Shown here piece after piece: positions 1 through 64,000 of a DNA stretch of 64,000 bases. Both the position numbers and the translations under genes were made by a program. A model generated the notes under the pieces. That model made no database searches, was not told where the DNA came from, and was given only the letters and a program-made list of their open reading frames with translations. The DNA is from Pezicula radicicola (lineage: Eukaryota; Ascomycota; Leotiomycetes; Helotiales; Dermateaceae): assembly GCA_003008705.1 (NCBI GenBank), contig PDUO01000013.1:144702-208701 (forward strand), in the 5' to 3' direction. Each line of letters starts with the position of its first letter. Position 1 is the stretch's first letter.

Positions 1-1
1 C

Positions 2-1798
2 TTCTCGGGTAGTCCTCCAAAGTCGCCGGCTTATTCTTCGCAGAGGTATTTGTTTAAATCACAGAGGTCGAGCAAGGTTCCCACTGGATTGGATTTCCTC
101 GAAGCGCTTGCTTTAGATCCTTCGGACGGCGATACGATACCCATACCCACGCCTAGTGTTAAGAGTATGGTCGACTCGAAGATGGATAGTGTTGAGGATA
201 ATGTCGAGCAACTTATAAGAGAAGCTGATGCGGCATTCAAGGCTGTTGGAACAGCACTCGCTGATGCGAAAGCTGTTACTCAAGGATTATATACCAAGGA
301 AGACAAGCCGGCATACACACCTTCAACTTTATTGTCTCGCAGGATATTAAAGAAACACCAGTACCAACGACCTCCTTCCCCATTGAAAGCCCGTCCGTCA
401 ACGAGAGGCACAAAATCGAAAGTAAAGCGGAAGAAAAGTGCAAGGAAGCAGGCGAATCCACTTAATAGGCCTGCACCAATTGTCCTTGCTCCTGCAGTGT
501 CATCCACTGCGCATGCACGATGGGCTTTAACCGACATGACATCCAACATGGTTGATGTTTTCAGCACAAAGATGTTCAAAACGGAGGTAGATGAGATGTT
601 AACACCGGATCGAATCCAACAACTTCGAGAAGAAAATCAACTTTCAAGGGACCGAAAATCATCTTTCGAATCGACATGCAGTTCCGAGACAGCAAGTACT
701 CAATCAACATTCTATCTTGAAGGTGTAGTCTCTCGTCTCGATGCAGCAAGAGCAAATACATCGCCTCCTTTCCCTGAACCGATCCTACCACCACCTGCAC
801 CTCCAATCCCAAGAAAAAGTAGTTTGCGGGAGCAGACTGCGGCCAAAGTTGAGCAGATGAAGTCGCCGGTTGAAGAAATGGAAATCAAATTCGTGGATTT
901 GGATTTTCCTGCCACACCGATTTTACAACAGAGAGAGGCGAGATCGAGTACAGGTGCTCTACCTCTTGATACCATTCCCGAAATATCTACTCTGAACAAA
1001 TTTACATCACCGCGTTTACCTAAACTGTCTGCACCTGAGAAATCCATGCAAGCAACATCAACAGCAGATTACATATTTCTCCCGTCTACAAATTTCAGCT
1101 TAACTTCACCACAATTTCGCCAAGGCCCCATTCGTTTACCTCGCCCTCTCGTCCGTAGTAAACGTAAGGGCTCAACTCCTGAAGAGGAGAGTCTTGATTG
1201 GACGGCGTTTCAAATGGCTATCTCGGGTGGTGTTCTGGATGGTGATGAAGGGATGAAGGCTGATGATGAGCGGGAGATGGAGACGGAAGCTTTTGAGGCT
1301 GAATTGGATGACATTATACAATGGTGGCAGGGATTTGGATTTGAGGGTGTAGGAAGGATGGTTGGAGAATCAGATGAAAGGTTAAAGAAGAGACAAAAGG
1401 TAGATGAAGTCAAGAAGCCGTTTGGATTAAAAAGAGGTAGTAGGAATGCCCCGAGACGATTCGAATTACCGGAATCGCGAAGAGAGAAGAGAGAAGCGAG
1501 AAGCGAGACGAAACCACAACCAGTGTACCGAATTCCACCAACCCCTCTAAAACACGTACCAGTACAACTAAGAGACGAGCGTTCTCGGCATTACATTCAA
1601 GAGGCTGACGCAGACGATGAAGAAAGTGATTACGATGGAAGTCTACCTCCGAGTCCCATGCTCGAACTTCATATTCCAACATGTCCAGATCAGAAAAATC
1701 GGAATGTTATTCCTATGGGTTATAATATGAGTCATGACCTAGGTGACTTTTTGAAATGGGAAAGTGAACATAGACATAGTTTGTTTGTTAATGATTAG
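2..1798 (+). CDS. Unrecognised protein, 3' part only (partial)
   Basis: The frame is open from base 2, with no in-frame ATG needed inside the window, so the gene starts upstream and only about 598 C-terminal residues are present, ending at TAG 1796-1798. No domain is recognised. What can be seen: a Lys/Arg-rich stretch (roughly residues 100-150 of the visible part) resembling a nuclear localisation signal, Pro-rich low-complexity segments near 250-265, long Ser/Thr-rich disordered regions, an acidic segment near 405-425 followed by a Trp-containing patch (IQWWQGFGFEGVGRM), then a basic segment. The composition suggests a disordered nuclear or cytoskeletal regulator, but that is inference. No intron is needed in the visible part. 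Confidence 0.75.
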   Translation, partial: FSGSPPKSPAYSSQRYLFKSQRSSKVPTGLDFLEALALDPSDGDTIPIPTPSVKSMVDSKMDSVEDNVEQLIREADAAFKAVGTALADAKAVTQGLYTKEDKPAYTPSTLLSRRILKKHQYQRPPSPLKARPSTRGTKSKVKRKKSARKQANPLNRPAPIVLAPAVSSTAHARWALTDMTSNMVDVFSTKMFKTEVDEMLTPDRIQQLREENQLSRDRKSSFESTCSSETASTQSTFYLEGVVSRLDAARANTSPPFPEPILPPPAPPIPRKSSLREQTAAKVEQMKSPVEEMEIKFVDLDFPATPILQQREARSSTGALPLDTIPEISTLNKFTSPRLPKLSAPEKSMQATSTADYIFLPSTNFSLTSPQFRQGPIRLPRPLVRSKRKGSTPEEESLDWTAFQMAISGGVLDGDEGMKADDEREMETEAFEAELDDIIQWWQGFGFEGVGRMVGESDERLKKRQKVDEVKKPFGLKRGSRNAPRRFELPESRREKREARSETKPQPVYRIPPTPLKHVPVQLRDERSRHYIQEADADDEESDYDGSLPPSPMLELHIPTCPDQKNRNVIPMGYNMSHDLGDFLKWESEHRHSLFVND

Positions 1799-3061
1799 TA
1801 GTTTATATAGATGGGTAGAATATAAACGCAATGTAAAACTTGATGATTGTGATTTTTGAGGAAACTGCTTTATTAAGTATGAAATAAGGAGAATGTGAGA
1901 GGGCGTGCCACATCTTTGTAGGTCGTTGGCGATAAGCGAACTAGCTGTTGGTAAGGTAGTCATTATATAAATCCGTTAAAGCAGCTACTAGAATTAGAGG
2001 CTTAATTAATAATAACACTTCTCTTAAAGTAGAAATTTTCCTATCTAAATAGATAAGTAGAGATTTAGAGAGTACCTATACACTTAAGATATACAGAATT
2101 TACTACTTGTTACTAAGTATAGAGGTTATAGTAAGTATTATTAATGTCTATTATTGTTTATATTTAATAGATTGATACGGTCGGGTTACATAACTACCTA
2201 AATTATAGGGTCTTAGTGCCCCGAAGGGTTACAGGATAGGCCTCTGTAAGCCCTGTAATTATAGGCTATGAACTGAATTTAATAAGGATAATCTGTATTT
2301 ACTAAGGACGATTTGAGGTATAGGCTACAAAACCGCACAGCCATCTAAAACACCTACTAAAAATCAACTAAAAATTGTAGAAACTGTAGAATAGCTATAC
2401 TAAGAAATTTTACAAATGTAGAAAGGCTACAGGGCAAATAACGAAGTATTACTTAATTATTCAGTTGGTTATTTGGTGTTGTGGCCTGTGCCTCGAATCT
2501 GTCGCTTATTTCCGATATGGAGAGTCGTCTGCACACCTGCCATCTAGCTTCGCATCTGGGCGTAAAATTCAAGAAATCTCGCCAGGACAGCCTTGAGTGC
2601 TGGTAGGAGCAATTTTTCGTACATTCGTACTATTGCTTTCGAGGAAGAGAGGAAGATGTACGCGCCGTCGCGTCTTATCATAGGACCATAGTTTGAGAAC
2701 TGAGAATGTGGCTGTTGACGCAACAACTCGTAAAGCCGGGAGAAGATCCTCCGTGTTCCAAGATCACGTACCGAATTTGCGCTGCTACCTGGGCCCACTT
2801 AACTTAGCAAGCATAGTATCAACGCATGTCATAAGTATATAGATAACCAACATGGACGTGCGGAGAAAGGCTGTAGATTCAAGCAGATAAAGCTTTTAGG
2901 TTGTGATAAAAATTGAGATACAACACCATTCTCGCTTAAGCCCCCGTGACCTTTAGTAAGTACCACTCCTGCTCCCTCTAGTGCTATGGTAGTAGCCATT
3001 TGCATTAAGCATTGTTTGAGTAATTCAAATATCTAACACCTTATTCAGTCAGTCCCACATC
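1799..3061. other. AT-rich intergenic region
   Basis: The first part, about 1960-2460, is very AT-rich with many TA-containing words and stops in all frames, as expected of an old repeat degraded by C-to-T mutation; no element can be named. The last 300 bases are the presumed promoter of the acyltransferase gene. I see no convincing gene; the 84-codon minus-strand frame near 2544-2798 has no recognisable content. Confidence 0.4.
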
Positions 3062-4586
3062 ATGCTGAGATCAGTGGGATATCTGTAAGTTGAATTTTAT
3101 CAGGTATCAATTTATAATTCGTCGTTGAAACCAAATCCTCGCAGAAAAAGGGAATATAGGCTGACAATTCCTCCAAAGAGAGCGATTTTCGACAGCAAAG
3201 CACTATCTAGGCTACTACCGTTGTGTTGCCAATACAACCCGATATTCAACAAACCAAAATGCTGAAAACCTCCCTGGAATTCTCGAAAACGCCATAGCAA
3301 AAACTATACTCCAGCATCCCATACTCTGCTCTGGGGTCGTCAACGAAGATAAAAATGACTCTATGTTTATCCGACTCGAGTCAATCGATTTAAAACAATG
3401 CATCGAATACAAGGAGGTTACTGTTTCCACGGCCGCAGAGTATGAGGAAGGTTTAAGCAAGATTCTCGAGCACCAGCACAGTCAACTATGGCCAGATTTA
3501 CATCGTCTTCCAGGCTGGAAAGTTATAATAGTACAATCTAATATCTGGTCCCCGCAAACAATATTCGATGTGGTATTTGCATTTCACCATGGCTTCGCCG
3601 ATGGACTCAGTGGTATGGTGTTTCATAGAACACTACTCGAAGCATTAAAGAACACCGACAACGACTTCAAGCTATCCAACCACCTTCTTCCAATTCCAGA
3701 GAACCTGAATCTCCTACCGCCAGTAGAGAAACTCATCGATTTCAAAAATTCCGAGACATTTTTACACAAAACTCTCGATAAAACTAACAATACAGCCTTC
3801 CTATCTACAGATCCAACTCCATCATGGGCCGCAAAACCTTGCTCGTTACTAAGTTCCGAAGAGTTCAAGTCACGCATCAAAATCATCTCCATTCCAGCAG
3901 ATACAGTAACAGGAACACTAGCCGCTTGTCGAGAGAAGAAAACAACTATTACAGGGCTTCTACACAGTATTATCGTAGCATCTCTAGCATTCCGTGTCCC
4001 TAAAGCTCAGAGTTTCACTTCAGCAACGCCATATTCTCTTCGTCACCTCACTTCAATCTCAACAAACGACGCCATGGTTTTCGCAACCTCGTCATTATCT
4101 TCGACATATAATCCCGAAACATTATTCTCTTTACGATCGACTAGTTCAAATCCAGCTCTTTTGATGGACCAAATCTGGAAAATAGCCCTACAGTTTCGAA
4201 AATCGATGACTGAGGAAATATCTCATCAACCAAATGATAATCTAGTTGGTTTATTACCTTATATTTCGAATTTTCATGAATTTCATTCTTCGAAAATGGA
4301 TAAGCCGCGAAAAACTACCTATGAGATTTCGAATTTGGGTGTTTTTGAGAAGAGTGGTGAGGGTGAATGGAAAGCTGAGAGGATGGTATTTTCGCAGTCG
4401 GGGGACGTTAATGGCGTTGCGTTGGGGTTTAGTGTTGCTACTGTTGGTGGTGGACCGCTTACTGTTTGTATATCTTGGCAGGAAGGTATTGTTGAGGAGG
4501 GAATTGTTGATGGGGTTGTTGGTGATTTGAAGGATGCTTTGGAGGACGTTGGGCGTGGGGATGTGGTTAGAATGGGAGGCGAATGA
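3062..4586 (+). CDS. Alcohol acetyltransferase-like (AATase family) protein
   Basis: Model: join(3062..3084, 3179..4586), 476 residues. The intron starts GTAAGT at 3085 and ends CCAAAG at 3178 with a GGCTGAC branch-like site; joining gives the N-terminus MLRSVGYLERFSTAKHYLGYY, typical of this family. The acyltransferase motif HxxxD is visible as FHHGFADGLSG around residues 143-153. The length is normal for fungal AATase-domain proteins (about 450-500). The family moves acetyl groups from acetyl-CoA to alcohols or amines; the substrate cannot be read from sequence. It stands alone, with AT-rich DNA upstream and a decayed gene downstream. The first exon is only 23 bases and is easily missed by gene finders. 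Confidence 0.85.
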
Positions 4587-5180
4587 GGAAGTGTAGTGTG
4601 TATTTTGTGTTAACGAGTTTATGAATTACTTCATTTTCATGCATAAAGACTTTACTGACCGACCTAGATAACTAAAGTCAAGTCAGTTACAGAGACCAAA
4701 TATGACGAGGCTTCGGTGCAGCTAAGGAGGACGCTCTAATACCGCTGGCTATAGTGTATATACTTGTAGTGCTATGCACGCAATAGCCTACGGTCATCAC
4801 CAACTTCTCATAGTCTAGGTAAACCTGTCCAATTGAGATACTTTTGGTCAGCTTTGGTTACCTTAGCGAGCTAAAGGCTTTGTGCAATTCGAAGTCTACG
4901 AGTATTTTGATAGGCTTAAAAATCTGTAATCTCATGAGTTGGGTTGCACTATCAGTACTTTCGTCTAATTATACTACTTTTGGTAACCTTCTTGTCAGCG
5001 GGCTGAAAAGTTTGTGGAACTTGAATCTTGCCTATGAGCTAGTTCTGATATAAGCTTAGTGCTTATTCAATACTGCACTGTGTAGTTCTTGCAGCGCATT
5101 GCATTCAAGCCATCAGGCTACGAAGCTATGCGAGGCGGTTACGGCAACAATCTCGACATTATTAAAGTAATTGGTTTGTT
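4587..5180. other. Intergenic stretch
   Basis: Contains the 3' flank of the acyltransferase gene and short open frames (one of 69 codons at 4844-5053) with no recognisable protein content. I see nothing that supports a gene here. Confidence 0.3.
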
Positions 5181-5229
5181 GCACTAGGAATCTTCAATTA
5201 ATGTTCCATCACCAACTTTGTCGAAAAAT

Positions 5230-5850
5230 TGTCCAAAGAATCTTTCGAGACTTTGGTACTTCCGAATCCTTCCTCCTCTTATACATCTAATAATTCCAAC
5301 ATGTATTTACTTAAGTTACGACCAGGACTAGTTGATACACATCGTTTGCTACGCCTGCAGCTCTATTCGTCGTTGAAGGACTTTTGCTCTTCTAGAGTTG
5401 CTTTGAAACTGGTAGAGGACAACCCTGATTCAATTTTCGAAAAAGGACTTCCTCGGTATGTTGTTGTTGTACCATCATGTACACCGTTCCAAGTCATGCC
5501 TCAGGGGCAATGGGACCGTGGAATATTTCTCTTTACGGTGTTTCAACCTACCTCATTTGCGGAATACCTTTTGCAGTTATAGGTAGCTTAACCAAGTTCA
5601 AACAAGATCGTAGTACTGTTGTCCAGCGTGTTTTCACAATGGGATGGCTTGCAATGAATATTATTTTGGAACATTTTAGCATTTCCGGAAAACATTCGCC
5701 TCCGAATTTTTTTGATGGTATCAGAATCCAAGGATATGTCCCTAGAATGGGTTCATTTCAACTTGTGAATTTTTGGCTGCAACTTTCGCTGTTGGTGGGT
5801 TTATTGCTGTAGGGCTAATGATTCGAGATTATAATGTCTATAGCAATTAA
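5230..5850 (+). pseudogene. Frameshifted remnant of a small membrane protein gene
   Basis: Protein-like sequence continues across different frames. One frame gives a hydrophobic segment near 5470-5765 (PWNISLYGVSTYLICGIPF, then a helix around GWLAMNIILEHF). Near 5770 the coding character moves to the next frame, which ends in a plausible C-terminus (ATFAVGGFIAVGLMIRDYN) at a stop near 5850. The preceding frame, 5229-5470, may hold its N-terminal part. An intron cannot explain the switch at 5770 because no GT-AG pair fits there, so a frameshift is more likely. The protein family is not recognised; three or four membrane helices are suggested. Confidence 0.35.
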
Positions 5851-6569
5851 TATGTTTAAAATTGCACGATGAGCATTCCTGTACGAAGAGCTCATTCAGC
5901 TGTCAAAATAGAGGCAATAACTACAACAGATTTTCAGAATAATAGATTTTCAAGTAATAGATCCATAGATACGTAATCAGTAACGGTTCAACAAAACAGC
6001 AATAGTCACATATTTTATTATTATTAGCAGTCTATCTCTATTTACTTAGTTCTACTTTCCCTCATAGAATAAAATATAAGTTAGATTCTACCTACACTTC
6101 AAGTAGACTTCCTCCTTATCCTAAACAGGTGGTGTACCTTACGATCAGTACAAAAGCTTTACCTAAGAATATAAAAATATTTCACGTATTTTTAAAACCC
6201 ATGGCAAACCCACACAAGTTGTTGGATTTTTGTTGTTGGATTTTCTAGGGTATTTATAGGTACGTCCCGGTAGTTTGGACACTCTGACATGCATGCATGG
6301 TACAGGGTAGAATTAAGCGACAAGTTGGAATCTACCTCTGATTTAAAATAAACTGTTCTTAAAGATGTAATTGATTTGAAATCAAGTTATCTTTTTTTGT
6401 ACCTTTGAAAGAATGGTGTACGATCAGTACAAAAACTTTGCCTTAAAATAGAAAAACGATGGCACGTGACCAGGAACGCCCCCTATCTTCTCGCTTAGTA
6501 AAAAGAAGCGAGAACGAGTATTTTGTGAAGTACTCGATTCTGTGCCCATCTGCCTTAGGAAATTATACA
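5851..6569. other. AT-rich intergenic region with a near-duplicate phrase
   Basis: No gene seen. The phrase ACGATCAGTACAAAAnCTTT occurs near 6140 and again near 6421, about 280 bases apart, each preceded by GGTGTAC, which hints at a short duplicated segment. The right end is the 3' flank of the minus-strand regulator. Confidence 0.35.
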
Positions 6570-8996
6570 TTAGAGATAATTAACAATACTGCCATCAAGT
6601 TCACCTCCAAAAGTTACAGCATCATCGCCAAAACATGTCCCCATTCCAGCATCTTCCGACCCAGCAAATTCTCCAGTCATGAGATTGGCATCCCACGCGC
6701 GGGGATCAGCCATGCCAAAATCCCCGAAGGAGAATATATTCTGATTGTGTGATTCTGGCGTGTTGAAGCCGTACTCACTTTCACCATACGATGGAGCATA
6801 CGCGTACTCAAATTCCGGTAATATAGAATTTGGCGATGAAGCCAAAGAAGGATCCGATACCGCCACTTGCTGTTTCGCCTTCTGCATCTCTGCAAGCAGA
6901 TTCCGTAGCCCAGTTCTAGCGTAAGTAGCAATATCCCATGAATGAGACAAGCCTAGGAGTGCTTCATCTAAAGCACGCAAGTTTTTATCTTGCGCAAATG
7001 GATCCTCAATGTTGTGGAAGTCTGTCATGGCAAGAGTTGCATCAGTTGCTATGATTGCACCCTGAACAAATACCAAAGGTGTATTTTTGAGTGAGTGTTG
7101 TGATTTAAAGCGGCGGAGAATGGAGAGTATGATGTCGACTGATGTTCTGCATATCATGAGAGCATCATTGGTGAGATTTGTCGGGTGGGATTTAATGAAG
7201 TTTTGCGAAGTTATGTATGGAAGATTCAAAGAGACATGAGTTGTATGATAGAGCATGCTAATTCAATATTAGTGTTGGTTCTTGTGAAAGTAGTATATTC
7301 TTACTGGAGTGCTGCAACACTTGGATGTACAACTTCAAGACTGGAGCCCCAGGGGTTCCATCGAAGGTCGCCTGGGAGACTATCGTGCCATCTCCAGAAT
7401 CTTGCATTAAACTCATTAGCGACCATTTCGTCCCAGCGATATGTTATTGGCCTGGTAGTTGACACTCGCTTTGGAGAATGTGTGTGTATCAGTATGTCGT
7501 TGATAATGTCACACAGCTCTTCCTGTTTCTTAAAAACCAAACTTAGGTCTAAGGAAAGCTCTGGTTCTCTCAGATGGGCCAAGTCATTCTTCTGCAGCCA
7601 ATCTTGCCAGAAAGTGGAGTTTCTGTCAATTAAATTGAATCAGCACACTTTTCACTGCAGATACGGAAAAGCACAGGCTACTTTACCTCTCCTTTTCGTT
7701 ACAATCTCTATACACGAAATTCTCTTGGACAGTAACAGGCTTCCCTAGCAAAAGACTGATCATCCTAGCAAGAAGTCAGCTTAGGTTTCACTTATTAACT
7801 ATATGAGGGGAAACTTATCGGATTTATAACAGTTTCTGAACATACGCCGACGACTTTTTAAAATATCGCGGCGTACTCGTGTGTCTGTCGAAGTTCCATT
7901 GTGATTCTCCAAGCTTCTGAGATCTTCGGACATACGAAACGCAATACCTGAGACAATTAAGTTACATGAAATACCTGTTTATAATTAAGACATACCTGAA
8001 AGCATCCACGCCTTGGTGAAGTTTCCTTTACCTACTTGATAGAATGAACAAAGTATGAGAGCTTGAATAGAAGTCTCTTGAGGACCCAACAGGTTTCCTG
8101 TCTCAAGGGTTTGAATGGATAATGCTGCAAAACTGTCCGCAGTGCCTCTGATGTCCGGGTTATCAGACATTAAGGCGCCGAGAGCGCAGATCGATGATTC
8201 TAAAGCCTGGGAAATACAATTCTTCGCGCCTGCTTTATTCTCGTAGTCAAGTAAGAAGTTGTCGCGTTCAATGAGCATACAATGTGGATGTTGCCAGCGG
8301 AAAAACAGTGCTAGGCACTCAGTAACGACATGGTTACGAGAAGCGGTGTTAACATCGGTGCAAAGCGGCGAGAGTGGAGGAGTAATGGTGTATGGCTGGC
8401 TTGTAGAGTTCAAAAGTTTTGAGTTGCAAAGGCTCCTGGGTTTATGGTCAAGCATTGGTTCTATTTTAAAGCTATCAGTCAAACTTCAATGGCCAATGTT
8501 GCTGGTAGAGACATGAACATACCATTTCCAAAATCGGTAGAGCTACTCAAACCAAATGAGTTACCAATTTCAGAAGATGCCAGAGCCGTGGACAGATGAC
8601 CACCAAAGTTAATCGCATTCATCATTGTCTCGTGTTTCCAGCTTGGGGAAGCCTTGAGTTCTAATAAGTAGCTCTCCAATGCGCCAATTCTGTTCTCTAA
8701 GGCCGTCACGTATTCTCTAGATATGGGTGCTCTTTTTAAGCCATCACCACGGAATTCGCATCGCACGCCAGCTGCTGTACATCGATGACATGGACTAGTT
8801 CTGGAGCACTTAATCTGAAGAATTTAGTAAGTGATAAGCTCCAGCACACCTGCAGGCATGTGAAGAATACCTTGCGATCCTGACACCGCTTGCATCTCGA
8901 ATGTTTTATCAGCAATGTTTCAATTGCCTATACGAGGACTACACAAGCTTACGAGATGCGTTTTTTCTGCTGCATTGCGGGTTGTGGCATAGACAT
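6570..8996 (-). CDS. Zn2Cys6 fungal-specific transcription factor
   Basis: Model: complement(join(6570..7257, 7305..7622, 7687..7764, 7815..7947, 7996..8460, 8523..8814, 8871..8895, 8953..8996)), 680 residues; all junctions keep phase. The binuclear zinc cluster has Cys at residues 16, 19, 26, 32, 35 and 42 (CKRCQDRKIKC, then CHRC) and is split by two introns. A coiled linker follows (YVTALENRIGALESYLLEL, about 58-76). The middle region has signatures of the PF04082 regulatory domain: FFRWQHP, ILCSFYQVGKGNFTKAWMLSG, SLLLGKPVT, and ALHMLYHTTHVSLNLPY near 450. One donor is weak (GTTTCC at 7814), chosen because it restores SDK-MISLLLGKPV. The gene is divergent from the arylsulfotransferase-family gene 0.9 kb away. 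The regulated pathway is unknown. Confidence 0.88.
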
Positions 8997-9924
8997 TATT
9001 TGAAGATGATTGTTGTAAAGAATATATTTTTGCAATGACGACACAAAAGAGCTTCAAAGGTTTCTGCCCTTGTCGCTAAAAGCTTCCCCATCTTGGCGGG
9101 TAAGCACGTAATTGTCTTCCCCTCCCCACTCCCCACTCTTTAGATGCGTAGCCAGGGACTGGCGACTTGTAGTGGGCGTACTAACGGAGTTCTTCTCCAC
9201 CTATCATTGTTAGAATTATTGTGATTAAATTGGATCTTGAGAAGTAGGTTTGCCAATTACTCTACCTATGGCACAGTACCGGTGTGGTAGGTGCTTTAAG
9301 TACCGCGATTAAAAAGAACATAATGAACCCAATAATACAACACTTTTCACATTGAATATTATGACCAAAAGCAAGGTTTTTAGGTCGGGGCTGGCCACAA
9401 ATATAGAAAGAAATACGGTTGGCAGGAGTTAGTAAATCTTCTCTCTCTATTTGAGAGAATTCACTACCTAGATAGGCCAGAACTTGAAAGGCCTTGATTA
9501 ACTTTGCCTCCTCTGTTCGTGCAGCTGTACTGCTAACTCACGACAAGCAAAATCACTGCAGGTTAAGCGACCAACAGTCAGGAGTCTAACAACAGAGTTT
9601 CAATCACGAAATCCATCGCGATTATGAATGAATGAGCATATCCGTCCCCAGTGTTTCATCATCGCCCAGCAATGAAGGATTGCATGTTCGTCTTGCATAA
9701 AAATGGCAACAAGAACAGTAAAATTAATTGCTACTCGACGGAGAACAAGTCCATTAGTGACAAAGCACGTCAATCCCACACCATTCAACATGGACTTGTA
9801 TCAGCCAATACAAGCAGTGCAACACTTAAGCAGAGAACCTTAAACCTATGATATATAAAACATTCGACAGTTAACTTTCCAACCCTCCCACACTCTACAT
9901 ACTTCCCAATTATTCTTATCCAAG
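8997..9924. promoter_or_regulatory. Divergent intergenic region, regulator / sulfotransferase-family gene
   Basis: About 0.93 kb between two divergent start codons. It has a pyrimidine-rich tract with CCCCTCCCCACTCCCC near 9120, the type of C4T-like element often seen in fungal promoters, and a 16-nt pyrimidine run just upstream of 9900. No gene seen. Confidence 0.35.
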
Positions 9925-11763
9925 ATGCAATACCCAAAAGTTATGAAGTTTAGTCTATCTCTCATAGCATTAAGTCTATCAACAATCGCACCAGTAAAAG
10001 CAGACTGGCAATACAAATCACGACCCGATCTCTCCCCACCAAAACTCAACATAACGATCCCGGCAACCTCCTCAGTTGAAAAAGGCTATATATTCATCGC
10101 ACCATTCTCCGGATACCCAGAAGGAACAAATCACGGACCACTCCAAGCAGCACCCTACATCTTCACCGATACAGGAGATCTCGTCGTAAGCAAGAAACTT
10201 CTTTGTTCTCATGCTCTTGAAACACTATCTTTTGAGAAAAACACAGCACTAATTTGTTGAAGTGGTCCGGTTTTACATACTTCTCAATCTGGGCAACAAA
10301 TTTCCAAGCAGGGAGGTATAAAGGAGAAGATATCCTGTATAGTTTCGAAGGAAGTCATAATGCAGCATATGGACACGGACATGGACATACAACATTCTTG
10401 AATCGAAATTATGAGACGATTAAGGAGTTAAGAGCTGGGAACCATAGGTTAACTGATAAACATGAGTTTACTATTGTTGATGAGAAGACTGCTTTGATTC
10501 AGATTTATCATCCTGTTCCGTATGATCTTGCGGATTATGGTGGTTCGGATGAGCAGCAGTGGATTGTTGATGCGAGGTTTCAAGGTTCGTTGCGATCATG
10601 AAATATTGTAGGATACGAGTAGAGGCTGATAAGTTTTAGAGCTTGATATTGAGACTGGGAAGGTCTTGTTTGAGTGGAGCAGTTTGGAACATGTTGATCC
10701 ATCAGGTAAGTAAAGTTTCACTCCGTTGAAGAGCAATTGGCTTAAGGAATCAATAGAGGCATATCTCCCACTAAATCCTGGCCAAGCTGGAAGTGGTTAC
10801 AACTCATCCGACGCATGGGATTACTTCCACATCAATAGTGTTGACAAGGACCAAGATGGCAACTACTTAATCTCGGCTCGAGACGCCAACGCTGTATACA
10901 AGATCAACGGCAAAACAAGCGAGATAATCTGGCAGTTAGGAGGCAAATCTTCCGATTTCAAACTTGGAGACCAGGTTGAGTTTTCCTTCCAGCACGATGC
11001 ACGCTTCGTTTCTCGGTCTGCAGATGGCAAAAAAGAAATCATTTCTCTCTATGATAACTCAGCGCATGGGACCGAAAATGGCCGTGGCCACGAGGTCCAT
11101 CTTTATAAGTTCTCCCGTGGCAAGATCATCGAAGTTGACACGGATAATTGGACTTCAACGATCGTGCAAGCCTTTCATCCTCCCGATAACCTCCTATCTA
11201 AGTCACAAGGCTCAACACAACTTCTCCCCAACGGAAATGTATTGGTCAATTGGGGTTCTGAAGGAGCGATCACCGAGTTCAAGTCCGATGGTACCCCGAT
11301 CTTCCACTTCTACATGGATTCCGAGGCTCTTGGCGAAGGCGTAGAGAACTACCGTGGATACAGATACAACTGGACCGGTATTCCGAACGAAGTTCCTGCA
11401 ATAGTTGCTCTAAAAGACGAAAAGGAGAATACAACAAGCATCTATGTCTCTTGGAACGGTGACACAGAAACCAAGACCTGGCGCTTCTATGACATTAATG
11501 GTAGTGGTCGCCGAGTGTACCTGGGTGAGTCGAAGCGCAAGAGCTTTGAGACAGAACTAAAGCTTGATTACACTGGCGTCAAGAGTGTTCAGGCCGAAGC
11601 TCTTGACGCTGAAGGAGTAGTACTAGTGGACACATCTGTCGTGAAGCCAGAAAAGTTGATCCGTGAGTTCAAGGGAAAGAAGTTGGCGAAGCAGAGTGGA
11701 AGTGGCCTAGTGCCATGGCTTTTCTTTGGAGGGCAAAAATTCTTCAGGGCAAAGGATCTTTGA
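9925..11763 (+). CDS. Arylsulfotransferase (ASST) family protein, secretory
   Basis: Model: join(9925..10185, 10263..10584, 10640..10705, 10757..11763), 551 residues. Residues 7-27 form a hydrophobic signal peptide or anchor (KFSLSLIALSLSTIAPVKA). The body carries family hallmarks: FTDTGDLVWSG, FHINSVDKDQDGNYLISARD, IIWQLGGKSSDF, and FQHDARF followed by LYDNSAHG, which matches the active-site region of fungal Arylsulfotran_2 proteins. A repeated beta-propeller pattern is expected. The C-terminus has a short hydrophobic patch (GLVPWLFFGG). Family members move sulfate between phenolic compounds, but most fungal members are uncharacterised. It lies head-to-head with a Zn2Cys6 regulator, which might control it. 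Confidence 0.85.
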
Positions 11764-12218
11764 TAGAAACCAGGGTCGAATGCGTTCACTTTAGGCCCGT
11801 ATTTGAAGCAATGTCGAGTCCAATCAAATTGGGTACATCGTGGAGCTGCATGTAAGAGCAAAGATGTCATGAAGTGGGTCGGACATTTTTATTGATTGAT
11901 TGAAACTCATCATCAGTGCTGTTTAAGTATAGCCACTTAATTCAATCAGTTTACGAAATCAAATAATTCTGTACTTCTAACGCAAGTGTATAGCCCGATT
12001 CTCCGTGGTAAATCAAAACTGTACCTCGCCGTAGTGAGCGACTGACATTGAATTGACGATCTACAAACTACAGCCTCAAACTGCAGCTACTAGCACGGAA
12101 GTGATAAATGAGCTTAGCAAGTGAGCGCTAGTCAATAACATCTTTGGTAGTGTGCAAATACTCCCGGCCATGACGCAACCTTCTTTGGAGGATGAGCTCC
12201 ATAACATAGGGTTGCCAA
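11764..12218. other. Convergent 3' intergenic region
   Basis: Lies between the 3' ends of the sulfotransferase-family gene and the 2EXR gene. Nothing beyond 3' flanking sequence is visible. Confidence 0.4.
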
Positions 12219-13349
12219 TCAGTTTCGAAGGTGCCTCTCTATATAGCAAATCCGCGTTCCGAAACATCCAAAGGTCTTGTGGTGATCTTCAAGACTGTGT
12301 ATCAAGGAGGGAAACCCAGTTAAAAATGGAAGCTCAGGGTGAACAAGTCTTTCCTGAACGGGCCCCAGGCCCTCCTTGATCGTCAAGATGCTGATGGTGG
12401 GTCGTACCCACGCCTGATGTTTCTCTTTCTCCTCTCGAAAACCCGCCTGAACTGAGTCTGCCCAATACCGGGAAGACTCACCGAAGAATGGGCGCAGGGT
12501 AGGGTTAACGAAATGTAGATTGCGTTGTTCTTGGTGGTAAAGCTTGGAGAGTTGGTGGAGCTCAAAGCTCTGTGCCGTATCAAAGTCTTCAAAATCGTGC
12601 TCCTCGGTGTCATTGATAGCCTCATTCGCCTCATCTTCATTCTGAAGCCCCGTATCATCCTCACCAGAATTCGCTGCTGCTTCTTCGTGGCCATCCTCAC
12701 CCTCCCAGTCTACCAAGTTCTCAATCTCATTTTGGTTTGTTCCATCTACTATATTGTTGTCCCAATTATCCCCTTCGTCATTCTGTGCCCAATTCAACTC
12801 TGAGATGTCATCTTCAGATCCATCATCTTCTAGTTCTACTTCCTCTTCGTTGAGGACAACAGTAAAACTCTGGACTCCTCGAAGCCGCTTCCTCAGTATC
12901 GTTGCCATGCTTTCACACAAGTGAGGGAAATCAATATGATTATTTAGTAATCCTTTATAAGAGACATCATCGATTGCGAAATGTCGGATCATACTCGCAT
13001 GCTCTGACCTTGTGAAAGCCGCTGTGGCTTTACGGATTCCAAAGGCCGGATCATTGGCGAAAATTGTGTCCCATTCGAGGTCAACATAGGTGTCGAAGAC
13101 TTGGGAGTAGCTCTTCAAAGCCTCTTCGCGAGCCTCGCGGCAGACCTGGGTGATAGTGGGTAGCCCTCCTGAGAAGCCTCCAGCGGTCCATTTTTCAGTG
13201 TCTCGATTGTAGAAAACTTGTATGACACGATAAGGGCTTGCGCGAGCTGATAACCACCACACCCGGAGTCGTATCTCAATGGGGAGTTTTGAGAATAAGA
13301 GGAAGTTGCTAAAGACTTGAGAACCAGGTGAAAGCGTGCTAGACTCCAT
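12219..13349 (-). CDS. 2EXR-domain protein
   Basis: Single exon, 376 residues. The N-terminal part (about residues 13-95) reads FSNFLLFSKLPIEIRLRVWW, then RVIQVFYN, then LPTITQVCREAREEALKSY, the pattern of the 2EXR family that is very common in Pezizomycotina. The centre (about 170-255) is strongly acidic and low-complexity (Glu/Asp/Asn-rich). The C-terminus is globular and unremarkable. The function of 2EXR proteins is not known; the family is large and lineage-variable. On the same strand a 48-codon ORF with a strong start context ends 130 bases upstream and may be a leader ORF of this mRNA. Confidence 0.85.
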   Translation of the reverse strand: MESSTLSPGSQVFSNFLLFSKLPIEIRLRVWWLSARASPYRVIQVFYNRDTEKWTAGGFSGGLPTITQVCREAREEALKSYSQVFDTYVDLEWDTIFANDPAFGIRKATAAFTRSEHASMIRHFAIDDVSYKGLLNNHIDFPHLCESMATILRKRLRGVQSFTVVLNEEEVELEDDGSEDDISELNWAQNDEGDNWDNNIVDGTNQNEIENLVDWEGEDGHEEAAANSGEDDTGLQNEDEANEAINDTEEHDFEDFDTAQSFELHQLSKLYHQEQRNLHFVNPTLRPFFGESSRYWADSVQAGFREEKEKHQAWVRPTISILTIKEGLGPVQERLVHPELPFLTGFPSLIHSLEDHHKTFGCFGTRICYIERHLRN

Positions 13350-13478
13350 AATTACGTTAGCAGAATAGCTACCTCCGTACGGAGGATTGAGCCCAAGAAC
13401 AGCAGCTTGAGAAGAGGAAGTAATAGAAAAAGTCGCGCAAGCAGAGTGGGGCGAATGTTTCTCAACATTTACGCCGCC

Positions 13479-13625
13479 CTACGCGACGAGCTTGCGGTAC
13501 CACCTGCACACACCGTAGTTGTCGAGCTCATAGACAATAGCATCGGACGGCTCGGGTATCATCTGATATAGGGTATCTTGGCTGCCATATGGTGCCCAGC
13601 TTGGCAGTATTGTGCTTTGCGCCAT
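13479..13625 (-). CDS. Small ORF, possible upstream ORF or microprotein (48 aa)
   Basis: An intact ORF of 48 codons with the context ACCATGG at its start. It begins MAQSTILPSWAPYGSQDTLY and ends CRWYRKLVA. It is on the same strand as the 2EXR gene and its stop lies 129 bases before that start codon, so it could be a uORF on that transcript, an independent small gene, or the first exon of an alternative transcript. The amino-acid composition looks protein-like (several Trp/Tyr, balanced charge) rather than random AT-rich translation. No family is recognised. Confidence 0.4.
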   Translation of the reverse strand: MAQSTILPSWAPYGSQDTLYQMIPEPSDAIVYELDNYGVCRWYRKLVA

Positions 13626-14057
13626 GGTCAGTCGTTAGTCGTGAGTCGTGGGTTGTCAGTTTGCGAAGTTGGGCTTGGAAGCTTGAGAGCTTGAGGTTGG
13701 TTGTGAGCGGGAAAAGGTCGGTTAAAAATGAAAAATGTCAGTCACATGTTTGATATATATCTGATGCGGAGTTTAGGCCGCTTCGTACTCAAATGCCGCT
13801 CGACTCTCGAGCTCAACTTTATCTTTCGAGAACAACGACCGACTGACTCTATTCCCCAAGGCAAGTCATAATATCTCATTTCTGTATCCAATTTCTGTTG
13901 CTCAGCCTTGAGTCTATCGTTGCGAACTAACTTTGTTCCTTTCCAGATTCACCATTGACCATTCCATTGGAAACCAAAACCTGGTCCCTCTGAACGCTTA
14001 AATCAACCCAAATGACCCCACCATAACGAGTAGCGGAAACGATACCATACTTTAAAG
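13626..14057. promoter_or_regulatory. Divergent promoter region
   Basis: Holds the presumed 5' leader of the second Zn2Cys6 gene and a short degenerate GTCGT/GAGTCGT repeat near 13628-13660. A possible leader intron (GTAAGT-like absent) cannot be assigned. No gene seen. Confidence 0.3.
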
Positions 14058-15928
14058 ATGTCTATGTATGCAAGTCCCAATGCGCCTCCGGGCGAGGACA
14101 ATGTGCAGAAGGCAAACCAGGCGTGTATGTCTTGCAGGAAGCAGAAGAGGAAGTGCAGCAAAACCTTGCCCGCATGTTCATTGTGTGAGCGCATGAACCG
14201 AGTCTGCGACTATTCCGACGCATCACCACCTCCTACCCACGAAGATTTCAATGCATTGCGAATGAAGCTTCTGGAGCTTGAGACGCGTCTGAACGGAAGA
14301 AATGGGATGATCAACCAACCTACGCCTTTTGCGACGCCTTCAAGTACTTTATCAGCACCCGATGGTCTAGGTCCTCCACCGCCTGCTTTCTCACCTCCGC
14401 AAGACGCACCATGGCAGACTATACAAAATCGATTCCCCGCTATTGCATTTCTCGATGCCGAGAGCTTTACATACGGGCAGATCTCTGTTCCTAAACCAGC
14501 AATAGATATTCCTTTCGACGTCCTGGAGCTGTTGGGCGATCCAACATCAATCAATGCAGTGGTGGTAGAATACTTCTCGACAATTCATAAGTGGATGCCC
14601 ATAATTTCGACAAAGCGCTTGACTAGGAACATGGCAAATCCTCTTTGGGAAGGCGGCCCTGATCTAGCACTTCTCTTTTTATGTATGAAGCTCATCATCT
14701 CACGGCCTCAAGATGGCATCGAGAGCTCCCAGAATCCTGTTTATATGTCTGCCAAGCGCTTTGTTTGCCTCATGGAAGCGGCTGGCATGGCTTCTTTATG
14801 CGTACTTCAAGCCAATCTCCTGGTTACCTTGTACGAGTATGGACAAGCTATTTACCCAGCTGCTTGGATGTCTGCCGGCTGGTGTGTGAGATATGGCAAC
14901 ATACTAGGGATCAATGGATTCAAAGAGGCAGCACAAGTGTTAGGACGACCGGTAAGATATTCTGAACCAAATATTCTGCTCACACAGGATGCTGACTAGC
15001 ATTAGTCAACATGGACCGAACAAGAAGAACGTAGGAGAACCTGGTGGGGAGTCTTAGTGATTGACAGGTAGTGCCCTAGCACCCTTTGCAAAAGCTGTCC
15101 TCTAAAATGTGTCTACAGGATCGTTTCGATCGGCAGCCAAGCACATATCTTGACAAATCAAGAGCCAAAGAATGGCGACCTATTACCAACAGATGATATA
15201 GCATGGGTGCGTATAACTGCGTCATAGCGATTTGTATTCTGACATTATATTAGGATGAAGGACAGATCGCCGGCCACGCATTCCAAAAATCAATTGGTGG
15301 AGACATCTCTGAACCTGCTGCTCCCTTTCCTCGACTCTGCCAAGCATCTGTAATGATGGGCAAGGTTCTAGCTCATCATAAGGCTGAACATTCATCGGAT
15401 ACAACCAAGTTTGGTGAGGCGTCGCAACTATATGCCGAGATCTCTGATCTCGCCCGAAAAGTCACCGAAGAAGCTGCTCAAGCTTCCGACTATTTGAGCA
15501 TTGCAGCTGCGATGGCACTTACTTTTAGTGCTCTCTGTGTTCTATGCGATCCGTATTCATGCCCGTCTCCAGCTTCTGTGGTCAATAATCCCGAGGCATC
15601 AGCAATGCAGGTCCAAGCAATAAATGGACTGAAATCAGTTACTAAAAGCATCGTCGCCTTTGCAGAACAAATTAATGCCGCTACCCCGATGCCTTCCGAT
15701 CTTGATAGGATTAATCCTTTGATTATGGATGCATTGTATACTGCAGCAACAAATTCTGCTTGGCTAGTCAGAGAGAATGGGGACGAAAATTCTCAAATGG
15801 CCTTGGAATCTCTTAGACATTGCCTCAGAAGATTGGGCCCGAGGTGGAGAAATTCTGCAGAGTACATAAGAATTCTGGAGGCGCAAGAGTATGTAAAATC
15901 TCCATTTCAGAAATCCGAAATCCCTTGA
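14058..15928 (+). CDS. Zn2Cys6 fungal-specific transcription factor
   Basis: Model: join(14058..14951, 15006..15067, 15119..15206, 15254..15928), 572 residues, all phases consistent. The zinc cluster is complete within exon 1: Cys 23, 26, 33, 40, 43 and 50 (CMSCRKQKRKC, CSLCERMNRVC). A short heptad-like segment follows (LRMKLLELETRL, about 69-80), then a Pro-rich linker. Exon 1 continues into a PF04082-like region (VVEYFSTIHKWMPIIS; YPAAWMSAGWCVRYGNILGI), and exon 2 encodes EERRRTWWGVLVIDR, the conserved arginine/tryptophan block of this family. Neighbours give no clue to its targets: upstream is the 2EXR gene, downstream are pseudogenes. Confidence 0.9.
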
Positions 15929-16280
15929 GAGCCGGAAGGCGTCTCTGACCGTATGGCTATTGAGAAACCCCTCACCCTTTTATATTCTAACCAAAGAGGC
16001 TATGCTGATTTTCAAACCCTAAAGATTTACATACGCTGTTGGAAGCGCTGGATCATAAAGGCATATTTAGTTGCTATTGTGAATGGCGTTAATATGGAGT
16101 ATAGTACCTACAAAAGGGACATCGGAACAAGGGTTACGACATGTTTCAGGCTATGAGGCGTTTTGTACATACCAATACCATGCTAGCTAGCTTGCTAATA
16201 GCTTTTCACATCCCAGAGGGGGTAGAGCTACTAATGCTATGTTAGTAACAAAATAATGAAAACAAGGATGACAAGATCCA
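15929..16280. other. 3' intergenic region
   Basis: Between the regulator's stop and the 3' end of the decayed transporter. An open frame at 15953-16156 has no recognisable content. I see nothing else. Confidence 0.35.
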
Positions 16281-17220
16281 TTAATCTAATCCCTTTATTC
16301 CCGCCGTGTACTTTGAATGCTTCCGAACTGTCCAGCCCCATTTGAAGAAAGCATACGGGACAGGTGCAATGACTGCGCTGATTGCACCCAGAATGGTCAA
16401 TGTCCAATGCGCACCAAGTTTCTCATAAAACCTAACGATTCGGTCAGCAAACTTCTCAATAAACATAGGTTGGCGGCACTCACGGTATTCCAACTTCCAC
16501 CATCCCACTAGCCGCCACATATCGAATGAAGGTGACGCCTGCCAGAGCCTATGCAGCATATATCTCATACGAGTCAATGATGTACTGATAAGTGCTAATG
16601 AAGATGCAAAGGATCCCATAACCAAAGACCACCGAGCTGATGAGAGGAGACCAATAGCTAATATGGGGATACGTAGTCCAACCCATCCAAAAGAGCGAGA
16701 TAGGAATAGCCAGAGCACCCAGCATAGCGAACCAAAATCGAAATTCAAGTGGTAATTTTAGCAGCATCGCCTTGAGTCTCCTGCAACTTCAAGATATCCC
16801 GGCCAGTAATAAATGAGTGGTACTAGTAACGAAGCAAAACAGAGACTTATCACGATACCAATGAAAGCCAAACCAGTGATCCCCTCGCTAAATTCGTATG
16901 TATCCCCAAAGATATACGTATATCCGTCCAAGAACGTAAAGAGGATAATGTAGATAACGGTTAAGTAGAGCGAAAAGAGCATAACAATTGGTTATTTGAA
17001 GGTAAGGATGAATGGTCGGTAGAGTGCAAATAATAACCTCTTCGTAAAGGGATCTGCTCTTATCTCAACTGGACTCACGTATCTCTCATCACCAGTTAAC
17101 TTCCTTAATTAATTTGCCTTCCATTTCAGCAAGATAGGTGCGTAGGTTTCTGGTTGAATAAGAAGACCGCCAGCAATATCATACCTGATAAAATCTGTGT
17201 AATCCATTCCGTCATCTACA
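16281..17220 (-). pseudogene. MFS transporter (DHA1, TPO/polyamine-type) pseudogene
   Basis: Reading the minus strand gives the second half of a DHA1-type major facilitator: PETYAPILLKWKAN-stop, LTGDERYVSPVE, RPFILTFK-stop, PIVMLFSLYLTVIYIILFTFLDGYTY, PLEFRFWFAMLGALAIPISLFWMG, STYQYIIDSYEIYAA-stop, ALAGVTFIRYVAA, then a plausible last intron and GAHWTLTILGAISA. In-frame stops lie at 17109-17111, 16992-16994 and after the YEIYAA segment near 16550. Frame changes are needed near 17155 (before PETYAP) and near 16770-16790. The first half (TM1-6) is absent; just upstream the sequence changes to an unrelated fragment. With at least three stops and two frameshifts, the gene is dead. Confidence 0.8.
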
Positions 17221-17235
17221 ACTAACAAGAGCTGA

Positions 17236-17600
17236 CTAGTCTAGGACTTCGGTATTAGTAGTGTTTCTGTCATGAGGTTTCAGGAGAAATAAGACATGAT
17301 TTATAAGAGTAGAAATTTCGTATAGCCTGCCTGACGAGTCGATGTAGGTCATATGATTTATAACATGCCCTTTCCAGATTGCCTTGTCGCTCCTCACGGT
17401 AATAAGCGAGAAGGCCTGAAGCATCCCCAAGGCTTGCTTAAACAAGATCAAGCTGCTTTGAAATGGCAGAAGGGACTCAGGGATCGCTTGAGGATCCAAC
17501 ATGCTTATCAACGACAAGATATCCGCTGCCATCGATGCATGCTGTCGAATATGTACGCATTACTGCGCAGGATAGAGAGCAACGAGACCAACGGTCAACA
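17236..17600 (-). pseudogene. NB-ARC/NACHT-TPR type protein fragment
   Basis: The minus strand frame reads IRQHASMAADILSLISMLDP, then QAIPESLLPFQ and ALGMLQAFSLITV, which resembles the winged-helix region after the NTPase domain of fungal NB-ARC/NACHT proteins with TPR tails (SAADLLSLMSFFDPQGIPE-type). An in-frame TAA interrupts the frame just upstream, near 17560, and the protein loses the pattern after 17290, so neither the P-loop nor the TPRs are present here. It directly abuts the broken end of the MFS pseudogene. It is read as a fragment, with moderate confidence in the family assignment. Confidence 0.4.
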
Positions 17601-17729
17601 ACCATTGGATCGTCATGCGGTGGCTGCGTTGACCAAATTCTTTGTCTTGGAGTGGTCGACAGAGCTCGACTACCAATTATACCATGATTTTCCCATGGAA
17701 ATCTTTCTGAGATAGACCACGGCCTCAAG

Positions 17730-19172
17730 TGCCAACTTCAGGGTGTCTGCGTGGTTTTCTAGACAAATTTACTACCACCCCGCAAGGTCTTCAATTTGCT
17801 GTGCTAGGGAGTACTGGGTAGCATGTTAGTGGACTAGGACCTGTCTCGACCAATTCATGAATCCTTGCGGAACCGTACTGAATACTCAAAAGAAGTGAAT
17901 TATTCAAGGCAAGTAAGAGACTAAAAAGTGAGCTGTGGTGTTACCTAAGCCAACTGAGTTACCCAAATTAAGCGACTTAATATATCTAAATCTATAATTT
18001 CAGGGCCAAATTAATAGACTAAGCTATTCATGAGCTCGCCCGCACAAATTGTTTCTCCGAAATATCATTTCTAGATAAGGGCTTCAAGACAAGAGTATTT
18101 TCTATGCTAAACAAGCGTTATCGAATTTAAGAATAGTGAGCTAGGCTAAGAATAGACTAATACAGCAGCAAGTAAGTAGGGGGGAAAAGTAGAGCCTTTG
18201 GTGCCATCAATGGGGCGCTTTGAGAGAATAGTATAGAAAGTGTAGTTATTGTATGAATCTACAGAAAGAAAACGTAGAGCGGATAGAGTCTGTGACAGAA
18301 CAGATAATGAACTTTGGTTTTAGTTACTACGAAAATTTGTAGGATAACTACCGTTTTGTATAGCGACACTTAGTAATTTGCAGAAGAAATAAAATAAGCT
18401 AAAGGAAATTTGAACAAGTGTACTGTTCTTTCCCAATCGGTCATTTAAGACTGCTTTATTCTTATAACACTGAGAGCAGAACTGCTTTTATGTCGAGATT
18501 GATAGATATTTTTATATTTGCATTATGATTTTGAAAATACTCTAGCTAGCTATAGTACTTAACTATTCCTAAATTTTAGTCTTAAAAGCTGCCGGAACGT
18601 CCCTTAGCCTAGTAACTAAAAGTAAGTCCTACCTAGAAACACTTACATGTACTAAATAAATCAACTAACCACTTAACCTACAGTCATAACCTTAGTCCAA
18701 GGAAAACTTCCAGTCTAAATCCAAACTGCACTACATTGAAATACAAACCCAAAACCCAAAACCCGAAATCATCTCTTCCCAACATCCATCATAAAAATTC
18801 TCATCGTATTCACCGAAACAAACACACCGACCCAGTTAACGTAAAAAAAAGTCAGTTATTTAATTCAGTTCCAAAACCAACTGTCTGCCTTGATTACTAA
18901 TTCAGAAAAGACACCGCCAACTTTTCGAGGACAAGAAAGAAAATAACTCTCAATACCGGAAACCTCGACATCTTCCGACCAGCTAACCAACCTATTCTCC
19001 CTATCAAAAAAGTCAGTGATTCAAGTCCAGACCTACTCTCTACACAAATAACTAATATTGAATACACACAGAGGAGTTTTAAAACAAACAAAGCAACTAA
19101 GCACTCAGCATCCAAAAACTCTACATCCTCCAAGTCACAAGCCTCATCGAAGTTTCAGCAAACCCGAAGAAA
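17730..19172. other. AT-rich gene-poor region with one copy of the ACTTGATTTG-like motif
   Basis: About 1.4 kb of AT-rich DNA with stops in all frames. Near 17940-17980 is one copy of the dispersed motif described under repeats (GAGTTACCCAAATTAAGCGAC). The part from 18700 on is pyrimidine/AC-rich and is presumably the promoter and leader of the poly-Thr gene. Confidence 0.4.
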
Positions 19173-19676
19173 ATGTCTACGCATTCAACCATGGCATTGA
19201 AACGCCTCTGCAAAAGACTACTTCACCCAACCTCACACACAACAAAAGTAAAACTTGTACCAAAACCATTAAAATCAGCACTTCATAGAACGACTACCAC
19301 TACATCCACTACATCCACAACGACAACAACAACCACAACTACTACTACGACAGCCATCTGTACGCCATCTAGTACACTAGAAGAGAACACAACACCAATC
19401 CCAACAACCCCACCACCAAAAGCTCCAACCAAAAAGTCAATCAAACTAGCCGAAGAAATCCAAGTTCTAGTCTTCGACAACAAGAAAGCACCATGTAAAC
19501 TCGCCAAGAAGAATCAAAATAAACATAAGGATTGTTGTGTTACGACTCAACCTACTTGTTTTACTTATCATGTTTATAGTTGTTATGAACATCCTCATCA
19601 TCATGAAGAGCATACGGATGGACAACATAGTGATGAACAGCATAAGCATGAACAGAATAAGGATGTTCAAACTTGA
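19173..19676 (+). CDS. Poly-Thr, His-rich-tail hypothetical protein
   Basis: Single-exon ORF of 167 residues with an ATG in context AAAATGTC. After a basic N-terminus (LKRLCKRLLHP) there is a run of about 25 Thr/Ser encoded by an ACN trinucleotide repeat (about 19292-19352), then a Pro/Lys segment, then a Cys/His-rich tail with HPHHHEEHTDGQH and alternating charged residues. Such tails can bind metals, but that is only a possibility. No family is recognised. The reverse strand is also open across the repeat (poly-Val), an expected shadow. Reality as a gene is uncertain; codon repeats alone can keep the frame open. Confidence 0.45.
   Translation: MSTHSTMALKRLCKRLLHPTSHTTKVKLVPKPLKSALHRTTTTTSTTSTTTTTTTTTTTTAICTPSSTLEENTTPIPTTPPPKAPTKKSIKLAEEIQVLVFDNKKAPCKLAKKNQNKHKDCCVTTQPTCFTYHVYSCYEHPHHHEEHTDGQHSDEQHKHEQNKDVQT
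19292..19356 (+). repeat. ACN trinucleotide repeat encoding poly-Thr
   Basis: Imperfect tandem ACT/ACA/ACC/ACG triplets with two TCC interruptions, in frame inside the 167-residue ORF. The mixed codons argue that the repeat is not a very recent slippage product. Confidence 0.7.
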
Positions 19677-20426
19677 GAAGGGGACTATGTAGCAAGGAAA
19701 AGGGAGGTGGAGGATTTAGGGACTTTTGTTGTCGGTGATGAGTGGTTTATTTTGTTGGATTTAGAGAGATATGTATATTAGAATAGGAGGAGTAGGAGTT
19801 AGAAATACTACGGGTTGTTTAGGGTTTCAAGGATTGGGATATTGGATAATGGAGTTTCGGAACTGTAGATTCGTAGGATCTTTACAATGGAAAGAAAATG
19901 CTAGGCGTATCAGAAGAAAGATATTATGATTAGTTTAAGGAGTGTTATTTGGGAATTAGCCAAACTGTAGGGTGCGTAAAAGAGCAAAAGGTGTAATATA
20001 AGAATTGTTTGCGGGCGAATACAGACGATTATATTTGACAAAGCCGTTGATATGCCTAACACAGAACTAAAGCTATTGTCTTTGAAGAGGTACCAGAAGA
20101 TGCGCTGCAGAGTGCATCAAACTTTTGCCTTAGAGAACACGCCATGAAATCTTGCCTGGCTAGTTGTGTCGTGTGTCGTGTGTCGTGTATCGTGTGTCGT
20201 AAAGTTCGAGAATACCTTTCGGTGTTCGGCAGAAGGAGAAGGGTCGAAGAGTCGGGTCAATCTCCCAATACGGTCTAGCGCGTTGAAGCTTCGATAATGA
20301 CGAAATCGGGTCGCGAAGTTGTTCCACCACATCGTTTGTGATCCAAGTTGTTGTTAGACGCTTCGAAAAAAGTATATTCAAACTTCCCCTTGAACTTTCA
20401 ATCGCCAACCCTCATCATCATCAATC
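19677..20426. promoter_or_regulatory. Intergenic region upstream of mcr1, with heptamer tandem repeat
   Basis: Holds the 3' flank of the poly-Thr ORF and the mcr1 promoter. The one notable feature is the five-unit TGTGTCG tandem repeat at 20165-20199. No other gene seen. Confidence 0.5.
20165..20199 (+). repeat. Tandem heptamer repeat (TGTGTCG)5
   Basis: Five consecutive 7-bp units; the fourth carries one G-to-A change (TGTATCG). It lies about 230 bases before the mcr1 start codon, so length variation could affect promoter or leader spacing. Confidence 0.85.
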
Positions 20427-21626
20427 ATGTTCGCCAAGCAGGCTTTTAGAGCGGCTCAACCATTAAGAACCGTAAGTGCAATCAATCATCATCTCCAATT
20501 GCAAGCTCTCCCTTGGTCATCCCACTTCATCTAGAGAGCTACCTGCCAGAGCTACCTGTCAAAGCTCCTCCCAGCACCAATTGAAGCATGCGACATGAAG
20601 GCTAATCGTAGAATAGCAATACCGTCGATATGCCACCGAGCCAGCAAGCGGCGGATCGAAAACCGGTCTCTACGCTGGAGCTGCTGTCCTCGCAGCGGGC
20701 GGAGCATACTATTACTACAATCAAGGCGACAATGCATCGAAGGTCAAGAACGTAGCCAAAGATGCCGAGGCTGTAGGACAAGGCAAGGCTGCCCAATCTG
20801 CTTTCACTGGCGGCGATCAAGGCTTTATCAGCTTGAAGCTTGACAGCGTTGAGAACATCAACCACAACACAAAGAAGTTCCGATTTGCTTTACCGGAGGA
20901 GGATCAAGTCAGCGGTCTGCATATTGCCTCTGCACTTATTACAAAGTACAAGGGCCCAGAGATGGAGAAGCCTGCAATCCGACCATACACACCTGTCAGC
21001 GATGAAAGTAAGCTTACCATTTATGTTGTCATTGGAGATATGCTAATATTTGCGAAGCCGATAAGGGTTTTCTAGATCTCCTTGTCAAGGTGTACCCCAA
21101 CGGTGTAATGTCAGAGCACATACACTCTATGGTGCCAGGACAGAGACTCGACTTTAAGGGACCTATTCCAAAGTACCCCTGGTCTCCCAATAAGCACAAC
21201 CACATCGCTCTTATCTCTGGTGGTACTGGTATCGCCCCAATGTACCAATTGACCCGCGCAATCTTCAACAACCCAGATGACAAGACAAAGGTGACTCTCG
21301 TCTTTGCGAATGTGACTGAAGAGGATATCCTCCTAAAGCGAGAGTTTGAACATCTCGAGAACACTTACCCCAACCGATTCCGTGCATTCTATGTTTTGGA
21401 CAAGCCACCCAAGGGATGGACACAAGGAAAGGGTTTCGTAACCAAGGAGCTTTTGAAGACTGTCCTGCCTGAACCAAAAGAAGAGAACATCAAAGTTTTC
21501 GTTTGCGGACCACCTGGAATGTACAAGGCTATCTCCGGAGGCAAGAAGAGCCCCGCTGATCAGGGAGAGCTTGAGGGTTATCTGAAGGAGCTTGGTTACT
21601 CCAAGGATCAAGTTTACAAGTTCTAG
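20427..21626 (+). CDS. mcr1: NADH-cytochrome b5 reductase 2, mitochondrial
   Basis: Model: join(20427..20471, 20617..21007, 21058..21626), 334 residues. Exon 1 encodes [15 protein letters not shown], a basic mitochondrial presequence; exon 2 begins [13 protein letters not shown] and then has a single membrane segment ([17 protein letters not shown], about 26-42). The FAD-binding motif RPYTPVSDE spans the second intron (exon 2 ends in GAT GAA A, exon 3 resumes [15 protein letters not shown]). The NADH side shows [14 protein letters not shown] and [15 protein letters not shown]. Length fits fungal Mcr1 (about 320-350). It passes electrons from NADH to cytochrome b5 and is placed in the outer membrane or intermembrane space. 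The first intron (145 bases) is longer than most here. Confidence 0.95.
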
Positions 21627-22241
21627 AGGAGACTCAATGGGACTTTGTACCATTATTAGAGGTCATAGACGAAATTTGTAGATAGACCAGACGAATAACA
21701 CTAGAATAAAATGTTTCTTGCCACTACCTAGCAGCTACGTGCTTTTTGTTTTGTGAATAATGATCGAATGAATCTCAATTTTCTATATCACAACTCGTCA
21801 TCTAAAGCATCTCTCAAACATTTATACCGTCTGGATTCTTGAACAGAAGATTCATTGCTCTTGATTCAAACTCGAGAACATTGGAATTAACAGCAAACTT
21901 CCGCTGCCACTCTGGGTTCTGGTCCAGTGCTGGAAACCCCGTGAGAGCTGAGTCTTGGGAACAAGATTGTAGTGAAAATGAATTAAATCTATCCCCTGGA
22001 AATCTATGCCAGCAGATTGCACAGTCTGAACTAAAAGTTGTATACCAAACAATATGAAACATTTTCTTTCCTTCTTTCTTTCCCTCCTAGGTGAAAGAGA
22101 TGAAAAACTAGATAGGGTATCTTATATTATCAACCATCAATGAAAAACCCAGTAATAAACAACGTAAATATTGAAGCCAAAAGTATCCTCTTTTTCTCCT
22201 CGCGCCTGCATTCCCTGCCTGTGAATAATGTGCCCACAGTA
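21627..22241. other. Convergent 3' intergenic region
   Basis: Between the 3' ends of mcr1 and lag1. Three short overlapping frames near 21814-22062 have no recognisable content. Nothing else seen. Confidence 0.4.
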
Positions 22242-23911
22242 TTAATCCTTGAGTTCCTTATCACACCCTATCCTGCCAAGTAACTGTTTCCTGTCTGCAA
22301 TATTAACTCCACTTGCGCTACTGGTACCGCTTTTCCGATATCTGTTTTGGGAAGCAGATGATGTTCTGCCTTTAAGATTGAGGGATTCGACACCGACTTC
22401 TTCTTCGAAAGGTTGTCCTACTTCATCCAGATGTTCCTTCCCCTCAACCTCCTTCCCTTTATTCATCTTCTCATCATCCTCACCTTCATCATCACTCCTC
22501 GTATCATCAGCCTGCCCCCCCTTCAAAACCTTAACCGCAACCTTACAAATCATAGAAAACCAAACCAGCGTAAGAAACTGCAGAAACAAAAGCGCGATCA
22601 AGAATCCCCATTTTACTTTTCCAGTCCAACATACCATTCCTCCTGGATTTGTAAATGGTTCTAGGAGATGTTTGAAGTTGTTGGGTGGTGAGAATGGTCC
22701 TGTTATTGAACCCATTTTTCCACTGTAGCAACCTGCTGGGCTTACTGTATCGCTATGTGCGTAGACGGAATATACGGCCATCATGAATATGATGTGTCGG
22801 GCAAATACCCAGGTTATCATGAAGAGGCCGAACATTATGTCGCAGAGTTTGTTGTAGCCGACGTATTTTAGACATTTTGCTGTCTAAAATGAATGTTTAG
22901 ATTTCGGGGTTTTTTTTTTAAAAAAAACAAAGGATGGAAGGGAAAGGGGGAAACACGTACTGGGAAGAATAAATCAACTACATCCATGATGCAGAGAATC
23001 AAATTCGAGATCCGAGTTTGATGATAACAGTAACTGCAGAATATCAAAAGTGTTGTAACGATATGATGTGCGAACATCTGCCAATGATCCTTTCTTCGTT
23101 TTTCAATATGTAAGACCATAATCTGTTGTACCCAGAATGCATATTGTGCCAATGTATACCATTTCAGTAATCCCCCCGTTTCCCGATTTGGAAAGTTGGT
23201 CCAGAGGTTTTTGAGATTGAGCCAGTAGTCGGAATTTACTAGGATGTACTGCGATAGTCAGAAATGTAGGGGTTTTTTTTTTGTATATTGTAATAGGGTA
23301 CTTACCATGCCGAGTGTCCAGAATACTGAATAGTACACTAGAAGCCACGCTTGCTCACAAAATCTAGTCTGATCTCTTTCAGTTTTTACCCCGCCTTTCT
23401 TCGCCAACGGCATCAACATATAATCCATTATTGCCGCTCGTAGTCCTGTGAATATCACCACCCAATATGATACCATCCACAGATCATTTGGTCCTAATGC
23501 GTATTTTTCGGTATCTGGGTTGTAGTAGGACAGCATGAAGAATTTGCGGGTTTGTGGCCGGATTTGGGGGAAACAGGTGTGTGTTAGGAAGAGGAGTGCT
23601 AGTAGATTGAGGGATAGTCCTGTTTTGTTTCTGTTAGATATTTTTTCTCTGGAGATGGGTGGGTATTGGAGGTGTTATATACCGATTTGATGGTTGACTA
23701 TCCATCCACAGATTATCTCCAGGAGGCCATTGTTCTCTTTTCTTTTGACTTTTCCCTTTACAAGCATCGCGCCAGATGTGAACTCTTCGGAGTCTGCATC
23801 ATTGAACTTCTTCTCTTTGCCAATGCGATTCTTCTCATTTGGATATGTCCGTTCGGGGGCTGTCTCGCTCTTCTCATCGTGAACGGCATCGAGTATGGGG
23901 ATATTGCTCAT
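22242..23911 (-). CDS. lag1: Ceramide synthase (LAG1/TLC family)
   Basis: Model: complement(join(22242..22883, 22961..23248, 23306..23619, 23683..23911)), 490 residues. Start chosen at the first in-frame ATG (23909-23911). After a charged cytoplasmic N-terminus come hydrophobic segments: IGLSLNLLALLFLTHTCF (about 77-94), WMVSYWVVIFTGLRAAIMDY, LLVYYSVFWTLG, then the Lag1p motif with HHIVTTLLIFCSYCYHQTR and ILCIMDVVDLFFP in exon 3, and KCLKYVGYNKLCDIMFGLF plus WVFARHIIFM in exon 4. The C-terminal ~110 residues are acidic and Ser-rich, the usual CK2-type tail. The enzyme N-acylates sphingoid bases with acyl-CoA in the ER. Intron 3 (23249-23305 and 22884-22960 are the last two introns) contains a T9/A9 palindromic run near 22911-22927. 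Confidence 0.93.
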
Positions 23912-26028
23912 GGCGTTAAGGAGGGGGGGAACGGAACTGTCGCAAAAATAGATCAAGGAACAGCAAAAGAAGCTGAGAGTAATCGCCAAAAAAGAATCAC
24001 TCCCAATGATTATAGAGATACAATCAATTTAGAATGAAATACTAGGAGATAAAAAAGATCTACTAGAAAGGAGTAATAAACGAAATGTCAGTAGATTTGA
24101 ATGAATGATTTGATGTTCATGTTGAATTTCGACTGTAGGCGGTGAGTGTTTATGCACTGCTTTAGGCCATATGATCCATTCAGTGAGGTTTCCCCTTGGC
24201 TACGGGAACTCGAAACATAGGTTGCGTGTGTTAGGGTATGTTCAATATTTTTGACCCCTGAAAAAAGGTGGTCTGATGAACGTGCCAATCCTGACTAAGA
24301 TAATTTACCGTATCAACCACCATTATTCGTACTCGTATATCCGGCCTTTCAATCAGCCGCATCTTGAGCATTTCACTTTGAGCTCCTCTGCCATAGAAGA
24401 TTCAAGAAAAGCGACAGTGTCGGATATAAATATTTGCTGTCATCGTTTTGCTCTTGAATAAAGAGTCTGTTGTAAAGAAACTAAGGAGAGCAAAAAAATC
24501 GTAGTGTGTATTCATTAAGGTTGGATGAATCTGGATTATCAGGCTACCTATGGAATGGTTATGGACCAAGCGACTGACTGACTGGTATTGGACATACGAT
24601 TTGTAGCGTCACGTTGCCAGTCTGAATGAGTGGTGCGATTTCGGGAACTTCTTTCATCAAGTTACATAGACCTTTTCCGTTGCTAATAATTTCCAATTTA
24701 ATAAATCAATCAAAGAGATATTTTGTACTTTCGTACCTATGTATCCCCAAGTTCTTGCAAGCATCTCGCGAAACGAGATACAGCCTAGCCTGTCTTTCGG
24801 TTTCTTAAATTTACCGTGCTCCGTCTGCATGGCCCGATCCCCATCCCCATCCCCACCTTCGGCAATCAAGGAACGACCCCTACTCTCCCCCTATTGAAAT
24901 CCCGGTAATTATAAGAGCTTTATCCTTTACCTGAGAGTTAACTAATTTACAGCGAGGTTGAAATCTACTTCCTTTCGAATTATCTTCTTAAGGCAAATAA
25001 ATTATCAAAGGCATATATTATAGCAGTATTGTTCGTCTTACAGTAACAGTGTCGAGGCCACTAACAATATTAGTAATTTAGTAGCACCGAAACAATAATC
25101 TTGTAGCGAATATGGTAGACCACTGTGTTAATTCTGAGTACATAATATCATATCCGATCAAAAGTAAATGAAACCTACCACTTTGCTATTGAACATAAGG
25201 TTTAAAAGAATCCACTAGCTTTACTGCTTCCATTGAATGGAGAGACACAGAATTGAGAGAGTCAAATACCAATGGCGCTGCGATAACCAAAGCAGTTGCA
25301 TGATGGTAGAACTAGTATACGCTTTCTGAATATGATATCAGACTAAATAGAAAGGTGTTGAGGGCTTACAAAATGAGGCGACAAGCGCATACATAAAGCG
25401 CATTTACAGATGGCCTAGTCTAATGTTGTAGAAAATTAGCGTTGCGAAGAATGCAAATTTTCTATTGCACAGAAAAGAGCGGACACCAGTAGTGGCGGTG
25501 TCTCAAAGTATAGGAATCCTCCATCGTTCTGCGGCTGAATTGGCCTTGCGATTAAGGAACATCGAGATTCACCTCCTCACGATCGCTTATTTAAGCGAGC
25601 TACACCCACCACCACACCACCAAACTAGGTAAGACAGAAGAACTATCTATATAAAAAATAGGAATAAAATGGAGTCTCACATCAATGCCCCCAAAAAGAC
25701 CAAAAAGATCCCTAGAAAGCAAAACTCCAAGTTACTTGTAGGGGGATAGAACGCACACACTGAATCTCGATCGTTTGAATACTTTCATCCTTCAGACTTT
25801 GATGGATGTACGAGCTCCTTATCTCACTTGAAATCTACTGGATAGATAGCACAGTTATGAAATGATCTTGTAAGCTATTATACAGTTATTCTGTATATCC
25901 CAAGAACTGACAGCATTGATCAGGGAATATTTCGTCCATTTTTTTTTACGTGAGTTCTTCTACCTCATCTAAGCAAGAACCCATAGTATTACTAATAATA
26001 CATCCAAACCAAACCCCCAGAGTCCCAA
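23912..26028. other. 2.1 kb gene-poor region
   Basis: Left part is the lag1 promoter and leader. The rest is AT-rich with no long coding frame. A CAC/CCA-rich microsatellite-like run lies near 25608-25622. I see no gene and no recognisable transposon end. Confidence 0.4.
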
Positions 26029-26729
26029 TCATCTTCTACGACTCCTACCCAAAGTAATAAGCCGTTGCAAAACTTGATAATACCCATTCTCAAGCTGACG
26101 GCGACGATCAACACAAGATCCCGGCCCGCCAGGAAGGGAATTCAACATATCTGCAGCCATTTGATCGAATAGTAACTCGTGGTTATCGTTATCGTCATTG
26201 TTCCGAAGAGGATTAGAATGCAGATTGCCTCCACGCGGTGACATCGGCATGGATAAAGAAAAAAGAAGGCATCGAGCATTCCACGCATAATTAGTTCAAC
26301 ATATCCATAAATTCTCTGTGATCTTCTCGCTTCTCTAGGATAGATTTGGCCAATAAGGATTATGCAGGTAATGTTAGATGGGTCGCAATTAGGCCATATA
26401 GCGGTAGTGAGATACCCTGGCAATCTCGGTAAAGTCTGATACCAGTTGATTTCCAATGTACATTGATCATAATCCATTAGTGCATTATCGAAGAAGATTG
26501 AATCAAAGGCTTTGTAGAATTCCACGACCAAATCTAGGTCTGAGAGATTATTCAATCTATCGAGAAATTATATATCCCTGTTCCTGTAGAAATCGCTGAC
26601 ATCTTGGTTACGACGGCTCTCAAGCTTGAAGGAAAGCCTTTTGAAGATTTCTTCCTGTGTATGGGCAAGTGGTATCCAAGATACTGGCCGTCGGTCTTGT
26701 GGAGGGATAAAGAAGAACTGTTCTGACAT
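26029..26729 (-). pseudogene. SprT-like protein paralog A, degenerate
   Basis: Start at ATG 26727-26729 gives MSEQFFFIPPQDRRPVSWIP, then an in-frame TAA at 26568-26570. Coding then resumes in the same frame: FYKAFDSIFFDNAL, the hallmark opening of SprT-like domains (compare FDRFNSIFFDNAL in paralog D), and TLEINWY. At the position of the HExxH zinc site (HEMLHAFF in D) it reads RGMLDAFF, so both metal-binding His and the catalytic Glu are lost. A further frameshift near 26240 leads into a C-terminal frame ending at 26029. The TAA could arise from CAA by C-to-T change. It lies about 0.75 kb downstream of paralog B on the same strand, and the pair look like a tandem duplication. Confidence 0.6.
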
Positions 26730-27469
26730 ATTTCGCTGAGTTGAAGTGACTTTTAAAATGTATGAAGTTGGATGGATTTCTGTAGAAAGAGATTCGAGCC
26801 TCAGTGACGGTGAAAGGCTTCGGAAGGTTGTAAAGAATAGACGTCCAGAGTCGAAGGAAGGTGTCAAATGAGATTTAGCGAAAGAGAGAAGAGAGTGTGT
26901 TTGTTTTGAAGAATAGAAAAAGTTTGAGGAGATAAGAGGTTGTATTTATCTGTAGCTGCTAGAAGCCCGACATTGCTATAAAAAAAGAGGCTAACATCTT
27001 TATAAACAAAGAGTTGTAATCACAATATCTTAAGAATGTCTTATACCACAAAGAAGAGATTCAGTATTGTCTCACTGCAGAGTGTCAGAAGAAAGGACTA
27101 AAATGCGCTCTTACGCTAAGACAACTAATATCTTTAGCAACATTTAAGATATTCTAAAATCCTACACATTCTTCTGTTACGTCAGTTCAATGCCGAGATA
27201 AAAACCACCTCTTTATTTCCTTCTGAATTTCCTTTAGAAACAAGTGATAGCAACTACAGTAATACAGATCTTAGCCTGGGGAAAATATATACAGTTGTTT
27301 AAATGCTTCCCTTATTCAAATTTGAATACTCATAAGAACTCCGTACCTCAGATACCAGTTAATGTTGTTTATTGCAGTTGTCAAGCGAAGGACAAGTCAT
27401 ATGTAATATCGTTCAAATTCTCCCAGTAGTAACAAAATAGATACCCCCATAATAGATCCGTTGGCTATC
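26730..27469. other. Spacer between SprT-like paralogs A and B
   Basis: Contains the presumed promoter of paralog A, with purine-rich GAGAGAAGAGAG-type sequence near 26880-26940 that resembles the region upstream of paralog B (28520-28600). The remainder is AT-rich with no gene. Confidence 0.35.
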
Positions 27470-28294
27470 TTAGTCCCTATACTCATTATACCCATGCTCA
27501 TCCTCGTCCTCGCTCCTATAATAACAATTTTCATCTTCGTCAACATAGCCATGATAATCAGCATCATTTCCGTGATCATATTCCTCCTCCTCATCGTCCG
27601 CATCATACTCTTCATTCTCATCATCGTCCTCGTCCTCGTCCTCGTCCTTGTCTTCATAAAAAGTGAAAAGCATCTGGCCAATGTCCTCAAATTGCAGTAC
27701 AAGTATATCCGGAGGTAGGGGACCAGGTAGTGTAGATTCTAAATCGCTAGAAAGGGTACCCAACGACGAGCTTGATGAAGAGTAGATTCTGAAAGTCCTA
27801 GACCGAGGATTGCAGCCACAAGGACAAACAAATAGTTCAACAAAAGCATGGAGCATCCCAAAAAGAATATCATGACCATATTTGACAGCTCTTTCCCGTC
27901 GAGAATAGTAGTTGCATTCGAGGATGCTGATCGTACAATCAACATCTTTGATATCATCGATATCTACATTCGTGTTGGTCATGTATCCATGTTCCCGCAA
28001 GTGACTATCATGTGATTCCTCCTGATGTAGAAAGACCTTTTTCAGGCGACAAAACCTCTCCTTCAGGCTGTTGAAGAAAAAAGCCTTGTTGAAGCAGATA
28101 AAAAAGTCTTCGAACAAATCTCTCTCATTGAGGCTTTGGTCGTTGATGAAATCGAGATCAATGTCACTGATTATCATATCGATGTTCTCAAGTTCGTTGT
28201 TAAGCTTGTTTTCAACCTCTGCGAATGTATATGCCAGTCGTATCCAACGTCCGCGTCTTTCTTGATCGGTCTGGTAGAAACACGATCCAGGCAT
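27470..28294 (-). CDS. SprT-like protein paralog B, lacking the zinc site, acidic tail
   Basis: Uninterrupted single-exon ORF of 274 residues beginning MPGSCFYQTDQERRGRWIRL, which aligns by eye with PPQDRRPVSWIPLAH of paralog A. The SprT-like opening is recognisable as FFICFNKAFFFNSL (about 64-77). The metal site is gone: where paralogs C and D have HEMLHAFF, this has FGMLHAFV (about 147-154), keeping only the second His. The last 60 residues are a run of Asp/Glu with Tyr/His, encoded by GAC/GAG-type repeats. It may be a non-catalytic derivative or an open but unexpressed relic. Nothing in the neighbourhood shows its role. Confidence 0.55.
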   Translation of the reverse strand: MPGSCFYQTDQERRGRWIRLAYTFAEVENKLNNELENIDMIISDIDLDFINDQSLNERDLFEDFFICFNKAFFFNSLKERFCRLKKVFLHQEESHDSHLREHGYMTNTNVDIDDIKDVDCTISILECNYYSRRERAVKYGHDILFGMLHAFVELFVCPCGCNPRSRTFRIYSSSSSSLGTLSSDLESTLPGPLPPDILVLQFEDIGQMLFTFYEDKDEDEDEDDDENEEYDADDEEEEYDHGNDADYHGYVDEDENCYYRSEDEDEHGYNEYRD

Positions 28295-29255
28295 GTTTTT
28301 TTATTTTGAGTGGTTGTGTTATTCCTGGGAATAGATTTGAGCTGAAGAGTAGATATAGGTGTTTTGAACTTAAGGTGTATTAGTCTAGATAAATGTACAG
28401 TCGTAGAATTGGTGTCGAGAAGCAAAGAAGCGTAGTGAATGTGAAAGATTTTCGAAGATCATAAAGGATGGATGGCCAGCGTCCAAAACACAAAGGTAGC
28501 CGTTATTCATAAGACGTAACAGAAGAGAGAAAGAAGAAGAGAGTTTTTATGTTTTGAGAAATAGAAACTTTGTAGAAATGCAAAGTGTATATAACTACTA
28601 ACAGCTTGATATTTGTTCTGGAAAAAAAATCATGTTTGCTAGGAAATATTATTGCATTAGTTCAACACTGTATTGACTAATAAGGTGGACTCTGAAGTAT
28701 GAGGTTTGCGTGGCATTGATTAATGCGACGTCAAATCTGTTAATATTGCAAAGTGGCCAAGTCAAGTCATAGAGAGTTAGAATAATATGACACTGCAAAC
28801 TCGTTAGAATAAATAGCTAAGATACAACTAACAACTTCGTGAATAAAATGCCATGGAGTAGCGTTCCTTTGTAATGTGCACTCACCCGCTTGTTGTGAAG
28901 ATTGTCGCTTAATTTTAAGCGACAAACACAACATTTTGTCATACATACCTCACCACTGTTACTCAAAAACATAAATCCATGGGTGCTGTACCTTCTTCTA
29001 TAAATTGTAGTCAATTTTAAGTCACTGTATGTAAGAGTCTAAAATTACATAAGACTATATTTTGCTTGGTTACCTCACTTTGAGTAACTCGCTAAATTTG
29101 GGTATACGCCCGCATTGAGACAAATAACAGCGCAGTATCAGAGTCAAACAAAGATGGTTACTATAACTGAATTTATTCTACTGTAGTATTCTATAAGAAT
29201 TACATGAATGTGCAAAGATTTAGTCTATCTAGGAACTCTACACAACATTCTAAGT
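28295..29255. other. Intergenic region
   Basis: Promoter side of paralog B and 3' flank of the transporter. One copy of the dispersed motif is at about 29068-29106 (CTCACTTTGAGTAACTCGCTAAATTTG). No gene seen. Confidence 0.4.
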
Positions 29256-31078
29256 TTATACAGCAGCCTGGCCATTTTTCTTAATACGCTTCTGTTCCTT
29301 CTGAATCTCCCTGGCAAACTTAACGCCAAATCCATGCTCAAAGACCTCTCTAATATCCTCCAAAGTCATACCCTTAACCTCGGGGTAACAGAAGTACACA
29401 GCTACCCAACCTAGGAAGCAAATACAGGCGTAGAAAGCGAAAGTTCCTGAAGGAGTTGTATTTTCCATTTGTGTGAGGAATGTTGATGCTCTGTGGATCG
29501 AATGTTAGCGCTGTATTATTTTGTGTAACTAAAAGGATAGACTTACACAATAATGTTTGGGCCCCAATTTGAACATGTCATCAGCATTGTTCCATATGCT
29601 CGCACTTCCATGGGGAAGAACTCTGAGGATACCCATGCTAGGTTACCAATACCCGATGCATAGAATGCTACGAAGAGAATCATGGAAACGAGAACGAGAT
29701 ATGCCGGCCAGCCAACTTTAGTGGTAGCAAGGGATAGGTCGTGGTTGACGGGGATCCAGTGGAATGCAACAGCAGCTAATGCCAGGAAAAACGCCTAGAG
29801 ATATCATTAATGTTTCGCTCTTACAATTTTTGAATTTGAAGATAACTTACCATTCCCCACATCGTAGAAAGTAATACACGACGTCGTCCAAACCGATCGA
29901 CGATGTTGAAGTAGACGAAAGTGAAGAAGAAATTCGTTGCTGCGATGATAGTTCCAACGGCGACAGGATTTGAGAAACCAATCAGAGCGAACAACGTCGA
30001 TGAATAGTACATTAACGAGTTGAAGCCACTAAGCTGAGAAATAGCCATAAGTCCACAGGCCGCGATAGTAGCTCTTGCATTGGCTGGGATAACCCAAAGT
30101 TGTTTCATCAACCACCAATCACTCTTGCCAGCCTTGAGGGTCCTAGCCATCTCAACATGCATGGTAATATGTTGTACCTTCTGTTGTACCTGCTCTGGAG
30201 TACCGTTAGGAAATATTTGCTGAATAACCTTGGCCGCTGCATCGTGATGATCGTGGTAGATAAGTTGTCGAGGGGACTCCGGACAGAATGGAAGAAGACA
30301 AGCAAGAATGATTGCGGGGACTGCGCCAAGTCCTACCATTGTTCTCCAACCATGGTTAACGTTTGCAAGGCCAGCACCGATTCCGTATGAGATGAGCTGT
30401 CCTCCGGTGATTGACATGTTGTCAAGGCCAATCATTCGACCCCGGTACTTGGCAGGTGCCACTTCTGCAATGTAAAGCGGAACAATCATAGCGGCTGAGC
30501 CTACACCAAATCCAACGACTAGTCTACCGACAGTCATCTGGGCGAGTGAAAAAGAAGTAGCTTGTAGGATGGCGCCGACAACGAAAAGGATGCATCCAAT
30601 ATAGATTGCGCCCTGTTGGAGGGTCAGTTACATTTCTTGAAGAATATGAGAAGTTTTTTTTCTAAGAGTACGCACTTTTCTTCCGTAGCGATCAGCAGTA
30701 AGACCTGCAACAACTGCCCCCAAGAACGCTCCCCCCGATGTGATGGAGGTAATAAGCTCTTTCTCGGACGAGGTAAGGGTCTTCCCCAGATCTTCATTCA
30801 GATAGAGCATGACAGCTGATATAATGCCAGTATCATATCCTAGATCGATGGCGTTAGATTGGATCTCAGAACCATCAAGGATGTAACCTACCAAAAAGCA
30901 GTCCTCCTAAGCTTGCTGTGATACTTACTAGCCAGACAAACTTCCCACTCTGGGTCTCTTCTATTGAATCAAGACTATCGAGATTCTCAACGTTAGAGGG
31001 AGACGGTGAAGAATCATCGTAGGCCTTCTCGACGTGCATCGAATCATATTTCTGATCCATATCCATAGAATCAGCCAT
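29256..31078 (-). CDS. MFS sugar / myo-inositol-type transporter
   Basis: Model: complement(join(29256..29490, 29547..29794, 29851..30612, 30676..30839, 30892..31078)), 531 residues. Start at the ATG of MADSMDMDQKYDSMHVEKAY; a 50-residue acidic cytoplasmic N-terminus precedes TM1 (GLLFGYDTGIISAVML, spanning intron 1). Sugar-porter signatures: DRYGRK after TM2, VGRLVVGFGVGSAAMIVPLY with IAEVAPAKYRGRM, PESPRQLIY, QLSGFNSLMYYSSTLF, NIVDRFGRRRVLL, FPMEVRAYGTM, and PEVKGMTLEDIREVF near the C-terminus. The overall pattern is nearest to the ITR1 inositol-transporter branch. It faces a Zn2Cys6 regulator and a myo-inositol oxygenase gene 4.4 kb away, which supports inositol as substrate. Confidence 0.9.
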
Positions 31079-32125
31079 TTCGGGGGGGTTCTGAGATTTG
31101 CGTAAACTATTGTCGTTGCAGAAGAATACACCAGCTTGATCAAGAGAGGAAGATTCTAAAATCAAATATAGGAATTTGAGACAGATAGGGAAATTGAGTG
31201 ATTGGCAACGGCACGAAAGGTCTACTCAACAGCTTAAGTAGTCAAAATCTTTAGTGACCAAGAAAGAAAGATACTGAGTGCTTATCTAGATTCGTTCCGC
31301 ATTGCGCACAATACGTAGTTGATCAAGCCTTGGAAAGATGGGACAAGGTATTGGCGACTGCCTTTCTCGGCACCTGGCACTTGCATGCGAGAAATAACGG
31401 ACAAATACCGGTACGACGACGTGAATGCGTCGCAACCTCCAGTAATTGGATCTTCAGGATTGGTCCTTGGAGGACAATACGGGGTTCAGGGTGGAGTTCT
31501 TGTAATATACACCACGAACCGCGAGGAGATTATGGGGATACCCCAGATGAGGGTAACTTGGCTCCAATTGAAGATTCTGTCGAATTGCCTGTTGGAGGTC
31601 GTCAAACTCCCAAAGTCGAGTCGTACAGCCGACCTGATACACCTGAATGGGAAAGCCGGCTGTACCGACGTGGAGAAAATGGAGCAATGGAGCACTGTGC
31701 TGGAGTTTGAGGGGTACATAAATATTGAGGAGATTTATGGGGGATACTCGGCGAGTGACGGGGGTAGGTAAGCCCAGCCCCCAGATTTCCCAAGAAGCGA
31801 GACCAGTCACGAAGTCAAATTGTGATCAATCATTCCTTGGCTGCCCAATAGACGACGCTGTATTAGTCTGGGGAACGGGTTCTGGAGAATTTTATGCTTT
31901 AGTGTCGGCGAACTTGGCCTCTTTAGTCAACTTCCGCTTAGGTACAGAGTTCCGCACTGCCATACTGCCATGGCCTGTCGGAGTTATATACCACACATGA
32001 ATCATCAGCTTTACCAAGGCAAAAGCTTTTGTCCCCTTTGCACTACCTAGTGATCCAGTTTTCCATTACTGGAGTCTTTTCAAACTCAGTAATGTCCCTC
32101 TTTGGAACACGACTGAGTGTGCGCG
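31079..32125. promoter_or_regulatory. 1 kb divergent region between transporter and regulator
   Basis: Shared upstream region of the transporter (-) and the Zn2Cys6 gene (+). The block about 31310-31830 is less AT-rich than its surroundings and has open frames on both strands (31330-31710 and 31454-31810), but no protein family is visible in them. It could be regulatory DNA or a remnant of an unknown gene. Confidence 0.35.
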
Positions 32126-34515
32126 ATGGCCACAAAGACTAGGAGCGGTTGGCAAGTCTCCTCCCACACATTCTTCACAACAGACGCTCAGCTAATGTTG
32201 CCTTCAGTCAGCAATGCCGGAAAAGGCATCTCAAATGTAAATGCATTTAAGCTTAATCATATTACTGCACTGTAGTAGGTATGGGGCATGGAGTTGACTT
32301 GTCAATGCAGGTGATCAAGCTACACCAATCTGTGGTCGCTGTCAGTCCTTCGGGCGGGTATGCACAAAGAATTATGTGTAAGTAACCATGACCCCCATAT
32401 AGCGAGGTACAATTCTGACTTTGTGTCTGTACAGATATCGGTTTCATAAAGGTAGAAACATATGTATTGGCAGGAGTTGATGAGTACATGCTGATGCTAG
32501 CAAAGACAAGTTTGCAGACGACCAGAAGTGGCTAAGTACGTCGGACGATTGTAAGTAATACACTCGTTTCTTTCCCAATTCATTCAGCGCAGACCCAACA
32601 ATCGAGCACATCTGTTCTCGCCCCTTTTCACTCGCTTCACTTTGTGGGCTTGATGAATGTCGCCCAAGTTCCAACTCTGCATAGTACTCCAGTAGTTTGA
32701 ATAAAATTTGTGCAGCTTGCTTTTTCACATTGCTACCTCTCGCTCAGCACCACTTGCACTGAAAAACATCTCGCTTTAAAATTGACTCTTGTCCAGTGAC
32801 CTTTGTGGATGAAACCCAAGGCAGCATGCGAGCTCGGTCAGCAACAATACAAACAACCATCGGTACTCCCACTTCCTCCTTTGGCCAGATAGGCTCTCCA
32901 ATATCTATATTTTCAGAAAGACATACCAATTCAGACTCTCCTACCTTCTCTCAAGATGCTTCGCCCCAATTTACAGTTAATGATCCTCCGACAGCCAAAG
33001 ACCATGACGACAATGATGGTGTGACGGTATCCCAGTACCCGGAAAGTCCACATCAGCATATACTTCAAGATGATGAAGACTTAGGCCCGCTATCTCCAAT
33101 ATATTTAGAAGTCCCAGTATGGCCGCTTGAAAAGCATTCGGAAGTCCTTCTTTTACGTCACTTTGTTCAGAACCTAGCAATTTGGGTAAGTACCCAACCT
33201 ATCGCACAACGTAACTTTCAAGGCGCTCATAAAGAAGCAGCTTGACCTGTGTGATCCACAGGCACACTTCCAAGTTGTTGTTCCTCAGAGGGCTGGGACC
33301 TGTCGAGTCTTGCTCAATGCAATCTTTGCGTTATCAGCAAGGCACTTGAGCCGGACTGGAAATTATGATTCTTTTGCCTCAAATATCTATCATCAAGAAT
33401 GTTTGCGGTACTTGATTCCCATGCTCAACGATACTGCTACAGTCTCCGATGAGAACCTGTTTGCGGCAACAATTATTCTCCGTGTCCTGGAAGAAATGGA
33501 TGGTAGGTACTAGGAAAAAAGAGTATTGTTCCCCAGTAAGCTAATCGTGATTTAGCTCCCGAGACGGAATCTCAGAGTCATAGGCTTGGCATTCAAGTAT
33601 TCGTTAGCGCCCGAGATCCATACGCAATGGGAGGCGGTCTGAGTGAAGCTGCGTTCTGGGTAGGTCTACGGCAGGAAATTTATAGCGCCCTGATGGAGCA
33701 GAAGTCTGTTCAACTAAACCTGGAGCATACCATAGTGGACCGTTCAGACGAGCCCACGAGCGATTTTGGATGGGCTAATCGAGCAGTTGTTCTTTGTGCT
33801 GATGTGTTAAATTGCTGTTTCGGGGACTTGGGAGTTTCCAGCGGGCATTGGATGGAGCTCAAGACGCGCAGCGATCGATGGGAGGAATTGAGGCCTCCAT
33901 CCTTTATCCCTGTATATCGGAGAGATGCAGATCGCAAGAAGAGGGAGGCATTTCCAGAGATCTGGTTTGTTCATCCTTGTCAGAGTAAGTCTGTTATATA
34001 TTTGCTCTTAACTAGCTAGTTTGAGATATATGTTGATCGTTGCGAACAGTAATTGGAATTCAGCATCAGAGATTGGCACAGATTTTGCTTGCCATTTTTG
34101 ATCCTAGCATACCTAGAATTGGAGCTGGTAGGAACAAAGCTGTACGGCTGATGGAGGTATGGCTCATCATTGTTAGCTTCGACTCAAGATATACTAACAT
34201 GCAATAGGAGAAAATAAAACCGTACCTACGCGAGCTGTGCGGTCTAGGATTGCACAATAGATGGACGCCACCCGGCATGTTCACTGCATCGATGGGGATC
34301 GCACTATGTGAGTTCCTTTGACGCCCATTTTCCTTCCTTCAAATGAGGATCTTGTGGCTAATTTGGTTGGCATAGGTGGTGACCGCTTCACTGATAGGAT
34401 AGACCAAGAAGCTCTTCTCAATATTCTAGTGATAACAGAAAAAGATCATGCAAGACCAACGGCGGCTCTGCAACAGCAAATGATCAAGGCTTGGGGATGG
34501 ATTAACGAGGATTAA
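32126..34515 (+). CDS. Zn2Cys6 transcription factor, many exons, GC-AG first intron
   Basis: Model: join(32126..32151, 32208..32236, 32311..32377, 32435..32451, 32506..32550, 32797..33185, 33262..33502, 33556..33984, 34050..34156, 34208..34307, 34376..34515), 529 residues, phase kept at all ten junctions. Cys 9, 12, 19, 26, 29 and 36 (CQQCRKRHLKC, CGRC, VC) are spread over three tiny exons. The first donor is GCAAGT, a canonical GC-AG intron; with it the cluster is perfect. Later exons give KWLSTSDDLTFVDETQ, RVLLNAIFALSARHLSRTG, and a C-terminus with CGDRFTDRIDQEALL, typical of the PF11951/PF04082-type regulators. It lies between the transporter and myo-inositol oxygenase and is the obvious candidate controller of both. 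Confidence 0.87.
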
Positions 34516-35519
34516 CTTGTATACTTATATCAATAATGGCTTCAAACCTGTCGTATGATATGAGATGATATTAAATGAATACCACCTGATTTATGAGCTC
34601 ACGCTTTCACTCCGTCCAACATTGCAGTGAAATTTACTACATTCTACTTAACTATTGATGTGCAACATGTCAACATGTTACGACTATCATACGAGATCCC
34701 ACTATATGAATGTTTGATGAACGCTTGCAGGATATCGGAACAGATATGGTAATTACTATTATTGTACAGACAGCATTGTGAGAAACAGTGTGGAAGTAGG
34801 AGCGGAAGGATGAAGGATCTTTGGTTGACTTGTTGTCAGATCTCGCTTCCCAAATAGGAGATTTTCAGCGAAGCACTAGAAGAACTTCCGCGAGGGGATC
34901 TCCATTAGGTGAAGTTTCCGACGAGGTAACTCTCTCCGGCCAGCCACGAAGGGTAAGTTTCCCCGATCATCGTCATCCCCCACAAAACAATTACCCCACG
35001 GGTCTTGATCAATAGGTCCCGTCAATCTGCCGTGGATCTAAGCATTTCCAAGATACGCAGATGTGGGAATTACTGACTGATGCAGTAAGTTGACAGAAGT
35101 GGAAAGTTGATAGAATGTAGGGAAGTGAAAGAACTTGCTGACGTTCGAGCTACGTTACTTTCCCTCCGAGAGGCGTTACAGGCGTTACAGGCGCTCGTTC
35201 TAGTAACTCGAATTTCCAATCTTGTCCTGGGCCTAGATTCAAGTTTGTATTTATTTGAGCATTCACCATCAAGTCAGAGAGCATTCATTACTCAGTTCAA
35301 ATATCAGTTCACTCTTGCAAGGAAGTTTAATAAATAACCCATCGCACATTCCTTCGACCACAACAACCTTCCAACAATACTCCAACATCAGCCCTTCGAA
35401 AGTCTGCCGGATATCAATCAACTTTCATAACAGAAGTTGATAAGATCATCTTCGTTCCCCCCTTGACCACCACCACCTCAAAACTTCTCACCTTCAATTA
35501 CAACCTTCCAACCATCAAG
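34516..35519. promoter_or_regulatory. Upstream region of myo-inositol oxygenase
   Basis: About 1 kb. Near 35170-35195 is a short tandem repeat of AGGCGTTAC-like units. The 200 bases before the start codon are pyrimidine/AC-rich, as in a leader. An open frame at 34821-35015 has no recognisable content. Confidence 0.4.
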
Positions 35520-36518
35520 ATGGCCCCCTCAGCCACAGCAGTCGAGTACACCCCCGTACACTCAGACCGCGATGGCGCAGCCCTAGAAGATCTTTCGGAC
35601 AACATCGACGCAGTCAATGTTATCAAAGCAAACATGAAGAATGATCTACTCGAGAAATCCAAGTTCGACGCTGAGAAGGACAAGACCGAATTCAGACAAT
35701 ACGAAGCAGCATGTGACAGAGTCAAGAACTTCTACCGCGAACAACACGAGAAACAAACCGTAGCTTACAACCTCAAAGCTCGCAATGATATGAAGGCCAA
35801 GACTCGAGCTGAGATGACAATTTGGCAAGCAATGGAGAAGTTGAACACACTTATTGATGAATCCGACCCTGATACGTCGCTCAGCCAAATTGAGCATCTT
35901 CTTCAATCTGCCGAGGCTATGCGCAGAGATGGTCGACCAAGATGGATGCAACTCACAGGCTTGATTCATGATCTCGGTAAATTACTCTTCTTCTACGATG
36001 CACAGGGACAGTGGGACGTCGTTGGTGATACCTTCCCCGTTGGCTGCGCTTTCGACAAAGCTATTATCTACCCGGATACCTTCGTCAACAACCCAGATTA
36101 CGGCCATGAGATCTACGGTACTAAATACGGCATCTACTCACCTGGTTGTGGACTCGATAACGTTATGCTTTCTTGGGGACATGATGAGTATTTGTATCAT
36201 GTCGTCAAGGACCAATCTACTCTTCCTCCGGAAGCTTTGGCTATGATTCGTTATCACTCTTTCTACCCTTGGCACTCTGCTGGTGCTTATCACGACCTTA
36301 TGGATAAGCACGATCTGGCCATGTTGGAGGCTGTCAAAGCTTTCAATCCATACGATCTTTACAGCAAGAGTGATGAGGTTCCTAGCATCGAGGAGTTGAA
36401 GGTATGTTCTGTGTCTTATCCCTACTATCCTTCTTGACATGATCACTAATAACATAAATAGCCATACTACCTTGAACTCATCGACGAGTTCTTCCCAAAT
36501 AAGGTCATCAAATGGTAG
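35520..36518 (+). CDS. MIOX: Myo-inositol oxygenase
   Basis: Model: join(35520..36401, 36462..36518), 312 residues. Start at the ATG in AAGATGGCC. The iron-binding HD-type pattern is complete: LIHDLGK (about 152-158), SWGHDEYLYHVV, and MIRYHSFYPWHSAGAY. The end, PYYLELIDEFFPNKVIKW, is the conserved C-terminus of the family and is encoded by a 19-codon last exon. Length fits (fungal enzymes about 310). The enzyme splits myo-inositol with O2 to D-glucuronate in the cytosol, opening inositol as a carbon source. The nearby inositol-type transporter and Zn2Cys6 regulator form a plausible catabolic gene group. Confidence 0.96.
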
Positions 36519-37196
36519 ATGCTTGAAGTGGCGGAGTTGAGAAGTGGAAGTGGGAGGATACCGCCTGGGCGTTTTTTGATTTTCAAGCGACATATGCCAT
36601 GACAATGCTATCAAAAGATGATGGCAGACTGAAATGTAATTTTTCCACGATGGTTTTCTTCTTTTTTTCCCCCCAACGATGGGTCACATAGGCCATTCAC
36701 TTCTTTCTGTATGCCGAGGCAGCTTTTCTGAGTCCGACAGAGAATCAATAGTCTATGGCGAAACAAAAATAAAATCTTTGGTGCCACAAATTCTAGATGA
36801 ATCTTGAAGTGGACCTCTTTCTTCCTATTTTATATATTATGTGTATAATAATTCACCTTGTGTTGTATAGTGAAGTGAAGTCTTTTCTATATGAGTAATC
36901 ATATGATCTACCCCCTTTGACTAGTTACAAATAGGAAGGAAGTTTGTGAGAAAACTAGCGACATGCAACAAAAGTATAAGTGAGCTACATTAGGAATAAA
37001 CTCTATACTACAGTAACCTAATCGACCGCTTGTAGATTTAGCGGTATGTAATGAAAGTATAATAAGCTCTGGGCCTGTGAGTTTGTGCGAACTGGTTATT
37101 TAAATCCTGTAGAAACCAAAAAATTTCCGTAGAATTAGACACCGCCTTGTGTAGCGTGATTTACTTGTCTTTTCTATATTATTGTGCCCAATATAT
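36519..37196. other. Convergent 3' intergenic region
   Basis: Between the 3' ends of myo-inositol oxygenase and the TauD-type dioxygenase. AT-rich; nothing recognisable. Confidence 0.4.
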
Positions 37197-38535
37197 TTAC
37201 ACCTGAAACTTCAATGGTGGAGTCCCACTAGCCATGCTACATTGCCACATCAATCTCTTCGTATCACCCAGCTGACCAGTAATAGAATGCAAGACCCCTT
37301 GATTATGAAAAATCACCAAATCTCCTTCTTCCCAAGCATGAGCATATACGTATTCCGGCGCCATAGTCTTCTTCTGGAAAGAATGACAGATTCTTCTCGC
37401 CTCCGCTAGATCATCGACCTTCGTTTCCTTCTTAGTCGATGGATCTGTCGTAACTAGAGAACGGACACAAGCTCCTAGGATTTGAAGATGTGGTTGTGAT
37501 GGTCGGCCGGGATTTTTCCATACCATCTACTTTATCAGTTTACGTGTTGATACTAAAGAGGTTATTACTTACAGGGTGTGATTGTACGTATTCTTCAGTC
37601 CATGCTGGAAGCTCGTTTAGGTCTCTCTCTTGACCTACTTGTGCTATGGTAATTCCATCAGATGTTGCTTTGCAGTCTCTAATCCATTCATATGGTCTAG
37701 GTGCATAATTTATCGTCGTATTTAGAGCAAATTGTTGCTCTTCTGGTGAAAGTAATGAGAAAGCAAGTGCGCCGGAGACAACTGTATTTTTTCTTGATTA
37801 ACAGTTGCTCATTCAGATATGCACAGGGTTCATACAGGCGGTTGCACCAGCAGCAACGGGTAAAGTGTCCCCATTTTCAAAGACAATCTTTTGTTTAGGA
37901 AGATCTGGGATAACAATTCCATGGATCAAAGTGACTTTTCCAGGTAGCGTTTCATAACACGGCATATCCATATGCCATCTATAAAATCGAGTCTGTCCAT
38001 CAGCCAACTCTTCGTCGTTTAACGGAGTTGCATGAAACTCAGTATGATTCTAAGACTGATCAACAACACGATCGCAATCTCTGTCAAATATTGAGGTAAG
38101 GTATCTTACCACATGATTCAATTGCAACTTCTCAATCCCCATATATCCCTCAAACTTCCCATTCCCAATAATACTCACACTATCACAAGACGGTGTCCTC
38201 GCAGCTACAGTCCTACTCAGAATATTCTTAGGATCTGCAACTGGCTTGCGACCTCCTGAATGCATGTTTATCATTTTATCATCCCAGATTGCAGCCAGTT
38301 GAGGAAGTGTACTAGGCTCGATTCCATTTTGTCGCTTAATTACTAGGACTGAGTAATCGTAGAGGGCTTGACGGAGTAGGGATATGTCTTCTGTAGTCAG
38401 ATTTGGAAGGGATAAGATTTGGGGAGAATTTGAGTTCAAAGTGACTTCAGCGCCTATGCGTGACTTTTTGGAGAGTTCGGGGGATAGTGGGTGTATCGTG
38501 AAGGATGGCGATGAGGGTAGAGTTGTTGATGGCAT
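37197..38535 (-). CDS. TauD-type 2-oxoglutarate dioxygenase, xanthine dioxygenase (XanA)-like
   Basis: Model: complement(join(37197..37526, 37573..37781, 37836..38049, 38110..38535)), 392 residues. The iron-binding HxD is in RFYRWHMDMPCYE (about 163-175) and the distal His in VIFHNQGVLHSITGQLGD (about 357-374), with the 2-oxoglutarate-binding Arg expected in DTKRLMWQ. YVYAHAWEEGDLVIFHN and the short HATPLNDEE segment before the HxD resemble fungal XanA, which oxidises xanthine to urate without molybdenum. Specificity is inferred only. Downstream lie a broken regulator and an NCS1 nucleobase-type permease, which fits a purine-use role. Confidence 0.85.
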
Positions 38536-38940
38536 GTTTTCATGTGATTGTTGAGACGGGGTTTGGATACGGAGTCAGAGTAAGATGTTGAGATTATATG
38601 TTAAGAAGGTACTTGTTTAATATATCTTAATCAAGAGAGGGTCTTTCTTCTTGCGTGCAGGATCAAAAGTATGTGCTATTACAAGGTGCGGATGAGATGT
38701 AATCACGGCCGACTATCACGCCCCGAAAGTGGGATCTAGTCCACTGTTGGAACTACGAAGTATAATATCAGCCACTTCGCATAAGCCCGCATCTGGTCCG
38801 ATAACACATTCTCCAATCATCTTAGGTATTTTCAGACAAGATAATGAACACCGTAAGGCGAACTCAACGACCTCCGAAAGTATGCTATGGCAAGTCCCTA
38901 CTTTCTATCTAAGGTACTAGAATTTTCGAGATTCTAATAG
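38536..38940. promoter_or_regulatory. Divergent spacer between dioxygenase and broken regulator
   Basis: About 0.4 kb. Contains CGGCCGACTATC near 38707 and further CGG/CCG words that could serve Zn2Cys6 proteins; this is suggestive only. A possible first exon of the broken regulator may lie near 38870-38920. Confidence 0.3.
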
Positions 38941-41387
38941 ATACTAGCATGTGCAAGAAAGAAAGTGAGGTGCTCAAAACTATACCTTGTCAGCGGTGCA
39001 TTCGCCATTGCATAGAGGGTCAATGTACACGAGAGTCCGTGCAACTTACTGTTTCTACAATAAGGCGAGACGAAGAAGTAAATTTCTTGCAAGGCTTGGT
39101 CCATGAGATTGAGACAAATACGCAGGTCTGTATGCCGTCAATTAAAAGTAGGCTTCAGCAAAGGCTTTTATATCTAGAGTCCTGAACTGTAGCTACGATA
39201 CCGATGTCCAACGGAGATGCTACTAACGACAGTGCTTTGGACGGAATAGAGCCATTAATAGTTTCCACTACAACCGCAAATAGTAGCAGCACAGTTGAAA
39301 GACTCTGTTATGTCTCAGTCAGCCACGACACTCGAGTATTTGGCTTGGGGCAGACAATACAAACCAGCACACAATGGATTAAGAGAGGATATTGAACTAC
39401 CACTCAAGAGTTCTTCTATCAAATTTAGCGATAATAACTTATCCTCTTTACCGAGTATGGGAATGGCAAAGGCATTAGTAAATTTCCATATCGAATTTTT
39501 GCAATGGCATCACTATGCTTTGCATGCTCCAACTTTTGTCCAGGAGTGTGAGAATTTTTGGTCCTTTGGGAAGACATCGGATATGCTTTGATTGGCTTTA
39601 TACTTTTCGGTGTTGAGTGTAAGTAAAGATATATTTTTTTGCTGAATAGAACGGCTCAAATATCTCTAGTCTGCAGCATGGTGCTTCCCAAAGTCACAGG
39701 CAGAAGCCCTATTTCCAAAATGTAAGTTCCTAGAGAGCTGAAAGAGGAAGAATTCTGGATTAATTAATTTTGCTAGGTAATCTGAAGGCGTTGTCTACAT
39801 CCTGGTACTCTGCAATGGTGTCTACATTGTACAAAAATAATTACCTCGGACAGCACTCAAGTAAGCCCTTATCAAAATAGAGCATTCAACGCTCTAATCA
39901 AGATAGTCTACTCTTGTCAAGTCATAATCATTTCAACTCTTGTTGGTCACTGCCTCGGCCATAGTGACTTAAATACAGCTTTGATTAGTTCCGCAATTCG
40001 AATTGCTCAATGCATGAGTTTAGATAAACAAGGAGAAGAAGACGTTAAGAATCTTCCTTGGGAAAGAAAAGTGAAATGCGAGATTGTAAGGAGGGTATGG
40101 TGGCAACTTTGTATTCAAGACTATTTTGCAGTAGCCTTTGCTAATACATATAGTAAGTCTCGCTCAGTAATATTCTACTTCTGACAGGAAACTGATGCGA
40201 CGTCTCAGTCGTTCATCCAAGGCAATATTGTACGCCATTACCAACCAATTGTAACGACGATACTCTAGAAGAGAAGTCAATGGAATATCAAACTATATCA
40301 TCATACTGTATTTCACTGCAAAGAGTAAGGACTTTTTTTCTTATAGAAATTGAAATATGCTCCATATGACTATATCTAAGTGTATAATATTTGCATAGGG
40401 GCATAGTAACTCATTTAGATTGAGTAACTCACTTGATTTGAATATCTCATTTAAAGAGTGTTTCAAATATCACGCAGCTAATATTCGGTACAGTCACTAG
40501 TCTGATGCCCGAAGTAATCGACGGGATATATGACTACAAGAAACCAATTCCAATAGAGAAAGCCTACCAGCACATCGTAGACATGGATTTCAAAATGCGA
40601 GAGCTAGTTGCGAGTCTACGTAAACTTTTTCTTCGCAGTTCCTCTGAACCTGTTTTATATCCTTGGGTTGATTGGGCAAGAATAACATTGACAATTAGCG
40701 CTGCTAACAAGGTTCGTACAATTCTAAACCATTCCTACCAAATGCTGAAGTTTCTTTTCCTAGATTGTTATGATTCACCGTTCATTCACTATTTGAACCT
40801 TTCGATCGCCAGTCTACGCATACACTAGGATGACATGTATTTCGGCTTCAGTAACGATTTTGCGCGAGTACGCCAAAGTGACAGACATGGATGTAGCTTC
40901 AATTTGGATCGTCCCTGCTTTTACCATTGCAGCAGCTATCATTCTAATGCCTGACTTGCTACATAAACCAGCGTCTGACCCTAGTAATGCGGCACACCGA
41001 GAGCTAGTTCAGACTGCAGTACTGGGTCTTTCATTAGACTTTGAGAATATAATGGATGTGAGAGGGGCAAATATATTGGAGGCACTGCTAAAAGACGAGG
41101 TTGAACGACACCGAAATACATCCTCACCGGCGTCCAACGATGAAACCCATACAGGACAATCAACAATGGAAAACATTGATTCCTTGGCAGGATTCTACGC
41201 GCATCCTTCTGAGGGACATCTGGCTTCAAAACAAAGCTCTGCTAGATATTCACAGCCATCCACCAACTACGATGATTTGCAAGTTTGGTTCGACGAGTCC
41301 ATGCCTTGCAGTAATAATACTGATGTCGGACTACTCCCACTAGGTGATCATAGATTCGAAACGTCGTATGGGGTTGACATGTTTTGA
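38941..41387 (+). pseudogene. Zn2Cys6 transcription factor pseudogene
   Basis: Protein signatures of a fungal regulator run along the whole interval, but with breaks. The zinc cluster is split by a one-base shift near 38983: one frame has CARKKVRCSK, the next TIPCQRCIRHCIEGQCTRE. A second frame change is needed near 39299, before SATTLEYLAWGRQYKP. An in-frame TGA at 39589-39591 follows KTSDML, where LALYFSVLS continues in the same frame; TGG-to-TGA is the simple explanation. Later blocks look normal: LISSAIRIAQCMSLDK, EIVRRVWWQLCIQDYFA, MPEVIDGIYDY, WVDWARITLTISAANK, and a C-terminus to 41387. It probably once controlled the flanking dioxygenase and permease genes. Confidence 0.75.
40404..40458. 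repeat. Dispersed AACTCACTTGATTTGA motif, two tandem half-copies
   Basis: Reads AGTAACTCATTTAGATTGAG followed by TAACTCACTTGATTTGAATA. It lies inside an intron-like stretch of the broken regulator. Related copies are at about 17940, 29070, 43964, 46381, 46669 and 58189. Confidence 0.6.
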
Positions 41388-41780
41388 TAGAATTATTAGG
41401 ACAACTTTTAATTTCACATCCTTAGGGTTAGATATACTCTCAAAAGCGTGGGTATTGTTTCAATTCCCTAGCATTTTGAGTCGAAATAGACTTTTGCTCG
41501 AGTTTCGATCTTGTCCGGGGCCTTATCAATAATTATTTTGACGGTGATGCGAAGGTATGCCCACTATCGGTGATATTTCTTCTGTCCATAAGCAGACCAA
41601 AACCTTATCAAGTAGAAAGCATGCAAGAGTGGTGGTTCAGGTGCTTCGGGCAAGTCTTGGTCTTGCCCGAACTCTAAGCGAGGGAAGCGAGATAAGTTTA
41701 TCTCACCTCTTTTAAAACTTTACACACATATATATCTGCAATGGTCGTCCATTCCGACTGGCATTAGAGCCTCCATCAAA
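41388..41780. promoter_or_regulatory. Spacer before the NCS1 permease
   Basis: Short AT-rich promoter region. It has the near-repeat GTGCTTCGGGCAAGTCTTGG / TCTTGCCCGAACTC at about 41640-41675, which forms a potential stem (GGGCAAG and CTTGCCC). No gene seen. Confidence 0.4.
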
Positions 41781-43855
41781 ATGGCCGAGAATAAAACCTC
41801 TCAAAGTGACGGGCAGGATGTCTACACAGGCATGAAAACCGATATCGAAATCGGACAAACTTCGGCCTTGTCACACTCGATCGAATCCTCGGATGGAGAT
41901 GGCTTCTTCTCGCGTATGCTACGCAAGATAGAGATTGAACCTCAACCAGGAAGCTTTGCTCCAGGACGATGGAGTAATAAAGGTATATTCTTTGCAACAT
42001 CTCTGAAGGTCTGCGTTGACCATTCCCCCAGATCTTGATCCAGTACCTGAAAAGGATAGGACTTGGAGAACATACAACTGTAGGAAAACACAAGACTAAG
42101 ATGTTTGAGCTTTCCACCTAATCTGGTCATAGATGTCATGTACTGGATATCAGATGCCTTCGGCCCGGGAAATTGGAGACTAGGCAGTTCTTTAATTTCC
42201 CTCGGCCTCTCATGGAAACTGACTCTGGGTGTGATCGCCTTGGGGCATTTTCTTATCTCACTGATAATCACTGTCAATGGAGTTATTGGAACTCGCTATC
42301 ATTTCGCCTTTACCATTCAAGCTCGATCAGCATTTGGCTTCAAATTCAGCTTCGTTATGGTCGTGATCAGAATGATTGTCGCCATCTTTTGGTATGGAAT
42401 TAACACCTACACAGGTGCTGAGTGCGTCCGTAAGTGTTCTTATTACATATGAATTGTAGCTTAACTAATAGCTGCATAGGTTCAATGATCTATGCTATGG
42501 CCCCAGGCTTTCGCAATATACCCAACCACCTACCAGAATCAGCTAATATCACGACTCAGATGATGATTTGTTTCTTCATCTACTTCTGTCTTGTTATGCC
42601 CTTTCATTTTATATCACCCCAGAGAATGAGATGGTTCTTCACCTTCAAGTCAACCTTTACCCCGATTGCTGGATTTGCCATCATGGGTTGGATTTTAAAT
42701 GCCACCGGTGGAACCAATACTCCATTATTCAAAGCTGGTAGTACAGTATCCGGGAGAAAGCTGACATGGGCTTTCATAAGCGCATTAAATGCTATGTTGG
42801 CAAATTATGCCACACTTGCTGTTAACATGTAAGTTTTTTTCTTCCTGATTTCTAAAGTTTGAAGGTTGACGAGAAATAGTAACGACTTTACCCGGTATGC
42901 AAAGAAGTCTAGGATGACTTATATACAGATCTTCATCATCCCAGCTGCATTCCTACTCATGGGTTTCTGGGGAATCGTAGGTGCTTCTGGGTCTGAACTC
43001 CTATATGGCGAGATCCTCTGGGATCCGTTATTGCTCATCGATAAATGGACTTCACCTGGTGGTCGAGCTGGTGCCTTTTTCTGTGGACTCGCTTTCTGCA
43101 TGTAAGTCACTTCAAAGTTTTGATTTATGACAAAGACTGCCGATTCCTAATTGATTTCACAGCGCTCAAATTGGGGCCAACCTAAGCGCCAATGCAATTG
43201 CTGCCGCGAACGACATGAATGCCATGTTCCCACGCTACATCAATATAAGGAGAGGTCAAATCCTGACTGCTATTATTGGGTATGAAACTTGTACCCCCTC
43301 GCTAACATATATTTTATGTTCCTAACTTGCGTATTTGAAGTGCTTGGGTTCTAACCCCATGGAACATTCTCACTTCAGCAGCTGGTCTACTGAATTTCAT
43401 GTCAGGATATACAATCTGGGTACGTATGCCCAAGTACAACGTTCATGAAACTCGACTCCTAATATCTATAGCTCGCTCCTATCTCGGGAATTCTCCTGGG
43501 AGACTATTACTTTGTGCGTCGACAGACCTTAATTGTCGAGGAGTTATATAGACCAGATGGTATCTACAACTATGGGAATAGATACGGTACCAATTGGCGC
43601 GCTGTCGTAGCTTTCAACATAGCTTGGATCCCGCTTCTTCCAGGATTTTGCCAATCTGTAAGTGTCTTCAGTATTGGGCTATCTGTTATTTTTGCTGATC
43701 AAGTACAGATTAACTCGAATATTGGCCTGAGTCAAGGTGGTGTAGACTTGTATAACCTTGGATATATTTATGGCTTTTTCAGCAGTTTGGCTGTGTATTG
43801 TTTGTTGAGCTATATCTGGAAACCTTCCTCGACGTTACATCATCACAGTCAGTGA
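41781..43855 (+). CDS. NCS1-family nucleobase/allantoin/uridine permease
   Basis: Model: join(41781..41982, 42032..42079, 42133..42429, 42480..42828, 42880..43101, 43163..43279, 43341..43419, 43472..43657, 43709..43855), 548 residues, all phases consistent. After a 65-residue cytoplasmic N-terminus come NCS1 (Fur-type) signatures: DLDPVPEKDRTWRTYN, YWISDAFGPGNWRLGSS, GTRYHFAFTIQARSAFGFKF, RNIPNHLP, DFTRYAKKS, IGANLSANAIAAANDM and APISGILLGDYYFVRRQ, with about twelve membrane segments. The last intron is free of stops, so an unspliced reading is also open; splicing restores LLPGFCQSINSNIG, the family form. The family imports uracil, allantoin, uridine or related compounds with protons; the exact substrate is unknown. 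It flanks a xanthine-dioxygenase-like gene. Confidence 0.92.
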
Positions 43856-45351
43856 GCTAACAATAAATATGTAATAAATTGACAAGGTGGAAGGAAGAAT
43901 GGTGAACCTGTACTGTAACTATGTCTTCAATTAAAACTAGGATATTTGACACAGGCTTTAAATCAGTTACTTAGATTAAGTGACTTGCTCAAATCAAGGA
44001 GGGTTGAATTACCTAAATCAAGTGAATGACCAAAACACCTAAATTAGGTAAGCTACCTATTCGAGCAGAACATTCTCCTATGTGGTTGATTGCTATATTT
44101 ATAGAAAATTAAACCTGTCCTTATGTGCGCTTAGCTATAAAGCACAGAATAGTATACAGGAAGGTGCTAGGATAATCGTGTAACATGCTTCACTTACAGA
44201 GAGATCCATTCTTGTTTTGAACTTTCGTATAGAGTACAACTTTCATTTCACAGTGCTGTATGCTGTTGAACTGTCTAGCCTCCATCATTCTGTCAACATC
44301 ATGAACTGCGCCAGTAGCCTCCGAATTTAATATCTAAGCACTAAAAAGACCAGCAAGAACTCTATTCCCATTACCAAGCGTCATAGAAATATGCTCCTTC
44401 CAGTCTCGGGAATCACGACTTTCCATCCTGGGAAAAGATTGGATGATTCGAGTCTCCATGTACGACGCAGTGGTCAAGGCAAATTGCTCTATCAGGTTGC
44501 TCATGTCAATATTCGTCACTTCCCACATATTGAAGGAGATTTCAACTCACGTTCTGGACAACTTCTAGGTCCTATGTGAAACGGAAAATATCCTGCTCTG
44601 TTCATCTTGAGCTTATTTAGAGTCACCATGCAAGATTGTATGTCTTACAATTGAGATTCATACTTGCCTTTTCATGTCTTGTTAGTTCACAACAAGGCTC
44701 CTGTAGTCCTTTGAAAAGCGAACTAAAGCACCCAGTTCCTCCTCCGAGTCACAACACAAAATAGATAACATCGGCCCTCTATTCCATTCAACTTTTATTT
44801 TAAAGGGTTCTTCAGTTTTCATGAATCGATATATGATGTGTTATCCCGAAAATTACAGACATCTGGCTCTCTAGGTCTGTGCCAAAGTACAAGTACTCTC
44901 GCTTGCAAGATTTACAAAGACAATGGTCTCTGTTTCTAGAATCTCAAAGAAAGGTTTCATGTACTGTAAGTCAAGCTCTTTTTAATTGTGACACTGATAT
45001 GAGATTTCAGAAATTTGGCTGAGTACTGTTCCAAGTTCCAATACATACATTGTGAGTTCTTGTCTTTGTTGGGACTCTTCTTAGACAACCTGGAAGTGAA
45101 GCCTGTGTGAAAGAACTATCAAGATTGGAAAAAGCTATAAATATTTTGATCTTTACTGAACATCCTCTCAAGTTTCCTCATTACATTTCACCAACAATTT
45201 CATTACACTACATTTCTGGCGCTGGTTGCTTTCATTTTCGCCTATCATACCAACAAGTCACTCTTTGAAGGCTTACACAATCACTCTCTTTTTTCCTTCG
45301 CTATTATTCCTTCCCGGTTTCTCGCAACCACCTCTACAAGAGTCAACAAAT
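43856..45351. other. 1.5 kb gene-poor region with motif copies
   Basis: The left part (43964-44058) is a cluster of the dispersed motif. Short frames at 44334-44579 have no recognisable content on either strand. The right end (45100-45351) is an AT-rich promoter with a run of pyrimidines before paralog C. Confidence 0.4.
43964..44058. repeat. Cluster of the dispersed ACTTGATTTG-like motif
   Basis: Four degenerate copies in both orientations: CAGTTACTTAGATTAAGTGA, CTTGCTCAAATCAAGG, ACCTAAATCAAGTGAATGA, CACCTAAATTAGGTAAG. The units are about 20-25 bases. Confidence 0.6.
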
Positions 45352-46191
45352 ATGAGTCTCTTCCTGGACAACTATTCTTCACATATGGTCGAGTTTATGC
45401 ATGGGCGCCCAAAACCTGGAAGCCACTTCGCACAATGGCATGGTGCCAAAATCGAAGAAAATCGTAACCGGGATGGGGAGATCTTTAGTAATTTCAACCA
45501 CTACATAAATGTCATGATAATCAGAGTATTGTTGTGGGGACATGCGCTCGAAGATCTAGAAGCTGTATTGAGAAGCTTTGTTCAAAGAGAAGGTAGAAAC
45601 CTCACATCATCTCAACTGGAAGGGCGGCAACGGTACCAGTTTCTATTGCAACAATACAGTCACGTAAATCCCGAGAACGACAGTCTACTTCTCAAGTATT
45701 ACAACGCTTTTAACGAATGTTTCTTCTTCGGGTCACTAAAATCTCTTTGTAAAGTTCAATTTTTCAGTCCAGAAAGCATGCAAGGATTTTATGGTCGTTG
45801 TTGCCCCTATTCTTCAGAAGTCCCTGACAACTTTATGTGTCTCATCAGGATCTAAAATAGATCAAATGAAAACACGGACAAGAGCAATGAGGTTAGGCTT
45901 CGAGATTACCTTGGCACGTTATTACATGAGATGCTCCACGCCTTCTTTAGTATCTACACCTATAGATTCGATGCACAGTCTATACGTATGCAGCACCCGG
46001 GGCTTGGATCTTCAGGTCATGCCTGTGTCTGGCAAAATGCAGCATTGAGCCTTGAAAATGCAACTAATAATCTGTATGGTGGCCGTCTTGACTTGGGTCG
46101 TAGAAGAGGCCTGGGCACTGAATATAAACGGAGTGGTCAGTCTCCGCTTCAGGAAGGCTTGGACTACTGGCGATTGCAGTGGAGGCATTAA
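45352..46191 (+). pseudogene. SprT-like protein paralog C, intact zinc site but one premature stop
   Basis: One continuous frame of 280 codons from ATG 45352 (MSLFLDNYSSHMVEFMHGRP) to 46191, broken only by a TAA at 45853-45855 (codon 168). The SprT-like opening is YYNAFNECFFFGSL. After the stop the same frame gives YLGTLLHEMLHAFFSIYTYR, with HExxH at about codons 192-196, then HPGLGSSGHACVWQ, the HGxxW/F-type third ligand region. No GT-AG intron of reasonable length removes the stop (the nearest pair is 24 bases). CAA-to-TAA by C-to-T change would explain it. Either a very young pseudogene, a readthrough product, or a sequencing or edited base. Confidence 0.65.
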
Positions 46192-47221
46192 CGTAGAGCG
46201 CACTTTCTTTTCGCGGTCGGTTTAGGTGCATGGGAAATTAGATGGTAACAATGGAAAAGTATTTGAGTTTTTACAGTGTTGCATGCCTTCACAGAATGCA
46301 ACCACTTTGCCTACCCGCATGTTGCTCCCCAAACAACCATTCTATTTAAAAATTTGAACAGAAATATAGAAAATAGACTTTAGTAACTCACTTAGTTTTA
46401 AAAACGCGCAATAACAAGGTATTGAATTGTAGCATGTGACAGCAAGGGTGTAAATAGGAGGTTCGCTTAACATTAACGCCACCCCCTTTTTGAAGAGTGA
46501 AGGCTGAAAAGGTTATGAAGGTTCGTTCGGATTTAATATAAAATCCGAAACCCCTACGGAGTATGGGACCACCAACACTGTACGAAGTGAGCGGTGAAGA
46601 CAATATGGACTGGTAAATATAACGAAAAGAAAGCCACCACAAAGCCCTCTAAGACCCTGACGTATTTTTTACTTGAGTAACTGACTTGATTTGAATAAAT
46701 CACTTATTTTCAGCAACTTGGCTTGGTAAGTAACTTCCTTGATTCCATTTTGAGTGACTGACTTGCTTTGAGTAATTTACTTGATTTGGGAAGCTCACTT
46801 AAATTCACGAGGTGTAGAATACAAGAGTGTGGAATTTAAGAGTTGACCATACCGATGCAACGTTGGTCAGTTTTGAAGATTGTTCAGGGCGCTCTTAGCC
46901 CAGCAAGATGCTTGTTATGGACAACACATACTCATCTGAGATCATACAAACATGGCAGAAAACGAAACATGTGAAGTTGTTAGAATCTTCGCGATGCATG
47001 ATTCGCTACATGAAAACTCCAGACTTTTGTTTTCGAGAAATGGTCATTCCTCGAATACAAAGGTGTATTAGACCCATTGTCCCCTTGCACGAACCCGCCC
47101 ATTCGTTGTCCAAACATATCGTATGATCATCCATCCATTTGTCCTAATTAGCATGAAAGCCCGAACCCACACCTTACGCCTTTCCTTGAAATATGGCTTA
47201 TCTTTCACGGTATCGAGGTTT
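46192..47221. other. Intergenic region, paralog C to dynein light chain
   Basis: Besides the motif copies it holds AT-rich DNA and the 3' flank of the dynein light chain gene. Open frames at 46908-47126 and 47068-47427 match no family. Confidence 0.4.
46381..46806. repeat. Dispersed motif copies, dense cluster at 46669-46806
   Basis: A single copy at 46381-46400 (TAGTAACTCACTTAGTTTT) and at least six units in 46669-46806, including GAGTAACTGACTTGATTTGA, GAGTGACTGACTTGCTTTGA and GTAATTTACTTGATTTGG. The unit is about 20-24 bases and the consensus is near GAGTAACTnACTTGATTTGA. Confidence 0.7.
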
Positions 47222-47980
47222 TTATTGGGTTTTGAAAAGAAGGATCGCGCAATGCCCGAGATAGAAGTAGATGAAGTGCTTCGTTTCTGGACGAGAATTA
47301 GTCGGGTGTTCGAGGGGCAAAAAGGCGGTGGTTTTCTTATTGAATAATGCGTTGAGGGAAAAGAGAAGTCGTGGACTGACCATGCGTTACAAAGGATCCA
47401 AAGTTTCTGCCTACGATGCAGTGCCATGTTGGCCCTTTTCTCTCATCAAACTGTGTGGGGCGTCAGTTGGGATCTAATCGTACCAGGGATAACGGGAGGG
47501 GTATTTACAGTCTTTTTGATAAATTGTGCTATGTCCTACGGAAATACGTTAGAACATTCCGATAAAATTGAGGGGAAGTGAAGAGGGGTTTAGCAAGGCC
47601 GGAGGGGAGATATGCACAAGGGGCTCACCTTTTCGATGCTGAACTTGGACATGCCTTCTTGCGCTATGGAGAGCGTTAACTCAAATCAACTCGTGTTCAG
47701 AAGTTATCGGCTACTTACCAATATCAATGGCCTCTTGTTGCATGTCCTCGGTCTGCAGATCGTCAGTCGCGTCGTATCTCAACATACCAGCACTGTGAAT
47801 AGCGTGCAGAGCCACTCACCATATCCGCAGACTTAATCTGGGCTGTAAGAGCGAAAGTAAGCAGGAGAGCGGCCACGGAAAGAAGTGTAAACAGGAAAAG
47901 AAAAGAGGATGAGTTACTACTCTACCTTCATACGTACCCTCCAGCTTCTCCTTGGGATTGACAGCCTTTTCGGAAGACAT
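47222..47980 (-). CDS. Dynein light chain LC8-type, cytoplasmic
   Basis: Model: complement(join(47222..47286, 47381..47450, 47509..47535, 47629..47663, 47719..47752, 47820..47842, 47938..47980)), 98 residues from seven exons; every junction has GT-AG ends and keeps phase. The protein reads [20 protein letters not shown], then [53 protein letters not shown], and ends [17 protein letters not shown], the almost invariant LC8 C-terminus. It forms dimers that bind short peptides in dynein intermediate chain and many other partners. The mean exon is 42 bases, so ORF scans show almost nothing here and gene finders may miss it. Confidence 0.95.
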
Positions 47981-48484
47981 GATTGCGTCGCAAGTCGAAG
48001 TAACAATGTCGGTGAGCTTTTGCGATCTATGAACGAGGATGCGAGTGCTTGTCTTCGCAGTTCACTCTCTTGAGGGTTTTCGACAAGTTTGCGGTTGAAG
48101 ACGGAGGTGATTCTGGTGGGGAGAAGAGCGAAAGGGAGCTGTTGGGCCGAACAGAAGAAGTTACGACGCTGAGAATCGGTCGGAACTGGGAGTAAATAGA
48201 TCGAGTTAGCGGGTGGTTTCGCAGTACGTAGGTAGGTGGTTCTCCTGAGGACGACGAGGTGAGGTAGTAATGAGCCTCGCCGCCATGTTGATCTGATCTG
48301 TGCACGGGCCAAGTCAGGCTTGACGCTACTTTTGCTTCGGCCACACTATCAAAAGCGGCGCTATTTTGTGGGGTATGAGAATTTCTATCATAGCGCCGAT
48401 TTTGTCGCGCTGAAAGCATCCTCAGAATTTAAACACAATGATGGCTTGAACACCGTATTCTACCACCCCCTAACTTCTACAAAT
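47981..48484. promoter_or_regulatory. Bidirectional promoter, dynein light chain / mrd1
   Basis: A 504-base gap between two divergent housekeeping genes. The dynein side has a long pyrimidine-rich leader, and a 26-codon ORF starting at 48286 on the minus strand may act as a uORF. No other gene; open frames on the minus strand here (47917-48419) match no family. Confidence 0.5.
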
Positions 48485-51251
48485 ATGGAGTCCTCCTCAT
48501 CGCGAATCTTCATCAGTGGCCTCCCACCGACCATATCTGAGGATGAATTCAAAAAACACTTTGGGGCAAAGCAATCCATTACAGACGCGAAATTAATTCC
48601 ACACCGGAGGATTGGCTATGTTGGTTACAAGACCCCAGAGGAGGCTGCAAAGGCAGTCAAATACTTCAACAGGTCATTCATACGGATGTCCAAGATTGAA
48701 GTCAAGATTGCGAGACCTGTGAGTTGGAACATCCCATGTCTTGATCCTAGTATCTCTAATTGAAACTTCTTTAGATTTCTGACCAGACACTACCAACCTC
48801 ACGAAAAGCTCAACGCGAGCAGGAACGAGAATTTTCAAAGCAGAATAAAATTAAGAAGCAAGCAGAAGCAACTGCAAATGCGACACTCAATGCCGGGACA
48901 AAGAGGAAACGTAGCGATGTGGATGAAGCGGATCCAAAATTGAAAGAGTTCCTAGAAGTTATGCAGCCTGCCTCTAAATCGAAGACATGGGGCGCGTCCG
49001 CGACGGCAGACGGCGGCAACGAACCACCTTTAAAGATGCAGGCGATCGAGGTCCCAGAAGCAGAAAGTGATGGCGAATATGAGTTGGTTCCAAAGAAATC
49101 AAAAAAGAAGAGCCCACCTCCTCCTGTTGTATCGTTACCTCCGGACATCGAGCCTGCGACAACAATTCCTGTTGTGGTTGAAAACGCCGTGCCAGAAGAG
49201 GGTGACGAGCCCATGCCTGATGCTGGTGCCACAGACGATGACTGGCTCCGAAGTCGCACGAACAGATTGTTGGATCTTATGGACCCGGAAGATATTGCCG
49301 CTGGACTCGCCAAGCCAGAGACTCCGGTTACAACCACCATTGCTGTGGCTGAAACGACTGTAAACACAGTCGACCAATCCGAACAGCATGTAGAAGAAGA
49401 GGTGGATGAGACGGAAGAGGAATTCGACCACACCGACCCTGTAGTAGAGGAGATCAGGACCCATGGCCGATTGTATGTGCGTAATTTGCCGTACAGCGCA
49501 ACGGAAGATGACCTTAGAGCACATTTTGAGTCTTATGGTTCATTAGAAGAGGCAAGTTGCACCGATTTCTCTTATTTTTGTTTCGTGTTTCGTGATGAAT
49601 ATCCAGATAGGGACAACTTATGCTTACGAGCATGTGATGAGAACTGGACGAATATTTTAGTAGATGCTTCGTGTTTTCTGAGAAACATCCATCTATGAGC
49701 TTTGCATTTGATAACTTTTGTGTACCACTCGATGCTAACCAATACCTATAGGTTCATCTTCCAGTTGACGCCGCAGGTACCAGTAAAGGCTTTGTATTTG
49801 TACAGTATACCGATCCAAATACAGCAGCAGAAGCGTTTCATAATTTGGATGGCGAGCCTTTTCAGGGGAGGCTTTTGCACATCTTACCTGGGGCTGCAAA
49901 GCGAGAAAACAAGCTCGATGAATTTGCCATCTCGAAGTTACCTCTCAAAAAGCAGAAACTAATCAAGAAGAAGGCCGAAGCCTCGTCGACCTCCTTCAAC
50001 TGGAACTCTCTCTACATGAACCAAGACGCCGTAAACTCGTCCGTCGCTGCTCGATTGGGCGTATCGAAGTCGGAGCTTTTGGATCCGACATCTGCTGATG
50101 CAGGAGTAAAGCAGGCAATAGCAGAAACGTCCGTAATCCAAGACACCAAAAAATACTTCGCAAATAACGGGGTTGATCTCGATGCCTTCAAGAAGCGGGA
50201 GCGAGGCGATACTACCATACTCGTCAAAAATTTCCCTTATGGAATGACACTAGAAGAGCTCCGAAAGATGTTTGAAGAATTTGGGCAGGTGCTTCGGGTG
50301 TTGATGCCACCGGCTGGTACGATTGCAATTGTCGAGTTTTCCCAGCCAACGCACGCGAGAGCAGCCTTTGCCAGCCTTGCTTACCGGCGGATGAAAGACT
50401 CCGTTTTGTTCCTAGAGAAAGCCCCCAAAGGTTTATTCACTAGCGTCAGCAGTAATGTTTCAGTAGTGCCATCAGACAGTCTGGTGGCCAAACCTGCAGA
50501 GCAGAAACTGTCAACATCAGACCTTCTTGAGAGGGAAAGTGCTACCGAGACGGCTGATACCAGCACCCTTTTCATCCGTAACCTCAATTTCACCACCACA
50601 AGTGCCCGTCTTACAGAGATCTTCAAACCTCTAGATGGCTTCATGTCAGCACGTGTTAATACAAAGACTGATCCAAGGAAGCCGGGCCAAGTCCTAAGTA
50701 TGGGCTTTGGGTTCTTAGAATTCAAGAGCAAAGCACAGGCACAGGCTGCTTTGAAGGCTATGGATGGGTATACCTTAGATGATCATAAACTGATCATTAA
50801 GGCGTCGCACAAGGGGCTTGATGCTGCGGAAGAGCGGAAGAAAGAAGATAAGGCTAAGAAGCTCGCTGGAAAACGAACGAAGATCATCATCAAAAACTTG
50901 CCTTTCGAGGCATCTAAGAAAGACATCCGAACTTTGTTCTCGACCTATGGACAGCTTCGCTCCGTCCGTGTACCCAAAAAATTCGATCACTCGACTCGTG
51001 GTTTCGCTTTTGCTGATTTCATCACGGCCCGGGAAGCGGAGAATGCACTAGAGGCCCTGAAAGACACACATCTCCTGGGTCGCCGCCTTGTCCTCGAGTT
51101 TGCTTCTGACGATCCTCTTGATGCTGAGGAAGAGATTGAAAAAATGCAGAAGAAGGTTGGAAGTCAAGTCAACAAAGTCGCATTGCAAAAGCTCACCGGA
51201 GGAGGCCGCAAGAAGTTCAATATTGACGGTAACGACGGGGACGAGGAGTGA
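48485..51251 (+). CDS. mrd1: Multiple RNA-binding domain protein 1 (pre-rRNA processing)
   Basis: Model: join(48485..48718, 48775..49551, 49752..51251), 836 residues. Five RRMs are visible: about 7-78 (RIFISGLPP), 310-385 (GRLYVRNLPYSATEDDL), 490-560 (TTILVKNFPYGM), 608-690 (STLFIRNLNFTT) and 713-790 (TKIIIKNLPFEAS), with an acidic/basic linker between RRM1 and RRM2. This is the Mrd1 arrangement; the protein acts in the nucleolus with U3 snoRNA in 18S rRNA maturation. The second intron (200 bases) starts with GCAAGT, a GC-AG intron, and falls inside RRM2; splicing it gives YGSLEEVHLPVDAAGTSKGF. The C-terminus is a short Glu/Lys-rich helix. Confidence 0.95.
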
Positions 51252-52269
51252 AGGAGTCAAACATAGGTATTTATCAATAATTATCATTCGAGTACTCCTC
51301 GAGCTCCCTCGAGTCCCTCAAGATCAATTTTCAATCATCTTGTGCGAAAGTGGCAAGCGTCTCGCCCCTTGCCGAAAAGTCGACGACATAATTCGACAAA
51401 CACCCCTGCGCAGGCAAATACAACCCCTTTCGCAGAGGACAGTTTCCTGTACAGGTAGGAGTTAATTATCTCAACGCTGAACTTGCAATGCCCTTACGAT
51501 CTAGTATCGATAGATGTTACACTCAAGGAGTGTCTGGTTATTTACTTGTGTATTCGGTATCCCTTTACGAGGAAACAATGAAACAATAAGACAGTCTCTT
51601 AACTTTTCCTTCTACCAAGTTCTAGGTTCGTCACGAACAAATCAGCCCTTCTCCTTTCTTACATTCTCGTGCCTTAGAAGTTTAGCACGTGGTAGTTAGG
51701 AATCTAGCAAAGATGAAGCATTCCTCAAGCTGGAGAAGCCTCACATCTCCACAGGAACCGTTCCCTTGCATCATCGATCTGAACCGGACCACTGGAGTAT
51801 TCCCAAGTATTTTGTCATTGTCTTTCCGGATATGGCGTTTCATCGCCGTCGGAGAGATTGACGAGAGTCTGTACAACTCTAGGCTTTCATTGAGGGTGTA
51901 TCTTGCTGTTTGGTCGTCAACTCCTATCAAAGCCACCCTACATCCTAGTCTTCTCAAGAGGCTCTCAAATCGTCGTCTTATTTACGCGAAGCCAAACTCA
52001 CTTATAAGCGCACTTTGTCGCTCCTCCATTCTCCAGTCAGCTGTTGACATTCTCTCCCTGAAGTCTCTTGTTAACCCCAACGCTGCCTGCCATTCCTTCA
52101 AACATTTCTTACTGCAATCCTTATCCTTTTGCCAACCAACAGACGCTCCTTTGGCTACCCAGCATTACGATTTACGACTGCGTGACGACACATTAGCGAT
52201 CTTGCAGCGTTCTCGAGTCACCTGAAGCATTCTTATCCTCCTGCATTCATACCTACTACCTTCGCTCTC
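51252..52269. promoter_or_regulatory. 1 kb upstream region of the TEA-domain gene
   Basis: Contains the 3' flank of mrd1 and a long, pyrimidine-rich probable leader. A 178-codon frame at 51689-52225 is open but shows no domain and has a Ser/Leu-rich composition expected from CT-rich DNA; it is more likely leader or uORF-bearing sequence. Long 5' leaders are common for developmental regulators. Confidence 0.4.
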
Positions 52270-54749
52270 ATGGACCATCGTCGGCATATTCTGCCTTCGA
52301 GCTTCAATCATCAACAGCTTCCACTTAATGACCCTAATGGACACTCAAGGGTAAGGCAACCTTTATCAGACTCAGCTGGTAATGCTCAGCTTCATGCTCT
52401 TGCATCAGTGGGTCTTTATCATGATAGTAAAGCTCTACAGCCCCGGGTCGACAGACCCCTCTATACGATTCCAACCGTACCGTCGCAGCCAGCGCGGCAG
52501 CCTGTCGCCAATACTCTAGAGCTTCGACGACGATATACACGAAGAAACCGACACCAAAGGCACAGCCGAAATCCTATCCTCGACTCGCCACAGTATCAGG
52601 CGTATCGTGCTCGTCAGGTTCGAGATAATGCATCTGAGAGTGAGCAAAAGTGGCCGGAGGTCCTCGAGATTGCCTTCCTCGACGGTATGTAGTCTTGTCA
52701 ACAGCATATTTCTTTGCTAACATCGTTGTAGCTTTACTTGACATCCCTCATATGGGCCGCCGGAAATATTCTTTGAGAGGAAAACCTCACGGGCGTAATG
52801 AGCTAATCAAAGATTATCTGTGGATTGCTTATTGTCAGAGCTTGCCGCCTGGTCAACAGCCAGACCCGACAATGAAACGAGGAAGGAAACAAGTGTCAAG
52901 TCATATTCAAGTCCTGAAGGGGTTCTTTCGAGACCACCCAGCATGTAAGATACATTGTTGTGAGTTTCGATCGATGATTAACTAAACCTTACAAGTTGAA
53001 CGCCTCTTCCCTACGAACAAGCCCCCCAAAAACGGACTCGAAGACAACTTCAAGAGTGATCCCACGCTCATAGCTCTTTCTCAAGGCCGATTGCCACCTC
53101 GACGTCAAGATCAGTACATGGAGATCAACCAAATGATAAATGCTAGTCATGTGCCAATGAGGCCTTCCGTCTATTGGCTTTTGATCTCTTCCGGCTCAAT
53201 CCCGAACGATGTTCACTGGAGGCTTAAGAGCGAGGATGATCTTTTCAACGATGGAGTGGTTGTTCATAAATACACAGGTTTGTCATCAGTACGACCCCGT
53301 GCAAGCCTCGAGTCAATACCAAATTGGCGAGCTCGATGGCCATGTCTTTCACAACTCCACACCCAGGGTGAAACTGGGTACGACATAATCCATATAGATG
53401 TATCACTGGAATTGATGACAGATCACGCCCCAGACGGCGCCGAACTACTTTCACGAACAGAGATGATTATCCCAGGCGGAGATTTCTCTGGAAGCCAATG
53501 GCGGTCTGTCACAAGTCTCGTCAAACCAAAAGAGCTATATGGTGAAAACGAGGAGTTCCCACTACCCATTACGCATTCTCCTGTAGATATAGCAGGCGTT
53601 ACCAGCACTGAAACACGCATCCGATTACAATTCCCGGCGAACCCTTGGGCTCATGCTCTCACCTGCATGACAAACCTCCAGGTGCAATTTGAAGAGATGA
53701 GAAAAGCTCAGTCGTACGGCGATAATAGCGTTCGAGGTCCCACTAAATCCGCTCGCGAATATATTGACCAAATATCTATGTACCAGGAATTGCAGTCGTC
53801 TGCGGATCCTGATAGACTTCCATACATACGAAGAGCCATTATTATCTGGACGTTCCAGAAGACAAGGTCGGGTGCACACGGCGAAACAACATGGCGATAT
53901 CTCGACCCAGCCCCCCCACGAAACATGTGCATGTCGCCATCTCCCCACCCCAGCCACCATATCTCGGCCTCCATGACCGAGCATTTCAGTAATTGCGGCG
54001 GCTGGGACACACCTCTTCAGCTTCAGCCACCAAATGTAATCGATGCCTTTGGACCAGCAGGGCTCGTAACACCTCCCCAAACAGCAGGCCTCCAATCACC
54101 TTTCGCATCAAACTACCTCCATCCCGGTTCACACTATGATTTGCCATCAGAACACCTGAGTTTCGTCTCCGATGCTACTGCCGATAGCGAGTCGACACTT
54201 GTGAATGATACCACGGCGCATATTGATAGTTTTCTCTCTAATGCTGATGCTGCCCTTGGCGACTATGACCAGACAACCAATAACTGGCATCTCCCAGTCA
54301 CAGAATCCTTCGACACAGACGCCAACTGGGCATCATATACCGTCCCATCAACCACTCCCCAACTCTGGGGAGAAGACCCATCTCCAAAGATCGAAAGCCA
54401 GAACTCCTGGAACAACGATAACTCTCAAGATGCAGTCGTCAACACTTCAAAACATCATACACCTTCATGGGTTGACGATGCTTCTGCCAATGAGAAACAT
54501 GATTGGGGTTCTACTGTCACGAGTCCTAATCGCCAAAATCAGGCATATAATACTGATCAAGGAAGTAACCATGATGAGTCTCAATCTGGGAAGGCTTACC
54601 GTGTCGAGATCAACAATTGTAGTCTTCCTCCTATGAACGCTGGTACGCCTACTGGTACGGGGGATTTACACAAGAACTGGGGTGTTAATAGTGATACCTT
54701 TGATTACGAAACTCATCTTGCCAATCGTCTTATCAATCATAATAAGTAA
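52270..54749 (+). CDS. abaA: TEA/ATTS-domain transcription factor, AbaA-type
   Basis: Model: join(52270..52684, 52732..52944, 52996..54749), 793 residues. The TEA DNA-binding domain is at about 126-205: KWPEVLEIAFLDALLDIPHM, GRRKYSLRGKPHGRNELIKD, RGRKQVSSHIQVLKGFFRDH, including the conserved SSHIQVLK recognition helix. Introns lie within and just after the domain (phase 1 in both). The region after it has MRPSVYWLLISSGSIPNDVH and a globular centre, then a long Asn/Ser/Thr/Pro-rich disordered tail. AbaA/Tec1 proteins control conidiophore or filament development through CATTCY sites. Assignment to AbaA rather than another TEA protein rests on filamentous fungi usually having one. Confidence 0.9.
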
Positions 54750-56366
54750 AGCCAAAACAACTAATACGAAAGAGATATCCGAATCTGTTTGGCCTTGTTG
54801 GTTTCGGGGGGTTTTTTTTTGGGGGGGGACTTTTTTGGTTTTCTTTTTTGGTTTTAGGGCAGCGTGTAATTCCGTTGATGAGAAAATCTGTCATTCTTAT
54901 GGAATCTGGAATCTAGAAAAGGTGGAAATTGGATATGGGAAATGGAAAAATGGAGATGCAACGATCTAATTTTTGAGAGATGAGATCAAGTCCTGTTTAT
55001 TTGTCGTAGTTGCTATTTTACGAGCATTAAGGAGTTTTTCGTTGTTTTTCTGTTTTCCGAAGAATTTGAGAAAGAAGAGTATGTGCTTTGGAACTTTCGT
55101 TTTTATCACTTTTGGTTAAGAGGATATTTTGAGGTTGTTGATTGATGTCATTTTCATAGCGATTTTTTGCAGTTTTTGTTTTGTTTGTAGAAACAAAGCG
55201 TGTACCTGCAGGTCTTTTGTTTTGTTTGGTTTGTTTTGTTTTTTTGATATGGATAGTATAGGTAATTCGGAACTTTCGTTTATGGCCAATTTTTTTTTAT
55301 TTTTTTTTTGTACTTACAAGATGCTAATATCTGTTGTGAATTTATGCATTGTTTAGGTTAAGGGAGAAAGCATTTTGCATGAGATACAGAAAAGACTGAA
55401 CTAGTAACCTTGATTTTTTATATCTTTTTATGATATTGGTTTATGTTAGGCTAAGGCAGTGAGTGCTAATACTGTTGACTTAGTTGTGCGACTTTGTATA
55501 TATCTGTTACATAAATGCTAGCATATATATGAAGCAATTAAAGGCTAAGGCATCAAAATTGCACTAAATAAATGTACAAATTATGGTGGGAAGAAAAATT
55601 GGCACGTGGGACTCGCTTAAAACTACACAATATTAAAGATATTCAGACGTCGTCCTCGTCCTATGTGACTTCAACATACCTAGATAAGGTAGCTATTTCA
55701 CTTGTTAGACTAGCGAACTATGACCCTCTGCTTTACCATACCACCTATAGGCCTTTCCGTTGTCTGTGATCTAGATTAACTAAAAAAAAATCTCATAATA
55801 CGTAGCTATATAAGAAGTATAGGTCCTAAAGACTTGCAATGAAAATCACAGAAAAGTGACACACCCCAACCCCAAAGCGAAGTGGGAATCGGTCTGTATA
55901 AGCAGTTTTCAAGAATCTCCTTAATTCTCCACAATCTGCTCGCACGAGCCACCCAAAATACGTAGCGGAGAAGCAGTCCAGGATCAAGGTAAAACAAAAT
56001 GACAGGCCAGAGATGTTTAGGAGCTTCCAATTCGTACGATTCCATGGTAATCGAGATCATTCATCAAGATATGATCCATGTAACATGACGGTCTAGAGGG
56101 TAATCCACAATTTTGACGTTTCCAAACCGTCACAAACGGTGGATAAGTGGATAGTAAGAGACCTTCGAAATGTTTTGCGTAGCTAACTACCTACTGAAGC
56201 TCCACAAATTTGGAAGAGATTTACAGAACATCATCGAACTTCTCCTTGATTGAAGCTCGACCGAAGCATGTGAAAACACGAAAATGGGTATAAGTAAGAA
56301 CTTCTAGACGTTACGTTTAATCAGAAGTGTCTCATTCCAACAACTTTCAGAGTCTTGACCATCAAC
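54750..56366. other. 1.6 kb gene-poor region, homopolymer-rich
   Basis: Right after the stop is an odd run of G and T blocks (about 54808-54865: G6, T10, G9, T6) and further T-rich DNA around 55220-55312. No convincing gene; a minus-strand frame at 55806-56060 has Trp/Leu-rich content but no recognisable family. The right end is the P450 promoter. Confidence 0.4.
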
Positions 56367-58056
56367 ATGGCCGTGACGAAGCTCGTCGAGGAGTCCTCGC
56401 CCATCTTCAAGGCACAGTACATTATTATTATTGTGGCCTTGTCCTATACCGTGAGTATCTCCAAGCCATTCGGATATTCTAGGCATTATTAACGTAGTAC
56501 AGGTGTATTTCCTCAGTCGCCTCATTTACAACATCTACCTCCATCCACTGTCCTCTTACCCAGGTCCAAAATCATCCGCAGCAACAGATATACCTTTTAT
56601 CAGAGCTCTACTCAATGGCAACCTGACCTACAAAACTCATGAACTCCACAAGAAATACGGAGAAGTGGTTCGAATCTCACCCAATGAGCTCTCATACAAT
56701 TGTGCTGAGGGATGGAGAGATATCTATGGACATCGTATAGGTCGTCCTCAGATGGAGAAAAGCAGACCATTCTATGATACATTGGCTGGTGGTGCCCCGA
56801 ATATTGTCACTGCACCTGCTGGTGACCATTCTCGATTCCGCCGATTACTATCCCATGCTTTTTCTGAAAAGGCTATGCGCGAACAGGAGCCGCTCATCAA
56901 GGTTTACCTTGATCTATTGATCCAGCGTTTGAGGGAGACAAATGAAAAGCCCACAGATATCGTGCAGTGGTATAACTGGACAACATTTGACATCTTCGGA
57001 GATCTCTGCTTTGGCGAGTCTTTCCAATGTGTTGAGAAAGCTAGCTATCATCCTTGGGTCAGTATGCTATTCGAAAGCATAAAGTTGGGTGCCATAATGA
57101 TGGCAGTCAGTCGGCATTCCCTCTTTAACAATCTTGCAGAGAAATTCACACCAAGTTCTCTCTTAGCCAAACGAGATGCTCACAATCAGATGGCAGAGCA
57201 GAAAGTTGCTAAGCGAAGGGAGTTTCTAACCGATCGAGCTGACTTCATGAGTTATATTTTGAAGCACAAAGATAAGTCTAGCATGACTGATGCTGAGATC
57301 AACAGTAATGCAGCTATCTTAATTATCGCTGGCTCGGAAACAACTGCGACTCTTATGTCTGGAGCCACATATCTCCTTCTTCAAAATTCTAAAGTCTTGG
57401 AGAAGCTCATCAAGGTTATTCGCGAAACGTTCGCTAGCGAAGATGAGATTACAATTCAGAGCGTCAGTAATGTGCCATATCTCTTGGCAGTGCTTGACGA
57501 GTCATTACGAATGTATCCTCCAGTACCTGTTGGTCTTCCACGAACTGTCGGCCCTACTGGCGATATGGTTGCTGGTAAATGGGTCCCTGGAAATGTAAGT
57601 TACTTCTTCAGCTAAAATAGACGCAAACGAAATTATCTTATAACAATTTACTCTAGACAACTGTCTCGGTCAATCAGTGGGCAGCATATCGATCTCCTGA
57701 GAACTTTACAGACCCCGACAGCTTTATCCCTGAAAGATTCATGGGTGCACCACGTTTTGCATCCGACAACTTTCAGGCATTTCAACCTTTCTCCACTGGG
57801 CCAAGAAATTGTATTGGACGAAAGTGAGTGATTCTTTCCCCTGAGATGTTTATACATAATGCAGTGTGATAGCTAACTCTATCCGTGTAAAAGCCTTGCA
57901 TATGCCGAGATGCGTCTTATCATAACCCGAATACTCTGGAACTTTGATTTGGAGGCTGATGATGGGCTCGCAACATGGGTAAAGCAGAAAATATACACCT
58001 TGTGGGAGAAGGGACCTCTTATGGTCAAGTTGAGACCAAGGAAGGATCAAAACTAG
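56367..58056 (+). CDS. Cytochrome P450 monooxygenase
   Basis: Model: join(56367..56450, 56503..57594, 57657..57823, 57894..58056), 501 residues. An N-terminal membrane anchor (YIIIIVALSYTVYFLSRLIY, about 18-37) is followed by HPLSSYPGPK. The I-helix has IIAGSETTATLMSG, the K-helix ExxR is in LDESLRMYPPVPVGLPR, PERF is present (SFIPERFMG), and the heme loop FSTGPRNCIGRNLAYAEMR is completed across the last intron (AA|C). The pattern is close to the CYP65-type (isotrichodermin C-15 hydroxylase-like) group; substrate unknown. No secondary-metabolism backbone enzyme is in the window, so this seems a lone P450. Confidence 0.93.
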
Positions 58057-58725
58057 TACCAACACGACGGTTCAATAGAGATTGAAGTTAGAAGGGCGGT
58101 GGAATAGTGCTGTTAAGAGGGTAGAGGTAAGTGCCACACTAATTAATTTATAAGAGATCATTTCAATAATCTATTCAGACATAAGAGATGGACTTGAATA
58201 ACTCACTTGTCCTAATCAAAATGATCTCTTATAAACCATTCGTACGGCACAGGACTTATACTAAGGAGAAAAACAACTAGATGTAGAATAGAGGTAGGCA
58301 TATCTGAGCCTGGAGCGCTCTCACAGGGATGTACTTCGCTAAGAATGTGGTCCAATGTTAAATTTCGAGTTCCCAACAACATTGTATGAACCCTCGAGCA
58401 CAATAATGATGATTTGAATAAGAGTCTGAATTTTCTGATTCCTCAAAACGAGTGGGAGGCAGCAGACCTTTATATACAATAGCTGAGCATCAATTGGAGC
58501 CTGATTTCCATACAAAATAAGGCATTCCGGATGCGATGGCATTGCGCGTAGAGCGCTACAATAGAAACCAGTATTGATAGAGGCCTGAGCGAAAGGCCCG
58601 AAAAGAAGAAGCAATTATGGCCAGAATGAGGATATACTGACACATGACAAAAATGGGCCACAATGGCTGACACATTGTCTTTAAAAATATCCATTTATTC
58701 AATTGGATTTCTATTTTGTGTCTCT
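58057..58725. other. Convergent 3' region with a short inverted-repeat element
   Basis: Between the 3' ends of the P450 and paralog D. It holds the 89-bp inverted-repeat element at 58147-58235. Open frames on the minus strand (58212-58694) show no family. Confidence 0.45.
58147..58235. mobile_element. Miniature inverted-repeat (hairpin) element, 17-bp perfect arms
   Basis: TTTATAAGAGATCATTT at 58147-58163 is the exact reverse complement of AAATGATCTCTTATAAA at 58219-58235. The 55-base interior carries the dispersed motif core (TTGAATAACTCACTTG at about 58194-58209). No clear target-site duplication is visible. It may be a MITE-like unit or a transcript hairpin in the P450 3' region. Confidence 0.5.
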
Positions 58726-60084
58726 TTACTCTAAAAACCCTGGCGTCGTACCTTTATAGTCTCCTGGACAATAGTTATGGATCCAGTCATTGCTTGTCTG
58801 ATCAGAGTATTCGATCCATTTTGCATCATCGACAGTTGTGGATTTGAATCCAATCTCTTCAATGATATTATCTCTAGTCAAGGTCGACGAAGCCGGTTCC
58901 GTATAATAGCCTTCGCGCATTCTTAATATCTCCTTTTGCAAAGAACCAAGACGGTCGCCTAATTTAATTTTTAAGTCCAACTCTTCAGAACAAAATTTTT
59001 CCTAAAATAGTATAGAAGTTAGCAGTGATTCTTACAAACAATATAGTAGACGGAATATTATTTGGAACATAAAGAGGAGAGGAATTACTCACCATCTCAT
59101 AGGCAGTCTTTTGCCAGTGCCATCCGTGGCCAGTACCGCCACATCCCATCCAAAAGTTTGTGCCACAATACGCATTGTCGTTTTCGCTGCATGTTCCGAA
59201 TAGTTTAAAGAACGCATGGAGCATCTCATGAAGTAAAGTCCCTAAGTATGCGCCGAGAATCTGACCTGGCTCCATAGCCTTGAGGTATTTATGCTCATAT
59301 AGAACAATACCAACCGGATGTTGTTTCTCAGGGAACGGGTCGATATAGAATGTTTGTCCCCACACAATTGTATCCAGCATTCCCGGCCTACTCATATCCC
59401 TAATCCATTTTTCTGAAGAGCATAATATCCAACGTTTATAACAGAGATTAGGCGTCAAAGCATTGTCAAAAAAGATGCTATTGAAGCGATCGAAGTACAG
59501 TTGTAGCACCTCATCGGATTCTAGGGGAATGTCCAAGACGTTCAAGAAGTTTTCGCCTTGATTGTCAAGTTCGTGGAGTTCGTGGGTTTTGAAGTCTTTT
59601 ACTGCCTTCGAAAATTCCACCGATCGTTGTCGATTTGGTCTTGGCCATAATCTTAATGTAAGTTTTGTTGTGATATTTTCGAATCTGTGACTCGCTAGTC
59701 TCCATTTTGATGAAATATTATTGTCCAGAGCCATGGGAATAGTGTTCGGCTTTATCAATACTGGAGGGGTCTTGCTTTCCTCATTGGCAATGGTCTTAGG
59801 TGCTTTTCTATTTAACGACAATTTTGAAAACTTAGACTCGACCGCAGAGACCTAATTGTTATTAGAAATCAGCTCTTTAACATTACAGTATAAGATCGCC
59901 TAGGCTTATGTCGAAACTCTATGCATAAGATCAATTCGAAAGTTTGAGCGTTGCGATATCTTCGGTCTTCGAAATGCGAGCGGTTTGGAAGGATTTACAC
60001 TACACTTACATCTGTGATAGTCGAACTCGAAACGCCATTCTTTCCAGAATCCTCACAGCCTTCATCGTTGTCAACTCTACCCAT
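58726..60084 (-). CDS. SprT-like zincin domain protein, paralog D (intact)
   Basis: Model: complement(join(58726..59001, 59093..59851, 60010..60084)), 369 residues; introns start GTGAGT and GTAAGT and end TTTTAG and AATTAG, phase 0. The start is ATG 60082-60084 (MGRVDNDEGCEDSGKN); the large second exon has no ATG of its own near its beginning. The SprT-like domain opens with YFDRFNSIFFDNALTP, has a middle strand DTIVWGQTFYIDP, the zinc site LLHEMLHAFFKLF (HExxH at about 233-237) and GGTGHGWHWQKTAYEM (third His at about 267-270). Cys pairs between them (GTCSEND, AYCG, GCGG) may add stability. SprT relatives cleave DNA-protein crosslinks, but this fungal group lacks an obvious DNA-binding region; its role is unknown. 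Confidence 0.8.
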
Positions 60085-61974
60085 TTTGAAATCTTCTGCC
60101 GGCTGTTCCTTGTGAGAGTGTTGTAGGCAAGGAAAGGTTAGAGCCTTTTGTGGACAAAGTACTGCTCGTCAAAACAGGGGTTTTTGGGTGAATTAATTAT
60201 GATTTCGTAGAAGATACGGCTACCTTTTTACCCTTCCATGTCCTAGATAGTTTATATCCCAATTGTTAGCCGAGTCCAAACTAAAATCGCGATTGATTCA
60301 CTATAATCTACTAGTTACTGTACTTTGAATATTTTTTCTCTTTAGCTAGCCGCTGGTCAGCTGCTAAAAGCATTCACCAACTCAAGTACTTACACTTGTG
60401 CGGTATTCGGTAAGTTAGATAATTTGCTAGGGTATATTTTCATGCTTAGCTTTATAGAATAGTCCAGTCTATTCGTCAGGGCTCTACTAATTTCTATATA
60501 GGTACCAGGCTATTCACTATATAACAAAGACGTCGCAGAATGTTAAAAATTAGGAATTGTTATCTGGCATGTGCTATTTGATATTCGGCATAGGCTACGC
60601 CTAATTTTCTAAAAGTTAAAGTGCAATTATTGTCGAGCGTAACTGAGACTCACACTAGCTATTATTAGGAGGCTTAGTACCTTATCGTACCTACCTCGTT
60701 GTCGCTAATTGGTAGACGCTAAGAATTAAACAAGCCCACGTGTTCTATCACTATTCCTATATAAATTCACCCTTAGCTATTTACTAGTATGATTATTCTT
60801 CTACTATTTCCTATTCCTCCGCTTTTGTTTTAGTGGGAGCGCAAGTAGTATTTACGTATATTCATCTCAATTCGTCAAAATTAGGCAGGGGCCATACCAG
60901 ATATCAAGTAGCACATGCCAAATAACGGCTCACTTAAAATGACTTATATGTAGTTTAAGCTGCATACATATAGCTTACATCTTCCCGAATCGACTTTTAG
61001 TTGAGATAAAATACAGCCTCGCTTAGCGAGCGAGCTTTCTAAACTTTTTATTAGGAATTAGCTATAGTTATATCAAGTGCTAGATTATGTTCGCGAGATA
61101 TCTAACAAAGTTCCTTAGTACATCTAGTTGAACTATGAATTATAAAACCTGACTTTTACATTTGAGCAGAATAGGGTTTGTTTCTAGGAATATTCTATAA
61201 AAATAATTGTGAGGTTAACGGAAGATCATAGATCGAGATTGTTTGATGGAATTGCTCAAATGAAAAATACGTCAGACTGCGACACTGTTCGGGGTAGGTA
61301 GCAAGCAAAAGTAGATAAGACGTCCCATCTAAGTGCTTAATTCCTTTCCACTAATATTTTATTTACTGTCGAAGAAAATGCGCTTCTTTGCAAACAATGG
61401 AGTACTTGAGTTCCTGCTCTGGGTACAACCATCCGAGCAGCACATTAATACATCTATTTCCCAGTAATATACTAATTTCGATAAACAACCTTTTAACCGA
61501 CTCCCCATACAGAAATACATCACCTCGCTTATTAAGCGAGCACCCTATTTATAACGAGAACCAACTCGACACTTAAGTTCATTCTCTGTCATCATTCAAA
61601 GAAAATAGATCTTTTATAATTTACTATACGTTTCAGGGATTTAAAAGTGTGGTCGAAGTCGCTTGATGTTGAATAATTTCCAGTTAGTGAGTAACTTCGT
61701 GGGAATTGGCATTTCCTCTAAAATCGAGAGGCGAGTAGAAGATCAACTTCTCCGGCGATGATTTATTGCAAATGAGATTAGTGGCTATAGCGCGTTCCTC
61801 ATAAATTAGATTGTTACATGTGATAGGAGACTTAAACACACAGAACGAAAGCTTAAGGAAGACCTTTTGGTGAAAGTATTATGCGACCAAGTCAACTTAT
61901 CTTGAAAGTTATAGATATGCAAAAAGCTCGTGCTCTCATCATAAAATTCGTTGTATCATTTATCAGTCTCCTAA
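60085..61974. other. 1.9 kb AT-rich gene desert
   Basis: Very AT-rich with TA-rich words and stops in all frames, comparable to 1960-2460. It looks like old repeat DNA degraded by C-to-T change; no transposon protein or terminal repeat can be read. GCTTAGCGAGCGAG near 61022 and TTATTAAGCGAGC near 61530 are similar short phrases that may mark remnants of one element. Confidence 0.4.
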
Positions 61975-63549
61975 TTAAGCACCTATTCCGTAACTCTTTA
62001 CGCGACTCCAGAAGAATGCTTTGTCATTCCGAAGCGTGAACTCCCCCCAGTCATCTGTGAGCTTGTTATAATTCCAGAAGCCTTTCCAAACAAGCTTGTT
62101 GTTCTTTGCTCCCTTTCCAGAGCCTCGAAGTGAAAGTTCCATCCGGTACATATATTTAGGGCCTACACCCTCAGTCTCGATGAAGACTTCTCCTTCAGAA
62201 TCTTTGAGGTCTGCTTCCGGATTGTCCCCGATAGTGGAAAGACACCAGCGACCCCTTAGAGCGTTCTGCATGACTATAGAAGGTAGATGCGGGGCTCCAC
62301 CGTTGCGATGGGTCTCAGACAATTCTTTTGTAAGATGGTGGACTACATCAACTGGTTCAGTGGTTGTCAAAAGACTTATGACGGTGCCATCACGAAAAAA
62401 TCTTAGATACCGATAGTACGTGACGATATGAACGGGGCTGTTCCAGGTAACCTGTGAAGCGGAAGCTTGACCAGGCCTGATGTAATTGACAGTGCTAATA
62501 TAGCAACCATTAAAGCGAATTCTTGGACGCAGCCGAAACATCTGGTGCCATGAAGAGGAATAGGCACTTCTAAGAAGTGATTCGGTAATTTGGTTTTTAT
62601 CAAGGGATATCTCTTGAATTGGGCCTGTAGCATCAGTAGCCGGATCCTCGTCTTCAAGTTCTGGGTAGTCCTCCTCAATTGGGCCACCGAGGACTTCTCG
62701 CTGGAATTGATAATGCATAGCACCAAACCCAACCTCTGAGCCTTGACATATACGTTTCCAAATCTGTTCCTCCGTCGCCACCAAGTATGCTAGTCGCTTG
62801 CAAACTTGTGCAAGCCTAACGAAAGATGCAACGTCGACCACAGCCAAAGTCGTAAGGATATGAATTAGAATCTCATCTGGCAATTCTGCTATTGGACATG
62901 GAGGCGCAACAGTCCCTTCGATAACAGCTGGTGCAGGTTTAATAGTTAACCCGGAGAATCCTGCTATAAGTTGGTTTATTGTCTGTGGGGGCCCGTCTAG
63001 GGAGTGATGGGCGGTATTGGGTACTGTGACTGCTGCATTCGAGGGGTTTGGGTTGGCAGGTTTCGAGGCAAATGAGGGAGGGAAGTGCTTGTTTTTGTAC
63101 TTTTGGTCTACACGATGATCCAGCTATGCTCATTAGACAAAAGCTCCATTTCAAAGGCGCAAGTTACTTACCCGAAAAGCTTTGCGGTAGAGATTAAGAC
63201 TATCTCCCAGATTTCCCTGTGCTTCCCTCTCTACCGCTTTCTCGTAATGCTCAAGTGCAGACCGTGGTTCTCGGCTTCTGGTCTTGCTACCTTCTGCAAC
63301 TTCTCCTGCCTCTGTCACATCGTGACTATCGAACTGATGAGCTGAATGCGATTGTATATAATCATCGTCTTCCTGCTCAGTGGCTTTGGCTACCCTGTCC
63401 GCAGTTGGACGTACATTTAGGCCCCTGCGCACTGGGGGTACAGCATTTGATTTCCTACGGCCTTTGACAACGTCTTCTTTTGCTTTAGCGGAAAATTCTG
63501 CTCGCCATTGTTGTCGGAATGACTCCAGCTCTGGATTTGAGTCCTCCAT
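61975..63549 (-). CDS. F-box protein, FBXO9/Hrt3-like
   Basis: Model: complement(join(61975..63123, 63172..63549)), 508 residues. Start at the ATG of MEDSNPELESFRQQWRAEF. A TPR/MIT-like helix pair is at about 95-126 (ALEHYEKAVEREAQGNLGD, LNLYRKAFR), interrupted by the intron. The F-box is at about 204-250 (LPDEILIHILTTLAVVDVAS, VCKRLAYLV, IWKRIC). The C-terminal half matches the FBXO9/Hrt3/Pof7 domain: SWHQMFRLRPRIRFNGCYIS, YYRYLRFFRDGTVISLLTT, RGRWCLS, and WGEFTLRNDKAFFWSRVKSY. It should act as the substrate receptor of an SCF ubiquitin ligase. The gene is divergent from whatever starts at the right edge. Confidence 0.93.
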
Positions 63550-63968
63550 GGTATGGTGGTGTGGCAATTTGAAAGGAGAGGAGTGTCTTTGTTAGGTATT
63601 TACTAGGTGAAGCGCAAAGGTCGTTGGGGTACGGGAGTACAAAAGTTGACAGCTGCAGCCAGCACGAATCACGATCTCTAATCAACGATAGATCCTTTAT
63701 CAGCGATCCGAGCCCCGATGACGCCGATAGAGTCACCAGTCAAAAGGTTGTACTCCGGAATATTCCAAATTCCATTAAGAACAGGGATCTTTCCGCTCCT
63801 CGGCGTGCGAGCCATCAGAGCAGAGCTAAAAAGTTAAGAATTGGAGAGTCGTCATTAATCAACCACCACCACCACCGCCTCTGCTATGCGATAGAGCATC
63901 AGCTTCCAGCGCATATTGATAGCTGAGCCCTTTCCATAGCACTGGTCCTACGCACAACACTCCGCTCA
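63550..63968. promoter_or_regulatory. Divergent upstream region
   Basis: Upstream of the F-box gene. A 100-codon plus-strand frame at 63624-63926 has no recognisable domain. A CACCACCACCACCG run is near 63862. Confidence 0.35.
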
Positions 63969-64000
63969 ATGTCCGGTCCTTGGGATCGCTCGCTATCAAA
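63969..64000 (+). CDS. Possible start of a further gene (partial)
   Basis: An ATG in context CTCAATGTCC opens a frame MSGPWDRSLS that runs off the window. Position after a divergent promoter-like gap suggests a real start, but ten codons cannot prove it. Confidence 0.25.
   Translation, partial: MSGPWDRSLS

Follow-up and report, generated by a model that had tools for sequence, protein, structure and literature searches.

The window analysed here is a stretch of 64,000 nucleotides of contig C25 in the Pezicula radicicola genome (61.0 Mb, 152 contigs). It carries four genes, A to D (Table 1), whose frames, read directly, have the opening F(N/D)xxFF(D/F)(N/G)xL in common. D is the only member in the window that is intact and has a complete zinc site; its start and splice sites were deduced from the sequence, with GTAAGT and GTGAGT as donors. 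In A, the first TAA lies 5' of the motif that replaces HExxH, and the same frame is closed by the second stop after the motif. A frameshift before this second stop is possible, on the assumption that the downstream piece is homologous to the family. The in-frame TAA of C is not excised in frame by any intron with a usual fungal donor; when every GT was allowed as a donor nine combinations resulted, which were unconvincing, and a scan with the usual donors gave no in-frame removal of the stop in A either. The spacing across the TAA of C, counted on an alignment of seven family members, is the same as in C73a, a homolog on another contig (22 codons). These positions and states agree with those given by the sequence-only reading that drew attention to the locus. 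Within B, a six-base tandem repeat, TCGTCC (window 27624-27652), codes for part of the acidic tail.

Table 1. Members of the family and fragment copies in the window and elsewhere in the genome
Feature	Location	Strand	Description
Member A	window 26029..26729	-	RGMLDAFF replaces HExxH; TAA at 26568-26570, second stop at 26142-26144; pseudogene
Member B	window 27470..28294	-	Open, 274 codons; FGMLHAFV replaces HExxH; acidic C-terminal tail; candidate pseudoprotease
Member C	window 45352..46191	+	HEMLHAFF, SSGHACVW; single in-frame TAA at 45853-45855; pseudogene or nearly so
Member D	window 58726..60084	-	Three exons, 369 aa; HEMLH and GTGHGWHW
D exon 1	window 60010..60084	-	Predicted splice sites and start
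D exon 2	window 59093..59851	-	SprT-like core: FNSIFFDNAL, HEMLHAFF, GTGHGWHW
D exon 3	window 58726..59001	-	Includes stop; predicted splice sites
C47	C47:1048227-1048983		HEMIH, GHG; frame broken or spliced
C73a	C73:237430-238041		QQMVV; open, 204 codons stop to stop
C73b	C73:242413-242793		HQMIY
D fragment copy	contig C69, L018:3971-4085		115 bp, 85% identical; source window 59468..59581 (-)
C fragment copy	contig C111, mosaic locus		155 bp, 82% identical; source window 45592..45746 (+)

The four genes belong to one family. Leave-one-out profiles, from which the tested member was excluded, were searched against a small set (the window and eight genome loci) and covered six members (A to D, C47 and C73a). 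They recovered A at an E-value of 1e-15, B at 5e-12 and D at 7.6e-12, and they found C in two pieces (1.9e-7 and 2.3e-6). Scores of the four window members ranged from 25 to 55 bits, C73a scored 48 bits and the two pieces of C47 scored 26.0 and 16.5 bits; the best other frames reached 9.9 bits or less, the C69 and C111 fragments set aside. Pairwise similarity is low yet genuine: A and B are 29% identical over 116 residues, and a genome search recovered the HExxH segment that C and D have in common (E 1.5e-5). The proposal of a single family is therefore upheld for A to D, while the count of four was too low: single-protein searches of the genome found at least seven members (A to D, C47, C73a and C73b) and two gene fragments. 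In C47, the frame break could be spanned by a GTATGT-donor intron, but such an intron would remove a conserved strand, and for this reason C47 is rated as broken or spliced. That four of the seven members fall within 34 kb on a single contig is far from a random arrangement (<1e-6 by rough arithmetic). A second small cluster lies on contig C73 (L054:1462-1893 and L020:3931-4542), with both of its members devoid of the catalytic Glu. Short dispersed repeats common to window 46673-46806, 40420-40452 and 58138-58247 and to the C47 locus (L017:4895-5065) adjoin family members.

The C fragment is one piece of a patchwork (L019:2354-6093, contig C111:218.2-222.2 kb), many pieces of which derive from unrelated genes across many contigs. 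Twenty-six genome places match 25 distinct pieces, which are 44-205 bp long and 74-94% identical and cover 60% of 4001 bp. Nine of the 24 junctions meet within 6 bp and nine overlap by 1-31 bp; with random placing, a mean of 1.1 junctions met within 6 bp and nine were never reached in 5000 trials. Donors were fetched for 20 of the 26 places, and 21 pieces were aligned, including C, itself one of the 26. Sixteen of these 21 lie wholly within the longest stop-free frame at the donor (some of the frames are short), and a Pfam domain was found in eight of ten donor frames scanned: amine oxidase, GH17, MFS, methyltransferase, RIO2 kinase, Rpc31, HECT and Sac. The patchwork is single-copy: the genome search returned the complete 4 kb nowhere else. 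The only control was the C69 locus (8.5 kb), which holds the D fragment, one 66% match of 597 bp and, in two places, short matches (39-45 bp). There the D fragment stands alone; the part of D copied to C69 overlaps the gene region of C copied to C111.

Summed over the 21 pieces, transitions account for 188 of 264 substitutions in the mosaic. RIP was considered as the source of this divergence and rejected, as C>T and G>A changes together (115 of 264) show no RIP-type dominance. Rfam gave no match on the 9-kb mosaic locus. A 315-bp repeat (L019:1832-2145), found at no fewer than 38 other genome places, flanks the patchwork on its left at a distance of about 200 bp. Break repair with serial template switching could have produced the patchwork, as could a mobile element that captured fragments; fungal Helitrons have been described as capturing gene fragments (PMC4289320). 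No title or abstract opening returned by the literature searches named a fungal SprT-like expansion or a comparable patchwork of gene fragments.

Searches of 5.8 billion proteins with D and with the joint alignment found no relative (897 candidates at an E limit of 0.01 and 5815 at a limit of 0.1); because they need shared 5-residue words, these searches can miss remote relatives. Since the database holds many related fungi, the lack of any match to A to D points to a lineage-specific family. In a tree of the seven members (128 columns), every tip branch spans at least 0.9 replacements per site; A is paired with B (support 84/73) and C73a with C73b (90/90). The absent relatives, the long tip branches and the two gene fragments bear out the earlier suggestion of a lineage-specific family with fast turnover. 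The fragments also allow rates to be compared. D differs from its C69 fragment at 10 of 38 third positions and at 6 of 76 first and second positions (Fisher p = 0.011), an excess that fits protein constraint in the D line. C differs from its C111 copy at 28 of 155 positions, compared with 117 of 1080 for ten other coding donors of the locus (p = 0.015), a difference consistent with rapid or relaxed change in C; neither the comparison with the other donors at first and second positions alone (p = 0.11) nor a third-position excess in C itself (p = 0.12) was significant.

The members differ in their putative active sites. HExxH and a third His occur in D, in C47 and, behind the stop, in C (as GHA), whereas four of the seven members (A, B, C73a and C73b) are without HExxH; we regard these four as homologs and do not class them as proteases. 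The position of the catalytic Glu is occupied by Gly in A and B and by Gln in C73a and C73b. Each of these pairs is also a pair in the tree, a pattern which suggests that the Glu was probably lost twice, once in the A/B line and once in the C73a/C73b line, and in each case before a duplication. In a neutral simulation, the share of runs in which B (274 codons) stayed open fell from 5.8% at 0.1 substitutions per site to 0.37% at 0.2 and to 0.05% at 0.3. The part of B that belongs to the family (182 codons) stayed open in 1.15% of runs at 0.3 and 0.08% at 0.5, and C73a (204 codons) in 0.45% at 0.3. It follows either that selection has acted on B as a non-catalytic protein through most of its existence, or that the losses are recent and convergent. 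Both B and C73a may have been retained in a non-catalytic role. The description of A to D as four states of decay is accurate as to the states; as the sole scheme it oversimplifies, since the frames of B and C73a remain open despite a probably ancient loss of the catalytic Glu.

A plainer explanation, which we hold to be possible if somewhat unlikely, is that a protease family is simply decaying. Only D, and perhaps C47, would then be functional, and B and C73a would be young pseudogenes still free of stops, their motif changes being early damage. A and C are indeed broken and the C69 and C111 copies are fragments, but neutral drift rarely leaves even the family part of B open in the simulation, and A and B are merely 29% identical over 116 residues. 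The limited support for joining A to B means that Gly may have arisen twice, yet the same pattern of Glu loss is seen again in C73a and C73b. A more elaborate proposal, to which we give little credence, is that the family is a set of proteases and pseudoproteases in which two branches lost the Glu independently before duplicating, and were kept open; in a rapid arms race inside the cell, their products would be decoys, inhibitors or partners of active D-type enzymes.

The relationship to SprT, also put forward in the sequence-only reading, holds at the level of profiles (C47 and the joint profile) and fails for direct matches of the window members, as none of A, B, C and D matched PF10263 at an E-value of 1 or better. 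C47 scores 24.6 bits, just below the gathering cut-off of 25.6, which is a threshold and not a biological feature; its match spans the active-site stretch in the right register and includes the third His. Because A to D are unmatched and C47 falls under the threshold, we limit the claim to that of a remote relative of SprT. Among PDB sequences, the family profile matched two chains of Spartan best (E 0.0073 and 0.010). When the family was compared by hhalign with the L022 family, represented by 26 SprT-like proteins, the result was 92.5% (E 5e-7), and a profile comparison with SprT proteins that used the window members alone gave 33%. It is improbable, in our judgement, that the genes belong to another zincin-like family, or to an unrelated one with a chance HExxH. 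The structure model of D would leave room for this, as zincins rank top with Spartan among them but the match is weak, and TTHA0227, selecase and YbeY score like Spartan; so would the missing PF10263 matches of A to D. The register of the C47 alignment, the first rank of Spartan among PDB sequences and the hhalign result all argue against it.

The family resembles Spartan/SPRTN (PF10263; PDB 6mdw, 6mdx) in the order of an FFxxxL helix, strands, an HExxH helix and a later GHG, but differs in the lack of a PF10263 match to D, in the number of members without HExxH and in the absence of a zinc ribbon from D. No Pfam domain was found in D (369 aa) at an E-value of 1 or better, and hence no Pfam accessory domain that could correspond to the DNA- or ubiquitin-binding parts of the SPRTN/Wss1 crosslink proteases. 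The L022-type proteins (contig C66) have a core in common with the family; they are encoded by a single gene in this genome, as judged by PF10263, and have many relatives in other fungi, whereas none were found for A to D. L022 has 199 relatives in the same protein database, and among the 120 matches listed the best named is from Coleophoma cylindrospora (60%), with Phlyctema vagabunda at 53%. The named matches, including these two, are from what we take to be mostly helotialean fungi. L021 (contig C64) combines SprT with a zinc ribbon. It shares HExxH and the SprT core with D, which has neither the zinc ribbon nor the HMG-box of L021, the latter a weak match (14.9 bits against a cut-off of 25.4). 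The architecture of L021 is similar to that of the SprT-HMG proteins mentioned in PMC3730723. The "SprT" of PMC6240243 denotes an unrelated serine protease and was set aside.

The suggestion that the proteins are secreted-effector-like was not borne out. An N-terminal hydrophobic stretch is absent from all four gene models by a crude hydropathy test, the highest 9-residue mean hydropathy of the four N-termini being 0.27-0.91. The window contains no AT-rich block, and the neighbouring genes are ordinary (a sugar transporter, a myo-inositol oxygenase, an RRM protein, a P450, an F-box protein and a TLC-domain frame), with Pfam matches in six of the ten neighbouring frames examined. Rapid change, small family size and the lack of detected relatives are what secreted effectors of a plant-associated fungus might show, but given these N-termini and this setting we think it very unlikely that A to D are such effectors.

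We consider it probable that A to D represent a divergent, fast-evolving family of SprT-like zincins in a helotialean fungus, in which D is active, C is stopped, the catalytic Glu has been lost twice, and B and C73a have been kept. Such a family would grow by local and dispersed duplication and shed members. D would be a probable intracellular zinc metallopeptidase, predicted from its motifs to bind zinc through both His residues of HEMLH and that of GHG, with the Glu activating water. C would formerly have been catalytic, until a single stop cut it off. The A/B line and, separately, the C73a/C73b line would have lost the Glu and then duplicated, after which A would have broken and B and C73a would have stayed readable, probably non-catalytic for most of their history. 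For the most part this would be ordinary gene birth and death, and the family a modest novelty. Should B and C73a be pseudoproteases that are maintained, the SprT-type fold would have been re-used non-catalytically at least twice in one genome, beside an intact enzyme, which would point beyond routine DNA-protein crosslink repair to some other role. If they are not maintained, the family would offer a compact case of fungal gene birth and death.
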